From positions 1-64,000 of the forward strand of contig MHAZ01000019.1 of the NCBI GenBank assembly GCA_001803165.1: 64,000 nt of DNA, given 5' to 3'. Each line of letters opens with the position of its first letter. The first letter of the stretch is position 1. Shown in pieces: positions 1 to 64,000 of this stretch. The notes beneath the pieces were generated by a model. That model did no database searches, had not been told where the DNA came from, and saw only the letters and a list, made by a program, of their open reading frames with translations. The translations under genes were made by a program, and so were the position numbers. The DNA comes from Stygiobacter sp. RIFOXYC2_FULL_38_25. Its GTDB lineage: Bacteria > Bacteroidota > Ignavibacteria > Ignavibacteriales > Melioribacteraceae.

Positions 1-97
1 TTTCAAAGAACTCTTTCTTACTATCCGTACTTTACGGATTGGTCAGGAATTATTTTATCCTCTTGACTTTTTACTTATTAAAGAGGTTAGGCAACGC

Positions 98-940
98 TTA
101 TTTTAATTCATCTGAATCTACCCATTGAAGTCCTAATGATCTGCATATTGATCTAAATCTTTCTTTATTAGGTGGTTCAACATGGTGAACTACTGTTTTT
201 CCAACTCTAACTAAAAAATTATTTGACATCATGATATCTTGTCCAAGCTCATGTCTTGCCAACATTTCAATACAATTTGCGTGAAAGAAAAGCATATCTT
301 CTCTTTTAACTGGTTTTGGAAAACTATTATAATATTGGGTCAATCCTACATCTCTCTTAAGTGCTTGACCATCAGTAACAAATATTACGTAACCAATATT
401 GCCAAGACAAACCGAAATTGACTGACTATGAATTATATGTGCAAAAGCGAATTCAGAAAATTTTGCAAACTCAAATTTAAAAACGCTTCCAAACGGATCA
501 GGGTCAGTATGAAAGTCCCCCGAAACACAATGAAGAAAATGTCTATCCCTTTCAATAGGATCATTCGAACTAATTATATCTCCAATTTTATAATTCGGAT
601 TTGCGCGATCCCAAGCAAGAAAGCGATCCTTATAGCCTAACGCGTAATGTATTTTGTTAGCCCATTTCCAAATATCAGATTCCGTTGCTATTCCAGAACT
701 AACACGATTTTCTAGTGAACCATACACTTCATTATTACACTTTGCACATGAAGGGACTAAAACATTGCGATATGGGATGCTAGTCTTATTAGGTAATAAG
801 AGATGCTCATCCCAAAGATTATAACGATGCTGGAGCCATTTCGGTATAACATGCTCAACAGTTTCTGCTTTTCTACCGCAAATAAAACAAGTATCTCTAT
901 TTTCAATTGGTTTGGGAATAAACATTTGATTATCAAGCAT
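98..940 (-). CDS. HNH-endonuclease-like protein, probable gene cassette
   Basis: The 280-residue protein has a CxxC pair near residue 18 (CFICGRKAETVEHVIPKW), an EHVIPKW stretch and a second C..CN pair (SCAKCNNEVYG, near residue 64). This is the spacing of an HNH nuclease with a structural zinc site, where H of EHVIP and the N of CNN would belong to the metal finger. The remaining ~200 residues match nothing I recognise and may bind a substrate or partner. There is no signal peptide, so a cytoplasmic protein is expected. GTTAGGCAAC lies just upstream of the start and its inverted copy just after the stop, the arrangement of an integron cassette. A role in defence or DNA processing is possible but is inference. 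Confidence 0.6.
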   Translation of the reverse strand: MLDNQMFIPKPIENRDTCFICGRKAETVEHVIPKWLQHRYNLWDEHLLLPNKTSIPYRNVLVPSCAKCNNEVYGSLENRVSSGIATESDIWKWANKIHYALGYKDRFLAWDRANPNYKIGDIISSNDPIERDRHFLHCVSGDFHTDPDPFGSVFKFEFAKFSEFAFAHIIHSQSISVCLGNIGYVIFVTDGQALKRDVGLTQYYNSFPKPVKREDMLFFHANCIEMLARHELGQDIMMSNNFLVRVGKTVVHHVEPPNKERFRSICRSLGLQWVDSDELK

Positions 941-964
941 AATTTAGTTGCCTAACGACGTTGC

Positions 965-1141
965 GCCTAACACGCCGCCCAGAACAAACGGCTAAGTTTT
1001 GTCAGCGCAACTATTATTTATAAATCAGTTTTGTTTTACAAATCAACTTTACACAAGCAACTAATTCTGAAAAGCCAAACCCTAATGCGACTCAATATGA
1101 CCGCATCGAAGAAGCGGTCGTTGTTGAGGCGCGGGTTATAT
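965..1141 (-). repeat. attC-like integron recombination site
   Basis: Read on the minus strand, this segment starts TAACCCGCGCC and ends GGGCGGCGTGTTAGGC. The two ends are inverted copies apart from one or two unpaired bases. Inside are GCGCCTCAA and TTGAGTCGC (inverted, with one extra base) and a GACCGC/GCGGTC hairpin. Imperfect palindromes with extrahelical bases ending in GTTRRRY are the hallmark of attC sites, and the inner half resembles the Vibrio VCR layout. A second GTTAGGC core follows 8 bases further on (950-956). It separates the two cassette-like genes. At about 177 bp it is at the long end for attC. Confidence 0.55.
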
Positions 1142-1152
1142 GCGATTATGGA

Positions 1153-1668
1153 TTAGTATTTATCCACCCAGCTAAATCTTCTTCCACTTGTCTTTATATG
1201 ATCCGCAAGACTGTAATTTGGATCTTTGATAATAATTTCATTTTTACACGAAGGACAATAATATATTTTTTGATAACCCTCGTCTTTCTTTAACTGGTAA
1301 ATTGATTTCAGTCTCTTGCCTTCAAAGCAATGAGCACACAACCAATAAGTTTCCACTTTGGATTCTAAATAATCTTTATGAACGAATACGAAAACCTTAG
1401 CGTCAATTTCAGCCATAATATATTTTTGCTTTTCAACAGACCAATCATTGATGTTATTGAGCTCATCTTCGAAGGACTTTTTTTCACTTAATACTTTACT
1501 GAATTCCGTATTGAGAAGGTTTATATGTGAGTGCAAATCAAGAATAATACTTTGCAGGTCTATTACTTTCTCTGTTACAGCCGCTTCTGTTTTTAAGTTT
1601 ACGAGGCCTTTAATTATATCAGTTGCGGACTTTATCGAAGTCAACGCCAAAGAAATTTCATTTATCAT
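1153..1668 (-). CDS. coiled-coil protein with C-terminal zinc ribbon, hypothetical
   Basis: A 171-residue protein of unknown function. Residues 1-80 are predicted helical with heptad-like leucines (coiled coil). Residues 108-145 carry two cysteine pairs (WLCAHCF and YYCPSCKN), a typical zinc ribbon. No signal peptide or membrane segment is seen. It lies upstream of the attC-like site and in the same orientation as the HNH gene. GTTATGT about 20 bases upstream of its start could be the other cassette boundary. It would be the first cassette of the array, but no integrase or attI is visible upstream. Mobile-cassette cargo is an inference from context. Confidence 0.55.
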   Translation of the reverse strand: MINEISLALTSIKSATDIIKGLVNLKTEAAVTEKVIDLQSIILDLHSHINLLNTEFSKVLSEKKSFEDELNNINDWSVEKQKYIMAEIDAKVFVFVHKDYLESKVETYWLCAHCFEGKRLKSIYQLKKDEGYQKIYYCPSCKNEIIIKDPNYSLADHIKTSGRRFSWVDKY

Positions 1669-2042
1669 ACTATTACCTTTTTATTAGCACATAACTATTA
1701 ATTATCCCGCTAGATTTCTGCACCTGGGCGCTCAGTATCTACCGGCATTTATTGGCTTTTTAAGTTGAACATCATTCTTATTTGATATCCGCCAGTAAAC
1801 CGTAGACAAACACTCGCTACTTTTTTTGTTTATTCTAAAAACTAAATCTATGAGATTATTCTGTTATTCTCCGAAAGCACACTTGAGTAAAATCTTTTTG
1901 TTTTCATCTTCGTTCTACATTCCGCGAGCTTCGTTCATTTCCGGTTCCCCGATTACTTAGAATGGAACCCCATTTTCAATCTCAACTTAAATCATTAGGG
2001 CGTTTTTATCAAGGTAAGAAAAATGTGTGCACATTTAGTGAG
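1669..2042. other. non-coding stretch
   Basis: About 370 bases between the cassette-like gene and the palindromic element hold no convincing gene on either strand. I see no integrase fragment. The only notable sequence is GTTATGTGC on the minus strand near 1690, a possible cassette junction. Confidence 0.5.
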
Positions 2043-2190
2043 TTACTGAAGTTAAGCACTTTGCGATTTCTTAGTGTCTTTGTGACTTTGTGGCAAAAGA
2101 AAGTCCAAGAAATAAAGCCACAAAAGCACTAAGCCACTAAGTTTCACTAAGGAAAATTAATGAAGTTCAATTTATACGTAACTTCAGTAA
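2043..2190. repeat. palindromic intergenic repeat element, MITE-like
   Basis: The element is bounded by a perfect 12-bp inverted repeat, TTACTGAAGTTA at 2043-2054 and TAACTTCAGTAA at 2179-2190. Inside, 2070-2152 is itself an imperfect palindrome: CTTTGTGACTTTGTGGC reads back as GCCACAAAAGCACTAAG. A relative of the inner part occurs at 17911-17987. It has no coding capacity. It may be a small non-autonomous mobile element or a folded intergenic repeat. Confidence 0.55.
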
Positions 2191-2191
2191 G

Positions 2192-2222
2192 TAAATAAAA
2201 ACCCGGCTATTTCACCGGGTTT
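2192..2222 (-). terminator. rho-independent terminator
   Basis: On the minus strand AACCCGG, an 8-base loop and CCGGGTT are followed by TTTTATTT. It lies about 40 bases after the stop of the Spy-like gene at 2264. Confidence 0.75.
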
Positions 2223-2263
2223 AATATCATCTTGTCTGACTGCTGACTGCCGATAGCAGAAAG

Positions 2264-2650
2264 CTAATTTCTTGGCGGTTCCGGTCTATCATCCATCGGC
2301 GGACGATGCATTTCTCTTTCCCTCTTCATCTTTGCAAATTCTTTTCTTTGTTCTTTATCTAATACTTTTTCAATCTCTTCATCTTGCTTGCTTATAATCT
2401 CATCCATTTTTTCCATAGGTGGTCTTTCACCGCTATTTCTTTCCGGTCGAAATTCATCCAGCCTTTTTTGTGTTATATCAAGGATGTTTTCAATTTTCTT
2501 AGCCTGCGATAATGTAAGATCAAGCCGTTCGGCTAATTGTTTTATCAAATCGTCTTTTTGAGGTGGAGCCCATGAACGAGGTTGTGCATACGATATATTC
2601 AAAAACAACAGTGTTAGTAATAGCGTTGAAAAATATTGTAGAGCTTTCAT
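2264..2650 (-). CDS. Spy/CpxP-like periplasmic protein
   Basis: A small protein of 128 residues exported by a signal peptide (MKALQYF..LLLTLLFL..SYAQ). The mature part is helical and highly charged, with an LDLTLSQAKKIENIL segment that matches the LTxxQ repeat of the Spy/CpxP/heavy-metal-resistance family and a proline- and arginine-rich tail. Family members act in the periplasm as chaperones or as sensors that damp envelope-stress pathways. The start is set at the ATG at 2650, which has AGGGAA just upstream; an in-frame GTG/ATG extension would bury the signal peptide behind 38 residues. It has its own position after a terminator, but lies downstream of the sigma factor operon and likely belongs to the same response. 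Confidence 0.75.
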   Translation of the reverse strand: MKALQYFSTLLLTLLFLNISYAQPRSWAPPQKDDLIKQLAERLDLTLSQAKKIENILDITQKRLDEFRPERNSGERPPMEKMDEIISKQDEEIEKVLDKEQRKEFAKMKREREMHRPPMDDRPEPPRN

Positions 2651-2740
2651 TTCTGTTCCCTTTTGTTTGTTATTCTTGAATATTGGACGATATGAAATTT
2701 TAAAACTTGCGACACAGACCGTGCATTTAATATTTTTTTC

Positions 2741-2777
2741 ATAAAAAAGCCCCGCCGGAACCAATAACCGGCGGGAC
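2741..2777 (-). terminator. rho-independent terminator
   Basis: CCCGCCGG and CCGGCGGG form an 8-9 bp GC stem around ttattggtt, followed on the minus strand by GCTTTTTTAT. It ends the sigma/anti-sigma/Spy operon just after 2809. Confidence 0.85.
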
Positions 2778-2808
2778 TACATCAGAGGGGTAACGTACAG
2801 GTAAATTT

Positions 2809-3384
2809 TCAGCGATACATATTCATATTACCATCCGGTGGTGGCGGTGGCGGCATTTCTCTTATTCCATCTTTTCCGTGAAGTTCAGGTCCCGGTTTTC
2901 CTTTATCAATTTCTCTTGGGGGTTTGCCTACTAAAATCTCTTTGAGTAATGGTTTGAATTTTTCTTTCTGTTCTTTAGTGCAAACCGAGAGTAAATATCT
3001 AAAGTGATCGTAGCGCAGTTTTTCAAGTTCTATTTGTATCGCACTGATTCTTCTTAATAAACTATTTACTAATACAGTATCGGTTTTCTCATTCTGCAGT
3101 TCTCCAAAGTATTTGGTTTTGACCTCGTTTAATTCTTTGAACAAAACGTCGGACTTTGCAAAGTTATCTTTGCGGGCATCTTCAAATTGTTTCTTTTGAA
3201 CTTCCGTTAGCCCGAGTTCTTTTTGTAATAAATCAATGCCGGCCTGTGGCTTAGCATTTCGGTCAAACATTGGTGGTCTATCGCGGCTGATTAGTATCCA
3301 AATGATTGTTATTGTTAGAATGTTTACTACAAGCAAAATTCCAATCAACCACCTAATTAATTTGTTTTGCGTTATCCAGTCCAT
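2809..3384 (-). CDS. membrane-anchored Spy/CpxP-like periplasmic sensor
   Basis: The 191-residue protein begins with one transmembrane segment (about residues 10-33) and has no cleavage site, so the rest should face the periplasm while staying anchored. Residues 50-150 are helical with LGLTEVQKKQFEDAR, the LTxxQ signature of the Spy/CpxP/CnrX group. The C-terminus is rich in proline, glycine and methionine. It starts 3 bases after the anti-sigma stop with GGAA at a good distance, so it is translated with the sigma and anti-sigma genes. In related metal or envelope-stress systems such proteins sense the signal and control the anti-sigma factor; that role is inferred here. The Pro/Met-rich tail may bind metal, but no histidine cluster is seen. 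Confidence 0.7.
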   Translation of the reverse strand: MDWITQNKLIRWLIGILLVVNILTITIIWILISRDRPPMFDRNAKPQAGIDLLQKELGLTEVQKKQFEDARKDNFAKSDVLFKELNEVKTKYFGELQNEKTDTVLVNSLLRRISAIQIELEKLRYDHFRYLLSVCTKEQKEKFKPLLKEILVGKPPREIDKGKPGPELHGKDGIREMPPPPPPDGNMNMYR

Positions 3385-3387
3385 GGC

Positions 3388-3714
3388 TTATTCCAAATTG
3401 TAATTATCAGTTTGAATTTGAGTTACGCCGTATTCTTGTTTCATAGTATCAACAATAGAAGCACCGGAAACATTGCTGCTTCCGGATCCAATAAAATAAA
3501 CTGCTGTAATTATATTGATTACAAGTATTAGCGCTAATGTTACCGGTTTAAGTACAAAATCTGTTTTAACTGCACCTCCATGCCTAATCTGTTCCTTTTC
3601 AATTCTTGCTTTAATTCTTGTGAATAGAAACGGATTTGCTTCAAGGTTCGGAAGTTCGTCAATCACGTTAAGTGTTTTCTCTACTTCCATTAATATTTTC
3701 TCTTCTTTATTCAT
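3388..3714 (-). CDS. candidate single-pass anti-sigma factor
   Basis: The 108-residue protein has a cytoplasmic helical part (residues 1-52), one transmembrane segment (about 55-77, TLALILVINIITAVYFIG) and a short periplasmic tail. This shape, together with the position right after an ECF sigma gene, is that of a membrane anti-sigma factor. I do not see the HxxxCxxC zinc motif of ZAS-type anti-sigmas. The start is taken as the ATG at 3714 with GAGAGGTG in front; a GTG two codons earlier is possible. It lies 10 bases after the sigma stop. Function rests on gene order and topology. Confidence 0.65.
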   Translation of the reverse strand: MNKEEKILMEVEKTLNVIDELPNLEANPFLFTRIKARIEKEQIRHGGAVKTDFVLKPVTLALILVINIITAVYFIGSGSSNVSGASIVDTMKQEYGVTQIQTDNYNLE

Positions 3715-3724
3715 CTTCACCTCT

Positions 3725-4300
3725 CTAAAGATGTTTTTGGTAATAGCTGTAAAGTTTCTTTTTCAAATTTAGTTTTGCGCGGTGAATCAAAGATTCTACT
3801 GATGAAATACTTACACCAAGTATTTCGGATATTTCCTGGTAACTCATTTCATCATACTTACTAAGTGTAAAAGCGATGCGCTGACTTTCCGGCAGTTTGT
3901 TTAGTGCCCACGCCAAAACTTTAACTCTATCTTCATTTTCTAAAACCTTGTCCGGACCTACACTCTCCGGAGCTGATATTCTTTCTTCCACTTCATCTTC
4001 TCCGAATAAACTTTTAAGAATTGCAAACCGCTTCTTTCTCTTTTGTCCTTTCAAATAATCGAGCGATTTGGAAATTGAAATTCTGTAAATCCATGTGGAT
4101 AACTTTGAATCAGCTCTGAATGTATTAATTGATCTGTAAACTTCAATGAACACATCTTGTGTTAAGTCTTCAGCTGTTTCCCGGTTATAGACAAATTTAT
4201 AGCAACTATTAAGAACAAGCTTCTGATAGTGATCCACGAGCTGTCGAAACGCTTCTCCATCACCTTTCTTTAATTGTGCTATTAATTCAAAATCTTCCAT
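3725..4300 (-). CDS. ECF-family RNA polymerase sigma factor
   Basis: A sigma-70 type factor of 191 residues with only regions 2 and 4. Region 2 covers about residues 10-85 (LVDHYQKLVLNSCYKF, AEDLTQDVFIEVYR, STWIYRISIS), containing core-binding and -10 recognition helices. Region 4 covers about 120-185 (LPESQRIAFTLSKYDEMSY, ISEILGVSISSVESLIHRA), the -35 helix-turn-helix. The ATG at 4300 is preferred to a TTG one codon earlier. It is the first gene of an operon with the anti-sigma candidate and the anchored Spy-like protein, which is the usual layout of an envelope-stress or metal-stress switch. It probably also drives its own operon; its promoter would lie in 4301-4386, but I see no box I would trust. 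Confidence 0.9.
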   Translation of the reverse strand: MEDFELIAQLKKGDGEAFRQLVDHYQKLVLNSCYKFVYNRETAEDLTQDVFIEVYRSINTFRADSKLSTWIYRISISKSLDYLKGQKRKKRFAILKSLFGEDEVEERISAPESVGPDKVLENEDRVKVLAWALNKLPESQRIAFTLSKYDEMSYQEISEILGVSISSVESLIHRAKLNLKKKLYSYYQKHL

Positions 4301-4386
4301 CAACCGCGTTCATTCTTACAAGATTTGACGATAATTTAACTAAAAACTTGCTGTAACAGACTTACAAAAATTGTTGAGCTTTTTGG

Positions 4387-5604
4387 TTATTCATACCTTA
4401 ACGCATCAATAGGATTGAGCGCTGCCGCTTTTTTTGCCGGATAGAATCCAAAGAAAATTCCAATTGCACCGGCAAATACAAAAGCTACAATCACAATATC
4501 CGGTCGAATATAAGCTGTTTGCTCGGTATAATTATTTAGAATGTACGCGACCAAAATTGAAAACAACACTCCGATTATTCCACCGGATAAACTGAGCACA
4601 ACCGCTTCAGTCAAGAATTGAATTAGAATATCGGAAGCTCTTGCGCCAACGGAAAGCCGAATTCCAATTTCACGTGTTCGTTCAGTTACCGATACCAGCA
4701 TGATATTCATAATTCCGATTCCACCAACTATCAAAGAAACTCCGGCAACCGAAGCCAGTAGATAAGTTAGCACTCGGGAAGTTTCCGTTGCGGCTTCGGC
4801 AATATCGGATTGATCTTGAATCGTGAAATCATCATCCTCGCCCTGTTCAAGCTTATGCGCTTCCCGCATAATACTTTTAAGCTCGGATTGAGCTGCTATA
4901 CTTTTTTCACTTGAGATTGCGCTAACTTGAATTGAGCTAATGAATCTTCCGCCCGAAAGTCTGTCTAACACAGTTTTCGAAGGTGCGATAATGATATCGT
5001 CGTTGCTTGTTCCAACTGCTGTTTGTCCTTTGGATTTCAAAATACCAATAACTTTAAACGGAACATTTCTAATTCTAACTTGCTCACCAATTGCATCTTC
5101 ATCCGGAAAGAGATTGTCTGCAACTTCTGAACCAAGTACACATACTTTTGCTTTTGCAGTAACATCACGTTCTGTAAAGAATTCACCGCTTGCGAGCGCC
5201 CAAGAACGTATTTCAAGATAATCAGGCGAAACACCTTGAATTTGTGTAAACCAATTTCCGCTTCCGCCAATTATTTGTCCGCCGGAACGAACCAAAGGTG
5301 AAACACCTTTTATCAAAGTAGCTTCATTTTTAATTTTATCCACATCTTCCATAGTGAACCGGTTAAACGAACCAGCGCCGCCACGCACTCCGCCGGAACT
5401 TGAAGTGCCTGGAGTAATTATTATCAGATTCGAACCTAATGAAGCAATCTGTTCTTCAACTTTCAACTGCGCGCCATCGCCAACAGCAACCATAACAACA
5501 ACAGCCGCAACGCCAATAATTATTCCAAGCGCGGTTAATAAGCTTCTCATCCTTGATTTAATAATACTCTTGGTAGCCGCTTTAATTATCACTTTGAAAT
5601 TCAT
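4387..5604 (-). CDS. MacB-type ABC transporter permease
   Basis: The 405-residue inner-membrane protein has the type VII ABC layout: one N-terminal membrane helix (about residues 17-45, LLTALGIIIGVAAVVVMVAV), a large periplasmic MacB-PCD domain (about 50-240) and a C-terminal FtsX domain with three helices (about 285-400) ending in the coupling motif NPIDALRYE. Such permeases do not move substrate through the membrane but use ATP energy to drive periplasmic export with an adaptor and an outer membrane channel. The ATG at 5604 with TTGAGG ahead is used; an in-frame TTG lies six codons upstream. It overlaps the end of the ATPase gene by one or two bases of spacing, so the three genes are coupled. 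Substrate is unknown; no outer-membrane channel gene is adjacent. Confidence 0.9.
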   Translation of the reverse strand: MNFKVIIKAATKSIIKSRMRSLLTALGIIIGVAAVVVMVAVGDGAQLKVEEQIASLGSNLIIITPGTSSSGGVRGGAGSFNRFTMEDVDKIKNEATLIKGVSPLVRSGGQIIGGSGNWFTQIQGVSPDYLEIRSWALASGEFFTERDVTAKAKVCVLGSEVADNLFPDEDAIGEQVRIRNVPFKVIGILKSKGQTAVGTSNDDIIIAPSKTVLDRLSGGRFISSIQVSAISSEKSIAAQSELKSIMREAHKLEQGEDDDFTIQDQSDIAEAATETSRVLTYLLASVAGVSLIVGGIGIMNIMLVSVTERTREIGIRLSVGARASDILIQFLTEAVVLSLSGGIIGVLFSILVAYILNNYTEQTAYIRPDIVIVAFVFAGAIGIFFGFYPAKKAAALNPIDALRYE

Positions 5605-5605
5605 A

Positions 5606-6361
5606 TCAAACCTCAATGCCAATTGTTTTAGCTTTTATTCTTTCCAATTCAATTTGCGCGTTCAATCTCTCCTTTATCAAAACATCTTTTACTTTTCTTC
5701 CATCACGCATCTCAATAATACGTTTGGCAAATGCAGCATAATCTCTTTCGTGAGTTACCATCACAATTGTAATTCCTTCTTCATTCAATTTTTGAAAGAG
5801 ACAAAAAACCTCAACGGATGTTGTGCTGTCAAGATTTCCGGTTGGTTCATCCGCTAGAATGATTGAAGGATTGTTAACTAGTGCCCGGGCTATTGCTACT
5901 CTTTGCTGCTGACCGCCGCTTAATTGACTTGGAATATGATGCATTCGATCAGTGAGTCCAACGCGATTCAAAGCTTCAAGCGCATTTTTGCGCGGGTTTT
6001 TTATTCCTTCAGATCGGTCATACATCAGAGGTAATTCAACATTTTCAAGTGCACTTGTACGGGAGAGCAAATTGAATCCTTGAAACACAAAACCAATTTT
6101 TTGATTGCGAATACCCGCGTATTCATTCTTTGTAAGTTTGCTGGTGTTAAATCCGTCCAAATAATATTCACCGGAAGTTGGCATATCTAAGCAGCCGAGC
6201 AAATTCATCAAAGTGGATTTACCGGAACCGGAAGCGCCCATTATTGCTACAAATTCACCTTTATTAATTGTAATGTTCACAGACTTAAGCGCGGGCACAG
6301 CTATTTCGCCAACCTTATATGTTTTTGTCAAATCAACAGTTTTAATTATTTCATATTCCAT
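5606..6361 (-). CDS. MacB/LolD-type ABC transporter ATPase
   Basis: The 251-residue ATPase has Walker A GASGSGKST (near residue 42), a Q-loop FQGFNLL, the signature LSGGQQQRVAIARAL, Walker B ILADEPTG and a switch histidine in VTHERDYA. It belongs to the MacB/LolD/FtsE group that powers periplasmic transport or lipoprotein release. The ATG at 6361 is chosen over a TTG 18 bases upstream, which would abut the adaptor stop. In its operon the ATPase and permease are separate proteins, unlike E. coli MacB where they are fused. The last ~30 residues are a charged helix beyond the usual ATPase end. Confidence 0.92.
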   Translation of the reverse strand: MEYEIIKTVDLTKTYKVGEIAVPALKSVNITINKGEFVAIMGASGSGKSTLMNLLGCLDMPTSGEYYLDGFNTSKLTKNEYAGIRNQKIGFVFQGFNLLSRTSALENVELPLMYDRSEGIKNPRKNALEALNRVGLTDRMHHIPSQLSGGQQQRVAIARALVNNPSIILADEPTGNLDSTTSVEVFCLFQKLNEEGITIVMVTHERDYAAFAKRIIEMRDGRKVKDVLIKERLNAQIELERIKAKTIGIEV

Positions 6362-6379
6362 TTTCTTCTCATGTTTCAA

Positions 6380-7654
6380 TTACATCATTGGTGGTGGCGG
6401 CATTCCACCACCCTGCGGCGATGTTAGCGTGTTTGTTTTTTTAGATGATGCCGAGTTTTCTTCTTCCTGAAATCCAGTTATTATTTTCATTCCCTCTTTT
6501 AATTCTCTACTGGCGATAACCTCTGTATTCTTTCCGTCCGTCAATCCAATCATAACCGGACTCACTTTTAATTTGCCGGTAGCATCTAAATAAAATATCC
6601 GTTTCATTTTATTCTTATCCGGCATCGAGTTTACAAAACTTGGCGGAGGTGGTCCGGATGGGTGCATGTTGCGCAAACTATCCGGAAAATTTTTCATCTG
6701 TTCTTCCACATTTTTTTGTATCTCCGCCATCATAGATTCACTTGGCTCAACTCTTAAAGCGGTATTTGGTACTAACAAAACATTTTCCCGGTGGTTGATA
6801 TAAAAATCCACAGTAGCCGTCATTCCCGGCAATAGCAAACGCTCTTTGTTTTCTGCACTAATCGCTACTGTATAATTTACAACGTTGGAAAGAGTGTTGG
6901 AGTGAAGCCGAATTTGTGTAACAACTCCGTCAAAAATTTTGTCTGTGTAGGTTTGAACAGTAAACTTAACTTTCTGCCCTTCTTTAATTTGCCCAATATC
7001 GCTTTCATCAACGTTTGCTAGAATTCGCATTGAAGAAAGATCTTCCGCAATTGAGAAAAGTGTTGGCGAGGAAAAACTTGCCGCAACAGTTTGTCCTTGC
7101 TCAACTGTTCTGTTAATTATCTTTCCGTTGATTGGAGAATAGATGTAAGCGTAACCCAGATTTGTTTTGCTGCGCTCTACAACCGTTTCTGCAGATTGCA
7201 ACGACGCATATGATGATTCTACATCAGTCTGTGATTTAACATAATCCAATTCCGAAATAAAATTCTTAGCGAACAACTTTTTGTTTACTTCATGAATAGC
7301 AAACTTCTGTTTATAATCTGCTTTGGCTCTTGCATAACTTGCTTGCGCGTCCCGTACTTGAGACGCAAGTGTTACGGTATCAAGAACTGCAAGCAATTGC
7401 CCTTTTCTAACTTCACTGTTAAAATCAACAAAGAGCTTTGCTATTTTGCCGGAGACTTGTGTTCCAACATCAACAGTTGAAATCGCCTCAATCGCACCGG
7501 AGCTTGTAATAACAATATCCAAATTGCCTTTTATTACTTCGCCGTAATTATAAGTTGTAGCCGTATTACTGCTCTTTACTAATAAAAAGGAAACCAGAAC
7601 AATAATTGCAATTACACTTCCAATAATTAACCAAATTTTCTTTTTAAGCTTCAT
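6380..7654 (-). CDS. MacA/HlyD-type periplasmic adaptor
   Basis: The 424-residue membrane fusion protein starts with a signal anchor (residues 5-27) and continues with a first half-lipoyl strand (about 45-75), a helical hairpin (about 95-165), the second lipoyl half with GKIINRTVEQGQTV, a beta-barrel (about 200-280) and a membrane-proximal domain. It would link the inner-membrane ABC permease to an outer-membrane channel. Residues 300-345 contain an inserted Met/Pro-rich segment and the C-terminus ends in GGGMPPPPMM, both unusual for MacA and possibly metal-related, as in the nearby Spy-like proteins. It is the first gene of the three-gene exporter operon. Confidence 0.88.
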   Translation of the reverse strand: MKLKKKIWLIIGSVIAIIVLVSFLLVKSSNTATTYNYGEVIKGNLDIVITSSGAIEAISTVDVGTQVSGKIAKLFVDFNSEVRKGQLLAVLDTVTLASQVRDAQASYARAKADYKQKFAIHEVNKKLFAKNFISELDYVKSQTDVESSYASLQSAETVVERSKTNLGYAYIYSPINGKIINRTVEQGQTVAASFSSPTLFSIAEDLSSMRILANVDESDIGQIKEGQKVKFTVQTYTDKIFDGVVTQIRLHSNTLSNVVNYTVAISAENKERLLLPGMTATVDFYINHRENVLLVPNTALRVEPSESMMAEIQKNVEEQMKNFPDSLRNMHPSGPPPPSFVNSMPDKNKMKRIFYLDATGKLKVSPVMIGLTDGKNTEVIASRELKEGMKIITGFQEEENSASSKKTNTLTSPQGGGMPPPPMM

Positions 7655-7779
7655 TTCAGCACCATTGTCAATAGAATAGATTATTAAATTCTCTAATAGT
7701 TGGACGACATATGGCGGCTTAGCTTGCTAATTATTTTAGCAAATTCGAAATTTTGAAGAGTAATAATGATGTAAGAAGT

Positions 7780-8235
7780 TTATGCTGTTTGATGTAAATA
7801 GTTTTGAATGGATGAAAGAACCAATTCGATTTCCTCATTACCCGGATCAAGTTCTTTCAGTCTGGAGAAGTAGTGGTGTGAATGGTTGATATCGCAATAG
7901 AGCCAAATTATGCCCATAATTAAATTATAATCAAAAGAATCAACAACATCTTTATTCTTCGGCTCAAGTTTATCAATTAATTCCGGACAAGGACAGTCAT
8001 CTTTAATAGGATCAGTCTTGACAATAAACTCAATATCACTTTTTACTAATTCTAAAAAATAGGCGAACGATTCTTTCAACCTTCCGGTTTGTGTATAGCA
8101 AACAACAAGTTTTTTTTTGGCAGAGCGGTTTTCGGGATATTTAAGAAGGACTTCCTCAAATTCTTTTTGAGCAGCGGAGTAATTTCTCGCCATAAAATAC
8201 TGATTGCCTAACATTTCACTCATTATATCACACAT
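7780..8235 (-). CDS. small TPR-like protein, hypothetical
   Basis: A 151-residue protein with two tetratricopeptide-like helical pairs. The first is residues 8-45 (NYSAAQKEFEEVLLKYPEN), followed by KKLVVCYTQTGRLKESFAYFLEL; a third partial repeat is near the C-terminus (YFSRLKELDPGNEEIELVL). No signal peptide is visible. Cysteines in DCPCPEL are unexplained. The start is uncertain: three in-frame methionines lie within the first eight codons and none has a good ribosome binding site. It follows the rhodanese gene on the same strand after a hairpin, so it may be a read-through partner of that operon or separate. Confidence 0.6.
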   Translation of the reverse strand: MCDIMSEMLGNQYFMARNYSAAQKEFEEVLLKYPENRSAKKKLVVCYTQTGRLKESFAYFLELVKSDIEFIVKTDPIKDDCPCPELIDKLEPKNKDVVDSFDYNLIMGIIWLYCDINHSHHYFSRLKELDPGNEEIELVLSSIQNYLHQTA

Positions 8236-8243
8236 TTTTTTAT

Positions 8244-8274
8244 AAATGAAGCTCTCAGTACGAGAGCCTCATTT
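8244..8274 (-). terminator. stem-loop, possible attenuator or terminator
   Basis: AAATGAAGCTCTC and GAGAGCCTCATTT form a 13-bp stem with one mismatch and a 5-base loop between the rhodanese gene and the TPR gene. The minus strand lacks a clean T-run after it, so termination may be partial. Confidence 0.5.
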
Positions 8275-8285
8275 CAAAATACGAA

Positions 8286-9314
8286 TTATTTTGGATTTGC
8301 GCCTGTAACAAATGCGAAAGATTTAATTTCTGTAGCCGGATTGAACCAGGAAGCTACACCATTTGTTTTCATCCAGTCATAGTTCATCGCGTTAACACCA
8401 TACAACAATGTCTTTGCGTCGTAACCTAATACTTTAAGGACTGTTGCTGTTTGTGAAGATGTTTGTCCTGTATAGCAATAAACTACTATAGTTTTATTAG
8501 TTGGTAAAGTCTTCAAAGATGCAGCTAATTTAAAATCTGCTTTCGGTGAATATTGAATTGCACCCGGTAGGTGACCCTTAGCGTAATCTGTAGTTGACCA
8601 GTAGTTTACAACATAGTAGTTGCTTAAAGCACCGGTAACAGTTCCCCAAGCAATTTTAATATCGTCAAACTGTGCGCCTGTTGATAACAAGGTTTCAATT
8701 CTAGCTTCAAGAATTTCTTTTCCTGTTTTCTTTCCTGTAAATAATGTTGGAAGTTCACCTGCAGCATTCTTAGCTGTTGCAGTTGTTACAAAGTTTGTAT
8801 AGTTATTTCCATAAGATGAAGTTGACCAGGAGCTTGCACAGCTTGCATTCCAAGAAGACATTCCCCATTTAAGTGATGATACGTTTGTGTAGCCGAGTAA
8901 TCTTAATAAAGAAACAGCGTACCCTGCAGTTTGTCCGGAATAACATGCAATTACAATTTTGCTGTAGGAAGTTGCATTGGCTAAACCTTTCATATAAGTA
9001 ACTATGTTCTTTAATTCTACATTCACGGCGCCGGAAATGTGACCTTTCGTTGAATAATCTGCAGCCGATCTGATATCAATAACATGAATTTTGTCCGGTG
9101 TAGCTAACATCATATCATTTACTTCTTGAGCAGTAGAAATAGCTGGTGCTGCTGTGTTTAGAAAATCGCCGTTAGCTTCAAGATATTCAGCCAAAACCTG
9201 TGCTTCATTAATTTTTTCTTCCGGAGTAACCGGATCTTCATCTTTGCTGCAGCCTGTATTAATAAAAAGTATAGGTATTATTAATAACAGATAGAACAAA
9301 TTACGTAACTTCAT
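8286..9314 (-). CDS. lipoprotein with two rhodanese domains
   Basis: The 342-residue protein carries a lipoprotein signal (LLIIPILFINTGC, lipid Cys at 22) and two rhodanese domains. The first (about residues 60-160) has active-site loop ACYSGQTAG, the second (about 200-320) VYCYTGQTSS; both keep the catalytic cysteine, and both have the aspartate and arginine side features weakly (DIRSAADYS; STTDYAKGHLPGA). Rhodaneses carry sulfane sulfur as a Cys persulfide. Being outside the cytoplasmic membrane and 46 bases after a multihaem cytochrome gene, it likely handles extracellular or periplasmic sulfur species together with electron transfer. That joint role is inferred. Tandem rhodaneses usually keep one active domain; here both have cysteine. 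Confidence 0.85.
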   Translation of the reverse strand: MKLRNLFYLLLIIPILFINTGCSKDEDPVTPEEKINEAQVLAEYLEANGDFLNTAAPAISTAQEVNDMMLATPDKIHVIDIRSAADYSTKGHISGAVNVELKNIVTYMKGLANATSYSKIVIACYSGQTAGYAVSLLRLLGYTNVSSLKWGMSSWNASCASSWSTSSYGNNYTNFVTTATAKNAAGELPTLFTGKKTGKEILEARIETLLSTGAQFDDIKIAWGTVTGALSNYYVVNYWSTTDYAKGHLPGAIQYSPKADFKLAASLKTLPTNKTIVVYCYTGQTSSQTATVLKVLGYDAKTLLYGVNAMNYDWMKTNGVASWFNPATEIKSFAFVTGANPK

Positions 9315-9360
9315 TTTTTCACTCCTTGATGTTTTGATTGTTCATTGTTTTGTAACAATA

Positions 9361-10740
9361 TTATTTCACATTCCACATGTATGGAAGCTTGCCGTCAACT
9401 GTAATTGATGATGTAGCGCCAAGTTCCCAACTCTGTAAATCTGATTTGAATAGATAAATTTCTCTGTTTCTGTAAGTTCCGTCAGCCTCTTTAATAATAT
9501 GGCAAGCATCGTAGCATGCTTTTCCGGCAGCTACTTGCGTTCTGCTGGTCCACTTAATGATGTTATGAGGTGTCGCATACTTGAAGGTTGGTTTAGCATC
9601 AAACTTTGGTAATGTCGCAACTCCAAATTCTTGCCAGCTATCGGGCGCCATTAAAGATCTTCTTAGCACTGCATATTTAAATGGCTTTATATCTGTAATC
9701 GGATTCATACCAATTTTGAAACCTTGATAAGATTCAATTCTGGCGCCGCCTCCGCCAATGTGGCAGCTTCCGCAGTTATTATAATCTTGCGAATGGCATG
9801 TGTTGCAAGAGAATGTACTCATATGGCTCTTATGGTAATTGTTAGAGTTTTCAATTCCTTTATGGCAATCGGTACATTCCGGCATCATAGGCATTTTATA
9901 CCGTTGATCATAAATTTTTCCATCGCCGTGGACTTCATTCTTGCTATGGCAATTCATGCAATTGAAGCCTTTCTTTGTTAAGTGAACATCCGGAACAGTT
10001 CCCACCGCTTGTCCAAAGTAAGCGTGTCCGCCGCGACTAACGTGGCAAGAAACGCAGATATCTCTCATATCCGGAGTTTTTGTAAACGCATGACTTCTTG
10101 AAAGACCGCCCCCTGCTGCGTTTGGACGGTTAACATGACAATCGCCGCAAGTACCGTGGCATTTTGCGCAGTTCTCATTGTAACCTTCTTTCATTCTATC
10201 CGAAAGCTGATCGAAGCCGGTTGGAACATTTGATAAGCCTGAGCGCAAAAGAACCATTGATTTCTGTCCCCAGCCCTGTTCGTGCAGACTGTTCTTTGCT
10301 CTTAAGGCAATATCGGTATGGCAGCTGCCACATTTCTCATCAGATTTCATAGATGGTTTTTTAATAAAATCTTTTGAGTGAGCTATAGTTTTGTCGGAAG
10401 TTCCATCAACACCATTATGGCAGCCCACACAAGGGATTTTTCCATGTATATCACTCTTAAATTCTTGATAACCATCTCCGCCAAGATAAACTCTGTCGTA
10501 AGGTTCATAATAAGGAGCTTCTCCGCCGCATCCGTGGCTGTCTCCCGTTGCCGGTGGATCCGGTGTGTAAATCTTCTTGAGTGTTTCGTAGTTAGTATGG
10601 CAGCCTTCGCAAGAGGCGATTGATTTGGCTACAATTGTTTCGGGCGTAATCGGTTCATCCTTTGGTTCTTCTTTACAGCCAACTATTACTATTGCCAGAA
10701 AAAGAACAAAAGAAAGTAAGATTGATTTTAATGCGTTCAT
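9361..10740 (-). CDS. multihaem cytochrome c lipoprotein
   Basis: The 459-residue protein has a lipobox (LAIVIVGC) and ten CxxCH haem sites: CEGCH, CVGCH, CGSCH, CAKCH, CGDCH, CVSCH, CMNCH, CTDCH, CNTCH and CGSCH. An eleventh possible site near residue 410 is CYDACH, a CX3CH spacing. Many distal histidines (HSKD, SHAF, HLTKK, YHKSH) could serve as sixth ligands. The C-terminal 100 residues lack haem motifs and may form a beta domain. It would move electrons on the outer face of the inner or outer membrane. It is the first gene behind a sigma-54 promoter at 10775-10790 and is followed by the rhodanese lipoprotein. I cannot assign a substrate; it does not look like NrfA, Otr or a known MtrC. 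Confidence 0.88.
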   Translation of the reverse strand: MNALKSILLSFVLFLAIVIVGCKEEPKDEPITPETIVAKSIASCEGCHTNYETLKKIYTPDPPATGDSHGCGGEAPYYEPYDRVYLGGDGYQEFKSDIHGKIPCVGCHNGVDGTSDKTIAHSKDFIKKPSMKSDEKCGSCHTDIALRAKNSLHEQGWGQKSMVLLRSGLSNVPTGFDQLSDRMKEGYNENCAKCHGTCGDCHVNRPNAAGGGLSRSHAFTKTPDMRDICVSCHVSRGGHAYFGQAVGTVPDVHLTKKGFNCMNCHSKNEVHGDGKIYDQRYKMPMMPECTDCHKGIENSNNYHKSHMSTFSCNTCHSQDYNNCGSCHIGGGGARIESYQGFKIGMNPITDIKPFKYAVLRRSLMAPDSWQEFGVATLPKFDAKPTFKYATPHNIIKWTSRTQVAAGKACYDACHIIKEADGTYRNREIYLFKSDLQSWELGATSSITVDGKLPYMWNVK

Positions 10741-10774
10741 TTTTTTTCCAGAATGACTTTGTTGAGCGCATTAT

Positions 10775-10790
10775 TGCAATTTAGATGCCG
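10775..10790 (-). promoter_or_regulatory. sigma-54 (-24/-12) promoter
   Basis: On the minus strand CGGCATCTAAATTGCA matches the consensus TGGCAC-N5-TTGCA at 9 of the 11 specified positions and keeps the invariant GG-N10-GC. It lies about 35 bases before the cytochrome start, and the gene next upstream encodes a sigma-54 activator. Confidence 0.75.
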
Positions 10791-10908
10791 GGCTTAAAAC
10801 AATACAGAAATGACTTATTTGAATTCAAGTGTGAAACGTATTGTTCCATTCAGAGGTTAGGTCTGGTTTTTTTCTTACATAGTTACAAATAGGAGGCATT
10901 TTGGCAAT

Positions 10909-10942
10909 TGAAACACTGTTTCAGTGGATGAAACGGTTGAAA
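10909..10942 (-). promoter_or_regulatory. probable upstream activator site
   Basis: TGAAACACTGTTTCA is a 7-1-7 palindrome at 10909-10923, followed by two more TGAAAC half-sites (10929 and 10937). It sits about 130-150 bases before the sigma-54 promoter, where enhancer-binding proteins act. The same palindrome occurs before the activator gene itself. Confidence 0.65.
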
Positions 10943-10946
10943 CCAG

Positions 10947-12281
10947 CTATTCGATTAAGCCAAATCGTTTCATTTGACGCCAGAGTGTAGTACGCCCAAT
11001 TTTAAGTTCAGAAGCTACCTTAGTTTTATTCCATTGGAATTTTTCAAGTGTTGCAATCAGTTCAGCTCTTTCGCGCGAATCGGGAAAAAACTCGCGTGTG
11101 GTTGCAGAAGCCAAAGGATTTTTACTTTGCTCTAATAAATTTGGGGGAAGCTTAGAGTTTTCAATTACATTTCTTTTTGTGGTGCGGACAAATGCATATT
11201 CTATTACGTTTTCAAGTTCGCGGATATTCCCGGGCCAAGAATAATTTAACAAAACTGTGAGCGCTTCTTCTTCTATTTCCAGAATTTCTTTTTTATAGAA
11301 TAGAGAAAACTTTCTCAGAAAATGACGAGTAAGGGGAACTATATCTTCCTTCCTACTTCTTAGTGGCGGAATTTCAATCGGTATTACATTCAAGCGGTAA
11401 TAGAGGTCTTCCCTAAATCTTCCATTCTTCAAAGATTCTTTTATATCAATATTTGTCGCTGCTATAACGCGAACATTGGAAGTTCTTGTTATTGATTCGC
11501 CGACACGTTCAAATGTTCCCTCCTGCAAAACACGCAAAAGCTGAATCTGCATTTGAAGAGGCATCTCAGCAACTTCATCTAAAAAAATTGTTCCTTGGTC
11601 GGCAAGTTCAAATCTGCCGGCGCGGTCTTTAACCGCATCAGTAAAGGCTCCTTTCACATGTCCAAATAATTCGCTGGCAAGTAAATTAGAAGGAAATACG
11701 GAACAATTTATTTTTATGTACTGATGCTGATTGCGAGTAGAAAGCTTCTGAATTGCATTTGCTACAAGTTCTTTTCCGGTTCCCGATTCACCATGAACAA
11801 AAACCGGCGCGTCCGTTTCGGCAATTTCCTCTATCAGTTGAAAAATATCTCTCATTTGCTTGCTGTGCCCGATTATTCCATGAAACTGGGATTCACTTTG
11901 CAAATTCAATCCTATTGTTTCAAACTCGCTTAGGTCTCTGAAAGAAATAATTCCGCCGGTGGGTTCATCATTCTCGTTATACAAAACAGCCGCGTTCAGC
12001 TTAATGGGTTTCATCGAACCGGCTTTACATTGAATTTTGCTTTCGAAATCGAAAATATTCTTTTTGGTTTTTAGTACGAGTGCTATCGGGCAGTCCGTAA
12101 AACAAACTTCGGAACGGAAAATATGCTTGCAAAAATGCCCAATAACATCCTCACGGTTTTTACCGGTTATACGTTCAGCGGACTTATTAAAGAAATTAAT
12201 CCGGAAGTCTTTATCAACAGTAAAAACGCCCTCGCCAATTGAATCTAATATGTGATCTTTCAAATTATCACTAATGGGCAT
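10947..12281 (-). CDS. PAS-domain sigma-54-dependent transcriptional activator
   Basis: The 444-residue regulator has a PAS domain (about 8-120), an AAA+ sigma-54 interaction domain (about 133-365) and a Fis-type helix-turn-helix (about 405-442, ending TTLWRQMKRFGLIE). Walker A is GESGTGKE (164-171), Walker B TIFLDE (231-236). The loop that touches sigma-54 is GAFTDA (211-216) in place of the commonest GAFTGA. The PAS domain has Cys51, Cys60, Cys64 and Cys85 in HFCKHIFRSEVCFTDCP, which may hold a redox cofactor or act as thiol switch. It sits directly upstream of the cytochrome/rhodanese operon with a matching promoter and palindromes, so it most likely controls that operon and itself. No receiver domain, so the signal is read by PAS directly. 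Confidence 0.92.
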   Translation of the reverse strand: MPISDNLKDHILDSIGEGVFTVDKDFRINFFNKSAERITGKNREDVIGHFCKHIFRSEVCFTDCPIALVLKTKKNIFDFESKIQCKAGSMKPIKLNAAVLYNENDEPTGGIISFRDLSEFETIGLNLQSESQFHGIIGHSKQMRDIFQLIEEIAETDAPVFVHGESGTGKELVANAIQKLSTRNQHQYIKINCSVFPSNLLASELFGHVKGAFTDAVKDRAGRFELADQGTIFLDEVAEMPLQMQIQLLRVLQEGTFERVGESITRTSNVRVIAATNIDIKESLKNGRFREDLYYRLNVIPIEIPPLRSRKEDIVPLTRHFLRKFSLFYKKEILEIEEEALTVLLNYSWPGNIRELENVIEYAFVRTTKRNVIENSKLPPNLLEQSKNPLASATTREFFPDSRERAELIATLEKFQWNKTKVASELKIGRTTLWRQMKRFGLIE

Positions 12282-12330
12282 TTACTTATACCTTGCTTTC
12301 AGTACGTAAAGATAAGTAAGGATTTCTGTT

Positions 12331-12347
12331 TGAAACAAACTGTTTCA
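12331..12347. promoter_or_regulatory. probable autoregulatory site of the sigma-54 activator
   Basis: TGAAACAAACTGTTTCA repeats the TGAAACA...TGTTTCA palindrome found before the cytochrome operon, here with a 3-base spacer. It lies 50 bases upstream of the activator start at 12281. I see no clear -24/-12 box between it and the gene. Confidence 0.6.
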
Positions 12348-12357
12348 GCATCAGATA

Positions 12358-12390
12358 CAAAAAAGCCGCCTAATATGGCGGCATTTTTAT
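12358..12390 (-). terminator. rho-independent terminator of the thioredoxin operon
   Basis: GCCGCC and GGCGGC stem (12365-12370, 12377-12382) with a 6-base loop, followed on the minus strand by TTTTTTG. A-rich and T-rich flanks make it usable in both directions. Confidence 0.8.
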
Positions 12391-12407
12391 GAGTGATTTC
12401 AATGAAG

Positions 12408-13358
12408 TTAAACTTCCACTGGAATAAAAGCTTTCTTCAATGAATTCAAATAATCGGCTGCACTAAGAGCTGCAATAGTTCCATCTGCTACAGCAGTTGT
12501 AACTTGGCGGTATCGTTTGGCAATTGAATCGCCGGCAGCATAAACACCGGGTATATTAGTAGCCATATTTTTATCTACTACAATTTCTTTCCATTGATTT
12601 AGTTCAACCATGCCATCCAGTTTTTCCGTATTAGGGACATAACCGATAAAAATGAAAACTCCCTCTATAGTCATCTTGGCAATTTCGTTGCTTGCAATGT
12701 TCTGAATTTTAACTCCGGTCAATTTTTCATCACCGATAAATTCTACAATTTTTGATTCCATAATAAAATTGATCTTGGAATTCAGCTTTGCTTCTTCTAC
12801 GTAATGCTCGAAAGCCTGGAAGTGATCGAACTGGTGAACAATAGTTACCTTGGAAGCGTACTTAGTAAGTGAAACCGCTTCTTCGAGTGCTGAGTTTCCA
12901 CCACCTACAACAATTATTTCTTTGTCTTGAAAGAAATCTCCATCACAGGTTGCGCAGTAAGAAATTCCTTTACCCTTCATATTTTCTTCACCGGGAACAC
13001 CGATAGTTCTGGATTTTCCACCCGTAGCAATAATTACAGCGTTCGAAGTATAAACATCACTTTCATTCACCGTAATTTGTTTCATATCTCCGCTAAGTTC
13101 TATACCGGTAATTTTAAGATTGGATTTAATTGTACACCCAAACTTCTGAGCTTGGGCTTTCATGTTACGCGCGAGTTGATAACCGCTAATGCTTTCTATA
13201 CCGGGATAATTAGCTATCTCGTGAGTGAGCACCATTTGTCCGCCGACAGTTCCTTCATTAAGTATTAGTGTAGAAAGTTTTGCGCGGGAAAGATAAATTC
13301 CCGCGGTTAGCCCGGCAGCTCCGCCACCAATAATTATTACATCAAAGTGATTGTTCAT
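12408..13358 (-). CDS. trxB: thioredoxin reductase
   Basis: The 316-residue flavoprotein has an N-terminal FAD site (IIIGGGAAGLTAGIY), the redox pair CATC (about residues 135-138) and a NADPH site (VVGGGNSALEEA), then the terminal FAD-contact motif GVYAAGD. Length and motif order are those of bacterial low-Mr thioredoxin reductase. It reduces thioredoxin with NADPH in the cytoplasm. ATG at 13358 is used; a TTG four codons earlier is also possible. It lies 14 bases after a thioredoxin-like gene whose active site is unusual, so the two are probably a matched pair. The NADPH-binding site lacks the HRRxxxR motif: it reads VTIVHQFDHFQA, so NADPH preference is doubtful and another donor (NADH or ferredoxin) may be used. 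Confidence 0.9.
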   Translation of the reverse strand: MNNHFDVIIIGGGAAGLTAGIYLSRAKLSTLILNEGTVGGQMVLTHEIANYPGIESISGYQLARNMKAQAQKFGCTIKSNLKITGIELSGDMKQITVNESDVYTSNAVIIATGGKSRTIGVPGEENMKGKGISYCATCDGDFFQDKEIIVVGGGNSALEEAVSLTKYASKVTIVHQFDHFQAFEHYVEEAKLNSKINFIMESKIVEFIGDEKLTGVKIQNIASNEIAKMTIEGVFIFIGYVPNTEKLDGMVELNQWKEIVVDKNMATNIPGVYAAGDSIAKRYRQVTTAVADGTIAALSAADYLNSLKKAFIPVEV

Positions 13359-13372
13359 CTTGGAGCTCAATG

Positions 13373-13717
13373 CTACTTACCGAAGTTCTGGTCTAAAATT
13401 GTTGTTACTTGTTCTATGCTTTGAATGCTGCTGGTTGCTTTTACAACTTGACCGTTTTTGTAATAAACAACAAACGGTATTCCTTGAAAACTTCTGCACT
13501 CGGGCAAATTGCGGATAACTTTTGCATCAGGCGTGTCAAATTCCATGTCGGCAAATTTTACATTCTTGTACTCGCTTTCCAGTTCTTCCATTACTTCGTA
13601 AACCGGAATACACATTGGTCCCATCCTGCCGCAGCATATCATTACGTTTTCATTTTCTTGTAATATTTTTGAATGATCTTGTTCGGAAAGTACGTGAGTT
13701 AAGTTTGTGTGAAGCAT
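13373..13717 (-). CDS. thioredoxin-like protein with unusual active site
   Basis: A 114-residue thioredoxin fold protein: beta strand ENVMICC, long helix, a strand pair, and the cis-proline region FQGIPFVVYYKNG. The usual WCGPC is replaced by ICCGRMGPMCIPV (Cys28, Cys29, Cys36), so the redox pair would be spaced CX6C from Cys29 to Cys36. No signal peptide is seen, so a cytoplasmic protein is expected. It is the first gene of an operon with thioredoxin reductase, the natural partner. Whether Cys28 or Cys29 attacks is not clear. A related CxRMGPMC type of thioredoxin is recalled from other anaerobes, but I cannot verify this here. Confidence 0.8.
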   Translation of the reverse strand: MLHTNLTHVLSEQDHSKILQENENVMICCGRMGPMCIPVYEVMEELESEYKNVKFADMEFDTPDAKVIRNLPECRSFQGIPFVVYYKNGQVVKATSSIQSIEQVTTILDQNFGK

Positions 13718-13889
13718 TTCTTTCTCCTATTAATTTATTTTTCTTATTCGTTAGATGAACAAGAAACTAAAAGGATTCAGAATGCCCGGTTATGTTGCGA
13801 TTGGGCGAACTATAGATAGCAGTTTCTTACGTGATCTTGAAGTTACTTTTTATTTTCAAAGTCTATACTCAAATAAATTACGATGCCAA

Positions 13890-15044
13890 TTACTTTTTCT
13901 GTTTTACCCCGAGCTCTTTTCCAATGCATTCTATAAAGTAGAAATCGCCGGCTGGATAAGACTCATCTACTCCCCAGCCCTTAGCATGGTTATAAACTAT
14001 GTGAAGTAGTATTCCCTCTTCAACTTGCCGCTTACTTTTTGTAAACAAATAATTATCTCTAAGCGATTTTGTAATTGCCAGTGCCCGGCTAAGATATTTT
14101 TGTTGATCTTTTTCCGAGTTTACAAGTTCGGAAAGTAAATACATTCCACTTGCGGCAATAGCCCCGGCAGAAGCGTCTCGTGTCACAGAGTCAGCTTTAA
14201 GATCTAAATCCCAGCGAGGGACTAAATCTTCCGGCAAATTATTATTGAAATAGTCGGTCATCTTTTCTGAAGTTGACAAGAATTTTTTATCACCGGAATA
14301 TTTGTAAGCTAGTGCAAAACCGTAAACGCCCCAGGCTTGTCCGCGTGCCCAAGTAGATTCATCGGCATATCCTTGATGCGTTTTTTTCTTGATCACTTTT
14401 CCGGAATTGGCATCGAATTCAACAACATGATAAGAGGAATAATTATCTCTGATATGTTCCTTCAAACATGTGGTTGCATGCTTAAAAGCAATATCCCTAA
14501 AAGCGTTTTCTCCGGTCTCGTTTGTAGCCCAGAACAAAAGCTCAAGATTCATCATTGTGTCAATTATCATTAGTCCATCTCTATCAGTGTTCTGCAGACT
14601 GCCCCACGCTCTAATAAAATTTCCCTTTGAGTTGAATCTTTGTAGAAGCGTTCTCGCTGCTAATATTGCCGCATCACGATATTTTTTAATTCCGGTATGC
14701 TGATATGCTCTAACACAAGAATTGTAAAATATAAATCCAAGATCATGGGTATCATCTTTTGTAGCAAACTGGATTAATGAATCAGCATGAGTGAGTGCGC
14801 GTTTTTTAAATTCTTCATTGCCGGTAATATCATACATATACCAAAGCTCTCCGCTAGTAAAACCGGAAAACCAATTCAATCCCTTACTGTAAATCCACTT
14901 TCCTCCTTCCGTATAAAGGGGGAATCTTCCATTGAAAATAATGTCCTTCTTAATAAGCTGATCCCCAATAACTTTAATGTAATCTTGCGCTGTTACTCCG
15001 CTAGCTAAAACCGACAGCAAGAGGATTAGCATAATCTTTTTCAT
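13890..15044 (-). CDS. GH88 unsaturated glucuronyl hydrolase
   Basis: The 384-residue protein has a signal peptide ending GVTAQ and an alpha/alpha six-hairpin fold typical of GH88. Key motifs: HDLGF with Asp101, IDTMMNLELLFWA with Asp162 (the two catalytic aspartates of unsaturated glucuronyl hydrolases), ARGQAWGVYGFAL, RDASAGAIAASGM and a C-terminal GWGVDESYPAGDFYF. Members hydrate and cleave the unsaturated uronic acid left by polysaccharide lyases on heparan, chondroitin, alginate or ulvan-type chains. Here it is a single gene without lyase neighbours, so the substrate is open. It is likely periplasmic. Confidence 0.88.
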   Translation of the reverse strand: MKKIMLILLLSVLASGVTAQDYIKVIGDQLIKKDIIFNGRFPLYTEGGKWIYSKGLNWFSGFTSGELWYMYDITGNEEFKKRALTHADSLIQFATKDDTHDLGFIFYNSCVRAYQHTGIKKYRDAAILAARTLLQRFNSKGNFIRAWGSLQNTDRDGLMIIDTMMNLELLFWATNETGENAFRDIAFKHATTCLKEHIRDNYSSYHVVEFDANSGKVIKKKTHQGYADESTWARGQAWGVYGFALAYKYSGDKKFLSTSEKMTDYFNNNLPEDLVPRWDLDLKADSVTRDASAGAIAASGMYLLSELVNSEKDQQKYLSRALAITKSLRDNYLFTKSKRQVEEGILLHIVYNHAKGWGVDESYPAGDFYFIECIGKELGVKQKK

Positions 15045-15238
15045 GATCTCACACTTTAATTATTCGACAAGTATTTGAAATGAACTAACCATTAAACGCA
15101 TAACGAAAGTTTAGTCACTCATTATTGAATGATTTCAGTTTGATATAGCAAAATTACCTAATGGGAAAAGGAGAGCCTACTTATTTTTCAAAAATTTTTA
15201 CCCCGAAGCACTTAACTCCTTAACATTTACAGCACGGA

Positions 15239-16486
15239 TTATTTCCTTCCAACGCGCTTGTTTGCTGATGCAATAATGGAATCCGCAAGCTCTTGATTGG
15301 TTGGTTTTTTTGTAACTAATAATTCTTTCCCGTTAACAACCAATATTTCGGAAGGCATTGCGCGCAAATTATAAATGCTTCCCATCGAATAACAGTACGC
15401 GCCGGCGTTTTTAATTATCAGTTTATCCCCTTCACGAATTTCCGGCAGCTCTCGTTGCTGCGCAAAGCAATCCCCCGTTTCGCAGATGTTGCCGCATACA
15501 TCATAAATGTACCGTTTGCCTTTCGGATTGCTGATGTTTTCTATGTGATGATATGATTCATAAAGCAGAGGACGTATTAAATGATTAAAGCCGGAATTTG
15601 TCCCGGCAATTAATCTTCCGCGATTATTCTTTATCGTATTTACTTCTATCATTAGATAACCGGATTCAGCAACTATATACTTGCCCGGTTCAAAATACAT
15701 TTCCAATTCCTTGCCATAGTCTTTACAAAACTTTGCGAAAATTGAAGTAATCTTTTTACCAAAATTCGCATAATCAATCTTGTGAGCTTCCGGTCTGTAA
15801 TTGACTTTGAAGCCACCGCCAAAATCAACAAATCTTAAATCCGGAAAATCCTTCCGCTTTGCTATTGCTAGAATGTTAATCATGCTCTGGAAAACTTTTT
15901 CCGTCTGCCCAATTCCCGAACCAGTATGCTCATGCAAGCCAACGACTTTCAAATTGTATTTTTTTACAATCTTCAAAACTTCATTTACTTGAGAAAGCAA
16001 AACACCAAATTTTGTAACAGCACCCGCAGTTTGAACGTGTTTGTTTTCACCTGCATACACATCCGGATTAAATCTTATGCAAACTTCACTTCCCGGATAT
16101 GCGGCACCAAGTTTCTTTAATCTGCTTAGAGAACCGATGTTAAATAGTACGCCGGTTTGTTTTACCTCGTGCATTTCATCATCAGTAATATTATTGGAAG
16201 TAAAAAGTATATCACCCCTATTGAATCCGAGCTTGAGAGCTAAGTGCACTTCGCCCGGACTAACAGTATCCAGATACGCATTATTTTTTTTCAGCAGATT
16301 AAGAATTCCTACATTGTAATTTGCCTTCATAGCATATAATATTTTCAGCTTGGGCCATTTTATGTAATCATAAAGTCCTTGATAACGGTTTAGAATATAA
16401 TCGCCGTCATAGATGTATAAGGGTGTGCCATATTTTTCAGCATAATTCAGAAATGAAGCATTATCAATTGCGGTATTTTCTTTCAT
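15239..16486 (-). CDS. lysA: diaminopimelate decarboxylase
   Basis: The 415-residue PLP enzyme of fold type III makes L-lysine from meso-diaminopimelate. The Schiff-base lysine is Lys54 in YAMKANYN; HEHTGSGIG and VDFGGGFKV bind phosphate, EPGKYIVAESGYL and CGNICETGDCFA carry catalytic and substrate residues, and GAYCYSMGSIYN ends the domain. The N-terminus starts directly with the barrel; length is normal. No aspartokinase is next to it. Related arginine/carboxynorspermidine decarboxylases share the fold, but the motifs fit LysA well. Confidence 0.92.
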   Translation of the reverse strand: MKENTAIDNASFLNYAEKYGTPLYIYDGDYILNRYQGLYDYIKWPKLKILYAMKANYNVGILNLLKKNNAYLDTVSPGEVHLALKLGFNRGDILFTSNNITDDEMHEVKQTGVLFNIGSLSRLKKLGAAYPGSEVCIRFNPDVYAGENKHVQTAGAVTKFGVLLSQVNEVLKIVKKYNLKVVGLHEHTGSGIGQTEKVFQSMINILAIAKRKDFPDLRFVDFGGGFKVNYRPEAHKIDYANFGKKITSIFAKFCKDYGKELEMYFEPGKYIVAESGYLMIEVNTIKNNRGRLIAGTNSGFNHLIRPLLYESYHHIENISNPKGKRYIYDVCGNICETGDCFAQQRELPEIREGDKLIIKNAGAYCYSMGSIYNLRAMPSEILVVNGKELLVTKKPTNQELADSIIASANKRVGRK

Positions 16487-16590
16487 AGTTAACTTCTTTT
16501 TTAGGTGATACAGTTCTTATATAGCATGTGTTACGCATATTCAACTAACTTCGCCTCTAAGGTACTGTGATAAAAGTCAAGAGTAATTAA

Positions 16591-16620
16591 AATACGATAG
16601 AACAAAAATCATCGTATATT
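16591..16620 (-). terminator. stem-loop at the IS110 right end
   Basis: ATACGAT (16592-16598) and ATCGTAT (16611-16617) form a 7-bp stem followed on the minus strand by TTTTAATT. It lies just after the transposase stop and may end its transcript or lie at the right end of the element. Confidence 0.4.
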
Positions 16621-16627
16621 TTTAATA

Positions 16628-17638
16628 CTAAGCCGGAATATAATTCGGTACATAGTCAACGTTCTTTTTGAAAATAGTATAGATAAGAACAAGGAGTTTT
16701 CTAGCAACAGCTACAATAGCAATTTTCTTAATGTTCTTTTTAATTACTAAACGAATATATGTATGCTTCAATCTCTGATTATGTTTGCACGCTGATAAAG
16801 CAGGCATGTAAACAGCTTGACGTAAAAAGCGATTCCCTTTTTTAGAGATAGTTGTTTTATGTTTTTTTAAACCGGACTCGTTGTGAACAACATCCAACCC
16901 AGCATAGCTGGTAAGTTGTTTGGTGTTTTCAATTAAAGCAAAACCATTTGTTTCTGCAACGATAGAAACTACGGTCATAAAACCAACACCTTCTATCTTG
17001 TCGATCTTGTTGATTCTGTCGTTAAGGTCAGAATCATTTTGTACAAGTTCTTTGAGTTGTTTTTCAATTTCTTTTAATTGTTTCTGAAAGACAGATAATG
17101 TTGCCTTACTTCTTTTAAGAGATTCTTTCAATGGCTCATAAGAGTATTCCTTAGCGTGGATCTGGTTTTTTACTTGAGCCGCCATTCTCTTAATCGAATT
17201 GTATTCTCTTGTAAGTGCTTTAAGAGCCTTCATTAAAGGGCTTGGAACTTGCCAAGGCTGCATTTGCCTTTCAAGACCAAACTGAGTAATCATTTGGGCG
17301 TCTAGTTTATCGGTCTTAGATTTGATGTCCAAAGTCTTAGAAAAGTTCTTTGTTTTATTTGGAAGTACTACGATTACTTTCAAATGCTTTTCAGTCAGAA
17401 AGTAAGCTAGGTTCTCGTAATATACACCGGTAGCTTCCATAACAAAATAAAGTGGCGCTGTTAATGTTCCTTTGTTCTTTTTAGTAAAGGAAATTAGTTC
17501 TCTGAATCCACTGAGATTATTATCAAAAGTTTTCGCCGGAGTGATTTTCTGTTCTTGGTTTATGCTAAGAGTTCCATAACCGGCAACTAAGGTATCTTTC
17601 GATATATCGATACCAACGACTTGTTTGATAATTTCCAC
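16628..17638 (-). CDS. IS110-family transposase
   Basis: The 336-residue enzyme has the two parts of IS110 recombinases. The N-terminal RuvC-like DEDD part shows Asp11 (VGIDISKD), Glu68 (VMEATGVYYE) and Asp110/Asp113 (SKTDKLDAQM). The C-terminal Tnp_20 part has the helix-hairpin-helix-like KIEGVGFMTV, then SYAGLDVVHNESG, with the expected nucleophilic serine, and ISKKGNRFLRQAVYMPAL. A coiled region (about 170-205) lies between. It moves DNA by RNA-guided recombination without terminal inverted repeats. The gene is intact, with a long non-coding leader upstream (17639-17870). I cannot place the exact element ends. Confidence 0.93.
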   Translation of the reverse strand: MEIIKQVVGIDISKDTLVAGYGTLSINQEQKITPAKTFDNNLSGFRELISFTKKNKGTLTAPLYFVMEATGVYYENLAYFLTEKHLKVIVVLPNKTKNFSKTLDIKSKTDKLDAQMITQFGLERQMQPWQVPSPLMKALKALTREYNSIKRMAAQVKNQIHAKEYSYEPLKESLKRSKATLSVFQKQLKEIEKQLKELVQNDSDLNDRINKIDKIEGVGFMTVVSIVAETNGFALIENTKQLTSYAGLDVVHNESGLKKHKTTISKKGNRFLRQAVYMPALSACKHNQRLKHTYIRLVIKKNIKKIAIVAVARKLLVLIYTIFKKNVDYVPNYIPA

Positions 17639-17649
17639 TGGATATTTCC

Positions 17650-17845
17650 TTTGTTTTATTTTTGAGCTATGGCTTTTTTGCTTCTTTGAAAACTTCTCTC
17701 GTATTATTATGCGGGATTTCCAATTAATGGAATCTCTAAGTACTGTTCAGTTTTTAAGAAGCTCAAGAGGAATGGTGAGTAATATCTTAGTGACGATATC
17801 ATTTAATAATGTATCTAGGCACAAACCGCTCTACCATTCCTTAAG
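17650..17845 (-). ncRNA. candidate bridge RNA of the IS110 element
   Basis: Read on the minus strand, this leader folds into two stem-loops in series. The first is AGGAATGGT (17841-17833) pairing with ACCATTCCT (17776-17768) around about 56 bases. The second pairs GCTTCTTAAAAACT (17762-17749) with AGTTTTCAAAGAAGC (17694-17680), with one bulge, around about 54 bases. Two large internal loops, upstream of the transposase at the left end, are the published layout of IS110 bridge RNAs (target-binding, then donor-binding loop). The RNA itself is predicted, not seen; its ends are approximate. Confidence 0.6.
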
Positions 17846-17910
17846 CCAGTATTTTTATGAACAAAATTAATATTGTAACTCATACAAAATCATTATTCTT
17901 AACATACGAG

Positions 17911-17987
17911 GCACCAAGTCACTAAGAAGATTTGAACAAGCAAGTAAATTTATTTTTTCCTTTGTGTCTTTGAGACTTTGTGGCAAA
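17911..17987. repeat. dispersed intergenic repeat
   Basis: Holds CTTTGTGTCTTTGAGACTTTGTGGC and CACCAAGTCACTAAG, relatives of the core of the repeat at 2070-2152, between the IS element and the PLP-enzyme gene. Confidence 0.45.
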
Positions 17988-18008
17988 AATATTTTGTAGA
18001 AACAAGAG

Positions 18009-19124
18009 TTATATTATTCTTTTCAGTTCGGAAATAAGATTATCAATTTGCTCTGCTGTGTGAGTTGAAAAGACTACTATTCGCAGAGCACCGGAATCTC
18101 CCGCACCAACATATTGAATAAACTGAATTACTATGTTTTTTTTCAGTAATTCTTTCTGAAGCTTTTCCATCTCAGATTTACTTTTCATCGTCCAAGCCGC
18201 GATTGGAACATGAGTTTCATCTGCTTCAATTCCAAGTTGGCGTAAACCGGCTTTCAATCTTTTAGCATTTTCCCACAACTTAATTCGGAATTGTGGATTT
18301 GATTTTAGCAATCTCATTCCGGTTAAACTTGCAGCCGCGGCGGCTGATGGAACCGGAGTAGCTCCGCTTTGTATTTGGTTATTTCTAATCTCTTTAATAA
18401 AACTTTTTTCGCCGGGAATAATTCCGCCAAATCCGCCAAACGCTTTTGAAAATGTTCCGCCGAAAAATAAATTAGTAGATTGCATTCCAAAATGCTCAAA
18501 TGTTCCCCTACCTTTTTCTCCAATAATACCAAGGGCGTGAGCCTCGTCCAACCAGACCAGCCCGTTATATTTATTTGCAATCGCGGCGTATTTATCCGCT
18601 GGTGCTATCCTTCCATGTATCGGGAAAATTCCATCAGAGATGATAAGAGGTTTTTTATTTGGAGGAAGATATTTAGCAATTTTTGTTTCAAGGTCATTGT
18701 AATCAAGATGTGAAAATTTATAAACAGGTTTGCCGCTTAACTTAGAGGCGTAATCATTGCTGTAATGAGAAATCTCATCAATGAATACAATATCAAACAT
18801 ATTTTTGTTGATGAACGCTTGAACTGCAGCCATATCGGTTAAAAATCCGGATGCTAAGTAAACAGCATCTTCACAATTGAAATATTGAGCGGCTTCTTGT
18901 TCTACATCTAACAAAAGTTGTGTAGTTCCGTAGCTGCTTCGCGAAGATGAACTGGTGATTCCATATTTCTTTAGCGCAGCAATAGCTGAGTTTATAACTT
19001 GCTCATTCTTGTGAAGCTCGTAATAACTTGTTCCGCCAAAATATGAATACTCTTTTCCGTTGAATGTTGTAACTGCGCCTGGAGCGCTTTCCATTAAAAA
19101 TTTTTCTTCAATATTTTCAATCAT
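18009..19124 (-). CDS. PLP-dependent acyltransferase/aminotransferase, KBL/AONS type
   Basis: The 371-residue enzyme belongs to the alpha-oxoamine synthase group (fold type I PLP). It has SSRSSYGTT and the PLP-stacking ASGFLTDMAAV, then DEAHALGIIG (Asp193, His196), and the Schiff-base lysine Lys227 in GGTFSKAFGGFGG. Members join an acyl-CoA with an amino acid (8-amino-7-oxononanoate synthase, glycine C-acetyltransferase, serine palmitoyltransferase). No biotin or threonine genes are near, so the substrate is open. The start at 19124 has AGAGAGAAA ahead and lies after the stop of the upstream FAD gene at 19141; a longer version would overlap that gene by 60 bases. Final gene of the coupled operon. 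Confidence 0.8.
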   Translation of the reverse strand: MIENIEEKFLMESAPGAVTTFNGKEYSYFGGTSYYELHKNEQVINSAIAALKKYGITSSSSRSSYGTTQLLLDVEQEAAQYFNCEDAVYLASGFLTDMAAVQAFINKNMFDIVFIDEISHYSNDYASKLSGKPVYKFSHLDYNDLETKIAKYLPPNKKPLIISDGIFPIHGRIAPADKYAAIANKYNGLVWLDEAHALGIIGEKGRGTFEHFGMQSTNLFFGGTFSKAFGGFGGIIPGEKSFIKEIRNNQIQSGATPVPSAAAAASLTGMRLLKSNPQFRIKLWENAKRLKAGLRQLGIEADETHVPIAAWTMKSKSEMEKLQKELLKKNIVIQFIQYVGAGDSGALRIVVFSTHTAEQIDNLISELKRII

Positions 19125-19140
19125 ATCGGTTATTTCTCTC

Positions 19141-22074
19141 TCAGCTTTTAAGCGCGTCATAAAGTATCTCAATTGGATGAAAAGCTGTTCTTTCCGTTCC
19201 ATCCTTTATTTGATGTCTGCAACTTGTTCCGGGCGCACAAATAATTGTATCGGAATCTTCACTACGAACAGTTGGGAATAAAACCAATTCGCCAACCTTC
19301 ATGGAGAGATCGTAATGCTCTTTTTCATAACCGAATGAGCCAGCCATTCCGCAACAGCCCGATGGAATTTCTTGCACTGCATAGTTCTTCGGAATAGACA
19401 AAGCTTCGATTGTAGATTTTGTTGACGCAATTGCTTTCTGCTGGCAATGTCCGTGTAGAAGAATGTTTCTTGGCAATTCCGAAAAAGATGAGGAAGATAT
19501 TCTGCCATTCTTAAATTCATTCAAGATAAATTCATCTATAGTAAATGCAGATTCAGCTATTTTTTCTGCCGCAGATTTAAGATTCGCATCCACAAGATCA
19601 AGGTATTCATCTCTAAATGATAAAATGGCTGAGACTTCAATTCCAACAAGCGGAGTTGATTTGCTAACAACATCTTTCAGTAATTGAACATTTTCGTTTG
19701 CAATGTTTTTTGCTCTTCGTAACAAACCCTTAGATATAAAAGTTCGTCCGCTCTCCACATGTTTTGGAATAACAACATCGTAGCCCAACTTAGTTAGCAG
19801 AAGAAATGTTTTAACTCCTAATTCATACTCATTGTAATTTGTGAATTCATCTACAAACAAAAACACTTTCCCATTAGTATAGTTGCTTGCATTATACTTT
19901 TGCTTGTTTTGGTTATACCATTTGATAAAAGTTGTTTTAGATAATAACGGAATACTTCTCTTTGTTGTAAAGCCTATCAGTTTTGCAGTAATCTTTGCCT
20001 TTAGAAAAACGTTTACAATTCCGGCAAAATTGGAAACCAGAGCATTTATTTTAGGTAAGTAAGCAATCAATCTTGTTCGTAACGGAATTCCGTTTGCATC
20101 ATAATAGTGCTGCAAAAATTCGCTTTTCAACTTAGCAACATCAACACCGGTCGGGCATTCGGATTTGCACGCCTTGCACGACAAGCACAAATCCATAACC
20201 TCATAAATTTCCTTATGATCAAACGGATTTGATTTTGTTGATCTAGTTAAAAATTCCCTTAGCGTGTTTGCCCTTGCTCTGGTCGTGTTTTTCTCATCGC
20301 GTGTCGCACGGTAACTCGGGCACATAGTTCCGCCTATTAGATCAGACTTGCGGCAATCTGCAGAACCGTTACATTTTTCTGCTGCTCTTAAAACACCTTT
20401 AGTTGCTGAAAAATCAAAGAAAGTTGGAATTTCTCTTGGCTGCTTATCAATCTCATAACGCAAGCTTGAGTTCATTGCAACTGTATCAACAACCTTTCCC
20501 GGATTGAAAATATTTTGCGGGTCCCAAGCTTTTTTAACTTCTTTACATAGTTGATAGTTATGCTCACCAATTACAATTGGAATGAACTCGCCGCGCAATC
20601 TGCCGTCACCATGCTCGCCGCTTAGAGAACCTTTATATTTTTTAACTAAGTACGCAATTTCCTTCGTGATTGTAAGAAACAATTTTACATCGAAAGAATC
20701 TTTTAGATTAAGCATTGGCGTTAAATGAAGTTCACCTGTTCCGATGTGAGCATAGTAAGCGCTATCCAAATTATTCCTAGAAAGAATTTCGCGAAATTCT
20801 CTCATGAACTCCGGCAAATCAACCGGACGAACGCATGTGTCCTCAATAAACTGTTCAGTTCTTTTATCACCGGGAATATTACCTAATAAGCCTAGTCCGG
20901 CTTTTCTGAGTGACCACACTTTTGGAACATCTTCATTTAATAGAAGAGGATAATGATAGCCGTAACCGGCGTTCTTCATTTCCTCTTCAAGTTCAGCAGC
21001 AATTCGTTTTATTTCATCTTCCGATTCTCTGACAAACTCAACAACTAGCAATGCAGCCGGATCACCTTGTATGAAGAAACGATTTTTCTTCTGTTCAATA
21101 TTTACTTTTGCATATTCAAGAATTTTTCCGTCAATCAGTTCAACAGCACCAGGATTGTACTTCAATGCAATCAAGTTTGCTTTGAATGCTTCCTCAAGAG
21201 AATTCATGTGAACGGGAATCACGCCGAGATAATTAGGCGGCAACGGAACCAGATTGAGCTTTATCTCGGTGGTGAAGGCTAACGTTCCTTCAGAGCCCGC
21301 TAATAGCTTGCAAACGTTAAAATCCTCATCGCTTTTGCCGTAAGCATTACATTTCAGAAGCTGATCAATCGCGTATCCGTTATTTCTTCGGTTGATTTCT
21401 TGAGTAGGATATTCACTAATTATCTCTTGCTGATTTTTAGTGTCCGAGAGAATTTCATTCAACCGGTTGTAAATTTTATTTTCGAGTAGATCGCCTTTAC
21501 ACTTCTCCAGCAATTCATCTTTTGTGAGCGATTTGAACGTGGCTTCAGAGCCATCGCTTAAAATTACATTGGCTTCTAGAACATGATCGCGAGTGGAGCC
21601 GTAGAGAATTGAATGAGCGCCGCATGAATTGTTTCCAAACATTCCGCCAAGATTACAACGGCTACTTGTTGCTGTTTCCGGTCCGAATAAAAAGCCATAC
21701 TGTTTCAAATGAATATTCAGTTCATCTAAAACTACGCCAGGCTGAATTCCGACCCATCGCTCATCAACATTGACTTCCAAAATCTTGTTCATGTACTTCG
21801 AGATATCAACTACAATTCCGTTGCCTACTACCTGTCCGGCAAGCGAAGTTCCGGCAGCCCTTGGTATTATTGAAGTTTTGTTTTCGGCAGCGAACTTTAC
21901 AATAAGTTTGATATCTTCTTTTGTTTTAGGAAGTACAACTGCTTGCGGTTTCTCACGATAGACTGAGCCGTCGGTCGCATAAACAACTCTTGAAAGGTTA
22001 TCTACTAAAATATCCCCAGCAAATTTTGCACGTAATTTTTCAAGCTCATTAACAATTTGCGAATCCATATTCAT
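19141..22074 (-). CDS. FAD-linked oxidase fused to Fe-S reductase
   Basis: A 977-residue two-part redox protein. The N-terminal part is a FAD_binding_4 domain (about 35-200, with IPRAAGTSLAGQ and GNNSCGAHS) and a FAD-oxidase C domain (about 230-530, with HIGTGELHLTP and GEHGDGR). Then follow CNGSADC and GTMCPSYRAT, a [4Fe-4S] motif CLSCKACKSECP, and at the C-terminus HGHCQQKA with GCCGMAGSFGYE, a CCG-type cluster domain. This is the layout of D-2-hydroxyacid dehydrogenases such as the YdiJ group and GlcD/GlcF fusions; the substrate is likely a D-2-hydroxyacid. Electrons would go to quinone or another acceptor. The start ATG abuts the upstream stop codon, so translation is coupled. Confidence 0.88.
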   Translation of the reverse strand: MNMDSQIVNELEKLRAKFAGDILVDNLSRVVYATDGSVYREKPQAVVLPKTKEDIKLIVKFAAENKTSIIPRAAGTSLAGQVVGNGIVVDISKYMNKILEVNVDERWVGIQPGVVLDELNIHLKQYGFLFGPETATSSRCNLGGMFGNNSCGAHSILYGSTRDHVLEANVILSDGSEATFKSLTKDELLEKCKGDLLENKIYNRLNEILSDTKNQQEIISEYPTQEINRRNNGYAIDQLLKCNAYGKSDEDFNVCKLLAGSEGTLAFTTEIKLNLVPLPPNYLGVIPVHMNSLEEAFKANLIALKYNPGAVELIDGKILEYAKVNIEQKKNRFFIQGDPAALLVVEFVRESEDEIKRIAAELEEEMKNAGYGYHYPLLLNEDVPKVWSLRKAGLGLLGNIPGDKRTEQFIEDTCVRPVDLPEFMREFREILSRNNLDSAYYAHIGTGELHLTPMLNLKDSFDVKLFLTITKEIAYLVKKYKGSLSGEHGDGRLRGEFIPIVIGEHNYQLCKEVKKAWDPQNIFNPGKVVDTVAMNSSLRYEIDKQPREIPTFFDFSATKGVLRAAEKCNGSADCRKSDLIGGTMCPSYRATRDEKNTTRARANTLREFLTRSTKSNPFDHKEIYEVMDLCLSCKACKSECPTGVDVAKLKSEFLQHYYDANGIPLRTRLIAYLPKINALVSNFAGIVNVFLKAKITAKLIGFTTKRSIPLLSKTTFIKWYNQNKQKYNASNYTNGKVFLFVDEFTNYNEYELGVKTFLLLTKLGYDVVIPKHVESGRTFISKGLLRRAKNIANENVQLLKDVVSKSTPLVGIEVSAILSFRDEYLDLVDANLKSAAEKIAESAFTIDEFILNEFKNGRISSSSFSELPRNILLHGHCQQKAIASTKSTIEALSIPKNYAVQEIPSGCCGMAGSFGYEKEHYDLSMKVGELVLFPTVRSEDSDTIICAPGTSCRHQIKDGTERTAFHPIEILYDALKS

Positions 22075-23073
22075 CTAGCCTTTTTCACTAGCCATCATTT
22101 TTTCCGCCAAATGGTGAAAGTCATCATCGGAGAAAGTTACTTGCTTAAATACGTCAACAATTAATTCGGTGGTTATCTTTTCAAAATCTTCTTCACGCGG
22201 GAAAATTAAAACACCACCCATATCTACAGCAGCCGGACTGATTAATATTTTCTTTTCGCCTTCCTCAAAGAAATATGTTGGCCGGTGCTTTATTCTTGGA
22301 AATATTAAAAGACGCCAGGAGCCATCAAAGCTGCAAATGAGATTCATCATTGGCTCTTCTGTACCATTTTCATTCAGAAAGTTATATACAAGTTCAAATT
22401 CAGAAGCGATTTTCAAAATATTATCTGATTCTATTGCGATGAAATTTCTGAGGCATCCGGTAACGAACAAAGTTTTTACTTCTGCATCTTCAAAAATAAT
22501 TTTGGAATTAGATTTTGATAGTTCCGCGAAATCAGAATCAATCATCATAAATCCGGAATTACCGGCTTGAAAGTGCATATGGTCTGGCGCCGAGGCTCCG
22601 CATTTTGGTCCGTTGTAAAAAACTGAATAGCCCTTTCCAAGCAACGATGAAAGAGTGAGCAAGTTTGTTATTTCCGGTTTAATCAATTGCGGAACGTGAC
22701 CCAGCGTTGGAATAGTAAAATGCTTATCGAAAATTGGGAAGGGGTTTACTAACAGAATATAATTATCAAATGCCATGACTGCTTTTTGCTCAGCCGGTAA
22801 ATTCTTTGAGCACAAAAAACATGGACGTTCATTGATTGATTTAGCGTCAACTTTGGCTGATGAAGAGATTATTCTCCCCGGATTAAAATGCGCCTCGATA
22901 GTAAAATTGCCAAATTCAAATTTCTTTATCTCGACTGACAATAAAGATTGGTATCCGCCGGCAGCAAGTTTCCAATTACTTATTTGATGCTCGAACAACC
23001 TTTCAGCCTTTTCCGGTAAAGTGCTTAAACCTTCAGTATCCAGATAAAATTTTTCAGAGAATTCTGTTTGCAT
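22075..23073 (-). CDS. DUF4922 / HIT-like nucleotide transferase
   Basis: The 332-residue protein has [11 protein letters not shown] (Cys85, Cys88) and a HIT-type triad DHMHFQA (His165, His167), with [13 protein letters not shown] between them. This is the pattern of Ap4A phosphorylase/GDP-hexose phosphorylase-like proteins, called DUF4922 in Bacteroidota. Members transfer or release nucleotides from phosphorylated sugars or dinucleotides; the exact reaction is unknown here. Its start overlaps the end of the glycosyltransferase gene by 20 bases and its stop touches the start of the FAD/Fe-S gene, so it is in one translational unit. Confidence 0.72.
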
Positions 23074-24517
23074 TTCTGTTTTTCCTCTGACGCGCCAATA
23101 CTTCTATCGTTCTGATCCTGTCTTTGTATTCGTTGTAAATGTTTTGCTTGTCTATATCTAATGCCGCGTCGGAATTTCCTTCCCATCTTCTGCACATATA
23201 AATCGGCTCGTAAATTCTTCCTATTTGGTAATCGCGGGAAATCATTAACCCAACAGCATAATCTTCGCCGTAACTAACATTTGGAATTTTGTACTCGCGA
23301 AGAATTGGTGTATAGAACGCGCGCGGCGCGCCAAGTCCGTTAATTCTCAGCGCGTTGTTTCTTCCGTTATCGGGCGTCCATTCTTTATGATCAATAATGC
23401 CGGGCGGAATTTCTTCCAGCTTGAAGTTTGTCATTTTGTAAGTGCCGATAACCATCGCGCATTTTTCTTTCTTGAATGTATCAACCACAATCTGAACGGT
23501 GTTCTCATTTGCATAAATGTCATCGCTGTCTAATTGAACAGCAAACCTACCGCAAGCTTTGTTTTGCAAAGCTTCATTCCAGCAGCCCCCAATTCCCAAA
23601 TCTTTTCTTTCAGGAATAACATGAATCAGCTTAGAATCTTTCTGAGCTATTTCCTTAATCTTTTCAGTTGTTCCATCATCGGAATAGTTATCAACAACAA
23701 TAAGGTTGAACTTGAAATCTGTTTTTTGAGCAAGCACTGAATTAATTGCATCAGCAATTGTACTTACTCTATTCTTAACCGGAATTACAACCGAAGCTTC
23801 AAATTCAAAACCGGTTCCATTAATCTCAATCTCTTTGAAACTCGGAGCGAGGTATGCATCTATTTTCTTCAAATGCTCGGTGCAAGCTTTTTCCATTTCT
23901 ATTTGCACTTCGCGGTTTTTCGGATTCACATAATCAAACTGCTTAGCGCCGCTCTTTCTTGTATCGGTCTCAATCGTAGTATATAAAAATTCGGGGATTC
24001 GTAGAATTTCACCTTCGCGCGAGATGTGCAGTCTTAAATCATATATGCCGGCAAACTTATATTCATTTTCACTTTTGTAAGAGTTCAGAAGCTCTCTATT
24101 AATAAACAGAACAGAGCCGAAATTGAAATCGTCTCTCAAACTTCCAAACTGGTAATCATTTACCGGGATGCGGCTTTTGGTATTATCCTTCTCAACAAAA
24201 TAGTTTGAGTAAACTAAGCCCGCTCCGGTAGAATCTATTGTATTGTAAAATCTTTCTATTGCGAATTGACCAAATTGGTACTTGTTATCTTGCGTAAACA
24301 ACAAGATAAATTTCGTTTCTGTTTTCTTAATCATCAAATCAATAGTTGATGAGCTTGTAAGGCTATCAACTTTTAGCAGTTCGGTTTTTCCCGGAACGTT
24401 TGCAATGTCATCATTAGCTAATAAAAATATCTTTGCAACTTTATCGCAGTTTTGCAGTTCGTTTATAGTATCGTTGCTGTGCTGCAATCCACTATAGGGT
24501 ATAAATACAGTAATCAT
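23054..24517 (-). CDS. glycosyltransferase family 2 with two GT-A-like domains
   Basis: The 487-residue protein carries a clear GT2 domain in its second half (about 237-400): [34 protein letters not shown] and [10 protein letters not shown], whose aspartates bind the nucleotide sugar and metal. The first ~220 residues ([34 protein letters not shown]) look like a second, weaker GT-A fold in which the DxD position reads QDN, so it may be inactive. No membrane segment is seen. It opens a coupled operon with a nucleotidyl/HIT protein, a FAD/Fe-S oxidoreductase and a PLP enzyme. The start at 24517 has GGGAGC ahead. A broken copy of its first 150 bases lies at 34876-35022. Confidence 0.82.
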
Positions 24518-24866
24518 TCGGCTCCCGTCTAATATCTATTGAAATGTTTAAATAAAATTCTATCTACTCTTCACTTAAATTCAACTGTTTTTGTCACTGA
24601 AAATAGCTGAATTGTTGCTGCAAGTTTGTTCGCAAGAGTTAGCATTCTAGTCACTTGCAAGAACTATTTCAGAAAGAATTAGCGTAAAAAGTCCTCCATT
24701 CGTATATCCGTATCAAATAAAGAATCTGGAAATAAACCAAAATAACAATGGGGCTATTATAACATTTACGCTTGTGTTGTTTCTCGTTTAAGAGAGTGTT
24801 GAAAACAATTGCACTTGTTAAAACGAAAACAACTAACCATACAACCGGCTTGAGTTCCTTGAATTA
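24518..24866. other. non-coding stretch
   Basis: About 350 bases between the GT2 operon start and the end of the PorV-like gene. I see no gene and no strong hairpin. It should hold the promoter of the four-gene operon, but I do not identify one. Confidence 0.5.
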
Positions 24867-25904
24867 CTAAAAAGCTATTCCGACGTCAAAGTATTGAATA
24901 TATTTCAGTCTTCCGTAATCGCCATAGGCATAATTAACTTTTATATTTAATCCTGATTTCATCTCAAAATTTAAGCCGGCACCCAAAGTAAAGCTTTGTT
25001 CACTATCAGCAAGGAAAAGCGATTTATAGCCGCCTCTAATAAAGAGCAATTCATCATAGGCTAGTTCTATACCTGCATTAAGGTACTCTACGTTATCATT
25101 AGGATGAGTTGCATCAAAAGCGGTTTTGATCCTAATGTATCTTGTTTTAACTACATCCATAGAAAATCCAATTCTAAAAGTAAGAGGAAGATCATACTGA
25201 TCCATTTCATATTTGGAAGGGATGTTATTTGGTCCGGTAAACGGGTCATCATCTGGATCGAAATTAATTTGAATATCTCTTCCATCCAGTCTCATTTTAG
25301 TTCCGAAATTAGTAACACTTGCCCCGATAACTAAATCATTAAATGGAGTTACATAATAAGTACCAACATCCAAAGCAAAGCCGCTTGCAGAGCTACTCCA
25401 TATTGATTCTTGAATGTACTTAGCATGAAACCCGATTGAGAATCTATCAGTAAGACTTCTAGCAAAACCAACACCAAAAGACACAGAGCCTGCATCCCAA
25501 AACTGCCCGTTACCTTCCGGATAATCAAATGTTCTTACTTTTTCTTCAGACACTCGCAGAGACGTGACTGTCATAAATAAAGTGCCGAGTGATTCCATGT
25601 TTAATGATGCAGCTGCAAAGTCGTAATTTACATCTGCCAGCCATTGCGAGTGATTAAAAGTTACCTGACCATTTCCTTTACTGATGGCAATGCCTGCTGG
25701 ATTATAATATGCTGCATAGATATCATCGCTAATTCCAACATAAGTACCGCCCATACCAAGAGCTCTGGCTCCGGGACCAATCTTTAAAAATTGACCGGCA
25801 GTTGTGCCAACCTTAGTAATATTTCTAAATAACTGAGAGTATAATTTATTATTACTAAATAAAATGAATACGCTTACTGTTATTAGTAAAAAAAACTTTC
25901 TCAT
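24867..25904 (-). CDS. PorV/PorQ-like outer-membrane barrel (module A)
   Basis: The 345-residue protein has a signal peptide (MRKFFLLITVSVFILFS) and the family opening GQFLKIGPGARALGMGGTYVGISDD, then AAYYNPAGIA, as seen in PorV/PorQ-type outer-membrane proteins and UPF0164. The rest alternates beta strands and ends in a C-terminal aromatic strand (FDVGIAF). PorV shuttles or holds T9SS substrates at the surface in the model systems. It is the last gene of a three-gene module with a large T9SS-type protein and a TonB-dependent receptor. The ATG at 25904 is used; a methionine three codons earlier is also possible. Confidence 0.8.
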   Translation of the reverse strand: MRKFFLLITVSVFILFSNNKLYSQLFRNITKVGTTAGQFLKIGPGARALGMGGTYVGISDDIYAAYYNPAGIAISKGNGQVTFNHSQWLADVNYDFAAASLNMESLGTLFMTVTSLRVSEEKVRTFDYPEGNGQFWDAGSVSFGVGFARSLTDRFSIGFHAKYIQESIWSSSASGFALDVGTYYVTPFNDLVIGASVTNFGTKMRLDGRDIQINFDPDDDPFTGPNNIPSKYEMDQYDLPLTFRIGFSMDVVKTRYIRIKTAFDATHPNDNVEYLNAGIELAYDELLFIRGGYKSLFLADSEQSFTLGAGLNFEMKSGLNIKVNYAYGDYGRLKYIQYFDVGIAF

Positions 25905-25978
25905 ACCCGGCATTCTCCGTAATATTCATTTAATTTTATTAGAAAAAGGTCAAAGCCTATTTCATGAAATCAGCTAAA

Positions 25979-28900
25979 CTATTTTATTACAGCAAACTTC
26001 CCAATTTTTTCGCCAACATTAGGAATGTAAACGTGATAAATATAGACACCATAAGCTATCCTCATTCCTTCAGAGCTTAAGAGGTCCCAACTTGCCATAC
26101 TTGTAAAATCGTCTTTTTCAATTGTATCAACTAATTCACCCGTAATAGTGTAAATTCTTATCGTACACTGTTTTGGAAGATTTCTGAACTGTAATTCTCT
26201 GTCTCCTCTGTTGGTAAAGGTTCTTCCGGGGTTTTCAGAAATGCTATATGCTACGTAAGGATTTGGAACTACATAAATATCATTTATACTCTGTTTCGTT
26301 ATTTCACTTTTTATTTCCCCTTTCTTGGTTTCAAAAACAAACAAATCGTTCTTTTCGAAAGGTTTTGTTGTTTTGATTTGATAAATATCACCATTCTTAG
26401 GAAGTTTGAGAACCGAGGCAGATTTATCTAAAGACAAAATAATTTCGTAGCTGGTAGCCGCATTTTTGGCGCCCTGCGGTTGAAGAACAATACCTTCTCC
26501 CCAGTCCCAACGTTTATTATTCTTTTTGCCGGGAACTAATTCGTCAATTACAAACGTAGCCGGGGCATTCGCTGTTAAATTATAAATCTTAAATGGCATA
26601 GTAAAACCGCCGGTTAGAGTTGAAACCGAATCGGCGTATTTCCACCTCCCGTTTGCCAAAGTATCAACATCATTCCATCTTATTTCCCAATCGGCACTTA
26701 TTTTTGTTCTTAAGGCTGCAACGCCAATCAAAGCCGGATAGAAAATAGTATCTTTAACCGTAACATCGCTGTTGTGTATAAACCGTGAGTTCTTCTCATC
26801 AAAATTCAACTCATCATTTTTAACAAACACTCTTAGTCCATCAAATGTCGGGTTAGCATCTTCATCGTTGAGAAGTTTACTTTGATAGACAGGAAAATAT
26901 CTATACTTAATTTTATATAATCTTCCTGAATTTAGATCGCCCGCTTTTTTCCCGGCAATCTGACCGGAATTGTAATTCACAATGTATTTGGACGGATTTA
27001 CTAAAGTATTAGACTCATCGAAAAGTTGAATGCTGTTCTTTTCAATATTTTTATGAGGCAAGTTTATAAGTACCGTATCTTTCGATTTAAATTCTGTCTC
27101 AACACCGGTAGAATCAAGTACACTATATGACAGAGCGTCATCAAAGTGAATTTTATAAAACTTATTGTCTACAGCAAGATCATCCATAATTTTGATACTA
27201 ATTTTCCCGGTCGCATCCGAATTTATTGATGTGGGCGTTCCATCAAGACCTACTTCCGGAGAATCCATGCCTCTGGAAACCGGACCGGGGGTTACTTCCA
27301 AAGTGTTAACATCAAAAATTAAATTCCCGGTTAATGGATCTTGTTGAATTACTGATTGTGTTTCTGTCGGTGGAAGATCCGGCGAACCATGATCGTAGGC
27401 AACAACAGCATAGTAATATGTAATTCCATTTTGAACCGTTGAATCTACATATTCGTGCTGCAATCCGGTGTTAGTGCCCAAGTTGAATTTTACTCCGCGA
27501 CCATCGTACTCTCTTTGTGCCAATCCCGAGTAATCATCTATCAAATCAAATTGTGCTCTTTTACCTGTATTCGGATCTAACAGAGCTTGACCAAGAAATG
27601 GGACACCGTTTGCATCAGTCACAGTATATACATCAGAGAAATTATAGTCTCTGCTGCGATAGATTTTATAACCTTCAAAATCTTTGTCCTGGGTTAATGG
27701 GTCTATAGAATCTTCCGATTTAGCATCCCAGTATAGTTTAACTTTTCCATCTTCCGGCACAGCTTTAACAATTGGTTTAGCCGGAGGTTGTGCAAATCTA
27801 TAATCTGCTTCAAGAATTCGTACAGAAGTAATAGAATTAAGAATCAGATCATCTCTGTTCTCTCCCATAATAATTGCCATAGAGAATCTCTGAGTTTCAC
27901 CTTTTTTCAAAGATAACGGACCGGTTGAAAAACAAAAGATATTATCGCCTTCCTGCTTTAGCAAAGCTTGCTCGGCATCAATTTCAGGTTTACTTAGCCA
28001 CTGCCATATTAATTCATCCTCTTTAGGAAAATTAGGAGTTCCGTATCTAGCTGCGGTAAACCCGGTTAAGCCCATCATATCCGATTCCGAAATATCTCTG
28101 TAACCAAAGTTCGGCTCTGAGCCAGCCCACTTATACCCGGCAAGTTGAATATCGCTTAAAGTGCTTGTTTCTTCTTTATCAAATATTCCATTGCTATTTA
28201 AATCATTATAAAACGCCTGAGATGGACTTCCATCCCCTTCGCCGTAATCCGGACCGGGATAGTTTGAGGATTCCGGACCTATTCCATCAATCCCGATATC
28301 ATGTTTTTCTACATCCCAGTCACCATCTTCATCACCAGACCATCTAGCTTTGGGAGCGCCATAAACCTTAGTATATTTTTCTACATTATAAATTCCGAAA
28401 GTAAGCGGTGTTGCAACTCCATCTATGTAAGTTCCCTTGCCATTAAACGGACTTTCATCCATTATTCCATCGTCGTCATCGTCAGCTAAGTTATTATCAA
28501 AAGAAGGAGATTCTAAAAACTTCCAGCCAAAGTAACCGGGAGTTTTACTACCCATTCCCTTAAAATCTGCATCCCATGCATAAACCATACTTCTGGCTCG
28601 TTGATCATAAGATTCTGCAAGGGGACCTTTAGGGGGAATAAAAAAAGCACGGTCATCAATATAATCTGCCGAGCCGCCTACATGCGGATCGCCAAACATT
28701 CCAATGTAAACTTTATCTAAATCTTTTTCTGATGTATTTGTAATTTGATAAACCATAAAAATAATATCTTCTGCCATTGGGTTATTAAACTGAAGAATTC
28801 TTACTGTGGATTCTAACCCCAGTCCTCCTTTTTTAAGATCGTTAGGGAACGGTTGATATCTATCAATATATTCATAATTTGTAAAATCATCTATTGCATA

Positions 28901-29527
28901 AAAAACTTCTTCGTCCGGTGCAGTTGCCATATCACCTAAAAAAGCTGGCCACAAATATTTTCCCGCTCCGGGTGAATACCAGTTTTCCGGCCATGAATCC
29001 GGTTTTCCATCACCATTTTTATCTTCAGCGTTTAGAGAAGCTATTTTATCTTGACTGTTATCTGAGTAACCTGGTCTTGGCAGCCAGCCATATTTCAAAG
29101 AAGCATCAGGACTGTAGTCACCTTCTGTAGATCTAACATGCGAATCGCTGATTATATGAAGCGTATCACCATTCACGTCTATAACTTCGGCTCCTGCAAT
29201 CAAACCGAATTCGAAGCCATACCCTAAACCATTCCAAACCAAATCCTCAACGTTAGACAATACACTTGGGGCACAAACAGATCCGTAATTATAAAGGATG
29301 CTTGTAATTTTATTACCCTTAATAGTTATATCCTTAATTTCTCGTTTATCGCCTACCACTTTGTTTAGCCTACTTCCTTTAATAGGACCAAAAACTTTCA
29401 ATGATTGTTCGGGAGTAAGATTTTTATAATAATAGTCATCCTTTTTGTCCGTAACCTGACCTAATGAAAGTCCTGAAAGAACGAAGAAGAAGTATAAAAG
29501 AAGTGAGATATTTTTCTTTGCCATCAT
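25979..29527 (-). CDS. large surface protein with T9SS-type C-terminus (module A)
   Basis: The 1182-residue secreted protein starts with a signal peptide (LLLYFFFVLSGLSLGQ). The central part (about 580-800) contains FN3-like regions (VPEDGKVKLYWDAKSEDS; YYYAVVAYDHGSPDLPP). Segments rich in DxDxDG (NAEDKNGDGKP, DDDDDGIMDE) resemble calcium-binding or dockerin-like motifs. The C-terminus has NDIYVVPNPYV, CTIRIYTITGELV and KFAVIK, a T9SS sorting domain variant shared with the module B protein. Such proteins are exported and kept on the surface. It lies 22 bases after the TonB-dependent receptor gene. The ligand or activity is unknown. Confidence 0.82.
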   Translation of the reverse strand: MMAKKNISLLLYFFFVLSGLSLGQVTDKKDDYYYKNLTPEQSLKVFGPIKGSRLNKVVGDKREIKDITIKGNKITSILYNYGSVCAPSVLSNVEDLVWNGLGYGFEFGLIAGAEVIDVNGDTLHIISDSHVRSTEGDYSPDASLKYGWLPRPGYSDNSQDKIASLNAEDKNGDGKPDSWPENWYSPGAGKYLWPAFLGDMATAPDEEVFYAIDDFTNYEYIDRYQPFPNDLKKGGLGLESTVRILQFNNPMAEDIIFMVYQITNTSEKDLDKVYIGMFGDPHVGGSADYIDDRAFFIPPKGPLAESYDQRARSMVYAWDADFKGMGSKTPGYFGWKFLESPSFDNNLADDDDDGIMDESPFNGKGTYIDGVATPLTFGIYNVEKYTKVYGAPKARWSGDEDGDWDVEKHDIGIDGIGPESSNYPGPDYGEGDGSPSQAFYNDLNSNGIFDKEETSTLSDIQLAGYKWAGSEPNFGYRDISESDMMGLTGFTAARYGTPNFPKEDELIWQWLSKPEIDAEQALLKQEGDNIFCFSTGPLSLKKGETQRFSMAIIMGENRDDLILNSITSVRILEADYRFAQPPAKPIVKAVPEDGKVKLYWDAKSEDSIDPLTQDKDFEGYKIYRSRDYNFSDVYTVTDANGVPFLGQALLDPNTGKRAQFDLIDDYSGLAQREYDGRGVKFNLGTNTGLQHEYVDSTVQNGITYYYAVVAYDHGSPDLPPTETQSVIQQDPLTGNLIFDVNTLEVTPGPVSRGMDSPEVGLDGTPTSINSDATGKISIKIMDDLAVDNKFYKIHFDDALSYSVLDSTGVETEFKSKDTVLINLPHKNIEKNSIQLFDESNTLVNPSKYIVNYNSGQIAGKKAGDLNSGRLYKIKYRYFPVYQSKLLNDEDANPTFDGLRVFVKNDELNFDEKNSRFIHNSDVTVKDTIFYPALIGVAALRTKISADWEIRWNDVDTLANGRWKYADSVSTLTGGFTMPFKIYNLTANAPATFVIDELVPGKKNNKRWDWGEGIVLQPQGAKNAATSYEIILSLDKSASVLKLPKNGDIYQIKTTKPFEKNDLFVFETKKGEIKSEITKQSINDIYVVPNPYVAYSISENPGRTFTNRGDRELQFRNLPKQCTIRIYTITGELVDTIEKDDFTSMASWDLLSSEGMRIAYGVYIYHVYIPNVGEKIGKFAVIK

Positions 29528-29548
29528 TAATATCCTATATGAATGTAT

Positions 29549-32395
29549 TTATTTAAAGATAATCGAAAATCCAAGCCTTACTTCCCGGGGTCTATTTACA
29601 CGCTCCGGGCGTTGAGAATAATACTGATCGAGATAGCCGGCATCAATCATGCCCTGGTCTCCTCTGGCAATCCTACTGCGCAAATCATCAAACTGATGTG
29701 AGTTAAGCTCTTGTTCAACATTTGATAATGCTTTGCCTGAACTAGCATAAACCGATCTATCGTTTTGAGTATCAAACACGTTATTTATATTAAGAAATAC
29801 TGAACACATCAAAGAACCAAATGAAAAAAACTTTTCGAATTTTAGATCAACTTCCCATTGCATAGATTTATTTGCAGAGTTTTGTTCATATGTTATTGTA
29901 GATAAACTTGGTGGTAAAGTAACAGTATAAGGTGTTCCTGCCTGAATATTATAGATAACTCCTAGAGTCCAGGAATTAGGTTCCGTAAGACTAACTGTAC
30001 CGTTTATTAAGTGAGACCGGTCAAAACTAAGAGGCACTAAAAAAGTTTCGGTTTGTTTTCCCGCTGCTTCGCTAAAGAACAGATCAACTTCCGGTTCCGT
30101 TCTATTTCCTTCTGCAATTTGGAAAGTATAATCTAATGTAGCAGCGAACATACCTTCTACAGAACGTCTTTTAAGAAAAGAAAGAGTAACCCCCCTAACA
30201 TTAGAATAGGCTAAATTTGTTAAAATTCTATATTGTCTAGCTTTTTCGGTATAGACCGTTTGCGTAAAAATGTAATCGCGTACATCCTTGTTGTAAGCGG
30301 TAAGATCAAATTTGAAATCTTCCGTTAGTTGCTGCTGAAGGCCTATTTCGTATTGTATTGATTTTTGCGGATTAACATTTGGATTACCGAAAGTAGGAAT
30401 TGTGGATACGTTAGCAACCCACCTTAAATCATTCTGGTATAGACTAGACAATGAACCAATTTGATAAAAATGTCCGTAAGAAAATCTAATAACGCCTCTA
30501 TCGGTTATTGGATATGAAACGCTGAATCTTGGCGACAACATATGTTTAACTTCAGCTGGTTTTAAATATTCATTCATATAACCCGACAAAGATTCTGTTA
30601 TATTTTTAGAAATATCATAATTGTAATCCGATGCAGCATCAAAGAATTCATATCTTAAACCGACGTTCAATATCAAAGTTTTGGCAAGTTCCATCTTATC
30701 GAGAACATAAACAGAGCCCTGTATTGGATTCTTATCATAGGTGGAAACACTTTGGATACCACCGCGTATGATATTAAGAGATTTGTCATATAAAAGATCG
30801 TTTACACTTAGTGACGTAACGGAAGGGACTCCGTTAATCTCTTTATATTTATAAAAATCTAGAGTAAACCCATTTCTTTTAACATTGTGTTTCCTAAATT
30901 CAAAGCCACCTCTAATCTCATGAATACCAAACATTTGCGAAATAATATCGCCTTTAATACTATAAGTGGTAGTTGCTCGTTTAACTATATCATTGTCTGT
31001 ACCGCCGGCATAATAGGTAGTATTTCCAATAGTTTTTCTATAAAAACTAGGCAAATATCCCGGATCATTCGGATCAGAATAAAGATATGATTCTGCTCTA
31101 TTATATGAATAAGAAGCTTTTAATGTATAAAACGTTTTGTCGTTTATTGTGTGAGTCATATCTAATGTATTTATTACACCTCTACTGTAATCCCATGCAA
31201 CACCATCAGGATTAAAAAGGTAGCTCCTATCGAAAGACCGAGATTTCGCTTTATTATAAACAATCTCATACTTTAACTTGATCTTCCCGCCAAATCTTTG
31301 ACTAATGTTAAATTGCAGGTTAAGTGAATTACTTGGATCCATCGCTACATATTGCATATCACCGTTAGGCAAACCATTGCTATTTGAGCTAAATGGATTA
31401 AATAAGTATGCGCCGGTTGCGTTACCAAATCTAGGATCGGTACTTTTAAAATTATCTGGCGTTAAGTAAGAATCACTTGGATTATATAATCTGTATCCGT
31501 AATAAGTACCTTTATAATTTTCTAAAATACCTGAAAAGAAAAATCTTGTTGTTTCGGTTATTGGAATTGGTCCTCCAAGCGTAGCTTCAACTCGACCAAC
31601 GTTTAGAGCATCTATTTCATCTAAGTTAGTAAACAAGTTTGTTCTAGAAGTTGCAAAATCGCCCCCATAACCTCTTGCGCTAAAAGCAAATTTTTCACCT
31701 CCCTCTTTTGTAACATAATTAACAACACCGCTTAAAGCATTACCAAATTCTGCACTAAACGTACCGGTCGATACCGACGCTTCCTGAACAGCATTAGTTG
31801 CAAGCCCAACAGCTCTAGCATTTCCATAAGGATCATTTAGCGAAAGTCCGTTTAAAGTATAAGCAACTTCATTTCCGTATCCACCGCGAATGTGAATGCT
31901 TCCATCATCACCAGTTACTACACCTGCTTGCAGTTTTATAATATCGCTGATATTATCAACCGGCAAAATGTCCACAGATTCAGATGTAATTGAAACGGTT
32001 GGATTTGTTAAATCCTGTCTGATGAGTGGATTTCTTTCCCCTTGAACAACAACTGCATTAAGAGTAACTTCGCCCGGAGACAAATTGAAACTTAACGACG
32101 TAGTAAACCCAACATTAACAGTAATAGATTTTGTTGTAACTTTTTGATAGCCGATGTACGAAGCTGTTACATCGTATTTACCGGGAGGCACATTTAATAT
32201 TACATAACCACCTTCCATATCTGTTGCAGCACCTGTTGTAGTACCCTCGATAACAACGTTTGCAAAAGGAATACCCTCGCCTGTAGAAATGTCTATAACC
32301 TTTCCCATAATTTTACCGGTTGATTGGGAATACGCGGGATTAACATGTGATAAGAAAACTGCCGCTGCAATAATTAATAAAAAACCTTTCTGCAT
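29549..32395 (-). CDS. TonB-dependent outer-membrane receptor (module A)
   Basis: The 948-residue receptor has a signal peptide (MQKGFLLIIAAAVFLS..AYS), a CarboxypepD_reg-like domain (about 25-110: GKIMGKVIDISTGEGIPFANV, GKYDVTASYIGY), a plug (about 115-230) and a 22-strand barrel ending in a C-terminal aromatic residue (SIIFK). It has no SusD-like partner in the window. It would carry a ligand through the outer membrane with TonB energy. The ATG at 32395 is used because GAGAGG lies eight bases ahead; a TTG five codons upstream is the alternative. It is the first gene of the module A operon. Confidence 0.9.
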   Translation of the reverse strand: MQKGFLLIIAAAVFLSHVNPAYSQSTGKIMGKVIDISTGEGIPFANVVIEGTTTGAATDMEGGYVILNVPPGKYDVTASYIGYQKVTTKSITVNVGFTTSLSFNLSPGEVTLNAVVVQGERNPLIRQDLTNPTVSITSESVDILPVDNISDIIKLQAGVVTGDDGSIHIRGGYGNEVAYTLNGLSLNDPYGNARAVGLATNAVQEASVSTGTFSAEFGNALSGVVNYVTKEGGEKFAFSARGYGGDFATSRTNLFTNLDEIDALNVGRVEATLGGPIPITETTRFFFSGILENYKGTYYGYRLYNPSDSYLTPDNFKSTDPRFGNATGAYLFNPFSSNSNGLPNGDMQYVAMDPSNSLNLQFNISQRFGGKIKLKYEIVYNKAKSRSFDRSYLFNPDGVAWDYSRGVINTLDMTHTINDKTFYTLKASYSYNRAESYLYSDPNDPGYLPSFYRKTIGNTTYYAGGTDNDIVKRATTTYSIKGDIISQMFGIHEIRGGFEFRKHNVKRNGFTLDFYKYKEINGVPSVTSLSVNDLLYDKSLNIIRGGIQSVSTYDKNPIQGSVYVLDKMELAKTLILNVGLRYEFFDAASDYNYDISKNITESLSGYMNEYLKPAEVKHMLSPRFSVSYPITDRGVIRFSYGHFYQIGSLSSLYQNDLRWVANVSTIPTFGNPNVNPQKSIQYEIGLQQQLTEDFKFDLTAYNKDVRDYIFTQTVYTEKARQYRILTNLAYSNVRGVTLSFLKRRSVEGMFAATLDYTFQIAEGNRTEPEVDLFFSEAAGKQTETFLVPLSFDRSHLINGTVSLTEPNSWTLGVIYNIQAGTPYTVTLPPSLSTITYEQNSANKSMQWEVDLKFEKFFSFGSLMCSVFLNINNVFDTQNDRSVYASSGKALSNVEQELNSHQFDDLRSRIARGDQGMIDAGYLDQYYSQRPERVNRPREVRLGFSIIFK

Positions 32396-32577
32396 TATTG
32401 TGCCTCTCAAAAAGAATTTAAGACATGTTTTTTACAAATAACATACGCTTGCAATTGAAGAATCAAAATAGAAGAGACTGTTTCAAAAGCAATTAATGGG
32501 AAACAAAAAACATTCATTATTCAAATTTTCCACACTTTTTACTTTTGAACCAGCCTCTTAGTAGTGCCTAGTAATTT

Positions 32578-34500
32578 TTACTTTAATAAAGTCATTTTTA
32601 TAGATTTAGAGAAATTGCCATAAGTAAGAGTGGCAATATAATTACCGCTTGATACCTGTACACCATTGCTATTCTTTCCATTCCAGGTTACAGCCGAATT
32701 TCCTTTTTCAAAAATTTCATTATCAATAAGAGTTACAACTTCCTTACCAAGCATATCATAAATCTTTAATGATATTTTTTTCTGCAAGGGGAGTGTAAAA
32801 TTAATTGTTGTACTTGGATTAAACGGATTAGGGTAATTGTTCTCGAGTTTATAATCATCAGGAATCACAATATCATATTCTTGATCTTTGAGTCCGGTAG
32901 TTCCAGTATACTCTAGAACACGTATGGTTTTACGGTATTCATTTACAATCTTTTTGCTGGCTGCGAGATCTCTTTCCCATGATTTAGTTGCCGGAGCCCA
33001 CTGATAATGTACAACTGTTGTTGAATCATAAACGCTTTGTTCCGAAAGAACAATTTCCATCTTGCCATCTTTATCCAAATCAACATTATCTGCAAAGATA
33101 TAAGACGTAAATGGAGTTTCTTCTTTAACCGTATCTATAATAGCTGGATTAAGATTATATGTAGTATCAGTAGCGGTTTTAATTGTATCTATTCTGCCAT
33201 GATAAATTTTGATAGTTGCAAAAACGTCTCCACCTTCACCCTTGTAAACTAGGTTTGCAGAATAATTACTTTTATCTAACAAACTTCCGGAACCTTTGTA
33301 CTGAACTGCAAAAAGGTTTATTCCGCGTCCGCCGCCGGTGTATATTTCATCTTTGCCATCTTTGTTAAGATCACCTTTTACACATGGCCAGAATTCGGCA
33401 GTAGTTTTGCCACCTAAAGCAGCTAATTCACTTTTTAATGCAATTACACCATATCTGTTAGCAACAGCTGTTGGGTCACTATCAAATAAGTTAGCAGATG
33501 TATCTGCCTTGGAAAATTGGAACAAGCACATATCGAAATTATCTGAATACTTCGTTCCGGCAATTTCATCTATTCCATCGCCGTTAACATCGACTGCTGC
33601 TAGCCCAAAATAACTGACAGCATCTTTTGTAGAATATTTGTTATACGCACCAGGTTTGGTTTTATCCGGATATCTATAGGAATTAGGCCCATTAACTTGA
33701 ATTGCCCACATTCCGAAATTATTCCAATGATGGCTTATTATTTCAAATCTTCCATCACCATCAATATCCGCAGGTGTAGAGCTCCACTGAGAACCCGTTG
33801 CCCAATCAATACCATTAGTAGATGCCCCGGGAAGACCACCCTCTATTACTAAAGAAGCAAAACCCGGGAATGTACCATCAATTCCGAGTATATATAAATC
33901 TCTATTACTATTACCCCAAGAATGCGGAAAGATTTCGGATCTTCCATCTCCATCTACATCCTTTACAGTTAGAACCTCTCTGTTTAGTCTTAGTGTATTA
34001 CCGGTAGTAGCTGCCTTTGCACCGGCGGCAACAAACATTGCGTTTGTAATTTCATAGGCTGGTTCTGTTCCCCATGAAGTACCATTCCATTCGTAAAATA
34101 CTATTCTTACTTCGCCATTTTGTTCGAAAATGATTTCCGGATTTCCGTCCCCATCACAATCTCCAACTTGTGGAAATCTAGGAGTACTTCCGCTGGAAGT
34201 CTTGGAAATAGGAGATGACCAAATAATTTCTAGTACTCCTTTGCCGTTATATTTCATGACGTGAACTCTACCACCGTTTGAGTAATCGGTCGAAATAATT
34301 TCTTGACTGCCGTCATTGTTGGCATCTGCTACAATAACTCTTCTTACGCCTAAGTCTTTGTAATAAGGCATTGTTGTATCTGCTGCCGCCCCCAAATAGG
34401 CATTGTATGTTGCCATATTTGTAGCATTAATTGAAGTTTGAGCTTGCAGAGAAGTTACAAGTAAGAACATTAGAGAAAAAAATAATAATGTTTTTTTCAT
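32578..34500 (-). CDS. FG-GAP/VCBS repeat surface protein with T9SS sorting domain
   Basis: The 640-residue protein has a signal peptide (MKKTLLFFSLMFLLVTSLQAQ) and seven calcium-binding DxDxDG-like repeats: DANNDGSQEI, DCDGDGNPEI, DVDGDGRSEI, DIDGDGRFEI, DVNGDGIDEI, DLNKDGKDEI and DLDKDGKMEI. This number fits a seven-bladed integrin-like propeller. The last ~85 residues are a classical type A T9SS sorting domain (NNYPNPFNPSTTINFTLP ... MTLLK). It is probably cell-surface attached and binds a polymer or protein. The ATG at 34500 has AAGGAG ahead and gives a clean signal peptide. No enzyme motif is seen. Confidence 0.85.
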   Translation of the reverse strand: MKKTLLFFSLMFLLVTSLQAQTSINATNMATYNAYLGAAADTTMPYYKDLGVRRVIVADANNDGSQEIISTDYSNGGRVHVMKYNGKGVLEIIWSSPISKTSSGSTPRFPQVGDCDGDGNPEIIFEQNGEVRIVFYEWNGTSWGTEPAYEITNAMFVAAGAKAATTGNTLRLNREVLTVKDVDGDGRSEIFPHSWGNSNRDLYILGIDGTFPGFASLVIEGGLPGASTNGIDWATGSQWSSTPADIDGDGRFEIISHHWNNFGMWAIQVNGPNSYRYPDKTKPGAYNKYSTKDAVSYFGLAAVDVNGDGIDEIAGTKYSDNFDMCLFQFSKADTSANLFDSDPTAVANRYGVIALKSELAALGGKTTAEFWPCVKGDLNKDGKDEIYTGGGRGINLFAVQYKGSGSLLDKSNYSANLVYKGEGGDVFATIKIYHGRIDTIKTATDTTYNLNPAIIDTVKEETPFTSYIFADNVDLDKDGKMEIVLSEQSVYDSTTVVHYQWAPATKSWERDLAASKKIVNEYRKTIRVLEYTGTTGLKDQEYDIVIPDDYKLENNYPNPFNPSTTINFTLPLQKKISLKIYDMLGKEVVTLIDNEIFEKGNSAVTWNGKNSNGVQVSSGNYIATLTYGNFSKSIKMTLLK

Positions 34501-34875
34501 TGGGTCTCCTTTTATTGTTAGTATTATTTTTAGGATATATAGACTATCCAATTTAGAGCAAAGCAATACTTCAAAATTTTATAAATCCATCAATAATCAG
34601 CTCAGCCATTTTAGAGAGAAGAATTCGTCTTTTTAATTTTATATCTCTTTTCTTCACAAATCAACTTTTCAAAAGGATTTTTCTCAACGAATCAAAAACA
34701 ATACTTTAGTCTGTCAGTCAAAAAATATTGAATGCTAAATTTTTCATTTTAATTTAACAATAAACAGAGTTCTTTTGCACCAAAAAGATTTAAATAAAGC
34801 ACGCTTTGATTTTAATGCTACGGCATAAGGTCCACATTTCACTACATCGAATAAGTTTTATAAGACAATCGCTAA
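34501..34875. other. non-coding stretch
   Basis: Upstream of the FG-GAP gene. I see no gene here; the ribosome binding site AAGGAG of that gene lies at its lower end. The 34876-35022 segment that follows is a pseudogene fragment. Confidence 0.5.
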
Positions 34876-35022
34876 TTAACTTTTAGCAGTTCGGTTTTAC
34901 CGGAACTTTAGCAATATCATTATTAGCTAATAGAAATATCATTGCAATTTTATCGCAGTTTTGTAGTTCATGTATAGTATAATTGCTATGCTATAAGCCA
35001 ATGGCATAAAGACAGCAATTAT
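34876..35022 (-). pseudogene. broken copy of the GT2 gene 5' end
   Basis: About 147 bases match 24368-24516, the first ~50 codons of the GT2 gene, on the same strand and at roughly four of five bases. The start codon is ATA instead of ATG and small indels shift the frame, giving a stop within about 25 codons. The match ends near the start of the GT2 gene. It is a non-functional duplicate; how it was copied 10 kb away is not visible, as no repeat or IS borders it. Confidence 0.75.
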
Positions 35023-35100
35023 TTATTTTTTACTCCAATTATAAATGACGAATTTCAGAGCCATCATGAACAGTATTAAATCCGGTAGAAGCAGTTAGTG

Positions 35101-35136
35101 TGTTTAAAGAATTCCCCTCTGGAAAGAGGGGAATTC
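35101..35136 (-). terminator. rho-independent terminator
   Basis: GAATTCCCCTCT and AGAGGGGAATTC form a perfect 12-bp stem with loop GGAA (35109-35136), followed on the minus strand by TTTAAAC. It ends the propeller/T9SS gene at 35162. Confidence 0.8.
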
Positions 35137-35161
35137 TGTTTAAGCAAAATTAAAAGCCAGC

Positions 35162-36460
35162 TTACTTAACAAGCAACATTTTCTTAGAAAGCGAAACTTT
35201 ACCTGTGTTAAGTTTATAAATATAAATCCCGCTTGAAAGATTGGAAGCGTTAAAATCTACCTGGTAAGAACCGGAACTCTTAACTTCATTAACAAGTGTT
35301 GCAACTTCTTGTCCCAAAGTATTATAAACCTTTAAGCTAACAAATCCTTGCTCAGGAATTGAGAACTTAATGTTTGTTGTTGGGTTAAATGGATTTGGAT
35401 AGTTCTGCGATAAATCATAACCAGTTGGAATTTCATCAAGCTTTTCAATTCCAGAGCCGGTTTTGGTAAATTTAAATAATCTGGCAAAAGCAGTTCCGAA
35501 TAATCCAACATAAGCAGTTTTACCATCTTTACTGAAGCAAATACCACGAGGTAATTCATCTGCAGCCGCAGGAACGATAGGAGAAGCAAGAGTAAAGCTA
35601 TCAACAAGTTGTTTTGTTGTCACATTTACACCATACCAAGTCAAGTGAGTATATTTTTTCTCAGTTCCTCTTTTATCATTGGATACCCAGAACAAACCTG
35701 TAGCTGGATTCCAGGCTGCTGATTCAACTGACATTCCTTTCAGAAGCGAGTCAGCTAATGTGAAGGTTCCAAATTCGTCAGGTCTCTTATATACAAAGAT
35801 ACCATGTGTGCCAGTGAAAGGAGTCCAATAAATTGTGTTACCATCTTTAGAAACCTTCATTGTTCTAGCAATTGCAGGAGGTCCCGTTACTGCTGTTCCA
35901 AGAAGTGTCAGATTTTTATCATACATAACTATTCTTGCATTAGCAGATCCGTTGCCTACAACCGGACCTACGAAAACTGTACCATCTGTTGAAACTGCTG
36001 GACCGGCTGGAGACGAACCAACATCAGTACCAACAGTTGTATTCCGAGCTAGCCCTTGATATGTTTTATAATCAATTTTGATGATTTTACCTGTAGATAT
36101 AAAGTAAATATTGCCATCACCATCTTGACCTAGACCACGACAGCCGGAAGTACCGCCTCCCTTTCCGAGGGTATCTAAAACTCCATTGGTATTAACTATA
36201 CCAATAGTGTCAACTTTTGAACCATCAGGATGGAACACAAAAATTGGAGAACCGTTTTTTATCGTATCTCCTTTCGCTTTAATAAAGTTGGACTTGTAGT
36301 AACTTGCTTGCCATATTTTGCCGTCAGGTGTAACCTCAATTCCATGAGTTCCGCCTTTACGCAGATCGTTTGGCCAAGGACCTTCATATTTCCACTGAGC
36401 AATGCTGATGCTAGCGGTCATCACAATTAGAGCAAATAAATATGTAGCTTTTTTTAACAT
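35162..36460 (-). CDS. secreted beta-propeller protein with T9SS sorting domain
   Basis: The 432-residue protein has a signal peptide (MLKKATYLFALIVMTASISIAQ). Residues 25-340 contain repeated strands of a SMP-30/NHL-like propeller (GGTHGIEVTPDGKIWQASY, GCRGLGQDGDGNIYFIST, RGICFSKDGKTAYVGLFG). The last 80 residues are a type A T9SS sorting domain (YPNPFNPTTNIKFSIPEQ ... LSKKMLLVK). The ATG at 36460 has AGGAGG ahead; the ORF could extend 40 codons upstream but that would overlap the next gene. It sits at the end of the module B operon and may be part of it. Confidence 0.83.
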   Translation of the reverse strand: MLKKATYLFALIVMTASISIAQWKYEGPWPNDLRKGGTHGIEVTPDGKIWQASYYKSNFIKAKGDTIKNGSPIFVFHPDGSKVDTIGIVNTNGVLDTLGKGGGTSGCRGLGQDGDGNIYFISTGKIIKIDYKTYQGLARNTTVGTDVGSSPAGPAVSTDGTVFVGPVVGNGSANARIVMYDKNLTLLGTAVTGPPAIARTMKVSKDGNTIYWTPFTGTHGIFVYKRPDEFGTFTLADSLLKGMSVESAAWNPATGLFWVSNDKRGTEKKYTHLTWYGVNVTTKQLVDSFTLASPIVPAAADELPRGICFSKDGKTAYVGLFGTAFARLFKFTKTGSGIEKLDEIPTGYDLSQNYPNPFNPTTNIKFSIPEQGFVSLKVYNTLGQEVATLVNEVKSSGSYQVDFNASNLSSGIYIYKLNTGKVSLSKKMLLVK

Positions 36461-36524
36461 ACTGCCTCCTATTGTTATTTGTGTTTCATTAGTAATACAG
36501 TTTTCCTTTTTAATCTTGTATTTA

Positions 36525-37730
36525 TTAATTCCCATAATATGGGGAACTGAGTTTTTGCATATCAACACGCATAAGAGCATGTAATGTAGCTCCGGCTTCT
36601 ATGTACTCTCTGATATAAAATAAATTCTTCTTTGTTCCCCAAGCCATTGATCTTGCCAATGGGGATATTGCACCAGGATAAAAAATTGAGGCAGTGCCAG
36701 CAGTGTTTACGCTAATAAAGGAATCGGTTTGATTTGTACCGATAATCAATTCTCCATCAGCAGCAAATGTAATTGCGCCAACTTGAACTTTATTCAAACC
36801 GTATACTGTCCCAATATCGTAATACTTTTCCTTTGCGCCAAGGGCAGTATTAGAAGTAATCTTATATCTGTAGATTGCTTCTTCAGTTGTGTTCTTTCCG
36901 GCAACATAGACATACCCATTATAAACTCTGATTGCAGAAACCGTATGATCAATAGCGAAAGCAGTTGTAACTTTTGCCGGAGTAACACTAAAAAGATTTC
37001 CGCCACTTCCCGCAGCCCATATGTTTTTATTAGCATCAAAATCTAAAGCGATAATTGCGTTACCAGTTGGAAATGTAACAAAAGTAGCACTTGCCTTCCC
37101 CGCTTCAACTTGAGATATTAGTCTTAAATTTCTTGTTCCATACAAGATATTGTTCGGACCCATTTTCATATCAAAGAAAAATGATTCGCCACCTTTTGGC
37201 GCCCAATCTGTAACTGTAAGCTGCGAACCATCACTCGTAATTTTTTTAATCCCTTTGTTATTCAAATAGACAAACACGTTTTCATTTTTATCAACAGCAA
37301 CTGTCATTGGGTCATCTATACCTTTTGCAAAAGCGAAATAAACACCAACCGCTTCCAACAAATTGTATTTAACTACATTACTAAAATCCTCAACACCTTG
37401 AACAGCTATTTTTGTGTCTAAATCGTTAGCAATTTTGGCTGGAGCCTTCACAATTAGCTGTGTTGCGGAAGCTTGCAATACGGTTGCTTTAGCAGTGCCG
37501 AAATAAACAAAGTTATTTTCCTTCACCGAAGAAAAGTTTGAACCGTTTATTGTTATTTCGGTAACACCGGCTAACGCTTCCTTATCCGGCACAATGCTTG
37601 TGATAGCCGGAGTTGCACCCGGGTCTTCTTCATTATATAAGCTTGGCGCAGCGTCTTGGTTACAACTGCTTAATAATGCAGTGGAAGCAATTATTATTAC
37701 TAAAGAAAAAAATTGTATTAGCTTTTTCAT
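36525..37730 (-). CDS. IPT/TIG-domain lipoprotein with propeller
   Basis: The 401-residue lipoprotein has a lipobox (ASTALLSSC) and an IPT/TIG domain (about 35-120: PAITSIVPDKEALAGVTEI, FVYFGTAKATVLQAS). The rest (about 130-400) holds NHL-like strands (VTEWAP, FDANKNIWAAGSGGN, ITFAADGELIIGT). TIG domains act in extracellular binding and in SusE/SusF-like and SusD-partner lipoproteins in Bacteroidota. It lies between the PorV-like gene and the secreted propeller gene, so it could be the surface ligand binder of module B. ATG at 37730 chosen to give a normal lipoprotein signal. Function is inferred. Confidence 0.78.
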   Translation of the reverse strand: MKKLIQFFSLVIIIASTALLSSCNQDAAPSLYNEEDPGATPAITSIVPDKEALAGVTEITINGSNFSSVKENNFVYFGTAKATVLQASATQLIVKAPAKIANDLDTKIAVQGVEDFSNVVKYNLLEAVGVYFAFAKGIDDPMTVAVDKNENVFVYLNNKGIKKITSDGSQLTVTDWAPKGGESFFFDMKMGPNNILYGTRNLRLISQVEAGKASATFVTFPTGNAIIALDFDANKNIWAAGSGGNLFSVTPAKVTTAFAIDHTVSAIRVYNGYVYVAGKNTTEEAIYRYKITSNTALGAKEKYYDIGTVYGLNKVQVGAITFAADGELIIGTNQTDSFISVNTAGTASIFYPGAISPLARSMAWGTKKNLFYIREYIEAGATLHALMRVDMQKLSSPYYGN

Positions 37731-37778
37731 ATTTGGTACCAATAATTTTGTCAAATAAATGAACTATTTGCATTTCAG

Positions 37779-38798
37779 CTAAAAAGTGAAATTGAATGTA
37801 AATCTATGTACGTCTTCAAAAATTCCGAATGGCTGATAAGCGTAATCAAATCCTACATTCAAACCTTTGTCATTTCCTTTAATTCCAAAACCGGCTGTAA
37901 AATGATTTTCATCTGAGGGAGAAATAAAACCGGCTCTCAAAGAGAATATTTTAAGAAACGTGTATTCAGCACCCACAGATATTTGTTCGCTGAAATCGCG
38001 CGGATGTGATGCATCTACAGAAACCAGCAATGAATGTTTACTCTTATCAACATTTATTAAATCCATCGCGTCCATAGAAAGACCAATTTTGAATGTAAGA
38101 GGAAGCTGGAAGGTTTCTCTCTTGTATTTTAATTCTGCAGAGAAGTTTCTAACGCTCATACCAAAGTTTAAGCTTTTGAATCCGGTTCTATACAGAATAC
38201 CAAAATCATAAGCTACCGAGCTCTTGGAATTTTCCTCATACTCATATCCGTATGTAGTAGCTGAAGCATCAAAAAGATCTACAACACTGCTGCCAAGGTT
38301 CTGCTTGATGTATCTAACACTGCCGCCTACTGCAAATTTTGTAGAGAGCTCTTTTGCGTAGCCAATTCCTAAAGCATAAGCAGTTGGAGAATATGTTCCA
38401 ACGTCAAGATATCCTTGATCGTTGTTAGCAACTATGGTTCCGTCGAAACGCCCATAATCTACAGATACAAAGGAAACTCCGAAAACTCCGTAATCTCCTC
38501 CGGATGGAGCAAAAGCAGCGGCAGCATGGAGATAATCGATGTCAGCAATCCATCCAACATATCCAAAAGAAACGGAAGCAAAATCTTTTAGCGAAGCCAT
38601 TGTTGCCGGATTGTAAAAAATTGCCGAAGCTGAGCCCAAATCAACAGAGGTAACAGCTTCCGAAAAGCCGGTTGTTCTCGCATCGGTCGAGACACTTAAA
38701 AACTTCATACCGGTCTGCGCAAGTTTTTTATCTTGAGCGTTTACTGTATGAACAAGTAATCCCAAAATCAGTACTGTAATTATTGTATAATTTTTCAT
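37779..38798 (-). CDS. PorV/PorQ-like outer-membrane barrel (module B)
   Basis: The 339-residue protein has a signal peptide ending NAQ and the opening GMKFLSVSTDARTTGFSEA, AIFYNPATMA; it then alternates strands and ends in a terminal Phe (FTFNFTF). Same family as the module A protein at 24867. Such proteins work with the T9SS to place or hold cargo at the surface. It is between the T9SS-sorted protein at 38818 (19 bases) and the TIG lipoprotein. Confidence 0.82.
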   Translation of the reverse strand: MKNYTIITVLILGLLVHTVNAQDKKLAQTGMKFLSVSTDARTTGFSEAVTSVDLGSASAIFYNPATMASLKDFASVSFGYVGWIADIDYLHAAAAFAPSGGDYGVFGVSFVSVDYGRFDGTIVANNDQGYLDVGTYSPTAYALGIGYAKELSTKFAVGGSVRYIKQNLGSSVVDLFDASATTYGYEYEENSKSSVAYDFGILYRTGFKSLNFGMSVRNFSAELKYKRETFQLPLTFKIGLSMDAMDLINVDKSKHSLLVSVDASHPRDFSEQISVGAEYTFLKIFSLRAGFISPSDENHFTAGFGIKGNDKGLNVGFDYAYQPFGIFEDVHRFTFNFTF

Positions 38799-38817
38799 TT
38801 ATCTACCCAAAATTATT

Positions 38818-40899
38818 TTATCTGATAACAGCAAATTTGGCTATATGATTTTGTCCGGTTTTCTTATCAGTAATAACCGCAATGTAAATACCACTAACAA
38901 TTATTTGGTTAGATGAAGTTACCTGATACCAGTACTCATCACCGCTGCCGTTTGTGTGTTCAATTGTTTTAATCAACTCACCTAATTCGGAGTAAATTCT
39001 AATTGTACATTCACCGGGAATATTGTAGAAAGCAATCTTATCTTCATCAATGGTTCCAGGGAAACGAACTTTAGCACCTGCCGAAGCATTGAATGGATTC
39101 GGAACAATTCTAATATCGGTTAATTTATCGCCGGCTTGTCTTTGCAGGTTTGCCGGATCGTAAGTTTGCGTATAATATCTTCCGCTTTCAAGTTTACCGG
39201 CAGGAGTTCCCGGACCGGCAGCAGTTGCAGCACCTACAGCTGTTATGTAATAAAAGTAATTGAATCCGCGAATCACACTTTTATCGTCATAAGTTCTTTC
39301 ACTTGCACTCTTAGTTTCATAAATCATCGTGTAGTTACTATCAACATTACCAAGAGCACGGTAAATTTTAAATGATGTAGGTGGATTAGGATCGGTTGCA
39401 GCGACTTCCCACTTTAATGATATTCTATCACCGCCGGAATTAACATCGAATGAAGTTGGAGGCATTGGCGGCTGCGGAATTTTCCAGTTAGCGTTGAAAG
39501 CTTCTGTAGCTCTCTTAAATGTTAGGAATAAGGAATCTCTACCCTGGAATACAACTTGGTTTTTAGCTGAGGCTGTAATCTGTCCTTTTTTATATTTAAC
39601 TCCGGTATCAACCTGGAGCTTTCTACCAATACCATTCATTGCTTCTGCTACAACAATTCTAACACTTTCGCCCGGCTTTAATGTATATGGACCGTAGCCG
39701 GTGTTATAAGAAATACCACCGGAAGCATTGCCAACGTTTGGCGCATTTTTTTGATTTACAAAATCACCGCTTGGCTCTACAGCATCTGCATGTCTTGGAG
39801 TTTTATGTCCGGCTGCCATTAATGCGTATTCTTGAGTCATTCTATCTTTGTTTAATGCATTAGCACCGGCTAATAAAAGAGGATGATCTGAATTAGCATA
39901 ATCGGTTGTTCTTGGCTGGCTCAGGTCGTCAACTTTTTCAGTTGCGGATTTATCTGCGTATAAAGTTACAGTTCCAAGAAATTGAGCTCCGCCTAATCTG
40001 CCAATTGTATCAGCTTTATCGTTATAGACTGCTGCTGTACTGTTTAATGCCCAAATTGGTCCGCCTATATTATCATAAGTAACATCCTTACCGGGAAAGT
40101 ATCCGTGCCATGAGAAAGTTGCACGGTATTTTTCATTAGCGGGATCTACTTTAACGCCATCGCCGCGAGTATCATTCATCGTGTTGATACCCCAGCCGGC
40201 TGCGTTACCAACTACATATCTAACAGATTTGTTTACAGAATTTCTGAAAGTGAACCAGAAATAGGCATCTTTAATTGTGTTGTTCGGAAGTTCTATTTCG
40301 GAATCGGAATCTGTATTGCCGGTATTTGTAAAAGTGTACTCGTAAACTATGTAGTTATCATTGTACTGTTGAGCAAATTGGAAAATCTTTCTGTTTACAG
40401 TTATACCAAGTTGAGAGTTAATCACATTATCAATCTGTCTATCATAAGGTAACGTAGCGTCAATCTTATCAATCTCAACATTTTTTTGGTAAGAGAGATT
40501 TCCATTTACAGATACCGCAGTAGGAGTAAATTTAGCTTTCAATTCCATTTTCATTGGATACAAAGCATAGAACTGCGGAGCTCTCGGTCCGGCAGTAACA
40601 ACTTTGTATGGATAGAACTCGCCTTTTTCATCTGTAAAATCTTTGGCGCCTATCCACATACCGCGTGCTGCCTGAGCATCTTGATAATTATAAATGGCAG
40701 GCCACTGCATACCGAATTGCTGTGTCTTTAAGAAACCGGCTTCTTCCAATTCCGATCCGATTTCGGAATACCAGTTATGCAAAGACCCGGCAGACATCCA
40801 CACGTTTTTAAATTGTCCGTAAGTAACCAATTGGGTTCCGAGAAATAAAATAATTACCAACGGAAGAAATTTTTTCATTCTGTAAAAAATTGAGTTCAT
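38818..40899 (-). CDS. surface protein with T9SS-type C-terminus (module B)
   Basis: The 693-residue secreted protein has a signal peptide (MKKFLPLVIILFLGTQLVTYG after a short leader). Residues ~520-600 form an FN3 domain (MPPTSFDVNSGGDRISLKW, NYFYYITAVGAA). The C-terminus reads TDIRIVPNPFNAS, ECTIRIYSELGEL and KFAVIR, the same variant sorting domain as the module A protein. Starting Met at 40899 has GAGGGA ahead; the methionine seven codons on begins the signal proper. It follows the TonB-dependent receptor gene by 28 bases. Ligand unknown. Confidence 0.83.
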   Translation of the reverse strand: MNSIFYRMKKFLPLVIILFLGTQLVTYGQFKNVWMSAGSLHNWYSEIGSELEEAGFLKTQQFGMQWPAIYNYQDAQAARGMWIGAKDFTDEKGEFYPYKVVTAGPRAPQFYALYPMKMELKAKFTPTAVSVNGNLSYQKNVEIDKIDATLPYDRQIDNVINSQLGITVNRKIFQFAQQYNDNYIVYEYTFTNTGNTDSDSEIELPNNTIKDAYFWFTFRNSVNKSVRYVVGNAAGWGINTMNDTRGDGVKVDPANEKYRATFSWHGYFPGKDVTYDNIGGPIWALNSTAAVYNDKADTIGRLGGAQFLGTVTLYADKSATEKVDDLSQPRTTDYANSDHPLLLAGANALNKDRMTQEYALMAAGHKTPRHADAVEPSGDFVNQKNAPNVGNASGGISYNTGYGPYTLKPGESVRIVVAEAMNGIGRKLQVDTGVKYKKGQITASAKNQVVFQGRDSLFLTFKRATEAFNANWKIPQPPMPPTSFDVNSGGDRISLKWEVAATDPNPPTSFKIYRALGNVDSNYTMIYETKSASERTYDDKSVIRGFNYFYYITAVGAATAAGPGTPAGKLESGRYYTQTYDPANLQRQAGDKLTDIRIVPNPFNASAGAKVRFPGTIDEDKIAFYNIPGECTIRIYSELGELIKTIEHTNGSGDEYWYQVTSSNQIIVSGIYIAVITDKKTGQNHIAKFAVIR

Positions 40900-40927
40900 T
40901 CTTCCCTCAAAATTTTCTAATAAGTTA

Positions 40928-43900
40928 TTAGTTAATATCATAATTAATCTTTATTCCCCAGAAGATTGATCTTGGGTTCAAAAATGTTGTGTAATGTAAA
41001 TTAGGCATATCTATGTAAGACTTATTCTTCTTCCACTCTTCCTTCTGAGAATCACTTGCGTTTTCATCCCATGCATGGTAATCGCCGGTTCTTATATCGC
41101 CAGGTTTATCATCGCCGGGAACAAAAGTATAAGTACTAGCAAACTGTCTGTACTCTTCAGGTAAGTGAAGCGATTTCATGTAAGCATCGTAATCATTCAA
41201 ATCATAAAATCCGGCTCTGTAACCCATCTGTTGTAAGTTGAGCGCATTATACATGTCGGCAAATAGCTCAATATTTAATGGACCAAAATCAAACGCTTTG
41301 GAAATTCTTAAATCCAAACCGTAAGTATCTTTCCAGCGAATATTGTTTTCGAATAATGGTTTTACACCGCCAGGACCTGTCCATGAGAAGTAATTACCGG
41401 CAGACCATGAAGCGAGTATGTTCAGTCTTAAATCTTCGAGAGGTTTAACACCGAATATTTCCGGTCCCCAATTCATTGGTGTAAATAAGTCTATGTTTGC
41501 TCTTGCATATGGCTGAGGCAAAGGTTTGTTCTGTTCAAAGTAAGATTTGTTTCTTTGATACTCTCTTTGAATTGCCGGATTCTGAGAATTATTCGGCAAT
41601 CCAAAATTACCACTTGTTGATACCTGGTAAGTATAGTTAATAAACCCTCTAACCCACTCGCCTCTGTTCTTTGTAACTGTAATTTCGAAACCTCTAATGT
41701 CTTGATAACTATCCGGTTCCGGAATTGAATAGCTTACAGAGTTATCGCGGCTGGTATAAGTAACAAGTCTCGGTTGAGAAGAAATATCTTTATAGTAGCC
41801 GGCAATTCTTAACAGATATTCATCAAATAAATTGTGTTCGTAACCCAATTCATAAGCAACTGTCTTTGGAAGCGGATTGTTTGGGTCTGCTAATCTTGTA
41901 ACGGCCTGCGTTACAGAACTTCTTCTAAGCAAATATAGATTTTCCGGAATCGGCATTGATCTAAAGTGTCCGTAGTTGAAGAACAATTTACTGTCAATAG
42001 AAATTGGGAATGCAATACCAATTCTTGGACTAACATTTAAGATAGCTTTTGTGGTTGCTTTTGCTAAAAGTGTATCTATTCCGTTTGATAAAGCTCCGGA
42101 TAATGCTTTAGTGTAAGGATCATCAATCACATACCAATCGCCGTTAGCATTGCTGTAATCGAATCTTACACCAATGTTAGCTATCATGCCTTCGAACTCA
42201 AGTTTGTCTTGAATATAGAAAGCAGCTCTGATTGGAAATGTATGCCATTTGGATTGAGTATCGTTGCTTGGCAGAGATGGTTCTCTTAATGCATAGTTTA
42301 CGGCGTTGTCTGTATAAACAAATTCCAAACCGGCTTTAACGTTATTGAATTTATCAAGCTGGCTAACAAAATCAATTCTACCAGTCCATGCGCTAACTTT
42401 ACTGCTGTCTCTCGAGTTACTGAAGCCCAAACCCATGTTCATTGATGAACCAATACCGGAACTTGTGCCGCTGTAGTAACCGTAAGGAGCTGCATCATAG
42501 AAAACACCGCCAAAATTATTTGACTTAGAAATATCTCTGGCTGCACCGGGATTTGTTTCATACTTAGTTCCAAACTGGCTAATGTTTACATCATAATAAG
42601 TGTTGGAATTAATTACATGAGTAAACTTCAAACCGAAACCGTTACTAAATTTTTGAGATGGAGCCCAGTAATCCGTAGCATATACGCGGGAATCAAGATA
42701 GCTTGCACCGGCTCTAATATCTAACTCGCCTGCAATTCCGCCCGGTGAATTGAATAAGCCGGGACCGCCGCTTCTTGAACTTCCGGTTCCCCATTGTTTA
42801 CCGGCAATACCTTCAATAGATAATTTCATTCCCGATTTCAAATCTGAAATAACTTTGAATTGGAAATTATAATCTCTGTATGCGTCTGTTGACAAAGGAA
42901 TGAAATACATGTTTTGTGTACTTCTGTAAGAAGTAATAAATGTAAGATCGCCAAGATATTCACCTATGAACGGAACCGGACCGCTGAAACTAACATCTGC
43001 ATCGTAATCAGGATCGGTAATATCTAACTGTCTTCTGTGCTGCCACATAAATAATCTTTGCGCGGCTTCCGGACTTAAATCATTGGTTGGATCGTTATCA
43101 GATAACAATTGTTGCGAAACTGTGTTCCAACCTCTAAACGGTTGATATTGAGCTTTTGTGTAAGCATCCCAAGCACCGTTATCAGTTCCTGTCCATGCTA
43201 CAGCATCATCAAGGTAAGGTCTAATCCAATAAGAGTTATAAGAATTAACCGCATCTCCAAAATGTTTTCTTGCAGCCGGGCGGTATCTTCCTAAAAATGA
43301 AATTGAATACTTTTTCTTATCACCGTCTTTGGTAACAACGTTAACTAAACCGGAGCGAATGTTTCCAAACTCTGCATTGAATCCGCCGGTTTGCACTTGA
43401 ATTTCTTTTACCGAAGTAAAACTGATTCCGGTGTAAGGTGTATTATCTCTTTCATCGCGAAGCGTCATACCGTTAACAACGAATGCAGTTTGATCTGCGC
43501 CGCCGCCTCTGATAACAGGACCGGAAGAACCGGCAACAACACCAGCTTGTAAACCAATAACACTTGCAACACTTGCAACAGGCAAGTTTTCAATTTCTTC
43601 CACGTTAAGGTTAACACGGCTGGAAGCAACGTCTCTATGAACGATTGGTTGCTGAGCAACAACAACCACTTCGCTGCCAAGAATAGCTTCTTCGCTTAAT
43701 GAAATGTCGAGGTTAGTAGTCTGGTCAATATTAACTCTTACATTAGTAATCGTTGCCGGTGCATAGCCAATATATGAAGCCTTAACGGTATATGTTCCCG
43801 GAGAAACATTTTGAATAACATAGTAGCCTTCTACGTCTGTAGAAGCTCCAATGTTAGTTCCGGTTAGCATCACGGTTACACCAACAAGAGGTTCTTTTGA

Positions 43901-44002
43901 TTTAGAATCAATGATGAGACCAGAGATTTTTCCTGATGTTCCTGCCATTAGTTGCGATACATAGAACAAGGTAAGAATTGAGAGGAGTAACAATTTTCTC
44001 AT
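40928..44002 (-). CDS. TonB-dependent outer-membrane receptor (module B)
   Basis: The 1024-residue receptor has a signal peptide (LLLLSILTLFYVSQLMAG), a CarboxypepD_reg-like domain (about 18-110: GKISGLIIDSKSKEPLVGV, GTYTVKASYIGY), a plug (about 115-230) and a beta barrel. It is a paralogue of the receptor at 29549. The start ATG at 44002 has AAGGAG in front. First gene of the module B operon, followed by the T9SS-type protein, PorV-like barrel, TIG lipoprotein and perhaps the propeller protein. The substrate is not known; no SusD is seen. Confidence 0.9.
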   Translation of the reverse strand: MRKLLLLSILTLFYVSQLMAGTSGKISGLIIDSKSKEPLVGVTVMLTGTNIGASTDVEGYYVIQNVSPGTYTVKASYIGYAPATITNVRVNIDQTTNLDISLSEEAILGSEVVVVAQQPIVHRDVASSRVNLNVEEIENLPVASVASVIGLQAGVVAGSSGPVIRGGGADQTAFVVNGMTLRDERDNTPYTGISFTSVKEIQVQTGGFNAEFGNIRSGLVNVVTKDGDKKKYSISFLGRYRPAARKHFGDAVNSYNSYWIRPYLDDAVAWTGTDNGAWDAYTKAQYQPFRGWNTVSQQLLSDNDPTNDLSPEAAQRLFMWQHRRQLDITDPDYDADVSFSGPVPFIGEYLGDLTFITSYRSTQNMYFIPLSTDAYRDYNFQFKVISDLKSGMKLSIEGIAGKQWGTGSSRSGGPGLFNSPGGIAGELDIRAGASYLDSRVYATDYWAPSQKFSNGFGLKFTHVINSNTYYDVNISQFGTKYETNPGAARDISKSNNFGGVFYDAAPYGYYSGTSSGIGSSMNMGLGFSNSRDSSKVSAWTGRIDFVSQLDKFNNVKAGLEFVYTDNAVNYALREPSLPSNDTQSKWHTFPIRAAFYIQDKLEFEGMIANIGVRFDYSNANGDWYVIDDPYTKALSGALSNGIDTLLAKATTKAILNVSPRIGIAFPISIDSKLFFNYGHFRSMPIPENLYLLRRSSVTQAVTRLADPNNPLPKTVAYELGYEHNLFDEYLLRIAGYYKDISSQPRLVTYTSRDNSVSYSIPEPDSYQDIRGFEITVTKNRGEWVRGFINYTYQVSTSGNFGLPNNSQNPAIQREYQRNKSYFEQNKPLPQPYARANIDLFTPMNWGPEIFGVKPLEDLRLNILASWSAGNYFSWTGPGGVKPLFENNIRWKDTYGLDLRISKAFDFGPLNIELFADMYNALNLQQMGYRAGFYDLNDYDAYMKSLHLPEEYRQFASTYTFVPGDDKPGDIRTGDYHAWDENASDSQKEEWKKNKSYIDMPNLHYTTFLNPRSIFWGIKINYDIN

Positions 44003-44121
44003 ATTCGAAATCTCCTTAATTTCGGAAAATTGGACCAAATAGATTTAAATTTCTTAAATCAGCTTTACTATACATCTATTAATAAATAAAATCAACATCC
44101 ATTAAATTTTAAAAAAAACGA

Positions 44122-46479
44122 TTACTTAATAAACATCATCTTCTTGCTAATTATATGAGAACCAGACTGCAAAACATAAACATAAACACCGCTAGGCAAT
44201 CCGCTTGCGTTAAACTCTACAGAATAATTACCAACATTTAAGTTCTTACTGATTAGTTCATCAACTTGCTGTCCTAACATATTATAAATTTTCAAGACAG
44301 TAAATCCACTTTCCGGGATTGAGAAAGAAATCTGTGTTGTTGGATTAAATGGATTTGGATAATTCTGGTTCAAAACATACGATGTTGGAACAGATTCATT
44401 AGTAATACCAGAAGAAAGTTGAGTCTTGAACTTGAACGGTTCTGCTAATCCGCTGTTTCCGTATGTGTTAAGAGCCATTACAGACCAAGTATAAATTTTG
44501 TTTTCCTTCAGCTTGCTGAGTGTTACAGTAGTATCTGTAAGAGTAGTATCAACCACAATAATTGATGGTAAAATTGTTAATCCATCGGCTACTTGTAATC
44601 TATATTTGTCAGCAGTGCTTGTTTTTTTCCAAACTAAAGTTGGAGTTAAAGGTGTTTCTGTAGTTTTATCCGCCGGTGAAACAAGCTGAGGAGGAATTGG
44701 GAATCCGGTTGTAAAACTTCTTACATCAGAATAAACACTCTCGCCGGCTAAGTTACTGGCGGTAATTCTCCAATAGTAAGTTGTCTTCCCTTTCATTCCG
44801 GTTACAGTTCTAAAAGTATCTGCAATATTATTTTGATTAACTAACAGATTAGTAAAGTTCTGATCTGTAGCCAATTGAAATCTATTGTAAGTTGAATGAG
44901 GAGTGTTTTCCCAGACAAACTTAATAGTGTCTTTTTGATTTACAGCTAAGTCCGCCGGAAAAACTTGCAAAGGTTTATTCGGAACATTTATTTGAACGGA
45001 AACAACATTACTGATTCCACTCTCGTTGTAATTTCTATCTAAAGAAGAAACAGCAAAGTACATCGTACCCGCAGCATTATCGGCGGCTTTCAGCGCTGCG
45101 TAAGGTGTACCAACTACATCATAAAGATTGGATGAGTTATCAATATCAGTTTGCTGGGGAGTTGCATTACTGAATTTGTAAACTGCATATCGGGAAGCAG
45201 TTTCATTATCGCTTGCTTTAGCCGGAGCTGTCCAGAACAAACCGTCGCCTCTAGCAGCTACTAACTTTTGCCATTTTAAATCTACCGGTACATGTGGTTT
45301 TACTTGATCTTTCCATGACATGTTCGGAATAAGGGCGGGATTCTTATACAGAGTTTTTAAAGAATCATAAAATCCTAACGGATTTGCAAGTGTTGATGTT
45401 GTATTATAAAGTACACTTCCTTGACAGTCTTTGTCGGTTCTGTTTAATCTTATTTGTCTTGGAACTTCGTTTGCATTGAACGGATTATTAATTCTATACA
45501 CTGCATGACCAACATACATGTGGCGACCATTTACTCCGGCTGAGTCTGCCCACCAGGGCATTAATTTTCCATAATCTTGATTTCCACCAAAAGCCCAATA
45601 AAGTTGTGGATTTATATAATCAATTGTATGGGTTCTTAACCAAGCCATTGCATCGCAATAAATTGCATTATAATTATCACTGCCAATTATACCGGTAGGA
45701 TAATTATTGCGCCAAATTCCTCTGGGGCTAATTCCCCATTTAACATATGGCTTAACGGCATTAACAGAATCGCTTATCATCTTGACTAGGGTGTTGACGT
45801 TGTTTCTTCGCCAGTCACCTATATTCGCAAAGCCTCCACCGTATGTCTGGAATGTTTTAGAATCTTCTGTTCCCATTCCATCTAAGTAGAAATAATCATC
45901 AAAATGCACGGCATCTATATCATATCGTTTTACAACGTCCATTATTACCGATAAGACATAACTTCTAACTTGCGGAAGTCCCGGATCTAAAATTTTTGTA
46001 GTTCCTTTTGTAAATGTCCATTCGGGATGAGTCTTGGAAATGTGATTCGAGGCTGTCGTATAATTTCCTACGTTTCTTTCAACTCGATAGGGATTAAACC
46101 ATGCGTGTAGTTCCATTCCTCTTTTATGCGCTTCCTCAATAGCAAATTGGAGAGGGTCATAAAAGGGATTTGGTTCTTTTCCCTGTACACCGGTTAACCA
46201 ATGGGACCAAGGTTCAATATCAGATTTATATAACGCATCGCATTCGGGTCTCATTTGAAACATAACTGCGTTAACATTTACCAGTTTCAATCCATCGAGA
46301 ATTCTAATGAGATCTTGTTTCTGTGAGCTTGTGGAGGCGCCTTTGACAGGCCAATCTATGTTGGTTACAGTTGCAATCCATGCACCTCTAAACTCTCGTT
46401 TAGGGCTTGCGGATTGCGCGAGAATTGTAGTTGCTTGAAAAAGAATTAGGACTAAGACAAAATAAACCGTTTTTCTCAT
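44122..46479 (-). CDS. secreted GHL10-family hydrolase with T9SS sorting domain
   Basis: The 785-residue protein has a signal peptide ending LAQ and a GHL10 (DUF187, family-10-like) TIM barrel (about 26-345: REFRGAWIATVTNIDWP, ELHAWFNPYR, VHFDDYFYLDG, INPQLYW). Two FN3-like segments follow (about 395-600 and 605-690: PLTPTLVWKKTSTADKY), and the end is a type A T9SS sorting domain (QNYPNPFNPTTQISFSIPE ... ISKKMMFIK). GHL10 enzymes include E. coli DigH, which cuts stripped peptidoglycan strands; whether this one cuts peptidoglycan or another glycan is open. Paralogue of the lipoprotein at 53184 (barrel motifs nearly identical), but this one is exported to the surface. Confidence 0.88.
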   Translation of the reverse strand: MRKTVYFVLVLILFQATTILAQSASPKREFRGAWIATVTNIDWPVKGASTSSQKQDLIRILDGLKLVNVNAVMFQMRPECDALYKSDIEPWSHWLTGVQGKEPNPFYDPLQFAIEEAHKRGMELHAWFNPYRVERNVGNYTTASNHISKTHPEWTFTKGTTKILDPGLPQVRSYVLSVIMDVVKRYDIDAVHFDDYFYLDGMGTEDSKTFQTYGGGFANIGDWRRNNVNTLVKMISDSVNAVKPYVKWGISPRGIWRNNYPTGIIGSDNYNAIYCDAMAWLRTHTIDYINPQLYWAFGGNQDYGKLMPWWADSAGVNGRHMYVGHAVYRINNPFNANEVPRQIRLNRTDKDCQGSVLYNTTSTLANPLGFYDSLKTLYKNPALIPNMSWKDQVKPHVPVDLKWQKLVAARGDGLFWTAPAKASDNETASRYAVYKFSNATPQQTDIDNSSNLYDVVGTPYAALKAADNAAGTMYFAVSSLDRNYNESGISNVVSVQINVPNKPLQVFPADLAVNQKDTIKFVWENTPHSTYNRFQLATDQNFTNLLVNQNNIADTFRTVTGMKGKTTYYWRITASNLAGESVYSDVRSFTTGFPIPPQLVSPADKTTETPLTPTLVWKKTSTADKYRLQVADGLTILPSIIVVDTTLTDTTVTLSKLKENKIYTWSVMALNTYGNSGLAEPFKFKTQLSSGITNESVPTSYVLNQNYPNPFNPTTQISFSIPESGFTVLKIYNMLGQQVDELISKNLNVGNYSVEFNASGLPSGVYVYVLQSGSHIISKKMMFIK

Positions 46480-46663
46480 TGAGTAACCTAACCTTAAGAT
46501 TCAGAAGCAGAAATTGAAACACACATGTCTAATTTGTGAACTATGGGGCTTTTTTCAACTACACTAATGTGTAGTTTTAGATTTGACCTAAAAGCCTTAA
46601 ACGATAACTACTGCTGGATTTTGTAAAACCGGATTTGATACTTGTCAGCTATGCGGAAATCAA

Positions 46664-46704
46664 ACCCCTACAATTTTTTTGTAGGGGCTTCATTCATGAA
46701 GCCC
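46664..46704 (-). terminator. double hairpin terminator
   Basis: Two stems in series: GGGCTTCAT with ATGAAGCCC (46685-46704) and CCCCTACAA with TTGTAGGGG (46665-46687), the second followed by TTTGATTT on the minus strand. It ends the response-regulator transcript. Confidence 0.65.
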
Positions 46705-46735
46705 GGAAAATAATTTATGAAACGAAACTACCTAT

Positions 46736-47374
46736 CTACCATTTTGTAAGTATCCGCAGCTTCTGCCCTTTATTAACAGCTTCGGCGCGGCTGTGAACAT
46801 GAAGTTTTTCATAAATGCTGCGTATGTGATACTTAACTCCATCTACCGAAAGAAAAATTTCTTCCGAAATTTTCTTGTATGATTTACCTTCTGAAAGCAA
46901 ATTCAAAATTGTAGTTTCTTTATCGGTAAGTTTATCTTCAGTGTATTTCGGTTTAAACTTGTGAAATGATTTGAGAACCTTTCTTGCTATTTGCGGTGTC
47001 ATAGGGGAACCGCCTTTAAGCGCCAAACGAATTGCTCCTATCAACTCTTCCGGTGAAACAGATTTGTGAAGGTAACCGATTGCGCCGGCTTGCAATGAAC
47101 CGAATATGCTTTTATCGTCATCTTGAATTGTAATCATAATTATCAAAGCGTTGTTGTTGATGCTGCTCAATATCTCCGCACCTTTAATGCCGGAAATTCC
47201 GGGCAGACCAATATCTAAAAGTATTACGTCACTTTTTTTAATCACCTCGGATTCTATAGCTTCTTCGCAAGAGCCGAATGATTCCAGAACTACAAAATCT
47301 TCTTCGGAGCTAAGCGCTGTAGCCCAAGCTGTTCTTGCAAAAACGTTGTCTTCTATGATAGATATTTTTACCAT
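46736..47374 (-). CDS. NarL/FixJ-type response regulator
   Basis: The 212-residue regulator has a receiver domain (1-125, phospho-acceptor Asp54 in LLDIGLPG, IEDN acidic pocket) and a LuxR/GerE helix-turn-helix (145-210, LTDKETTILNLLSEG, VDGVKYHIRSIYEKL). Start is at the ATG 47374; a TTG two codons earlier is less likely. It sits 65 bases after a HisKA_3-type sensor kinase on the same strand, the natural partner for a NarL-type regulator. The signal and targets are unknown. No AraC fusion, unlike common Bacteroidota hybrid systems. Confidence 0.9.
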   Translation of the reverse strand: MVKISIIEDNVFARTAWATALSSEEDFVVLESFGSCEEAIESEVIKKSDVILLDIGLPGISGIKGAEILSSINNNALIIMITIQDDDKSIFGSLQAGAIGYLHKSVSPEELIGAIRLALKGGSPMTPQIARKVLKSFHKFKPKYTEDKLTDKETTILNLLSEGKSYKKISEEIFLSVDGVKYHIRSIYEKLHVHSRAEAVNKGQKLRILTKW

Positions 47375-47438
47375 TTGCAATCTTTTTAGTGAAAATGAAT
47401 AAATAGAAAATCAGTTAAACTACACACAAAGGTAGAAA

Positions 47439-50400
47439 TCAAATCTTGATCGAGAAAAACCACTTTGTACCATTATCAACTTCTGTTGTTAATTTGTAAT
47501 CGGCCTTCAACGCTTCCGCTCTGTTCCTAATATTCACTAAGCCGTTGCTCATACTTTTTTCAGTTTCACTGAAGCCTATTCCGTTATCTTCAATGTGCAA
47601 ATCCAATGTCTTGCCGTCATACTGAACTTTAATCTTTACATTCTTGCATTGAGAGTGACGTACAATGTTGGTTAAGATTTCTTTGCAGATGCACCACAGG
47701 TGCTGCCGCTTTTCCATCGAGATTGATTTATCGGCAGCATCGCCGGGCAGTTCGATGTTATAGTTTATTTCTTTTGAATCGAGCAGATCGGATGCGTAGC
47801 GGTTAAACTTGATTAAGAATTTACCCAAGCCATCTTCTTCCGGGTTAACAGTCCAAATTAAATCTTTAATTTTTTCTTGAGCGTCGGCAGAACTTTCCAA
47901 AATCAAATTCAAATATTTGGAAACACCTTCCGGGTTCTTGCCGGTTGTTTCCTTTTCTATAGCGCGTACAAAGTATTGAATGCTGGAAAGTGTTCCGCCT
48001 ACTTCATCGTGTAAATTGCGGGCTATTCTCGATCTGGTGCGCTCAATGCCGACCAACTTATTCAATCGTATTTCGTAGAACATAAATATCACACCGAGAA
48101 GAAGAATAAACATGATAATTCTGAACCACCATGTTTCCCAATACGGCGGCGTAATAATAATTGTAATTGAACGCTCGGTATCGCTCCAAATGCCGTCGTT
48201 GTTGGAAGCCAAAACTTTTAGCACATAACTGCCGGGATTCAAATTGGTAAACTTTGCAACTCTGTTATTCGCATCTACAAAAACCCATTTATCTATAAAG
48301 CCCTCAAGCTTGTATGCGTATCTATTCTTGGATGGAATTGCGTAATGAAGCGCGGCAAACTCGAAACTAATTACTTTGTCTAAATAAGAAAGTACAACTT
48401 CATCCATTTCATTCAGCGGTTTTGTCAGCACTGAATTTTCACCAACCTTAACCTCTTGATCCATAATAGAAAGTTTGGTGAACGCGATTTGCGGCTTGAA
48501 GGGATTATCAATTATTTCTTCCGGATAAAAAGAAATTAGCCCATTGGAATAACCGATGAACATTTTGCCATCGTTATTTTTAAAATAAATATCACCGTTC
48601 AATTCCATTCCGGGCAGACCATCTTTGGAACTATAATTCTTAAAAATCCTTTTCACCGGATCAAACTTGCTTATGCCGTCGTTAGTTCTAATCCACAAGT
48701 TTCCTTTTGCATCTTCTTGAATGCTGTAAATCGTGTTGTCGTTCAATCCGTTACTTGTGTTGAAATGCTCAAAGTTATCTTTCTCACGGTTATATCTATT
48801 CAAACCCTGGTAAGTGCCAATCCACAAATCACCGGCTTTGGATTCGTAAATGTTGTAAACTCTGTCGTTCGAAATGCAAGTGCTGTCGTTTGGAAGAACA
48901 TGATAGTGCCTAAACGTTTCATCCTTTTCATTGAAAACATCCAGCCCGCCAAAAGTGCTAATCCAGAAAACGCCGTGGCTGTCTTCGAAAACAGAATTAA
49001 CTCTTGAATCGCCGAGAGATTTTATATCCGGTTCATAGTGAATAAAACGTTTAATGGTTTCGTTCACCGGATCGTAAAGCGTGATGCCGCCGGTTAATGT
49101 ACCGCTCCAGAAGCGGCTTCTCTTATCAACATAAAACCACTTAACAAAATTATTGCCGCGGGAAGGGGTTCCGTCATCAACGTACTGAACAATGTTGAAC
49201 TCATTTTTCTTTAGATTGTAGAAGTGGAGCCCGTTGTAGCTGCCGACCCAGATATAATCTTTCTCATCAACATAAACATTGGAAGAACGTTTTGTATGGA
49301 ATCCGGTTTTAGTTTCAACATCGCCAAAAAATCTAATCCCTCTGCTGTTACTCTTGGTAATTACTGACTCACCCGGTCCAGCCCAAAGAATATTATCCGT
49401 AATAAATTTTTGTGGAACGGTAAATTGGTTATCAAGAAACGCTTTGTAGTTCTGGTTGAAGTTTATCACTTGAAACTTTTTCTTCATCGAATCGTATTTA
49501 TTAACACCGGCAATCGTACCAAACCACAGTACGCCGGTTCTATCTTTGAAAATTGATCTTGTCTTGTTATCGTTGATTGTACTGAAATCATTCGGGTTGG
49601 AGTAAATGGCGGTTTTGGAAAATGTTTTTTTATCGAACTTGAACAAGCCGCTGTAAGTGCCAACCCAAAACGCGTCATCATCTTCAAAGAATTTTCTGAT
49701 GCTAAGATTATCCGGCTTAATTGGAAAGTTGTTATCACTTTTAATGCTGTTAAACTTTCTTGTTTTTCTATCAAACAGATTTAAACCGCCGCCGAAAGTC
49801 GCAACCCAAAAACGTCCGCTGCTGTCTTCCAGAAATTCCATCACCTGGTTGTGGCTTAAGCTGTATTTATCGCGCGGGTTATTTTTGAAGCGAATGAATT
49901 TCTGTTTCGCTTCATCAAACAAATTCATTCCGGCATCGAAAGTGCCAATCCACAAATTTTTGTTTTTGTCTTCGTAAATGGCGCTAACCATGTTGCTGCT
50001 GATTGAATTTGAATCCGATTTGGAATAAGTGTAGCGCGTAAACGTTTCTTTGATTGGATCGAAGAGATTTAATCCGCCGCCAAGTGTGGAAACCCAAATT
50101 CTTTTTTTGGAATCTCTGTAAACTTTGAAAAGAATATCGTAGCTGATTGATTTGGGATTGTTATCATCGTGAGTGTAGCGCTTAAACTTTCCGGTCTTGG
50201 TGTTAAACTTATTTAATCCGCCGCCTAAAGTGCCCACCCAAATTATTCCGTTTTTATCTTCCAGCAAACTAAACACGTGGTTGTAACTCAAACTTTTCTC
50301 GTCGTTAACTTCATGCTTATAGTAGATGAAGTTGTAGCCGTCATATCTGCTCAAGCCATTTTCCGTAGCCATCCAGATAAAACCAACACTATCCTGAATA

Positions 50401-50543
50401 ATATCATTTACGTTACCCGGAATTAAGCCTTGTTCTTTTGCAATTCTATCAAATATAATTTTTTGCGATTGCGCATAGCTTAGGTTAATTAGTGTGGGAA
50501 GCAGTAATGAGGTGATGAAAAATATTTTCGCTTTGCGTTTCAA
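47439..50543 (-). CDS. beta-propeller sensor histidine kinase
   Basis: The 1034-residue sensor has a signal peptide (LLLPTLINLSYAQ), two periplasmic seven-bladed propellers of Reg_prop repeats (about 30-690: WVGTLGGGLNKF, WVSTLGGGLNLF, WIGTYQGLNRYN), a Y_Y_Y domain (about 700-795) and one membrane helix (about 805-824). The cytoplasmic part has a HisKA_3 dimer helix with His845 in ARNLHDEVGG and an HATPase domain (about 930-1034; DNGIG near 986). It has no AraC or receiver part, so it differs from hybrid two-component regulators. The apparent start is TTG at 50543 with no ATG upstream in frame, so a rare start codon is likely. Partner: response regulator at 46736. Usual ligands of Reg_prop sensors are sugars, which is only a guess here. 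Confidence 0.9.
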   Translation of the reverse strand: MKRKAKIFFITSLLLPTLINLSYAQSQKIIFDRIAKEQGLIPGNVNDIIQDSVGFIWMATENGLSRYDGYNFIYYKHEVNDEKSLSYNHVFSLLEDKNGIIWVGTLGGGLNKFNTKTGKFKRYTHDDNNPKSISYDILFKVYRDSKKRIWVSTLGGGLNLFDPIKETFTRYTYSKSDSNSISSNMVSAIYEDKNKNLWIGTFDAGMNLFDEAKQKFIRFKNNPRDKYSLSHNQVMEFLEDSSGRFWVATFGGGLNLFDRKTRKFNSIKSDNNFPIKPDNLSIRKFFEDDDAFWVGTYSGLFKFDKKTFSKTAIYSNPNDFSTINDNKTRSIFKDRTGVLWFGTIAGVNKYDSMKKKFQVINFNQNYKAFLDNQFTVPQKFITDNILWAGPGESVITKSNSRGIRFFGDVETKTGFHTKRSSNVYVDEKDYIWVGSYNGLHFYNLKKNEFNIVQYVDDGTPSRGNNFVKWFYVDKRSRFWSGTLTGGITLYDPVNETIKRFIHYEPDIKSLGDSRVNSVFEDSHGVFWISTFGGLDVFNEKDETFRHYHVLPNDSTCISNDRVYNIYESKAGDLWIGTYQGLNRYNREKDNFEHFNTSNGLNDNTIYSIQEDAKGNLWIRTNDGISKFDPVKRIFKNYSSKDGLPGMELNGDIYFKNNDGKMFIGYSNGLISFYPEEIIDNPFKPQIAFTKLSIMDQEVKVGENSVLTKPLNEMDEVVLSYLDKVISFEFAALHYAIPSKNRYAYKLEGFIDKWVFVDANNRVAKFTNLNPGSYVLKVLASNNDGIWSDTERSITIIITPPYWETWWFRIIMFILLLGVIFMFYEIRLNKLVGIERTRSRIARNLHDEVGGTLSSIQYFVRAIEKETTGKNPEGVSKYLNLILESSADAQEKIKDLIWTVNPEEDGLGKFLIKFNRYASDLLDSKEINYNIELPGDAADKSISMEKRQHLWCICKEILTNIVRHSQCKNVKIKVQYDGKTLDLHIEDNGIGFSETEKSMSNGLVNIRNRAEALKADYKLTTEVDNGTKWFFSIKI

Positions 50544-50643
50544 AATAGTTACGCTTTAAGGGAGAATTAGTGTGTTGGTTAATTACCTTTGTTAAAAAAT
50601 ACGCAGATAATCTGTAAAGGGAAAATGCTGGTGGTGATGTGAA

Positions 50644-50841
50644 CCTCAAAACCGATATCGCATTGAGCATAGATGTTCACGGTATCGTCTCTAAAGGGAC
50701 TTTGGTTTATTTGGCATTCTTTACTTATAGATATTTTATCCCTACGGGATTTTTAGCTCCGTCTGGAGCGATATATCTATAGAAAAATGAACTCACAATA
50801 TTTGTTAAGTCCCTTAGGGACGCTATAAAACAATTCACCAA
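50644..50841. repeat. ~200-bp palindromic repeat element, copy A
   Basis: Begins CCTCAAAACCGAT and ends TTCACCAA. It holds GTCTCTAAAGGGAC and GTCCCTTAGGGAC at the two ends, with TATAGATATTTTATCCC and GATATATCTATAG around a central GCTCCG/CGGAGC hairpin. Copy B lies at 57647-57862 in inverse orientation with about 90% of positions alike. No coding capacity. Confidence 0.8.
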
Positions 50842-50896
50842 ATGGGTAGCGTAGCGTTTATCAGTTTTCAGTTTTCAGTTTTGAAAATTAACACTC

Positions 50897-51088
50897 TTAT
50901 TTGTCGGCACGCGCTTTATTCAATTTCTTTCTTAGTTTCAAAGTGGTTAACACTTCTCCTTTTTCAGAATCTGCTAAACCGCGTGAAATAGAATCAATGA
51001 ATAGCTTTGTCTGTCTCAACTCATCAGATTTTGATAGGGAGATTAAAACTTTATTTGTGTTATCATTTGAAATAGAAATTCTTTTCAT
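50897..51088 (-). CDS. small antitoxin-like protein, orphan
   Basis: A 63-residue basic protein. Its middle part SISRGLADSEKGEVLTTLKL resembles the C-terminal half of RelB/ParD-type antitoxins, which often read as GLADxExGxVxxxxEVxxxL. No toxin gene lies within 300 bases on either side; the upstream flank holds only the DUF4352 gene. No good ribosome binding site is seen, so expression is uncertain. It may be a relic antitoxin or an unrelated small protein. Confidence 0.4.
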   Translation of the reverse strand: MKRISISNDNTNKVLISLSKSDELRQTKLFIDSISRGLADSEKGEVLTTLKLRKKLNKARADK

Positions 51089-51374
51089 TTTTTAAACCGC
51101 CATAATGTTTTCGCTTAGAATCAAATAAAGAACTGCGTTAGGGTAAGAGCAAGATTGTTGACTGAGTGAATATCGGCATTGCCACTAACCGGCAACCCAG
51201 CACAGGAATGCCGATTAAAAGAACAAAGCCAATAATCTAGCCCCGCAACTGCGGGGCAATAATTTAATTTATCATGTCACTGCCAAACAGCTATGTTTAT
51301 TTTACACCAACCTTAAGTATTACACAAATGCCACTTTGAAAAACGCCGTCGGGTTAATTAGTGGTTAGGCATTT
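51089..51374. other. non-coding stretch with inverted repeats
   Basis: Holds two stems: ATCGGCATT with AATGCCGAT around 51163-51214 and GCCCCGCA with TGCGGGGC at 51241-51258. On the minus strand, TGCCTAACCACTAA just after the DUF4352 stop and TTAGTGGCA further down form an imperfect inverted pair, a weak attC-like feature. No gene. Confidence 0.45.
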
Positions 51375-51968
51375 TTACAAATTACCACAGAAAAATTTCT
51401 TATCATCTGAATTTCTTCCAGGTTCCCAATAAACCGGACCACTTATTTCTGCTGGAATTTTATAGACAAGTTTTGTTGATTTTGTTGTTAATGGATTGAG
51501 TTGATCTAAAAGTGTTCCCCATCCATCAAGCATAATTGTCTCGGATTTATCATATTCATATTCTTTACCATTGTATTTAATATAGACAGAACCATCCATA
51601 AACATTCTGCTTTCATCATCAATGTTTTTAAAGATGATGTCAAGAATTAAAAATTTGTTACCGGCTTCTTCCTTAATATCTGCAAACTGATTGCCAGTTT
51701 CAATTTTAGTATCTATGTAGGCTTTGTTAAGAGTGATTTCAAAATACTCTGTTCTTAACTTTTCGCCAACAGTTGGAAAAGTTTCTTTTGTATTTTTCTT
51801 TTCCTCAATTTGTTGACCACTCTCATTAGAAGTAGTTGTTTGCTCTGTAGAATCCGACTTTTTACCAGATTGAGCTATAACAATAATTACAATGACAGCT
51901 GCTAACCAAAACCACCATTTTTTATAAATCGGTTCTTTAGGTTTCGGTTGAAGATTTTGTTCTGACAT
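51375..51968 (-). CDS. DUF4352-type membrane-anchored protein
   Basis: The 197-residue protein has one membrane segment (about 20-37, WWFWLAAVIVIIVIA) followed by a Ser/Thr/Glu-rich linker and an immunoglobulin-like domain (about 65-190) with the DUF4352 strands (FEITLNKAYI, NKFLILDIIFKN, TKLVYKIPAEISG). The C-terminal half would be outside. Function is unknown; such proteins are common in accessory DNA. GTTAGGCAT lies just after its stop and ATGCCTGAC about 80 bases upstream of its start, near-inverted copies as expected for a cassette, though with one mismatch. Confidence 0.65.
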   Translation of the reverse strand: MSEQNLQPKPKEPIYKKWWFWLAAVIVIIVIAQSGKKSDSTEQTTTSNESGQQIEEKKNTKETFPTVGEKLRTEYFEITLNKAYIDTKIETGNQFADIKEEAGNKFLILDIIFKNIDDESRMFMDGSVYIKYNGKEYEYDKSETIMLDGWGTLLDQLNPLTTKSTKLVYKIPAEISGPVYWEPGRNSDDKKFFCGNL

Positions 51969-52179
51969 GTTTTATACTCCTTGCTTTAATCGATTCGGCA
52001 ACAATAATTATATATTAAAGTAAGACATCTTCGCGTTGCCGTTAAACGAAATGCCTGACTTACAATTATACTTCACCGTTTTGTTAATTAAAGAACACTT
52101 ATCCGCCTTTCGTCGGACAAGTATGCACGGTGCTTTTTATTTACTTCGTAAATCCCAAATCGTACTTCGTAATTAAGTC

Positions 52180-52560
52180 TTATTTATCCAGCAGCCAGTT
52201 TCTCGCTTTTTCAACAGTTCCAAAAATTTTTGCATTTTGTCCGCTGTTAAGTGTTACCGTTTCAAAGAAATAAAAATCTTTCTGGTGTTCCGCGATAACA
52301 AATGCGCGTTTAAATTTATGCGGATGAATTCCCAATGGTGCAATTTTATCTGCTATTATTTTAGGCATCTTATAAATCTCTAAAGTTGTTATTTCCACCT
52401 CAGCCTCACTGTAATCGCCAAGAGTAAAAAAGCAATCATTCTCAATAGCTGTAAGTATCACTTCGGAACTAAACTCTACAATCTCATTGAAGGTTACAAT
52501 TCCGCTGTATTTCGTTTCGATTATTCCTAGCCCGGAATTGTAAGCGGAAATATGCGGCAT
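52180..52560 (-). CDS. STAS/SpoIIAA-like protein, hypothetical
   Basis: The 126-residue protein has the alternating strand and helix pattern of the SpoIIAA-like/STAS fold: GIIETKYSGIVTFNEIVEF, FTLGDYSEAEVEI and AFVIAEHQKDFYFFETV. No catalytic residues are evident. It may bind a small molecule or lipid-like ligand. It lies alone between the cassette-like gene and repeats, and its job is unknown. Confidence 0.6.
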   Translation of the reverse strand: MPHISAYNSGLGIIETKYSGIVTFNEIVEFSSEVILTAIENDCFFTLGDYSEAEVEITTLEIYKMPKIIADKIAPLGIHPHKFKRAFVIAEHQKDFYFFETVTLNSGQNAKIFGTVEKARNWLLDK

Positions 52561-52770
52561 AGCTTTACCTTATTCATGTACTTCATATTGGAAAAAATTC
52601 ATTTCAGGTTTCCCCAAAAATTAATTGAATGGAACACCGTTGTTGATTGCAACTTACCATTTGAAGTTTTTATAATCAAGATGTAAGATGTAATCTGCTG
52701 TCGGCAATCAGATTGAGAAAAGAAACTATACAAATCAAAAAATGGAACGAGAGCCATGCAAAAAAAACTG
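52561..52770. other. non-coding stretch
   Basis: Upstream of the STAS-like gene. Nothing recognisable apart from low-complexity sequence. Confidence 0.4.
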
Positions 52771-52860
52771 CGGACCAGTGACACGGATTACACGAATTTA
52801 CACAGATTCGATCCGCGAAAATCAACTCAATCCGCATCATCAGCGTTCTATTAAAACATA
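52771..52860. repeat. dispersed intergenic repeat
   Basis: ACACGGATTACACGAATTT and CGATCCGCGAAAATCAACTC look like the widespread Bacteroidota intergenic filler. No gene in 52561-53183. Confidence 0.35.
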
Positions 52861-53030
52861 ACATGACAGCATTACCCTAAATCTCTCTTCTCAACAAAAG
52901 AGAAGGGCATTATTTATAAACCACCCAATTATGTAGTTAGAATTAAGCCGCCGTAATTTAAGTTCCAAACGTTGCTAGGAGCTTTTTTGAAAAATGTTCT
53001 TTTGAATGAGTGTTTAGAATAATTCACACT

Positions 53031-53122
53031 TGTCATATTGAGTCGCGCTGATAGCGACGAAATATCTCAAAGACAATTTGAATTAAGATTCTTCATCCCG
53101 CTAAGCGTGATTCAGAATGACA
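53031..53122. repeat. paired GTCATTCTGA-type repeats
   Basis: Two facing copies, GTCATATTGAGTCGCGCTG and (inverted) TGTCATTCTGAATCACGC, each with its own stem (GTCGC...GCGAC; CGCTTAGCG) and AAGAATCTT-type tail. A third copy is at 62721-62759. Such repeats are typical of this group. Confidence 0.5.
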
Positions 53123-53183
53123 GATAATTCTTATAAAGAAAATTCAAGACAAAATTATTTACTAAAAAATTTGCGGTACAATT

Positions 53184-54740
53184 ATGGCAAACAAACAAGT
53201 TTATTTAACGGCGGTTCTACTACTTTTTGTAATCTTTGGCTGCACTGCAACCAATACTTTACAAAGTCCAATACAAGCTGACAATTCGCGAACCAATTTT
53301 CCAAAAGTGGAGCGGGAATTCCGAGCAGCCTGGATAGCAACCGTCGCAAATATTAACTGGCCAAGCAAAAAAACTCTTACAACTGAAGAACAGAAACAAG
53401 AAGCCATCAGCATCCTCGATAAAATGAAAGCTGATCATTTTAATGCCGTAATTTTTCAAGCACGTCCGCAGTGCGACGCACTCTACAAAAGCGATTTAGA
53501 ACCATGGTCATACTACCTAACCGGAAAACAAGGCAAAGCGCCGGAGCCATTTTACGATCCGCTGGAATTTTGGGTTGAAGAAGCACATAAACGAGGAATG
53601 GAATTGCACGTTTGGTTAAATCCTTACAGAGCGCATCACTCAAGCGGCGGCGAAGTTGGCGAGCAATCTGTTGTAACAAAACATCCGGAGTTAGTTGTAA
53701 AACTTAAAACCGGCTACTGGTGGCTCGATCCAAGCAAAAAAGAAACTCAAGATTATTCACTGAGTGTGGTTTTGGATATCGCAAAGCGTTACGATGTTGA
53801 TGGTATTCACTTTGATGATTATTTCTATCCTTATCCTTCATATAATAACGATGAAGATTTTCCGGATGAAGCAAGCTGGAAAAATTATATAGCCGGCGGA
53901 GGTAAATTAAGCAGAGGCGATTGGCGCCGTGAGAGCGTTAATACTTTTATTCACAATGTTTACAAAGGAATAAAAGAGATTAAGCCAAACGTAAAGTTTG
54001 GTTTAAGTCCGTTTGGAATTTGGCGTCCGCGTAATCCGGAATCCGTTGAGGGCTTTGATCAGTATGATCAATTATATGCCGATGCAAAACTTTGGATTAA
54101 CGAAGGCTGGGTTGATTACTGGGCTCCGCAAATTTATTGGAGGATAAGCACACCGCTGCAAAGCTTTCCGGCTCTTGTAGGCTGGTGGAAAGAACAAAAT
54201 CTAAAGAACAAACATTTCTGGCCGGGAATAACAATAGATAGAGAAAACAACGAAGCAAACTCTTTGGAAGTTATAAATCAGATTATGACGATAAGAGGAA
54301 TGCTTCCCGAATCGCCGGGAAATATTTTTTGGAGTATCGGACCGATGCTTAAGTTCAAGGAATTAGCCGATGCAGTTGTAAACGGACCATATAAAAAACA
54401 AGCCTTAGTTCCGGCAACGCCTTGGTTTAATAATCAGCCGGTTGCTCAGCCAACAGTGGCAACAAAAGTTGATAACGATAAAGTTAAAATCTCTTGGACG
54501 CACGTGAAGAAAGAAAATATTTTTAAATGGGTTGTCTATTTGAAATATGGCAGCAGATGGGACTATGAAATTTTAACAAATGATATTACTTCTTACGAAG
54601 CGCCTCTGGAATCGGAATATAAATTTTATACCGACAGCGGCAGTATGCAGACTAAAAAGTTGATATTAACCGACATTGCGGTTTCGGCAGTGGATAGAGT
54701 TAGCAACGAAAGCGCTCCATCCATGCATAAGATAAAATAG
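53184..54740 (+). CDS. GHL10-family hydrolase lipoprotein
   Basis: The 518-residue lipoprotein (lipobox VIFGC) has a GHL10 TIM barrel (about 40-400: EREFRAAWIATVANINWPS, IHFDDYFYPYP, LWINEGWVDYWAPQIYW) and a C-terminal FN3-like part (about 415-518). E. coli DigH, a GHL10 lipoprotein, cleaves glycan strands stripped of peptides; this protein is followed by an amidase that makes such strands, so the same job is likely. It is the first gene of the plus-strand cluster. Paralogue of the secreted enzyme at 44122. Confidence 0.88.
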   Translation: MANKQVYLTAVLLLFVIFGCTATNTLQSPIQADNSRTNFPKVEREFRAAWIATVANINWPSKKTLTTEEQKQEAISILDKMKADHFNAVIFQARPQCDALYKSDLEPWSYYLTGKQGKAPEPFYDPLEFWVEEAHKRGMELHVWLNPYRAHHSSGGEVGEQSVVTKHPELVVKLKTGYWWLDPSKKETQDYSLSVVLDIAKRYDVDGIHFDDYFYPYPSYNNDEDFPDEASWKNYIAGGGKLSRGDWRRESVNTFIHNVYKGIKEIKPNVKFGLSPFGIWRPRNPESVEGFDQYDQLYADAKLWINEGWVDYWAPQIYWRISTPLQSFPALVGWWKEQNLKNKHFWPGITIDRENNEANSLEVINQIMTIRGMLPESPGNIFWSIGPMLKFKELADAVVNGPYKKQALVPATPWFNNQPVAQPTVATKVDNDKVKISWTHVKKENIFKWVVYLKYGSRWDYEILTNDITSYEAPLESEYKFYTDSGSMQTKKLILTDIAVSAVDRVSNESAPSMHKIK

Positions 54741-54868
54741 CGCACTATTCTGCCGGAGTTTCTCCCGATGCGCGATATTAATGAGTGCGGTTTGTATAAT
54801 GCAAACTTCATCCATAATATTCCGGCAGATTTCGCATATCAGTAATACAAATTCCGTTTGGAGAAAAA

Positions 54869-57514
54869 ATGAAAAAATGGTTTACCTTCTTTATACTTTT
54901 TATTTCACTGTATGCTTTTAGTTCCTCTTTCCTATCTGCCCAAAAACTATCATTCGATTTTTATAAAGATAAAATTGCTCTGCTAAACCTCAGCGGTGAA
55001 AAAGCATTTACCGCAGCAGAAATCAAAGACAAAATTGAAAGCGGAATAGCTTCGGCAAAACAGCAAAATTCTGATGCTGTAATTTTTAGCGCAAACTTCT
55101 TATCTCAGGCGGTTCTAAATTCTCTCAATAAAGATTCCGCATTTAAGATCGTTAAAGAAGCATCGGCATTAGCGGTAAAGAATAACCTTTTTTTCTTTAT
55201 TGAGATTAACTTTGAGAAAATTGCTAAGACTGCAAAGCTTGTTGATATAAAAAACAATATCAGCGCGTTTGTTAAAAACACAGAGCTCGATGGTTTGTAT
55301 TTCAGCGGAATTGATTTCAACTCTGAAGTTGAAAATGATTTGCTGGAAAATATAATTGTAGAGTGCATGATTATAAAACCATTCTTGTCTATCACTACTT
55401 CAAATGAAGCGAGCGAAACAAACAACGCTTTAGTTGAAACTTATATACAAAAAGGAATTATTGATTTCTTGCTCGATGAAAATTCCGATTACTGCATAGT
55501 AAGCAATCCGGCTGTTAGTTCTTCCGAAGAGAAGCTCCTCCCGCAATATCTTAAGAGACTTCAGCCGGAATTTTTTATCTCACTCAATCTTTCAAATGTA
55601 ATTGATAAAAATGATTCGGAAGTTTTTATTGTTGCCGAAAATAGGACAAAGCAAATTGGCTCAGACAAAAAAGTAAATTTCATATTTACCGAAAAAGGTG
55701 ATACGCTTAAATTAAAAATCGGCAAAAAAGATTTGAACATTCCCAAAGGTGATTGGGCTATTCCTTATAACTACATGTTAAACAAGGATAACACTGTAAG
55801 CCGGTACGGGAATTGGGTGGAATTCCGCAGACCATTTGAAAAGAAGACTAACAGCAGCACATACAACTTGCTTTGCAGAACAAAATATCCGGCAACTGTT
55901 ACCATCAACAATGAATCTGTAAAGCTTTACAAGACGGGAGTTTTCTTCAACAAAATAAAATTGAATGAAGGATTGAATAAACTGCGAGCAGATGTTAAGT
56001 ATGAGAATGGACAAACAGCGGTTTATGAAGACAGAGTTTTCTATTCGCCTAAACAAGTAATTGCTGAAACTCAACTCACTATTGATGAAAGCTCAATTCA
56101 GCCAAATGAAAACTTGACACTATTGCCGGAAGATTACCTTACTGTTTCGTTTAACGGAAGTAAAGCGCAAAAAGGAATTATAGAAATTATTCCTTCCGGT
56201 TTACAGTTTGAGTGTCAGAGAGAAGATTTTGGAAGCTTCAGCCGTTACGAAATACAAATCCCGTTAAACAGCTTTGCTAAAAAACAAAAACATGAAATCA
56301 AATTAGTTCTGAAGCCGGCAGAAGGAAATTCAAATCTCATTCCGGTTGAGAAAACTCTTAAATGTACTTTCACAATTCAAGAGAAGTCGGATTTTCCTTT
56401 ATTTGTAACAACAGACAACAATTCAATTTTCACTTTTACTCTCGCGCCAATTAGACTCGGAGCGCCAATCCGCAATGAGTTACCAAAGAATGTAATACTA
56501 AAATCCAGCGGAATCTTTGGCAACTACTACAGAGTTTGGTTAAGTGATTCGGAAGAAGGCTACATCAATAATGATTACGTGAAAGAACTTCCGTCAGGAA
56601 CTCCGGCGCCAAGTTATTTTATTAATCCGATTTCATGTTACCCAACAGAAAGCGGAGATGTAGTTAAGATTCCCTACTTAGAAAACGTCCCTTACGATGT
56701 TTACCCTGAACCGCTTCAGAATAGAATTGTAATTAATTTGTATGGTGTAAAATCCAGCAGCACCTGGATTATTCACAAAAGTAATTTGCGTTATATCGAA
56801 GAGATTACTTGGCAGCAAACATCAAAAGAGACTTACAAAATCTATGTCAATTTAAAGTCATCAAAAATTTGGGGATATGAATTAAAACCGAATGGAAAAG
56901 AACTTATATTCAAAATAAAATATCCGCTGACTTATAATTTGAAAGGCACCCAGCCGCTTAAAGGCATTAAGATTTCGATTGAAGCCGGACATGGCGGAAG
57001 TAACTACGGAGCAGTCGGTTTATCTGGGATTAAAGAAAAAGATATCAATTTGAAACTCAGCCAACTGCTTGAATCAATTTTTAAGAAGAATGGTGCGGAA
57101 GTTTTGCAAGTGAGAGATTCCGATAAAGATATGACGCTTGGTGAAAAGCGGGATATGGCAACAAACTCCGATGCGAATATTCATTTCAGCATTCACGCAA
57201 ATTCCAGCGATCCAGAAAATGAATTTCTTGGCGCTGCCGGAACTTGCACTTTTTATCATAATCTATTCTGGGCTAAGTTTGCAGAGAATATTTTCGATAA
57301 ACTCGTTGAGCTAAATTTGAAACCATTCGGCTCGGTAGGTTCTTTCAATTACAAAGTAACGCGTATGACGGAAATGCCTTCAATCTTAGTTGAGCAAGCA
57401 TTCATGTCTAACGCTGAGGACGAGGAAAAACTTGCCGATGATAATTTCCGTGCAAGTATGGCGCAGAAGATTTATGATGGACTGATTAATTATCTTAAGT
57501 ATATGAAAGAATAG
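54869..57514 (+). CDS. N-acetylmuramoyl-L-alanine amidase with decayed GHL10 part
   Basis: The 881-residue exported protein (signal peptide to LSAQ) ends in an Amidase_3 domain (about 695-881) with zinc ligands His708 (EAGHGG), Glu723 (IKEKD), His776 (SIHANS) and catalytic Glu842 (LVEQAFMSN). It cuts the bond between MurNAc and L-Ala. The first ~250 residues look like a worn GHL10 barrel: DGLYFSGIDFNS and IIKPFLSITTS sit where active enzymes have DGIHFDDYFY and IKPNVKFGLSP, and the double aspartate is lost. The middle holds beta-rich regions (about 300-650) including SH3-like strands. GGAG lies six bases before the start. Confidence 0.87.
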   Translation: MKKWFTFFILFISLYAFSSSFLSAQKLSFDFYKDKIALLNLSGEKAFTAAEIKDKIESGIASAKQQNSDAVIFSANFLSQAVLNSLNKDSAFKIVKEASALAVKNNLFFFIEINFEKIAKTAKLVDIKNNISAFVKNTELDGLYFSGIDFNSEVENDLLENIIVECMIIKPFLSITTSNEASETNNALVETYIQKGIIDFLLDENSDYCIVSNPAVSSSEEKLLPQYLKRLQPEFFISLNLSNVIDKNDSEVFIVAENRTKQIGSDKKVNFIFTEKGDTLKLKIGKKDLNIPKGDWAIPYNYMLNKDNTVSRYGNWVEFRRPFEKKTNSSTYNLLCRTKYPATVTINNESVKLYKTGVFFNKIKLNEGLNKLRADVKYENGQTAVYEDRVFYSPKQVIAETQLTIDESSIQPNENLTLLPEDYLTVSFNGSKAQKGIIEIIPSGLQFECQREDFGSFSRYEIQIPLNSFAKKQKHEIKLVLKPAEGNSNLIPVEKTLKCTFTIQEKSDFPLFVTTDNNSIFTFTLAPIRLGAPIRNELPKNVILKSSGIFGNYYRVWLSDSEEGYINNDYVKELPSGTPAPSYFINPISCYPTESGDVVKIPYLENVPYDVYPEPLQNRIVINLYGVKSSSTWIIHKSNLRYIEEITWQQTSKETYKIYVNLKSSKIWGYELKPNGKELIFKIKYPLTYNLKGTQPLKGIKISIEAGHGGSNYGAVGLSGIKEKDINLKLSQLLESIFKKNGAEVLQVRDSDKDMTLGEKRDMATNSDANIHFSIHANSSDPENEFLGAAGTCTFYHNLFWAKFAENIFDKLVELNLKPFGSVGSFNYKVTRMTEMPSILVEQAFMSNAEDEEKLADDNFRASMAQKIYDGLINYLKYMKE

Positions 57515-57646
57515 CCTCTCGCGGAGAAACTGAGACGAAGTTCTTTCTTTACGGCATAACGGCTATCCTCAAAACCGAGATAGGAAACACAAGGATAGAA
57601 ATATATTAACATGATAACAGATTTAATGACAATAAAATTCGCTCAA
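57515..57646. other. non-coding stretch
   Basis: Between the amidase gene and repeat copy B. It includes CCTCAAAACCGAGATAGG, which looks like a second partial start of the repeat. No gene. Confidence 0.4.
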
Positions 57647-57862
57647 TTGGTGAAATGTTTTATACCGTCCCCAAAGGGACTTAACAAATATTGTGTGTTC
57701 ATTATTCTATAGATATATCGCTCCTCCGAAGGAGTCCTTCGGACTAACGGAGCTAAAATCCGTAGGGATAAAATATCTATAGTAAAAATACCAAATAAAC
57801 TAAAGTCCCTTTAGGGACGATACAGAGAACATCTATGCTCAATGTTATATCGGTTTTGAGGC
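57647..57862. repeat. ~200-bp palindromic repeat element, copy B
   Basis: Inverted relative to copy A at 50644-50841. Same blocks in reverse order (TTGGTGAA, GTCCCCAAAGGGAC, TATAGATATATCGCTCC, GGGATAAAATATCTATAG, GTCCCTTTAGGGAC, ATCGGTTTTGAGG). The central loop has an extra 18-20 bases, GTCCTTCGGACT type, that extends the hairpin. It ends 20 bases before the kinase start. Confidence 0.8.
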
Positions 57863-57881
57863 TCTGCGAGAAATAAAAACT

Positions 57882-58808
57882 ATGGAAGAAATGAAATACT
57901 TTATTGGTTTAGACGGCGGCGGCACAAAAACAAAATGTGTAATCACAGATTTTGAGTTTAAGTCTCTCTATGAATGTCAGGGCGGTCCATCAAATTTTCT
58001 AATAATCGGCACAGAAAAAGTATCCGAAACAATTCTCTCGCTTGTTCTTGAATGTGTTGAGCATCTCAAGATTTCTACAGATGAGATTGCTTCAATATTT
58101 ATAGGAACAACCGGAGCGGGCAGACCGAATGACGCCCAAAAACTAAAAGATGATTTCACAGCATATTCCAAATCGAAAGGTTATTCGTTTAATTCCTTTA
58201 ATGTTGATAGTGACGCACGAATTGCGCTTGAAGGAGCTTTCTCCGGCAAACCAGGTTCCTTGCTAATTGCCGGAACGGGCTCGGTAATTTTTGGTAAGGA
58301 TTCGAAAAACCAAATTCATAGAGTCGGCGGATTCGGCAGATTAATCGGCGATGAAGGAAGCGGAAATACTTTGGGCAGACGCGGATTAAACCAAGCCGCA
58401 AAAGATTTAGATGGAAGAGCAGATAAAACCTTGCTCACCATATTCTTAAGAGAAGACTTTGGAATTTCTGATACTTCACAACTAATTACCGAAGTTTACC
58501 GCAACAATTTTGATATGGCTTCCTTTGCGCCTAAAGTAATTGAAGCCGCAAGAATTGGCGATATTGCCGCCAACAAAATTTTGAATGAAGAATCCGATGA
58601 ATTAGTTCTGCACGTTAAATCAATTTTCAATATGATTGGCGAAGACAAAATGAGTTTATGTTTGGTCGGCGGAACGATTGCAACAGAAAATTATTACGCC
58701 GAAATGTTTAGAAGAAAAGTTGAGACTCAACTTCCAAAAGTGAAAATTACAGCAGCCGAAAATCCGCCCGAAATTGGTGCGGCGTTTATGGCTAAATCAA
58801 TGATATAA
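57882..58808 (+). CDS. BadF/BadG-type amino-sugar kinase
   Basis: The 308-residue kinase has the ASKHA fold: phosphate loops GLDGGGTKTKC (residues 9-19) and LIAGTGSVIFG (about 132), with GTTGAGRPND, and GGFGRLIGDEGSGN. It belongs to the BadF/BadG/BcrA/BcrD ATPase group that includes GlcNAc kinase and the MurNAc/GlcNAc kinase MurK. In this cluster it should phosphorylate GlcNAc or MurNAc freed from the wall. A second start three codons on is possible. It shares the plus-strand cluster with the AmpG-like permease 28 bases downstream. Confidence 0.85.
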   Translation: MEEMKYFIGLDGGGTKTKCVITDFEFKSLYECQGGPSNFLIIGTEKVSETILSLVLECVEHLKISTDEIASIFIGTTGAGRPNDAQKLKDDFTAYSKSKGYSFNSFNVDSDARIALEGAFSGKPGSLLIAGTGSVIFGKDSKNQIHRVGGFGRLIGDEGSGNTLGRRGLNQAAKDLDGRADKTLLTIFLREDFGISDTSQLITEVYRNNFDMASFAPKVIEAARIGDIAANKILNEESDELVLHVKSIFNMIGEDKMSLCLVGGTIATENYYAEMFRRKVETQLPKVKITAAENPPEIGAAFMAKSMI

Positions 58809-58836
58809 TGTTCTGAAATATTCTTGGAGTTACTTA

Positions 58837-60348
58837 ATGGCAATTCAAAAAGCAGAAAGCAGAAATCCGTGGGTTTGGGTTCCTTCGCTTTATTTCACAG
58901 AAGCAATTCCATACGTTATGGTTATGTCTGTTTCCGTAATGATGTATAAAAACTTGAATGTTTCCAATGCTGATATAGCGTTCTTTACAAGTCTTCTCTA
59001 CTTCCCTTGGTTCTTAAAATTTTTATGGGGGCCGTTCATTGATATGTTCAAGACTAAAAGGTTTTGGACAATCACAATGCAGCTCATAGTTGCCATTGCA
59101 TTATTTGGAATTGCAATCAGCTTAACAACTTCATCTTATTGGAGCTTAACATTAATTGTTTTTGCGTTAATGGCTTTTGCTTCTGCCACGCACGATATTG
59201 CCGCAGACGGGTTGTATTTACTCAGTCTTAAAGAAGAACAGCAATCTGCTTTTGTTGGAGTCCGTTCAACTTTTTACCGCATTGCAACTATTGTCGGCTC
59301 CGGGTTGCTTGTAGTTATTGCCGGTCAATTAGCTCCTAGCATAGGATTCAAAGGCGCGTGGTCAATAGTGTTTGTTATTGCCGGAGTTATTTTCGTTCTA
59401 CTTTTCCTTTACCATAAATTCATTCTTCCCTATCCGCTGCAAGATAAAGGAACGCTAAAAGAGAAAATGAGCGGTTCGCAAATTTGGTTTTTATTTGGCG
59501 GATTCATTCTCTTCGCGGCTATTTTCTATGTCGCCTTTCTAATTCTCAGTTCTATTCTATCTCTGTTTGGAATTATCGCTCCTTGGAAAACTATTGCTGC
59601 AACAATTCTTTTGGTGATAGTCGCGGTGGCTCTCTTTAGAACTTATGTTGCAACATTTGTTGAGAAGTTTGAAAAATCCGAAAACAAAAACGCGATGCTG
59701 CTTCCTTTGATTGAATTTCTGAGAGCCTTTGTAATTTTTATGCAGAAGAAAGACATCTGGAACATTCTTGGTTTCCTTTTATTCTTCCGTTTCGCCGAAG
59801 CGCAGCTGGTAAAACTTGTTCAGCCGTTTTTACTCGACCCAATTGAAAAAGGAGGACTCGGTTTAACAACATCCGAAGTTGGAATTGTTTACGGAACAGT
59901 TGGAATAATCGCTCTAACTGTCGGCGGATTGATAGGTGGCTATGTAATTTCTAAGAAAGGATTGAAATGGTGGTTGTGGCCTATGGTTTTAATTATGCAC
60001 ACACCGGATCTCGCGTTTGTTTATCTTTCACAATATCAGCCTGCAAATTTTGTTTTGATAAATCTTGCTGTAGCGTTTGAACAATTTGGCTACGGTTTTG
60101 GTTTTACCGCTTACATGATGTACATGATAATGATTTCGCAAGGTGAACACAAAACCGCGCACTTTGCAATTTGCACCGGTATCATGGCACTTGGTATGAT
60201 GCTGCCTGGTATGTACAGCGGCGCATTGCAAGAACAAATTGGCTACTCTAATTTCTTTTTATGGGTAATCATTTCAACCATTCCGGGATTTATAGTTGCG
60301 GCTTTAGTTAAAATAGAACCGGAGTTTGGCAAAAAGAAGGCAGTCTAA
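58837..60348 (+). CDS. AmpG-like muropeptide permease (MFS)
   Basis: The 503-residue protein has about 12-14 membrane helices with the AmpG/MFS opening WVPSLYFTEAIPYVMVMSVS, the loop GPFIDMFKTKRFW and the ASATHDIAADGLYL motif of muropeptide permeases. It would bring GlcNAc-anhydroMurNAc fragments or related sugars into the cytoplasm. There is an extra loop and helix pair (about 205-260) compared with E. coli AmpG. Lies between the amino-sugar kinase and the NlpC/P60 gene. Confidence 0.85.
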   Translation: MAIQKAESRNPWVWVPSLYFTEAIPYVMVMSVSVMMYKNLNVSNADIAFFTSLLYFPWFLKFLWGPFIDMFKTKRFWTITMQLIVAIALFGIAISLTTSSYWSLTLIVFALMAFASATHDIAADGLYLLSLKEEQQSAFVGVRSTFYRIATIVGSGLLVVIAGQLAPSIGFKGAWSIVFVIAGVIFVLLFLYHKFILPYPLQDKGTLKEKMSGSQIWFLFGGFILFAAIFYVAFLILSSILSLFGIIAPWKTIAATILLVIVAVALFRTYVATFVEKFEKSENKNAMLLPLIEFLRAFVIFMQKKDIWNILGFLLFFRFAEAQLVKLVQPFLLDPIEKGGLGLTTSEVGIVYGTVGIIALTVGGLIGGYVISKKGLKWWLWPMVLIMHTPDLAFVYLSQYQPANFVLINLAVAFEQFGYGFGFTAYMMYMIMISQGEHKTAHFAICTGIMALGMMLPGMYSGALQEQIGYSNFFLWVIISTIPGFIVAALVKIEPEFGKKKAV

Positions 60349-60375
60349 GTATTTTATTAATGCAGAGAGTTTACA

Positions 60376-61569
60376 ATGATAAAACGAACACTATTTTTTT
60401 TGATTGCAGTATTATGTATTTCACTAACAGCTCAGGAAACTAAAATGAGTTCTGTAACACAAATAATTCATGAAGTTAAAAATCAGTTTGCACCGGATAA
60501 ACGGGTTGCCATTTTCCATATCAACACAAATGATACTTCGGGCATTATCACTCTTTCCGGTGAAACAAATTTGTTTGTAGCTAAAGAGAAATTGATAAGC
60601 GGAATAAAATCACTTGGCGTTGAATTCAAAGATGAAATCAAATTGCTGCCGGCTGCTGAATTAGGCGAGCGCATCTATGGCTTGGTTAATTTATCTGTAG
60701 CTAATGTCCGCATCAAACCGGACCACGCTGAAGAAATGGCGACACAAGCTTTGCTGGGAACGCCTGTAAAGATTTTCAAAAAGGAATCAGGATACTTCTT
60801 AGTGCAAACTCCCGATGAATACATTTCCTGGGTTGAAAATGATGGCGTAACTCCCGTTAGTAAACAAGAACTTGATGAATGGAAAAATTCCGAGAGAGTT
60901 ATTTATCTAAAAGAATTTGGCTTCTCATATTCAAAGCCGGATGTTACCTCAATCCGAGTTTCCGATTTAGTCGCGGGAAATATTTTAGTAAAGCTTGGCG
61001 AGGAAAATAATTTTCTCAAAGTAAAATATCCCGATGGCAGAATTGCCTTTGTTGAAAAAGAAAACTGCCAAAAATTGATTGAATGGCTAGAAAAGAAAAA
61101 TCCAAACAACGCTGATATAATTTCATCAGCTGAAAAATTTATGGGAATTCCATATTTGTGGGGTGGTACTTCGGCTAAAGGAATGGATTGCAGCGGCTTT
61201 ACCAAAACAGTTTACTTCTTAAACGGCATTGTTCTCGCCCGTGACGCATCGCAGCAAGTTCATACCGGAATTTTGGTTGATACTCAAAACGGTTTCGAAA
61301 ACTTGCAAACTGGGGATCTTCTTTTCTTCGGCGCTCAAGCAACTGATTCAACGAAAGAAAGAATTACGCATGTTGCTATCTATATTGGTAACAACGAATT
61401 CATCCACGCTGCCGGAAGAATTAAAATAAATTCTTTTGATAAAAACGCGCCAAACTTCAGCGAGTTTAGATTATTACATTTCATTCGCGCCAAGAGAATT
61501 CTTGGTTCGGTTGATGAAAACGGCGTTACATCAATAAAGAGAAATAAATTTTATCTTGGAGAATTTTGA
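60376..61569 (+). CDS. NlpC/P60-family peptidase with SH3-like domains
   Basis: The 397-residue protein has a signal peptide (LFFLIAVLCISLTAQ), two bacterial SH3-like regions (about 100-160 and 185-230) and an NlpC/P60 (C40) domain (about 245-370). The triad is Cys272 (MDCSGFTKT), His332 (ITHVAIYIG) and His344 (EFIHAAG). Homologous YkfC of Bacillus cuts gamma-D-Glu-Dap bonds in stem peptides. It overlaps the start of the epimerase gene by one base, the same gene pair order as ykfC/ykfB, so a matching dipeptide is likely the product. Confidence 0.88.
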   Translation: MIKRTLFFLIAVLCISLTAQETKMSSVTQIIHEVKNQFAPDKRVAIFHINTNDTSGIITLSGETNLFVAKEKLISGIKSLGVEFKDEIKLLPAAELGERIYGLVNLSVANVRIKPDHAEEMATQALLGTPVKIFKKESGYFLVQTPDEYISWVENDGVTPVSKQELDEWKNSERVIYLKEFGFSYSKPDVTSIRVSDLVAGNILVKLGEENNFLKVKYPDGRIAFVEKENCQKLIEWLEKKNPNNADIISSAEKFMGIPYLWGGTSAKGMDCSGFTKTVYFLNGIVLARDASQQVHTGILVDTQNGFENLQTGDLLFFGAQATDSTKERITHVAIYIGNNEFIHAAGRIKINSFDKNAPNFSEFRLLHFIRAKRILGSVDENGVTSIKRNKFYLGEF

Positions 61570-62714
61570 TGAAACAAAATAGAAGAGATTTTATTCTTAA
61601 CTCCGGCTTGATAGGTGGAGCAATTTTAACCGGCGGATTAAATACAAACTCACTCGCTAAAAACATTAACATCAACAAAAAGAATTCTAAAATGAAACTA
61701 ACATTTAAACCTTACACGCTTGAGCTCAAACACGTTTTCACTTTGGCAACAAGTTCAAGAACAACAACTCCGGTAATGCTAACTCAAATTGAATATGATG
61801 GACTAATCGGCTACGGCGAAGCATCCATGCCGCCATACTTAGGCGAGTCGCATGAGTCCGCAGCAAAGTTTTTAGCCAAAGTTGATCTTACTCAGTTCAA
61901 AGACCCGTTTGAACTGGAAACTATTTTGAATTATGTGGATAAGATTGATAAACTAAATCCCGCGGCAAAAGCCTCGGTAGATATCGCGCTTCACGATTTG
62001 GTTGGCAAGCTAATGAAAAAACCGTGGCACAAAATCTGGGGTTACGATAAAGAAAAAACTCCTAATACTTCTTTCACTATTGGAATTGATTCCAAAGAAG
62101 TTGTTATCGAAAAAGTTAAAGAAGCTGAAGAGTACAAAATCTTAAAAGTGAAACTCGGCAGAGATACGGATAAAATGATGATTGAAACAATCCGCACAGT
62201 CACCGATAAAACAATTGTAGTTGATGTTAACCAAGGCTGGAAAGACAAACAATTTGCTTTGGATATGATTCACTGGCTTAATGAACGAAACGTGAAAATG
62301 GTTGAACAGCCTATGCCAAAGGAAATGATTGATGAGAATGCCTGGCTGACTGATAAAAGTCCGTTACCGACTTTTGGCGATGAATCAGTTCAGAGAATTC
62401 CAGACGTAATTAAAGCGCACGGAGTTTATTCCGGTATTAACATTAAGTTGATGAAGTGCACCGGATTGCGTGAAGCACACAAAATGATTGACCTTGCCAA
62501 ATCTTTGAACATGAAAGTGATGCTTGGCTGCATGACAGAAACTTCATGCGCCATTTCCGCCGTTTCTCAGCTTTCATCTCAATGCGAATGGGCTGATATG
62601 GATGGCGCGCTGCTAATTAAAAATGATCCGTTTGTTGGGACAAAAGTTATTGATGGCAGAGTTGTTTTAAATGACAGTCCGGGAATCGGCATTTCGAAAG
62701 CGTTACCGCATTAG
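61569..62714 (+). CDS. L-Ala-D/L-Glu epimerase-like enzyme, Tat-exported
   Basis: The 381-residue enolase-superfamily enzyme keeps the acid/base lysines (LKVKLGRD; KLMKC) and metal ligands (VDVNQGW, EQPMP, FGDESVQ) of dipeptide epimerases (YcjG/YkfB). It turns L-Ala-D-Glu from wall peptides into L-Ala-L-Glu. The N-terminus NRRDFILNSGLIGGAIL is a twin-arginine signal, so the enzyme would act outside the cytoplasm, unlike E. coli YcjG. ATG at 61569 overlaps the previous stop (TGATG). Last gene of the cluster. Confidence 0.87.
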   Translation: MKQNRRDFILNSGLIGGAILTGGLNTNSLAKNININKKNSKMKLTFKPYTLELKHVFTLATSSRTTTPVMLTQIEYDGLIGYGEASMPPYLGESHESAAKFLAKVDLTQFKDPFELETILNYVDKIDKLNPAAKASVDIALHDLVGKLMKKPWHKIWGYDKEKTPNTSFTIGIDSKEVVIEKVKEAEEYKILKVKLGRDTDKMMIETIRTVTDKTIVVDVNQGWKDKQFALDMIHWLNERNVKMVEQPMPKEMIDENAWLTDKSPLPTFGDESVQRIPDVIKAHGVYSGINIKLMKCTGLREAHKMIDLAKSLNMKVMLGCMTETSCAISAVSQLSSQCEWADMDGALLIKNDPFVGTKVIDGRVVLNDSPGIGISKALPH

Positions 62715-62720
62715 ATTTTT

Positions 62721-62759
62721 GTCATTCTGAGTCCCGATTTATCGGGGTGAAGAATCTCA
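62721..62759. repeat. GTCATTCTGA-type repeat copy
   Basis: GTCATTCTGAGTCCCGATT, a CCCGATTTATCGGGG hairpin and GAAGAATCTC. Same family as 53031-53122. The hairpin may also end the cluster transcript. Confidence 0.5.
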
Positions 62760-62819
62760 ATCTTTACATTCTTGTCGCGGATTACCTCCTCAGCAAGAAG
62801 TTTATTATGTGTAGATAGG

Positions 62820-63191
62820 TCAATTTCTTTTCCATTCAAATTCTACCCCTTTACCACCGTTATTTTTCTTAAGACTCTTGTTATTAAGTTCTTCAATTTT
62901 CTTATGAACCTCAGTCTTTAAGGAATCATATTTTGCTCTTAGGCTTTTCAATTCTTGAATATTTCTAAATTTTAATTCTTCTATTATTGATTTCTCATAA
63001 TCATTATTTGGTATAATCAATATTTTCTCAATCATTCCTTCGTTGCTTTCCAAATTATCTCTGTATGGAAGAATAGCTGGTAAAGTTCCCTTACTTATAT
63101 TTTCAAGTGTTTTTTCTAAACCTACAACATCAGATTTTAAATTCGCAACTTCTGATGCCAAATTAAAACCTCCTTCTACATAGAAATACAA
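62820..63191 (-). CDS. C-terminal half of a frameshifted coiled-coil protein
   Basis: A 123-residue reading frame starting from a TTG with no clear ribosome binding site. It is mostly helical and charged (NLKSDVVGLEKTLENIS, KKIEELNNKSLKKN). It continues the gene at 63176 after one added base in a T5 run: read that way, the reading runs on through YTDSKWSDEGVGANLYFYV without a stop. So it is better seen as the second half of one secreted protein. Confidence 0.5.
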   Translation of the reverse strand: MYFYVEGGFNLASEVANLKSDVVGLEKTLENISKGTLPAILPYRDNLESNEGMIEKILIIPNNDYEKSIIEELKFRNIQELKSLRAKYDSLKTEVHKKIEELNNKSLKKNNGGKGVEFEWKRN

Positions 63192-63592
63192 GTTAGCCCC
63201 AACACCTTCATCGCTCCATTTAGAATCCGTATACCTAACCGAAAAACTGATCTAGTGTTAAATCTTACAGAAATCTCCAAATCTATAACTTCCCCTTTTT
63301 TAACCTCTTTAGTTATTAAATTATTTCCTTTTACTAGTATACATCCATCTGGAATTTTAAAACATAGATCCAACTCATCTTTACTCCAATTAAACTTAGA
63401 AGTATACTTTGCTTCAATAGTAATTTCTTCATTTGCTTTGGGAAAATGGTTACTAACTTTAAACAACATTGGTTCAACATAACCCGGGTTTTTACTTTTG
63501 TACTCTTCCCAACTAGTACTTATGAATTGGTTTACTTGCCCAAAGGTGATGTTATTAATAACCATAATTAAAATTGCTAAATATTTTCTCAT
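63176..63592 (-). CDS. N-terminal half of a frameshifted secreted protein
   Basis: The 138-residue reading frame has a signal peptide (LAILIMVINNITFG) and beta-rich sequence (KANEEITIEAKYTSKF, GEVIDLEISVRF). Its last 15 residues (ILNGAMKVLGLTCISM) look like out-of-frame sequence. GAGGGAGGT lies just before the ATG, so the start is sound. With one base added in the A5/T5 run at 63242-63246 the frame passes into the gene at 62820, giving a protein of about 257 residues. Function unknown. Confidence 0.55.
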   Translation of the reverse strand: MRKYLAILIMVINNITFGQVNQFISTSWEEYKSKNPGYVEPMLFKVSNHFPKANEEITIEAKYTSKFNWSKDELDLCFKIPDGCILVKGNNLITKEVKKGEVIDLEISVRFNTRSVFRLGIRILNGAMKVLGLTCISM

Positions 63593-63730
63593 ACCTCCCT
63601 CACTATAGCAGTAAATAAAAACTTTGCTTTATTACTCTTCCTTTATAATCTAACTATAATGGTATAAGAAATCTACGCAATACCTTTTCCTGTGGCAGTT
63701 TTCGTCATCGTTGGACAATGACGACGAGAA

Positions 63731-63768
63731 GAAAAAAATCCCGGCATTAACCGGGACTTATTTTTCTT
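63731..63768. terminator. bidirectional terminator
   Basis: TCCCGG and CCGGGA with a 6-base loop (63739-63756), AAAAAAA on one side and TTATTTTTC on the other. It separates the frameshifted gene from the gene at the right edge. Confidence 0.75.
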
Positions 63769-63804
63769 ACTTAATGCTTACGGCTTATAGCATACTGCTT
63801 ATAG

Positions 63805-63999
63805 CTATTCAGTTACCTTCTTCAACTCTCTCGTATGCTTGTAGAATTCTTCTAAAGTTAATTCACGCAAGAATAACATTCCCTTTGCCGCTCTAACTCT
63901 CGGATGCGGATGCTTGAGGAAGAAATCTTTTCCAAGACATTCTCTCAGCACATTGTATTGTTCAACTTGAATCTGCTGAACAAGTCTGTTAAACGGACC
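63805..63999 (-). CDS. C-terminus of an unidentified protein (cut by window end)
   Basis: An open frame on the minus strand runs from the window edge to a TAG at 63805, giving the last 64 residues (HPHPRVRAAKGMLFLREL, KHTRELKKVTE). It is the natural source of the terminator upstream in coordinates. I do not recognise the family. Confidence 0.5.
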   Translation of the reverse strand, partial: GPFNRLVQQIQVEQYNVLRECLGKDFFLKHPHPRVRAAKGMLFLRELTLEEFYKHTRELKKVTE

Positions 64000-64000
64000 A

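Follow-up and report, generated by a model that had tools for sequence, protein, structure and literature searches.

PorU is held by PorV, and PorZ is held by PorQ. In SusC/SusD and RagAB, a TonB-dependent receptor with a carboxypeptidase-regulatory domain is encoded beside a large surface partner, and glycan genes and sensor regulators accompany them in part of the loci. For the type B CTD proteins (SprB-SprF, PG1035-PorP), the abstract of a published account describes the surface protein as presumably held by a PorP/SprF barrel of its own (PMC9143113), and an excerpt of another states that genes for such proteins and barrels are usually clustered (PMC10202324). BamG is described, in passages of two papers, as a FadL-like barrel that holds the surface lipoprotein BamH beside BamA (PMC12611786, PMC12578637).

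The unit analyzed here occurs twice in the window, that is, the whole stretch of 64,000 nt under study, and consists of a TonB-dependent receptor (T), a secreted surface protein (S) and a PorV/PorQ-family barrel (P). It shares with SusC/SusD and RagAB the receptor with its carboxypeptidase-regulatory domain, the adjoining gene for a large partner and, at part of the loci, the setting among glycan genes and sensor regulators. In contrast to SusCD, however, S is not SusD by Pfam, lacks a lipobox in both window copies, is predicted to be all-beta (type a) and bears a T9SS-type tail; there is a third partner, P, and T falls below the SusC/RagA cut-off. The trio resembles the PorU:PorV and PorZ:PorQ pairs in combining a long-CTD secreted protein with a PorV/PorQ-family barrel, and the S CTD profile finds both PorZ and PorU, but S lacks a C25 domain, has ten paralogues here and always has a receptor adjacent in the loci examined. 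A surface protein with its own barrel is also the theme of the type B proteins, and P of trio b (P b) even exceeds the Pfam PorP_SprF cut-off, whereas P prefers the PorV/PorQ model (199.3 bits) and the S CTD is related to type A. The likeness to BamG-BamH lies in a FadL/PorV-like barrel that keeps a large protein at the surface beside a second barrel; yet BamH is a lipoprotein, the central barrel is BamA, and P of trio a (P a) scores only 26.4 bits with the BamG model (cut-off 250). By the families tested, the trio is not SusCD. No earlier account of it was recognised among the top-listed matches in open PMC papers, surveyed by titles and abstract starts, and it is absent from those passages of the Caldithrix genome paper that mention TonB receptors (PMC5317091).

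Two trios in the window

The genes of both trios lie on the minus strand and are transcribed in the order T-S-P (Table 1). A preliminary description had seen two blocks of receptor, T9SS protein and PorV-like barrel, and both are indeed present, with corrected boundaries: the start of the second block had wrongly been placed at 36525, where a separate gene for an IPT/TIG-domain protein lies, and the barrel gene spans 37779-38798. The same description had called the module duplicated, which holds insofar as trios a and b are paralogous; they are old paralogues and not a recent copy. T a and T b share 26% identity (E 1e-66), and P a and P b 27% (E 3e-30), whereas S a and S b are alike only in the C-terminal ~104 aa (37%, E 5e-13) and in another stretch of ~107 aa (24%, E 5e-6). 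A recent tandem duplication of one block is ruled out by these values, lower overall for S than for T and P, together with the joint divergence of the three proteins reported below.

Table 1. Trio genes and neighbouring genes of the window
Feature	Position	Strand	Evidence
P of trio a, PorV/PorQ-family barrel	24867-25913	-	NF033709 199.3 bits; Pfam PorV 40.4
S of trio a, secreted multidomain protein	25979-29527	-	structure model, fold matches, CTD profile
T of trio a, TonB-dependent receptor	29549-32410	-	Pfam CarbopepD_reg_2 73, Plug 34.1, TonB_dep_Rec_b-barrel 86.9 bits
T9SS-tailed FG-GAP protein, immediately upstream of the trio a receptor	32578-34566	-	
Protein with canonical T9SS type A sorting tail	35162-36580	-	PF18962 47.2 bits
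IPT/TIG-domain protein, lipoprotein-like signal (by eye)	36525-37754	-	TIG 45.7 bits
P of trio b, PorV/PorQ-family barrel	37779-38798	-	NF033709 199.3, Pfam PorV 30.5, PorP_SprF 32.1 bits
S of trio b, shorter form, CTD as in type a	38818-40941	-	hhalign vs type a
T of trio b, TonB-dependent receptor	40928-44038	-	CarbopepD_reg_2 and Plug
T9SS-tailed glycosyl hydrolase-like 10 protein, upstream of trio b	44122-46479	-	GHL10 251.2, PF18962 42.6 bits
Response-regulator-like gene	46736-47380	-	translation, by eye
Sensor kinase	47439-50543	-	Reg_prop, Y_Y_Y, HisKA_3

Conservation and joint divergence of the trio

The T-S-P trio was found ten times in the genome, the window copies included. Because the genome has 34 matches to the Plug domain and 14 to the PorV/PorQ family over cut-off, and because the order is kept elsewhere, ten trios are more than chance would give. 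The distance matrices of T, S and P across these trios correlate with r of 0.913, 0.891 and 0.887, values not reached in any of 20000 permutations; the three proteins have diverged together.

The search of relatives that had been proposed as a check likewise gave a conserved order. Among the 79 loci that best matched S of trio a in 580 relatives, which is not a random sample, P follows S in all 79, with one other gene intervening in a single locus (L104), and T precedes S in all 75 that have enough contig left. The top matches to type b show T-S-P in all 29 loci from other genomes and in one own locus, and the trio genes are tightly spaced. The trio is thus a co-inherited, conserved unit. In a survey of S matches the counts are floors, since two candidates were scored per genome; several families within the window's own class gave only weak matches (1e-13 to 1e-28), which counts against the uptake reading proposed below. 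In the most far-reaching form of that reading, which as a whole is about as likely as not, the module would have been duplicated to serve different glycans and other ligands, and would have spread in this way through Ignavibacteria, Neomarinimicrobiota, Calditrichota, KSB1 and their relatives.

Receptor and barrel families

T b reaches 79.8 bits with OMP_RagA_SusC (TIGR04056; cut-off 368.25), and T a is not listed for this model. The loss of gene order and the pairing of the receptor with SusD, which the preliminary description had named as evidence against the module, were not seen: the genome contains two SusD (PF07980) matches, at C19:72803 and C18:12522, each beside another receptor, and neither S nor P lies near them within the 12 and 11 kb examined. 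As neither window S has a Pfam match and the PF07980 matches lie elsewhere, the reading of S as a SusD relative was rejected.

Both P proteins far exceed the cut-off of 90 for NF033709 and pass that of Pfam PorV (27 bits), and both stay below the equivalog cut-offs for PorV (77 for P a and 89.5 for P b; cut-off 250) and PorQ (79.4 and 85.5; cut-off 220). P b passes the PF11751 (PorP_SprF) cut-off of 22.3 and remains under that of TIGR03519 (32.8 bits, cut-off 90.55), P a being listed for neither; a PorP/SprF assignment of P is not favored, though P b passes the Pfam cut-off, since the PorV/PorQ model fits far better. In a model of a P homologue (locus L033), the predicted fold is nearest to PorV (Z 33.7 and 33.0), compared with 29.6 for FadL.

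The S protein

Neither window S gave a Pfam match at E 0.01, PF18962 included, and no lipobox cysteine was seen by eye in their signal regions. The model of type a S comprises a predicted N-terminal beta-supersandwich, an Fn3-like stretch (by eye), a further beta region and the CTD. Its fold matches (VIA rows) cover almost only residues 34-717, so that no fold is assigned to the stretch of about 720-1050, and its N-terminal part resembles the supersandwich domains of GH94/GH116 and galactose mutarotase with Z of about 14-20. With Foldseek alone the supersandwich matches were weak (E 5.6e-4 and worse), and they ranked high only in the second comparison. The fold is predicted for type a S only; aligned with it by hhalign, type b S matches in the CTD (E 1.7e-33) and the middle region (E 4.7e-11), and the sole overlap in the N region spans 37 columns (E 1.7e-5).

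The genome has T9SS machinery (SprA over cut-off), and a gene for a PorU-like C25 peptidase adjoins one for a PorV-family barrel. S had been described as a T9SS-sorted protein with its own barrel; the T9SS-related end and the PorV/PorQ-family P bear this out, whereas the CTD is not of the ordinary cargo type. The window S tails reach 13.3 and 16 bits with TIGR04183 (cut-off 23), below the type A threshold; compared as profiles, the S CTD and type A tails do prove related (hhalign 96.1%, E 3.1e-9). Searched against the PDB, an S CTD profile (A4, built on nine of the ten own S, excluding L018) matched only PorZ (E 5.4e-5) and PorU (0.058). In contrast, a control profile built from canonical tails of this genome recovered 8glj and 8glk, which are cargo CTDs, along with three further chains, and neither PorZ nor PorU; the solved CTDs of RgpB and HBP35 were found by neither profile. 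S as an ordinary sorted cargo is therefore disfavored. From PNP to the end the S CTD measures 90-100 residues, as against 78-86 in 89 of the 92 canonical tails of the genome (10-25 in the other three); a passage of the literature gives 96 and 108 residues for the uncleaved CTDs of PorZ and PorU, and 67-88 for cleaved ones (PMC11285876). Because the CTDs of PorZ and PorU are kept, the profile matches suggest that P may be a lasting anchor of S. Modelled by AlphaFold2 as a single read-through chain, the CTD and P gave a pTM of 0.84 as the sole readout.

Glycan context

The parallel with polysaccharide loci drawn in the preliminary description agrees with a glycan-type context that recurs: glycan-type genes adjoin five of the ten own trios, including all four of type b, and are present at 24 of the 79 homologous loci (sugar ABC, LacI, GH130; Pfam names from one representative per neighbour cluster). 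The sugar-ABC loci are not independent, since they look largely like one orthologous locus type. Some trios adjoin genes that serve the degradation of alginate, beta-glucan or pectin, or genes for sugar ABC importers, and no clear glycan gene was found among the few neighbours examined beside the other five own trios (window trio a, L011, L012, L013, L018). The L011 trio lies beside peptidase genes, that of L018 beside genes for a lipid A acyltransferase and a GWxTD protein.

Proposed function and alternatives

We propose, with a probability of about 0.57, that the trio is a SusCD-like uptake module in which the T9SS displays S on the surface and an own PorV-like barrel holds it there; it may be an undescribed alternative to SusCD for nutrient uptake. 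S would be exported via Sec and then through the T9SS translocon, and its long CTD would stay uncleaved and docked on P, by analogy with PorU on PorV and PorZ on PorQ. The N-terminal part of S would thereby be kept beside or above the opening of T, a contact that we infer, and would bind oligosaccharides, or other ligands in some paralogues, passing them to T as the TonB-dependent importer; uptake would be completed by enzymes and inner-membrane transporters that the locus encodes. The P b score above the Pfam PorP_SprF cut-off counts against this reading, as does the confinement of the predicted supersandwich to type a S when all four own type b trios have glycan-type neighbours.

The relation of the S CTD to type A tails, the PorU-like C25 peptidase and the fact that PorV itself carries cargo, according to passages of two papers (PMC5562754, PMC10994853), could also be accommodated if P were only a specialised T9SS carrier, the CTD being cleaved, S being LPS-anchored or released, and T being linked for a separate reason. 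We regard this as unlikely: the CTD profile finds two proteins that retain their CTDs, the window tails are under the type A cut-off, and with 146 T9SS tail matches against 14 PorV/PorQ-family barrels over cut-off in the genome most ordinary cargo can have no private barrel, whereas each trio S has one. The alginate, beta-glucan and pectin genes and the sugar importers, the Plug and carboxypeptidase-regulatory domains in both window T, and the supersandwich predicted for type a S, which is the fold of many carbohydrate proteins, argue against a surface-assembly or secretion unit, serving a surface layer or S itself, in which T is no nutrient importer. Such a unit seems rather improbable, even though half of the own trios have no glycan gene found alongside, PpiC-type chaperone genes and the GWxTD/lipid A locus adjoin some trios, and BamG-BamH-BamA, as far as the cited passages go, illustrates that FadL-like barrels also serve assembly (PMC12611786, PMC12578637). 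Finally, a GH174 fucanase matches model residues 36-549 of type a S, as might be expected if S were an enzyme at the surface (a glycan hydrolase or lyase) tethered beside the importer, and not a binder; this is very improbable, given that the helical catalytic barrel of the matched enzymes was not seen in S, that most enzyme matches presumably fall on accessory beta domains, and that the two window S have no Pfam enzyme family.

If the uptake-module reading is correct, many bacteria that are relatives of the well-studied Bacteroidia without belonging to them would import polymers with such a machine, which would join TonB-dependent import and type IX secretion, two processes treated as separate. 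PorV/PorQ-family barrels would gain a general role as private anchors, and glycan loci could be annotated by the trio in SusD-poor genomes such as this one, with ten trios and two SusD matches. The trio would also make testable a suggestion, in an excerpt of an earlier paper, that cognate PorV-like barrels shield CTDs from cleavage (PMC10202324).

Other genes of the window

Sensors with Reg_prop, Y_Y_Y and HisKA_3 domains, such as the one encoded beyond trio b, are common at polysaccharide loci. The IPT/TIG-domain protein is possibly a surface glycan-binding protein. Of the 88 trio loci that entered the clustering, 25 contain members of the BLAST cluster of the FG-GAP protein.

Two trios in the window and ten in the genome

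Each of the two trios of the window, a and b, encodes a TonB receptor (T), a large secreted protein (S) and a PorV/PorQ-family barrel (P), transcribed in that order. The preliminary description of the barrels as PorV-like was confirmed by profile scoring, P a and P b each reaching 199.3 bits with NF033709 (cut-off 90). Both stayed far under the PorV and PorQ equivalog cut-offs; P a exceeded the Pfam cut-off for PorV (40.4 versus 27 bits), and P b those for PorV (30.5 bits) and PorP_SprF (32.1 versus 22.3 bits). Both receptors carry Pfam CarbopepD_reg_2 and Plug domains. No Pfam match at E 0.01 was obtained for S a or S b, which also scored below the threshold for the T9SS type A tail (13.3 and 16 bits, respectively, versus 23). 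The interval between the trios contains one IPT/TIG gene and genes for two proteins with canonical T9SS tails, and upstream of trio b lie genes for a GHL10 protein with a T9SS tail, a Reg_prop/Y_Y_Y sensor kinase and, as assigned by eye, a response-regulator-like protein.

In the 4.4-Mb Stygiobacter genome, NF033709 gave 26 matches, 14 of them over the cut-off, and 19 further regions around the matches were examined. Ten trios were found, identical in order and strand throughout; the remaining four barrels over the cut-off lie in regions L009 (adjoined by a C25 peptidase), L014, L019 and L020. T, S and P of each trio agreed in best-hit subtype, six trios being type a and four type b, after those of the window. 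Pairwise distances among the ten trios were correlated (T-S 0.913, S-P 0.891, T-P 0.887), and none of 20000 permutations gave values as high; for the six type a trios alone, the observed value was reached by 2, 1 and 24, respectively, of 720 permutations including the identity.

Trios of the Stygiobacter genome with their analyzed neighbours, and other located features
Feature	Coordinates	Strand	Neighbours or content
Trio, window a	window 32410-24867	-	FG-GAP
Trio, window b	window 44038-37779	-	GHL10, sensor kinase
Trio, L010			GH16 with malectin, CBM9; two genes apart GH3, MFS, ROK kinase
Trio, L011			M16, M28/M1 peptidases
Trio, L012			PpiC
Trio, L013			CotH, kinase, YkuD
Trio, L015			alginate lyase with Hepar_II_III_C, SDR, MFS, SASA esterase
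Trio, L016			two pectinesterases
Trio, L017			BD-FAE, Gfo/Idh/MocA
Trio, L018			GWxTD, lipid A acyltransferase
FG-GAP protein	window 32578-34566		T9SS tail
L009 (C4) gene row	L009 2042-13547		four genes
FadL/TodX-type barrel	L015 9855-11363		after the trio
PpiC-type gene	L104 11093-12484		between S and P

The L009 row comprises the genes for the C25 peptidase, the PorV-family barrel, a 1027-aa protein ending in KIAVIK that has no Pfam match, and a protein with PD40 and weak peptidase-MA matches. The 1027-aa protein is another CTD-like protein (CTD, T9SS-related C-terminal domain) adjoining a PorV-family barrel. The genome has a large repertoire of sorted proteins: with 150 of 163 candidates scored, the T9SS tail family PF18962 was matched at least 146 times at E 0.001.

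Conservation of the trio in other genomes

When the six type a S proteins were used as queries against the genome collection, at least 589 stretches matched, and relatives are encoded in 580 of those listed. The 79 loci retained have titles that refer to Ignavibacteria/Melioribacteraceae, Neomarinimicrobiota, Calditrichota, KSB1 and Kryptonium, among others. In a six-frame search, 71 of the 79 passed the distance limits for T and P. As for the other eight, L048, L070, L074 and L089 start inside S or where S begins; in L071, L099 and L103, S is directly flanked by T and P, and these loci fall outside the limits solely because the S match is partial; one gene separates S from P in L104. In L060, T is present in two frames. 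Therefore, P follows S in 79/79 loci and T precedes S in 75/75 reaching far enough, some T or P being cut by the contig end, which bears out the conserved order that the preliminary description had proposed to look for in relatives.

Type b S, searched in 148 genomes of the phylum, matched in 98, often by the tail only; all 30 type b loci listed, including L017 of the Stygiobacter genome itself, showed T-S-P, with P about 1 kb off in L115. Of 296 genomes from the phylum, at least 162 matched type a S at E 0.001 and, counted from match rows, at least 108 did so below 1e-50; in several families of the class to which the Stygiobacter genome belongs, the matches reached only 1e-13 to 1e-28. Gene spacing is tight, S and P often overlapping by 4 bases (with starts set mechanically). 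Taken together, these results indicate that the trio is a real and old unit that has multiplied within genomes, and it is almost certainly a functional unit (probability about 0.97; this and the gradings of display, CTD retention and import below were set by judgement).

In L035 and L103 a second trio directly follows the first, the locus end cutting its P and S, respectively. The FG-GAP gene of the window lies directly upstream of T of trio a, and members of its cluster have the same position in L028, L030, L031, L032, L034, L035 and L043; the FG-GAP protein may thus belong to this type of locus as its fourth component. PpiC-type peptidyl-prolyl isomerase genes of one BLAST cluster were observed near trios in L104 and 14 other loci; these isomerases might help S or T folding.

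The tail of S and its predicted position

With the limit at E 10, a profile of nine S tails of the Stygiobacter genome (L018 left out) matched only PorZ (5.4e-5) and PorU (0.058) in the PDB. A control profile of ten canonical T9SS tails gave five matches, two to cargo domains (8glj, 8glk) and three to other chains, with neither PorZ nor PorU among them. The two profiles are related to each other (96.1%, E 3.1e-9). From the PNP motif to the end, type a S measures 95-100 residues (n = 66) and type b S of this genome 90-94 (n = 4); canonical tails of this genome and the homologous loci measure 78-86 in 89 of 92 cases (10, 23 and 25 in the remaining three). In the literature, PorU and PorZ tails are described as longer and not removed (PMC11285876), PorU:PorV and PorQ:PorZ subcomplexes are reported (PMC5562754), cognate PorV-like barrels are proposed to shield tails against cleavage (PMC10202324), and PorP-like barrels are reported to bind type B proteins and suggested to anchor them by doing so (PMC9143113).

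A model of a CTD-P read-through chain from L033 (pLDDT 87.4, pTM 0.84), about two thirds of which is P, suggests from its pTM that the position of the CTD is predicted with some confidence; its barrel was closest to PorV (Z 33.7, 33.0), followed by FadL (29.6) and BamG (25.2). We consider it very likely that the T9SS displays S, and probable that the CTD stays on P.

The S a model (1158 residues, 66 sequences, pLDDT 83.7, pTM 0.74) gave PorZ as top Foldseek match (E 2.8e-6), though with a TM of 0.09 of the query, and then supersandwich proteins (E 5.6e-4 and worse). In a second look with VIA, the N-terminal part was best matched by a beta-supersandwich: dextran dextrinase (Z 20.4, 261 residues, 3.0 A), GH94 phosphorylases and GH116 (Z about 18 each) and galactose mutarotase (about 14). 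The supersandwich is predicted for type a S only. When type b S was aligned with type a, the CTD (E 1.7e-33) and a middle region (E 4.7e-11) matched, and the N region did so over 37 columns only (E 1.7e-5).

Comparison with SusCD and gene neighbourhood

PF07980 gave two SusD matches in the Stygiobacter genome (27.5 and 26.6 bits), each directly after another receptor and with no S or P in the 12 and 11 kb examined around them. These receptors scored 96.8 and 82.5 bits with the T profile; uncut T of type a loci score about 740-1010. Nine of the 34 Plug matches of the genome belong to trios, the T of L015 not being among the 34. The trio is best read as an importer resembling SusCD, with the place of the SusD lipoprotein taken by T9SS display together with a private PorV-like anchor.

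Import of glycans by at least part of the trios is probable. Among the neighbours analyzed (one to four each), no clear glycan gene was found for L011, L012, L013, L018 and window a. At least one gene from five sugar-related BLAST clusters is present in 24/79 homologous loci (solute-binding protein in 20, two permeases in 19 and 15, LacI in 12, GH130 in 11). SBP_bac_8 had only 1-7 matches per genome in 14 genomes, which were picked for having that gene at the trio locus. In L015, the alginate-type locus, the trio is followed by an additional outer-membrane gene, which encodes the FadL/TodX-type barrel.
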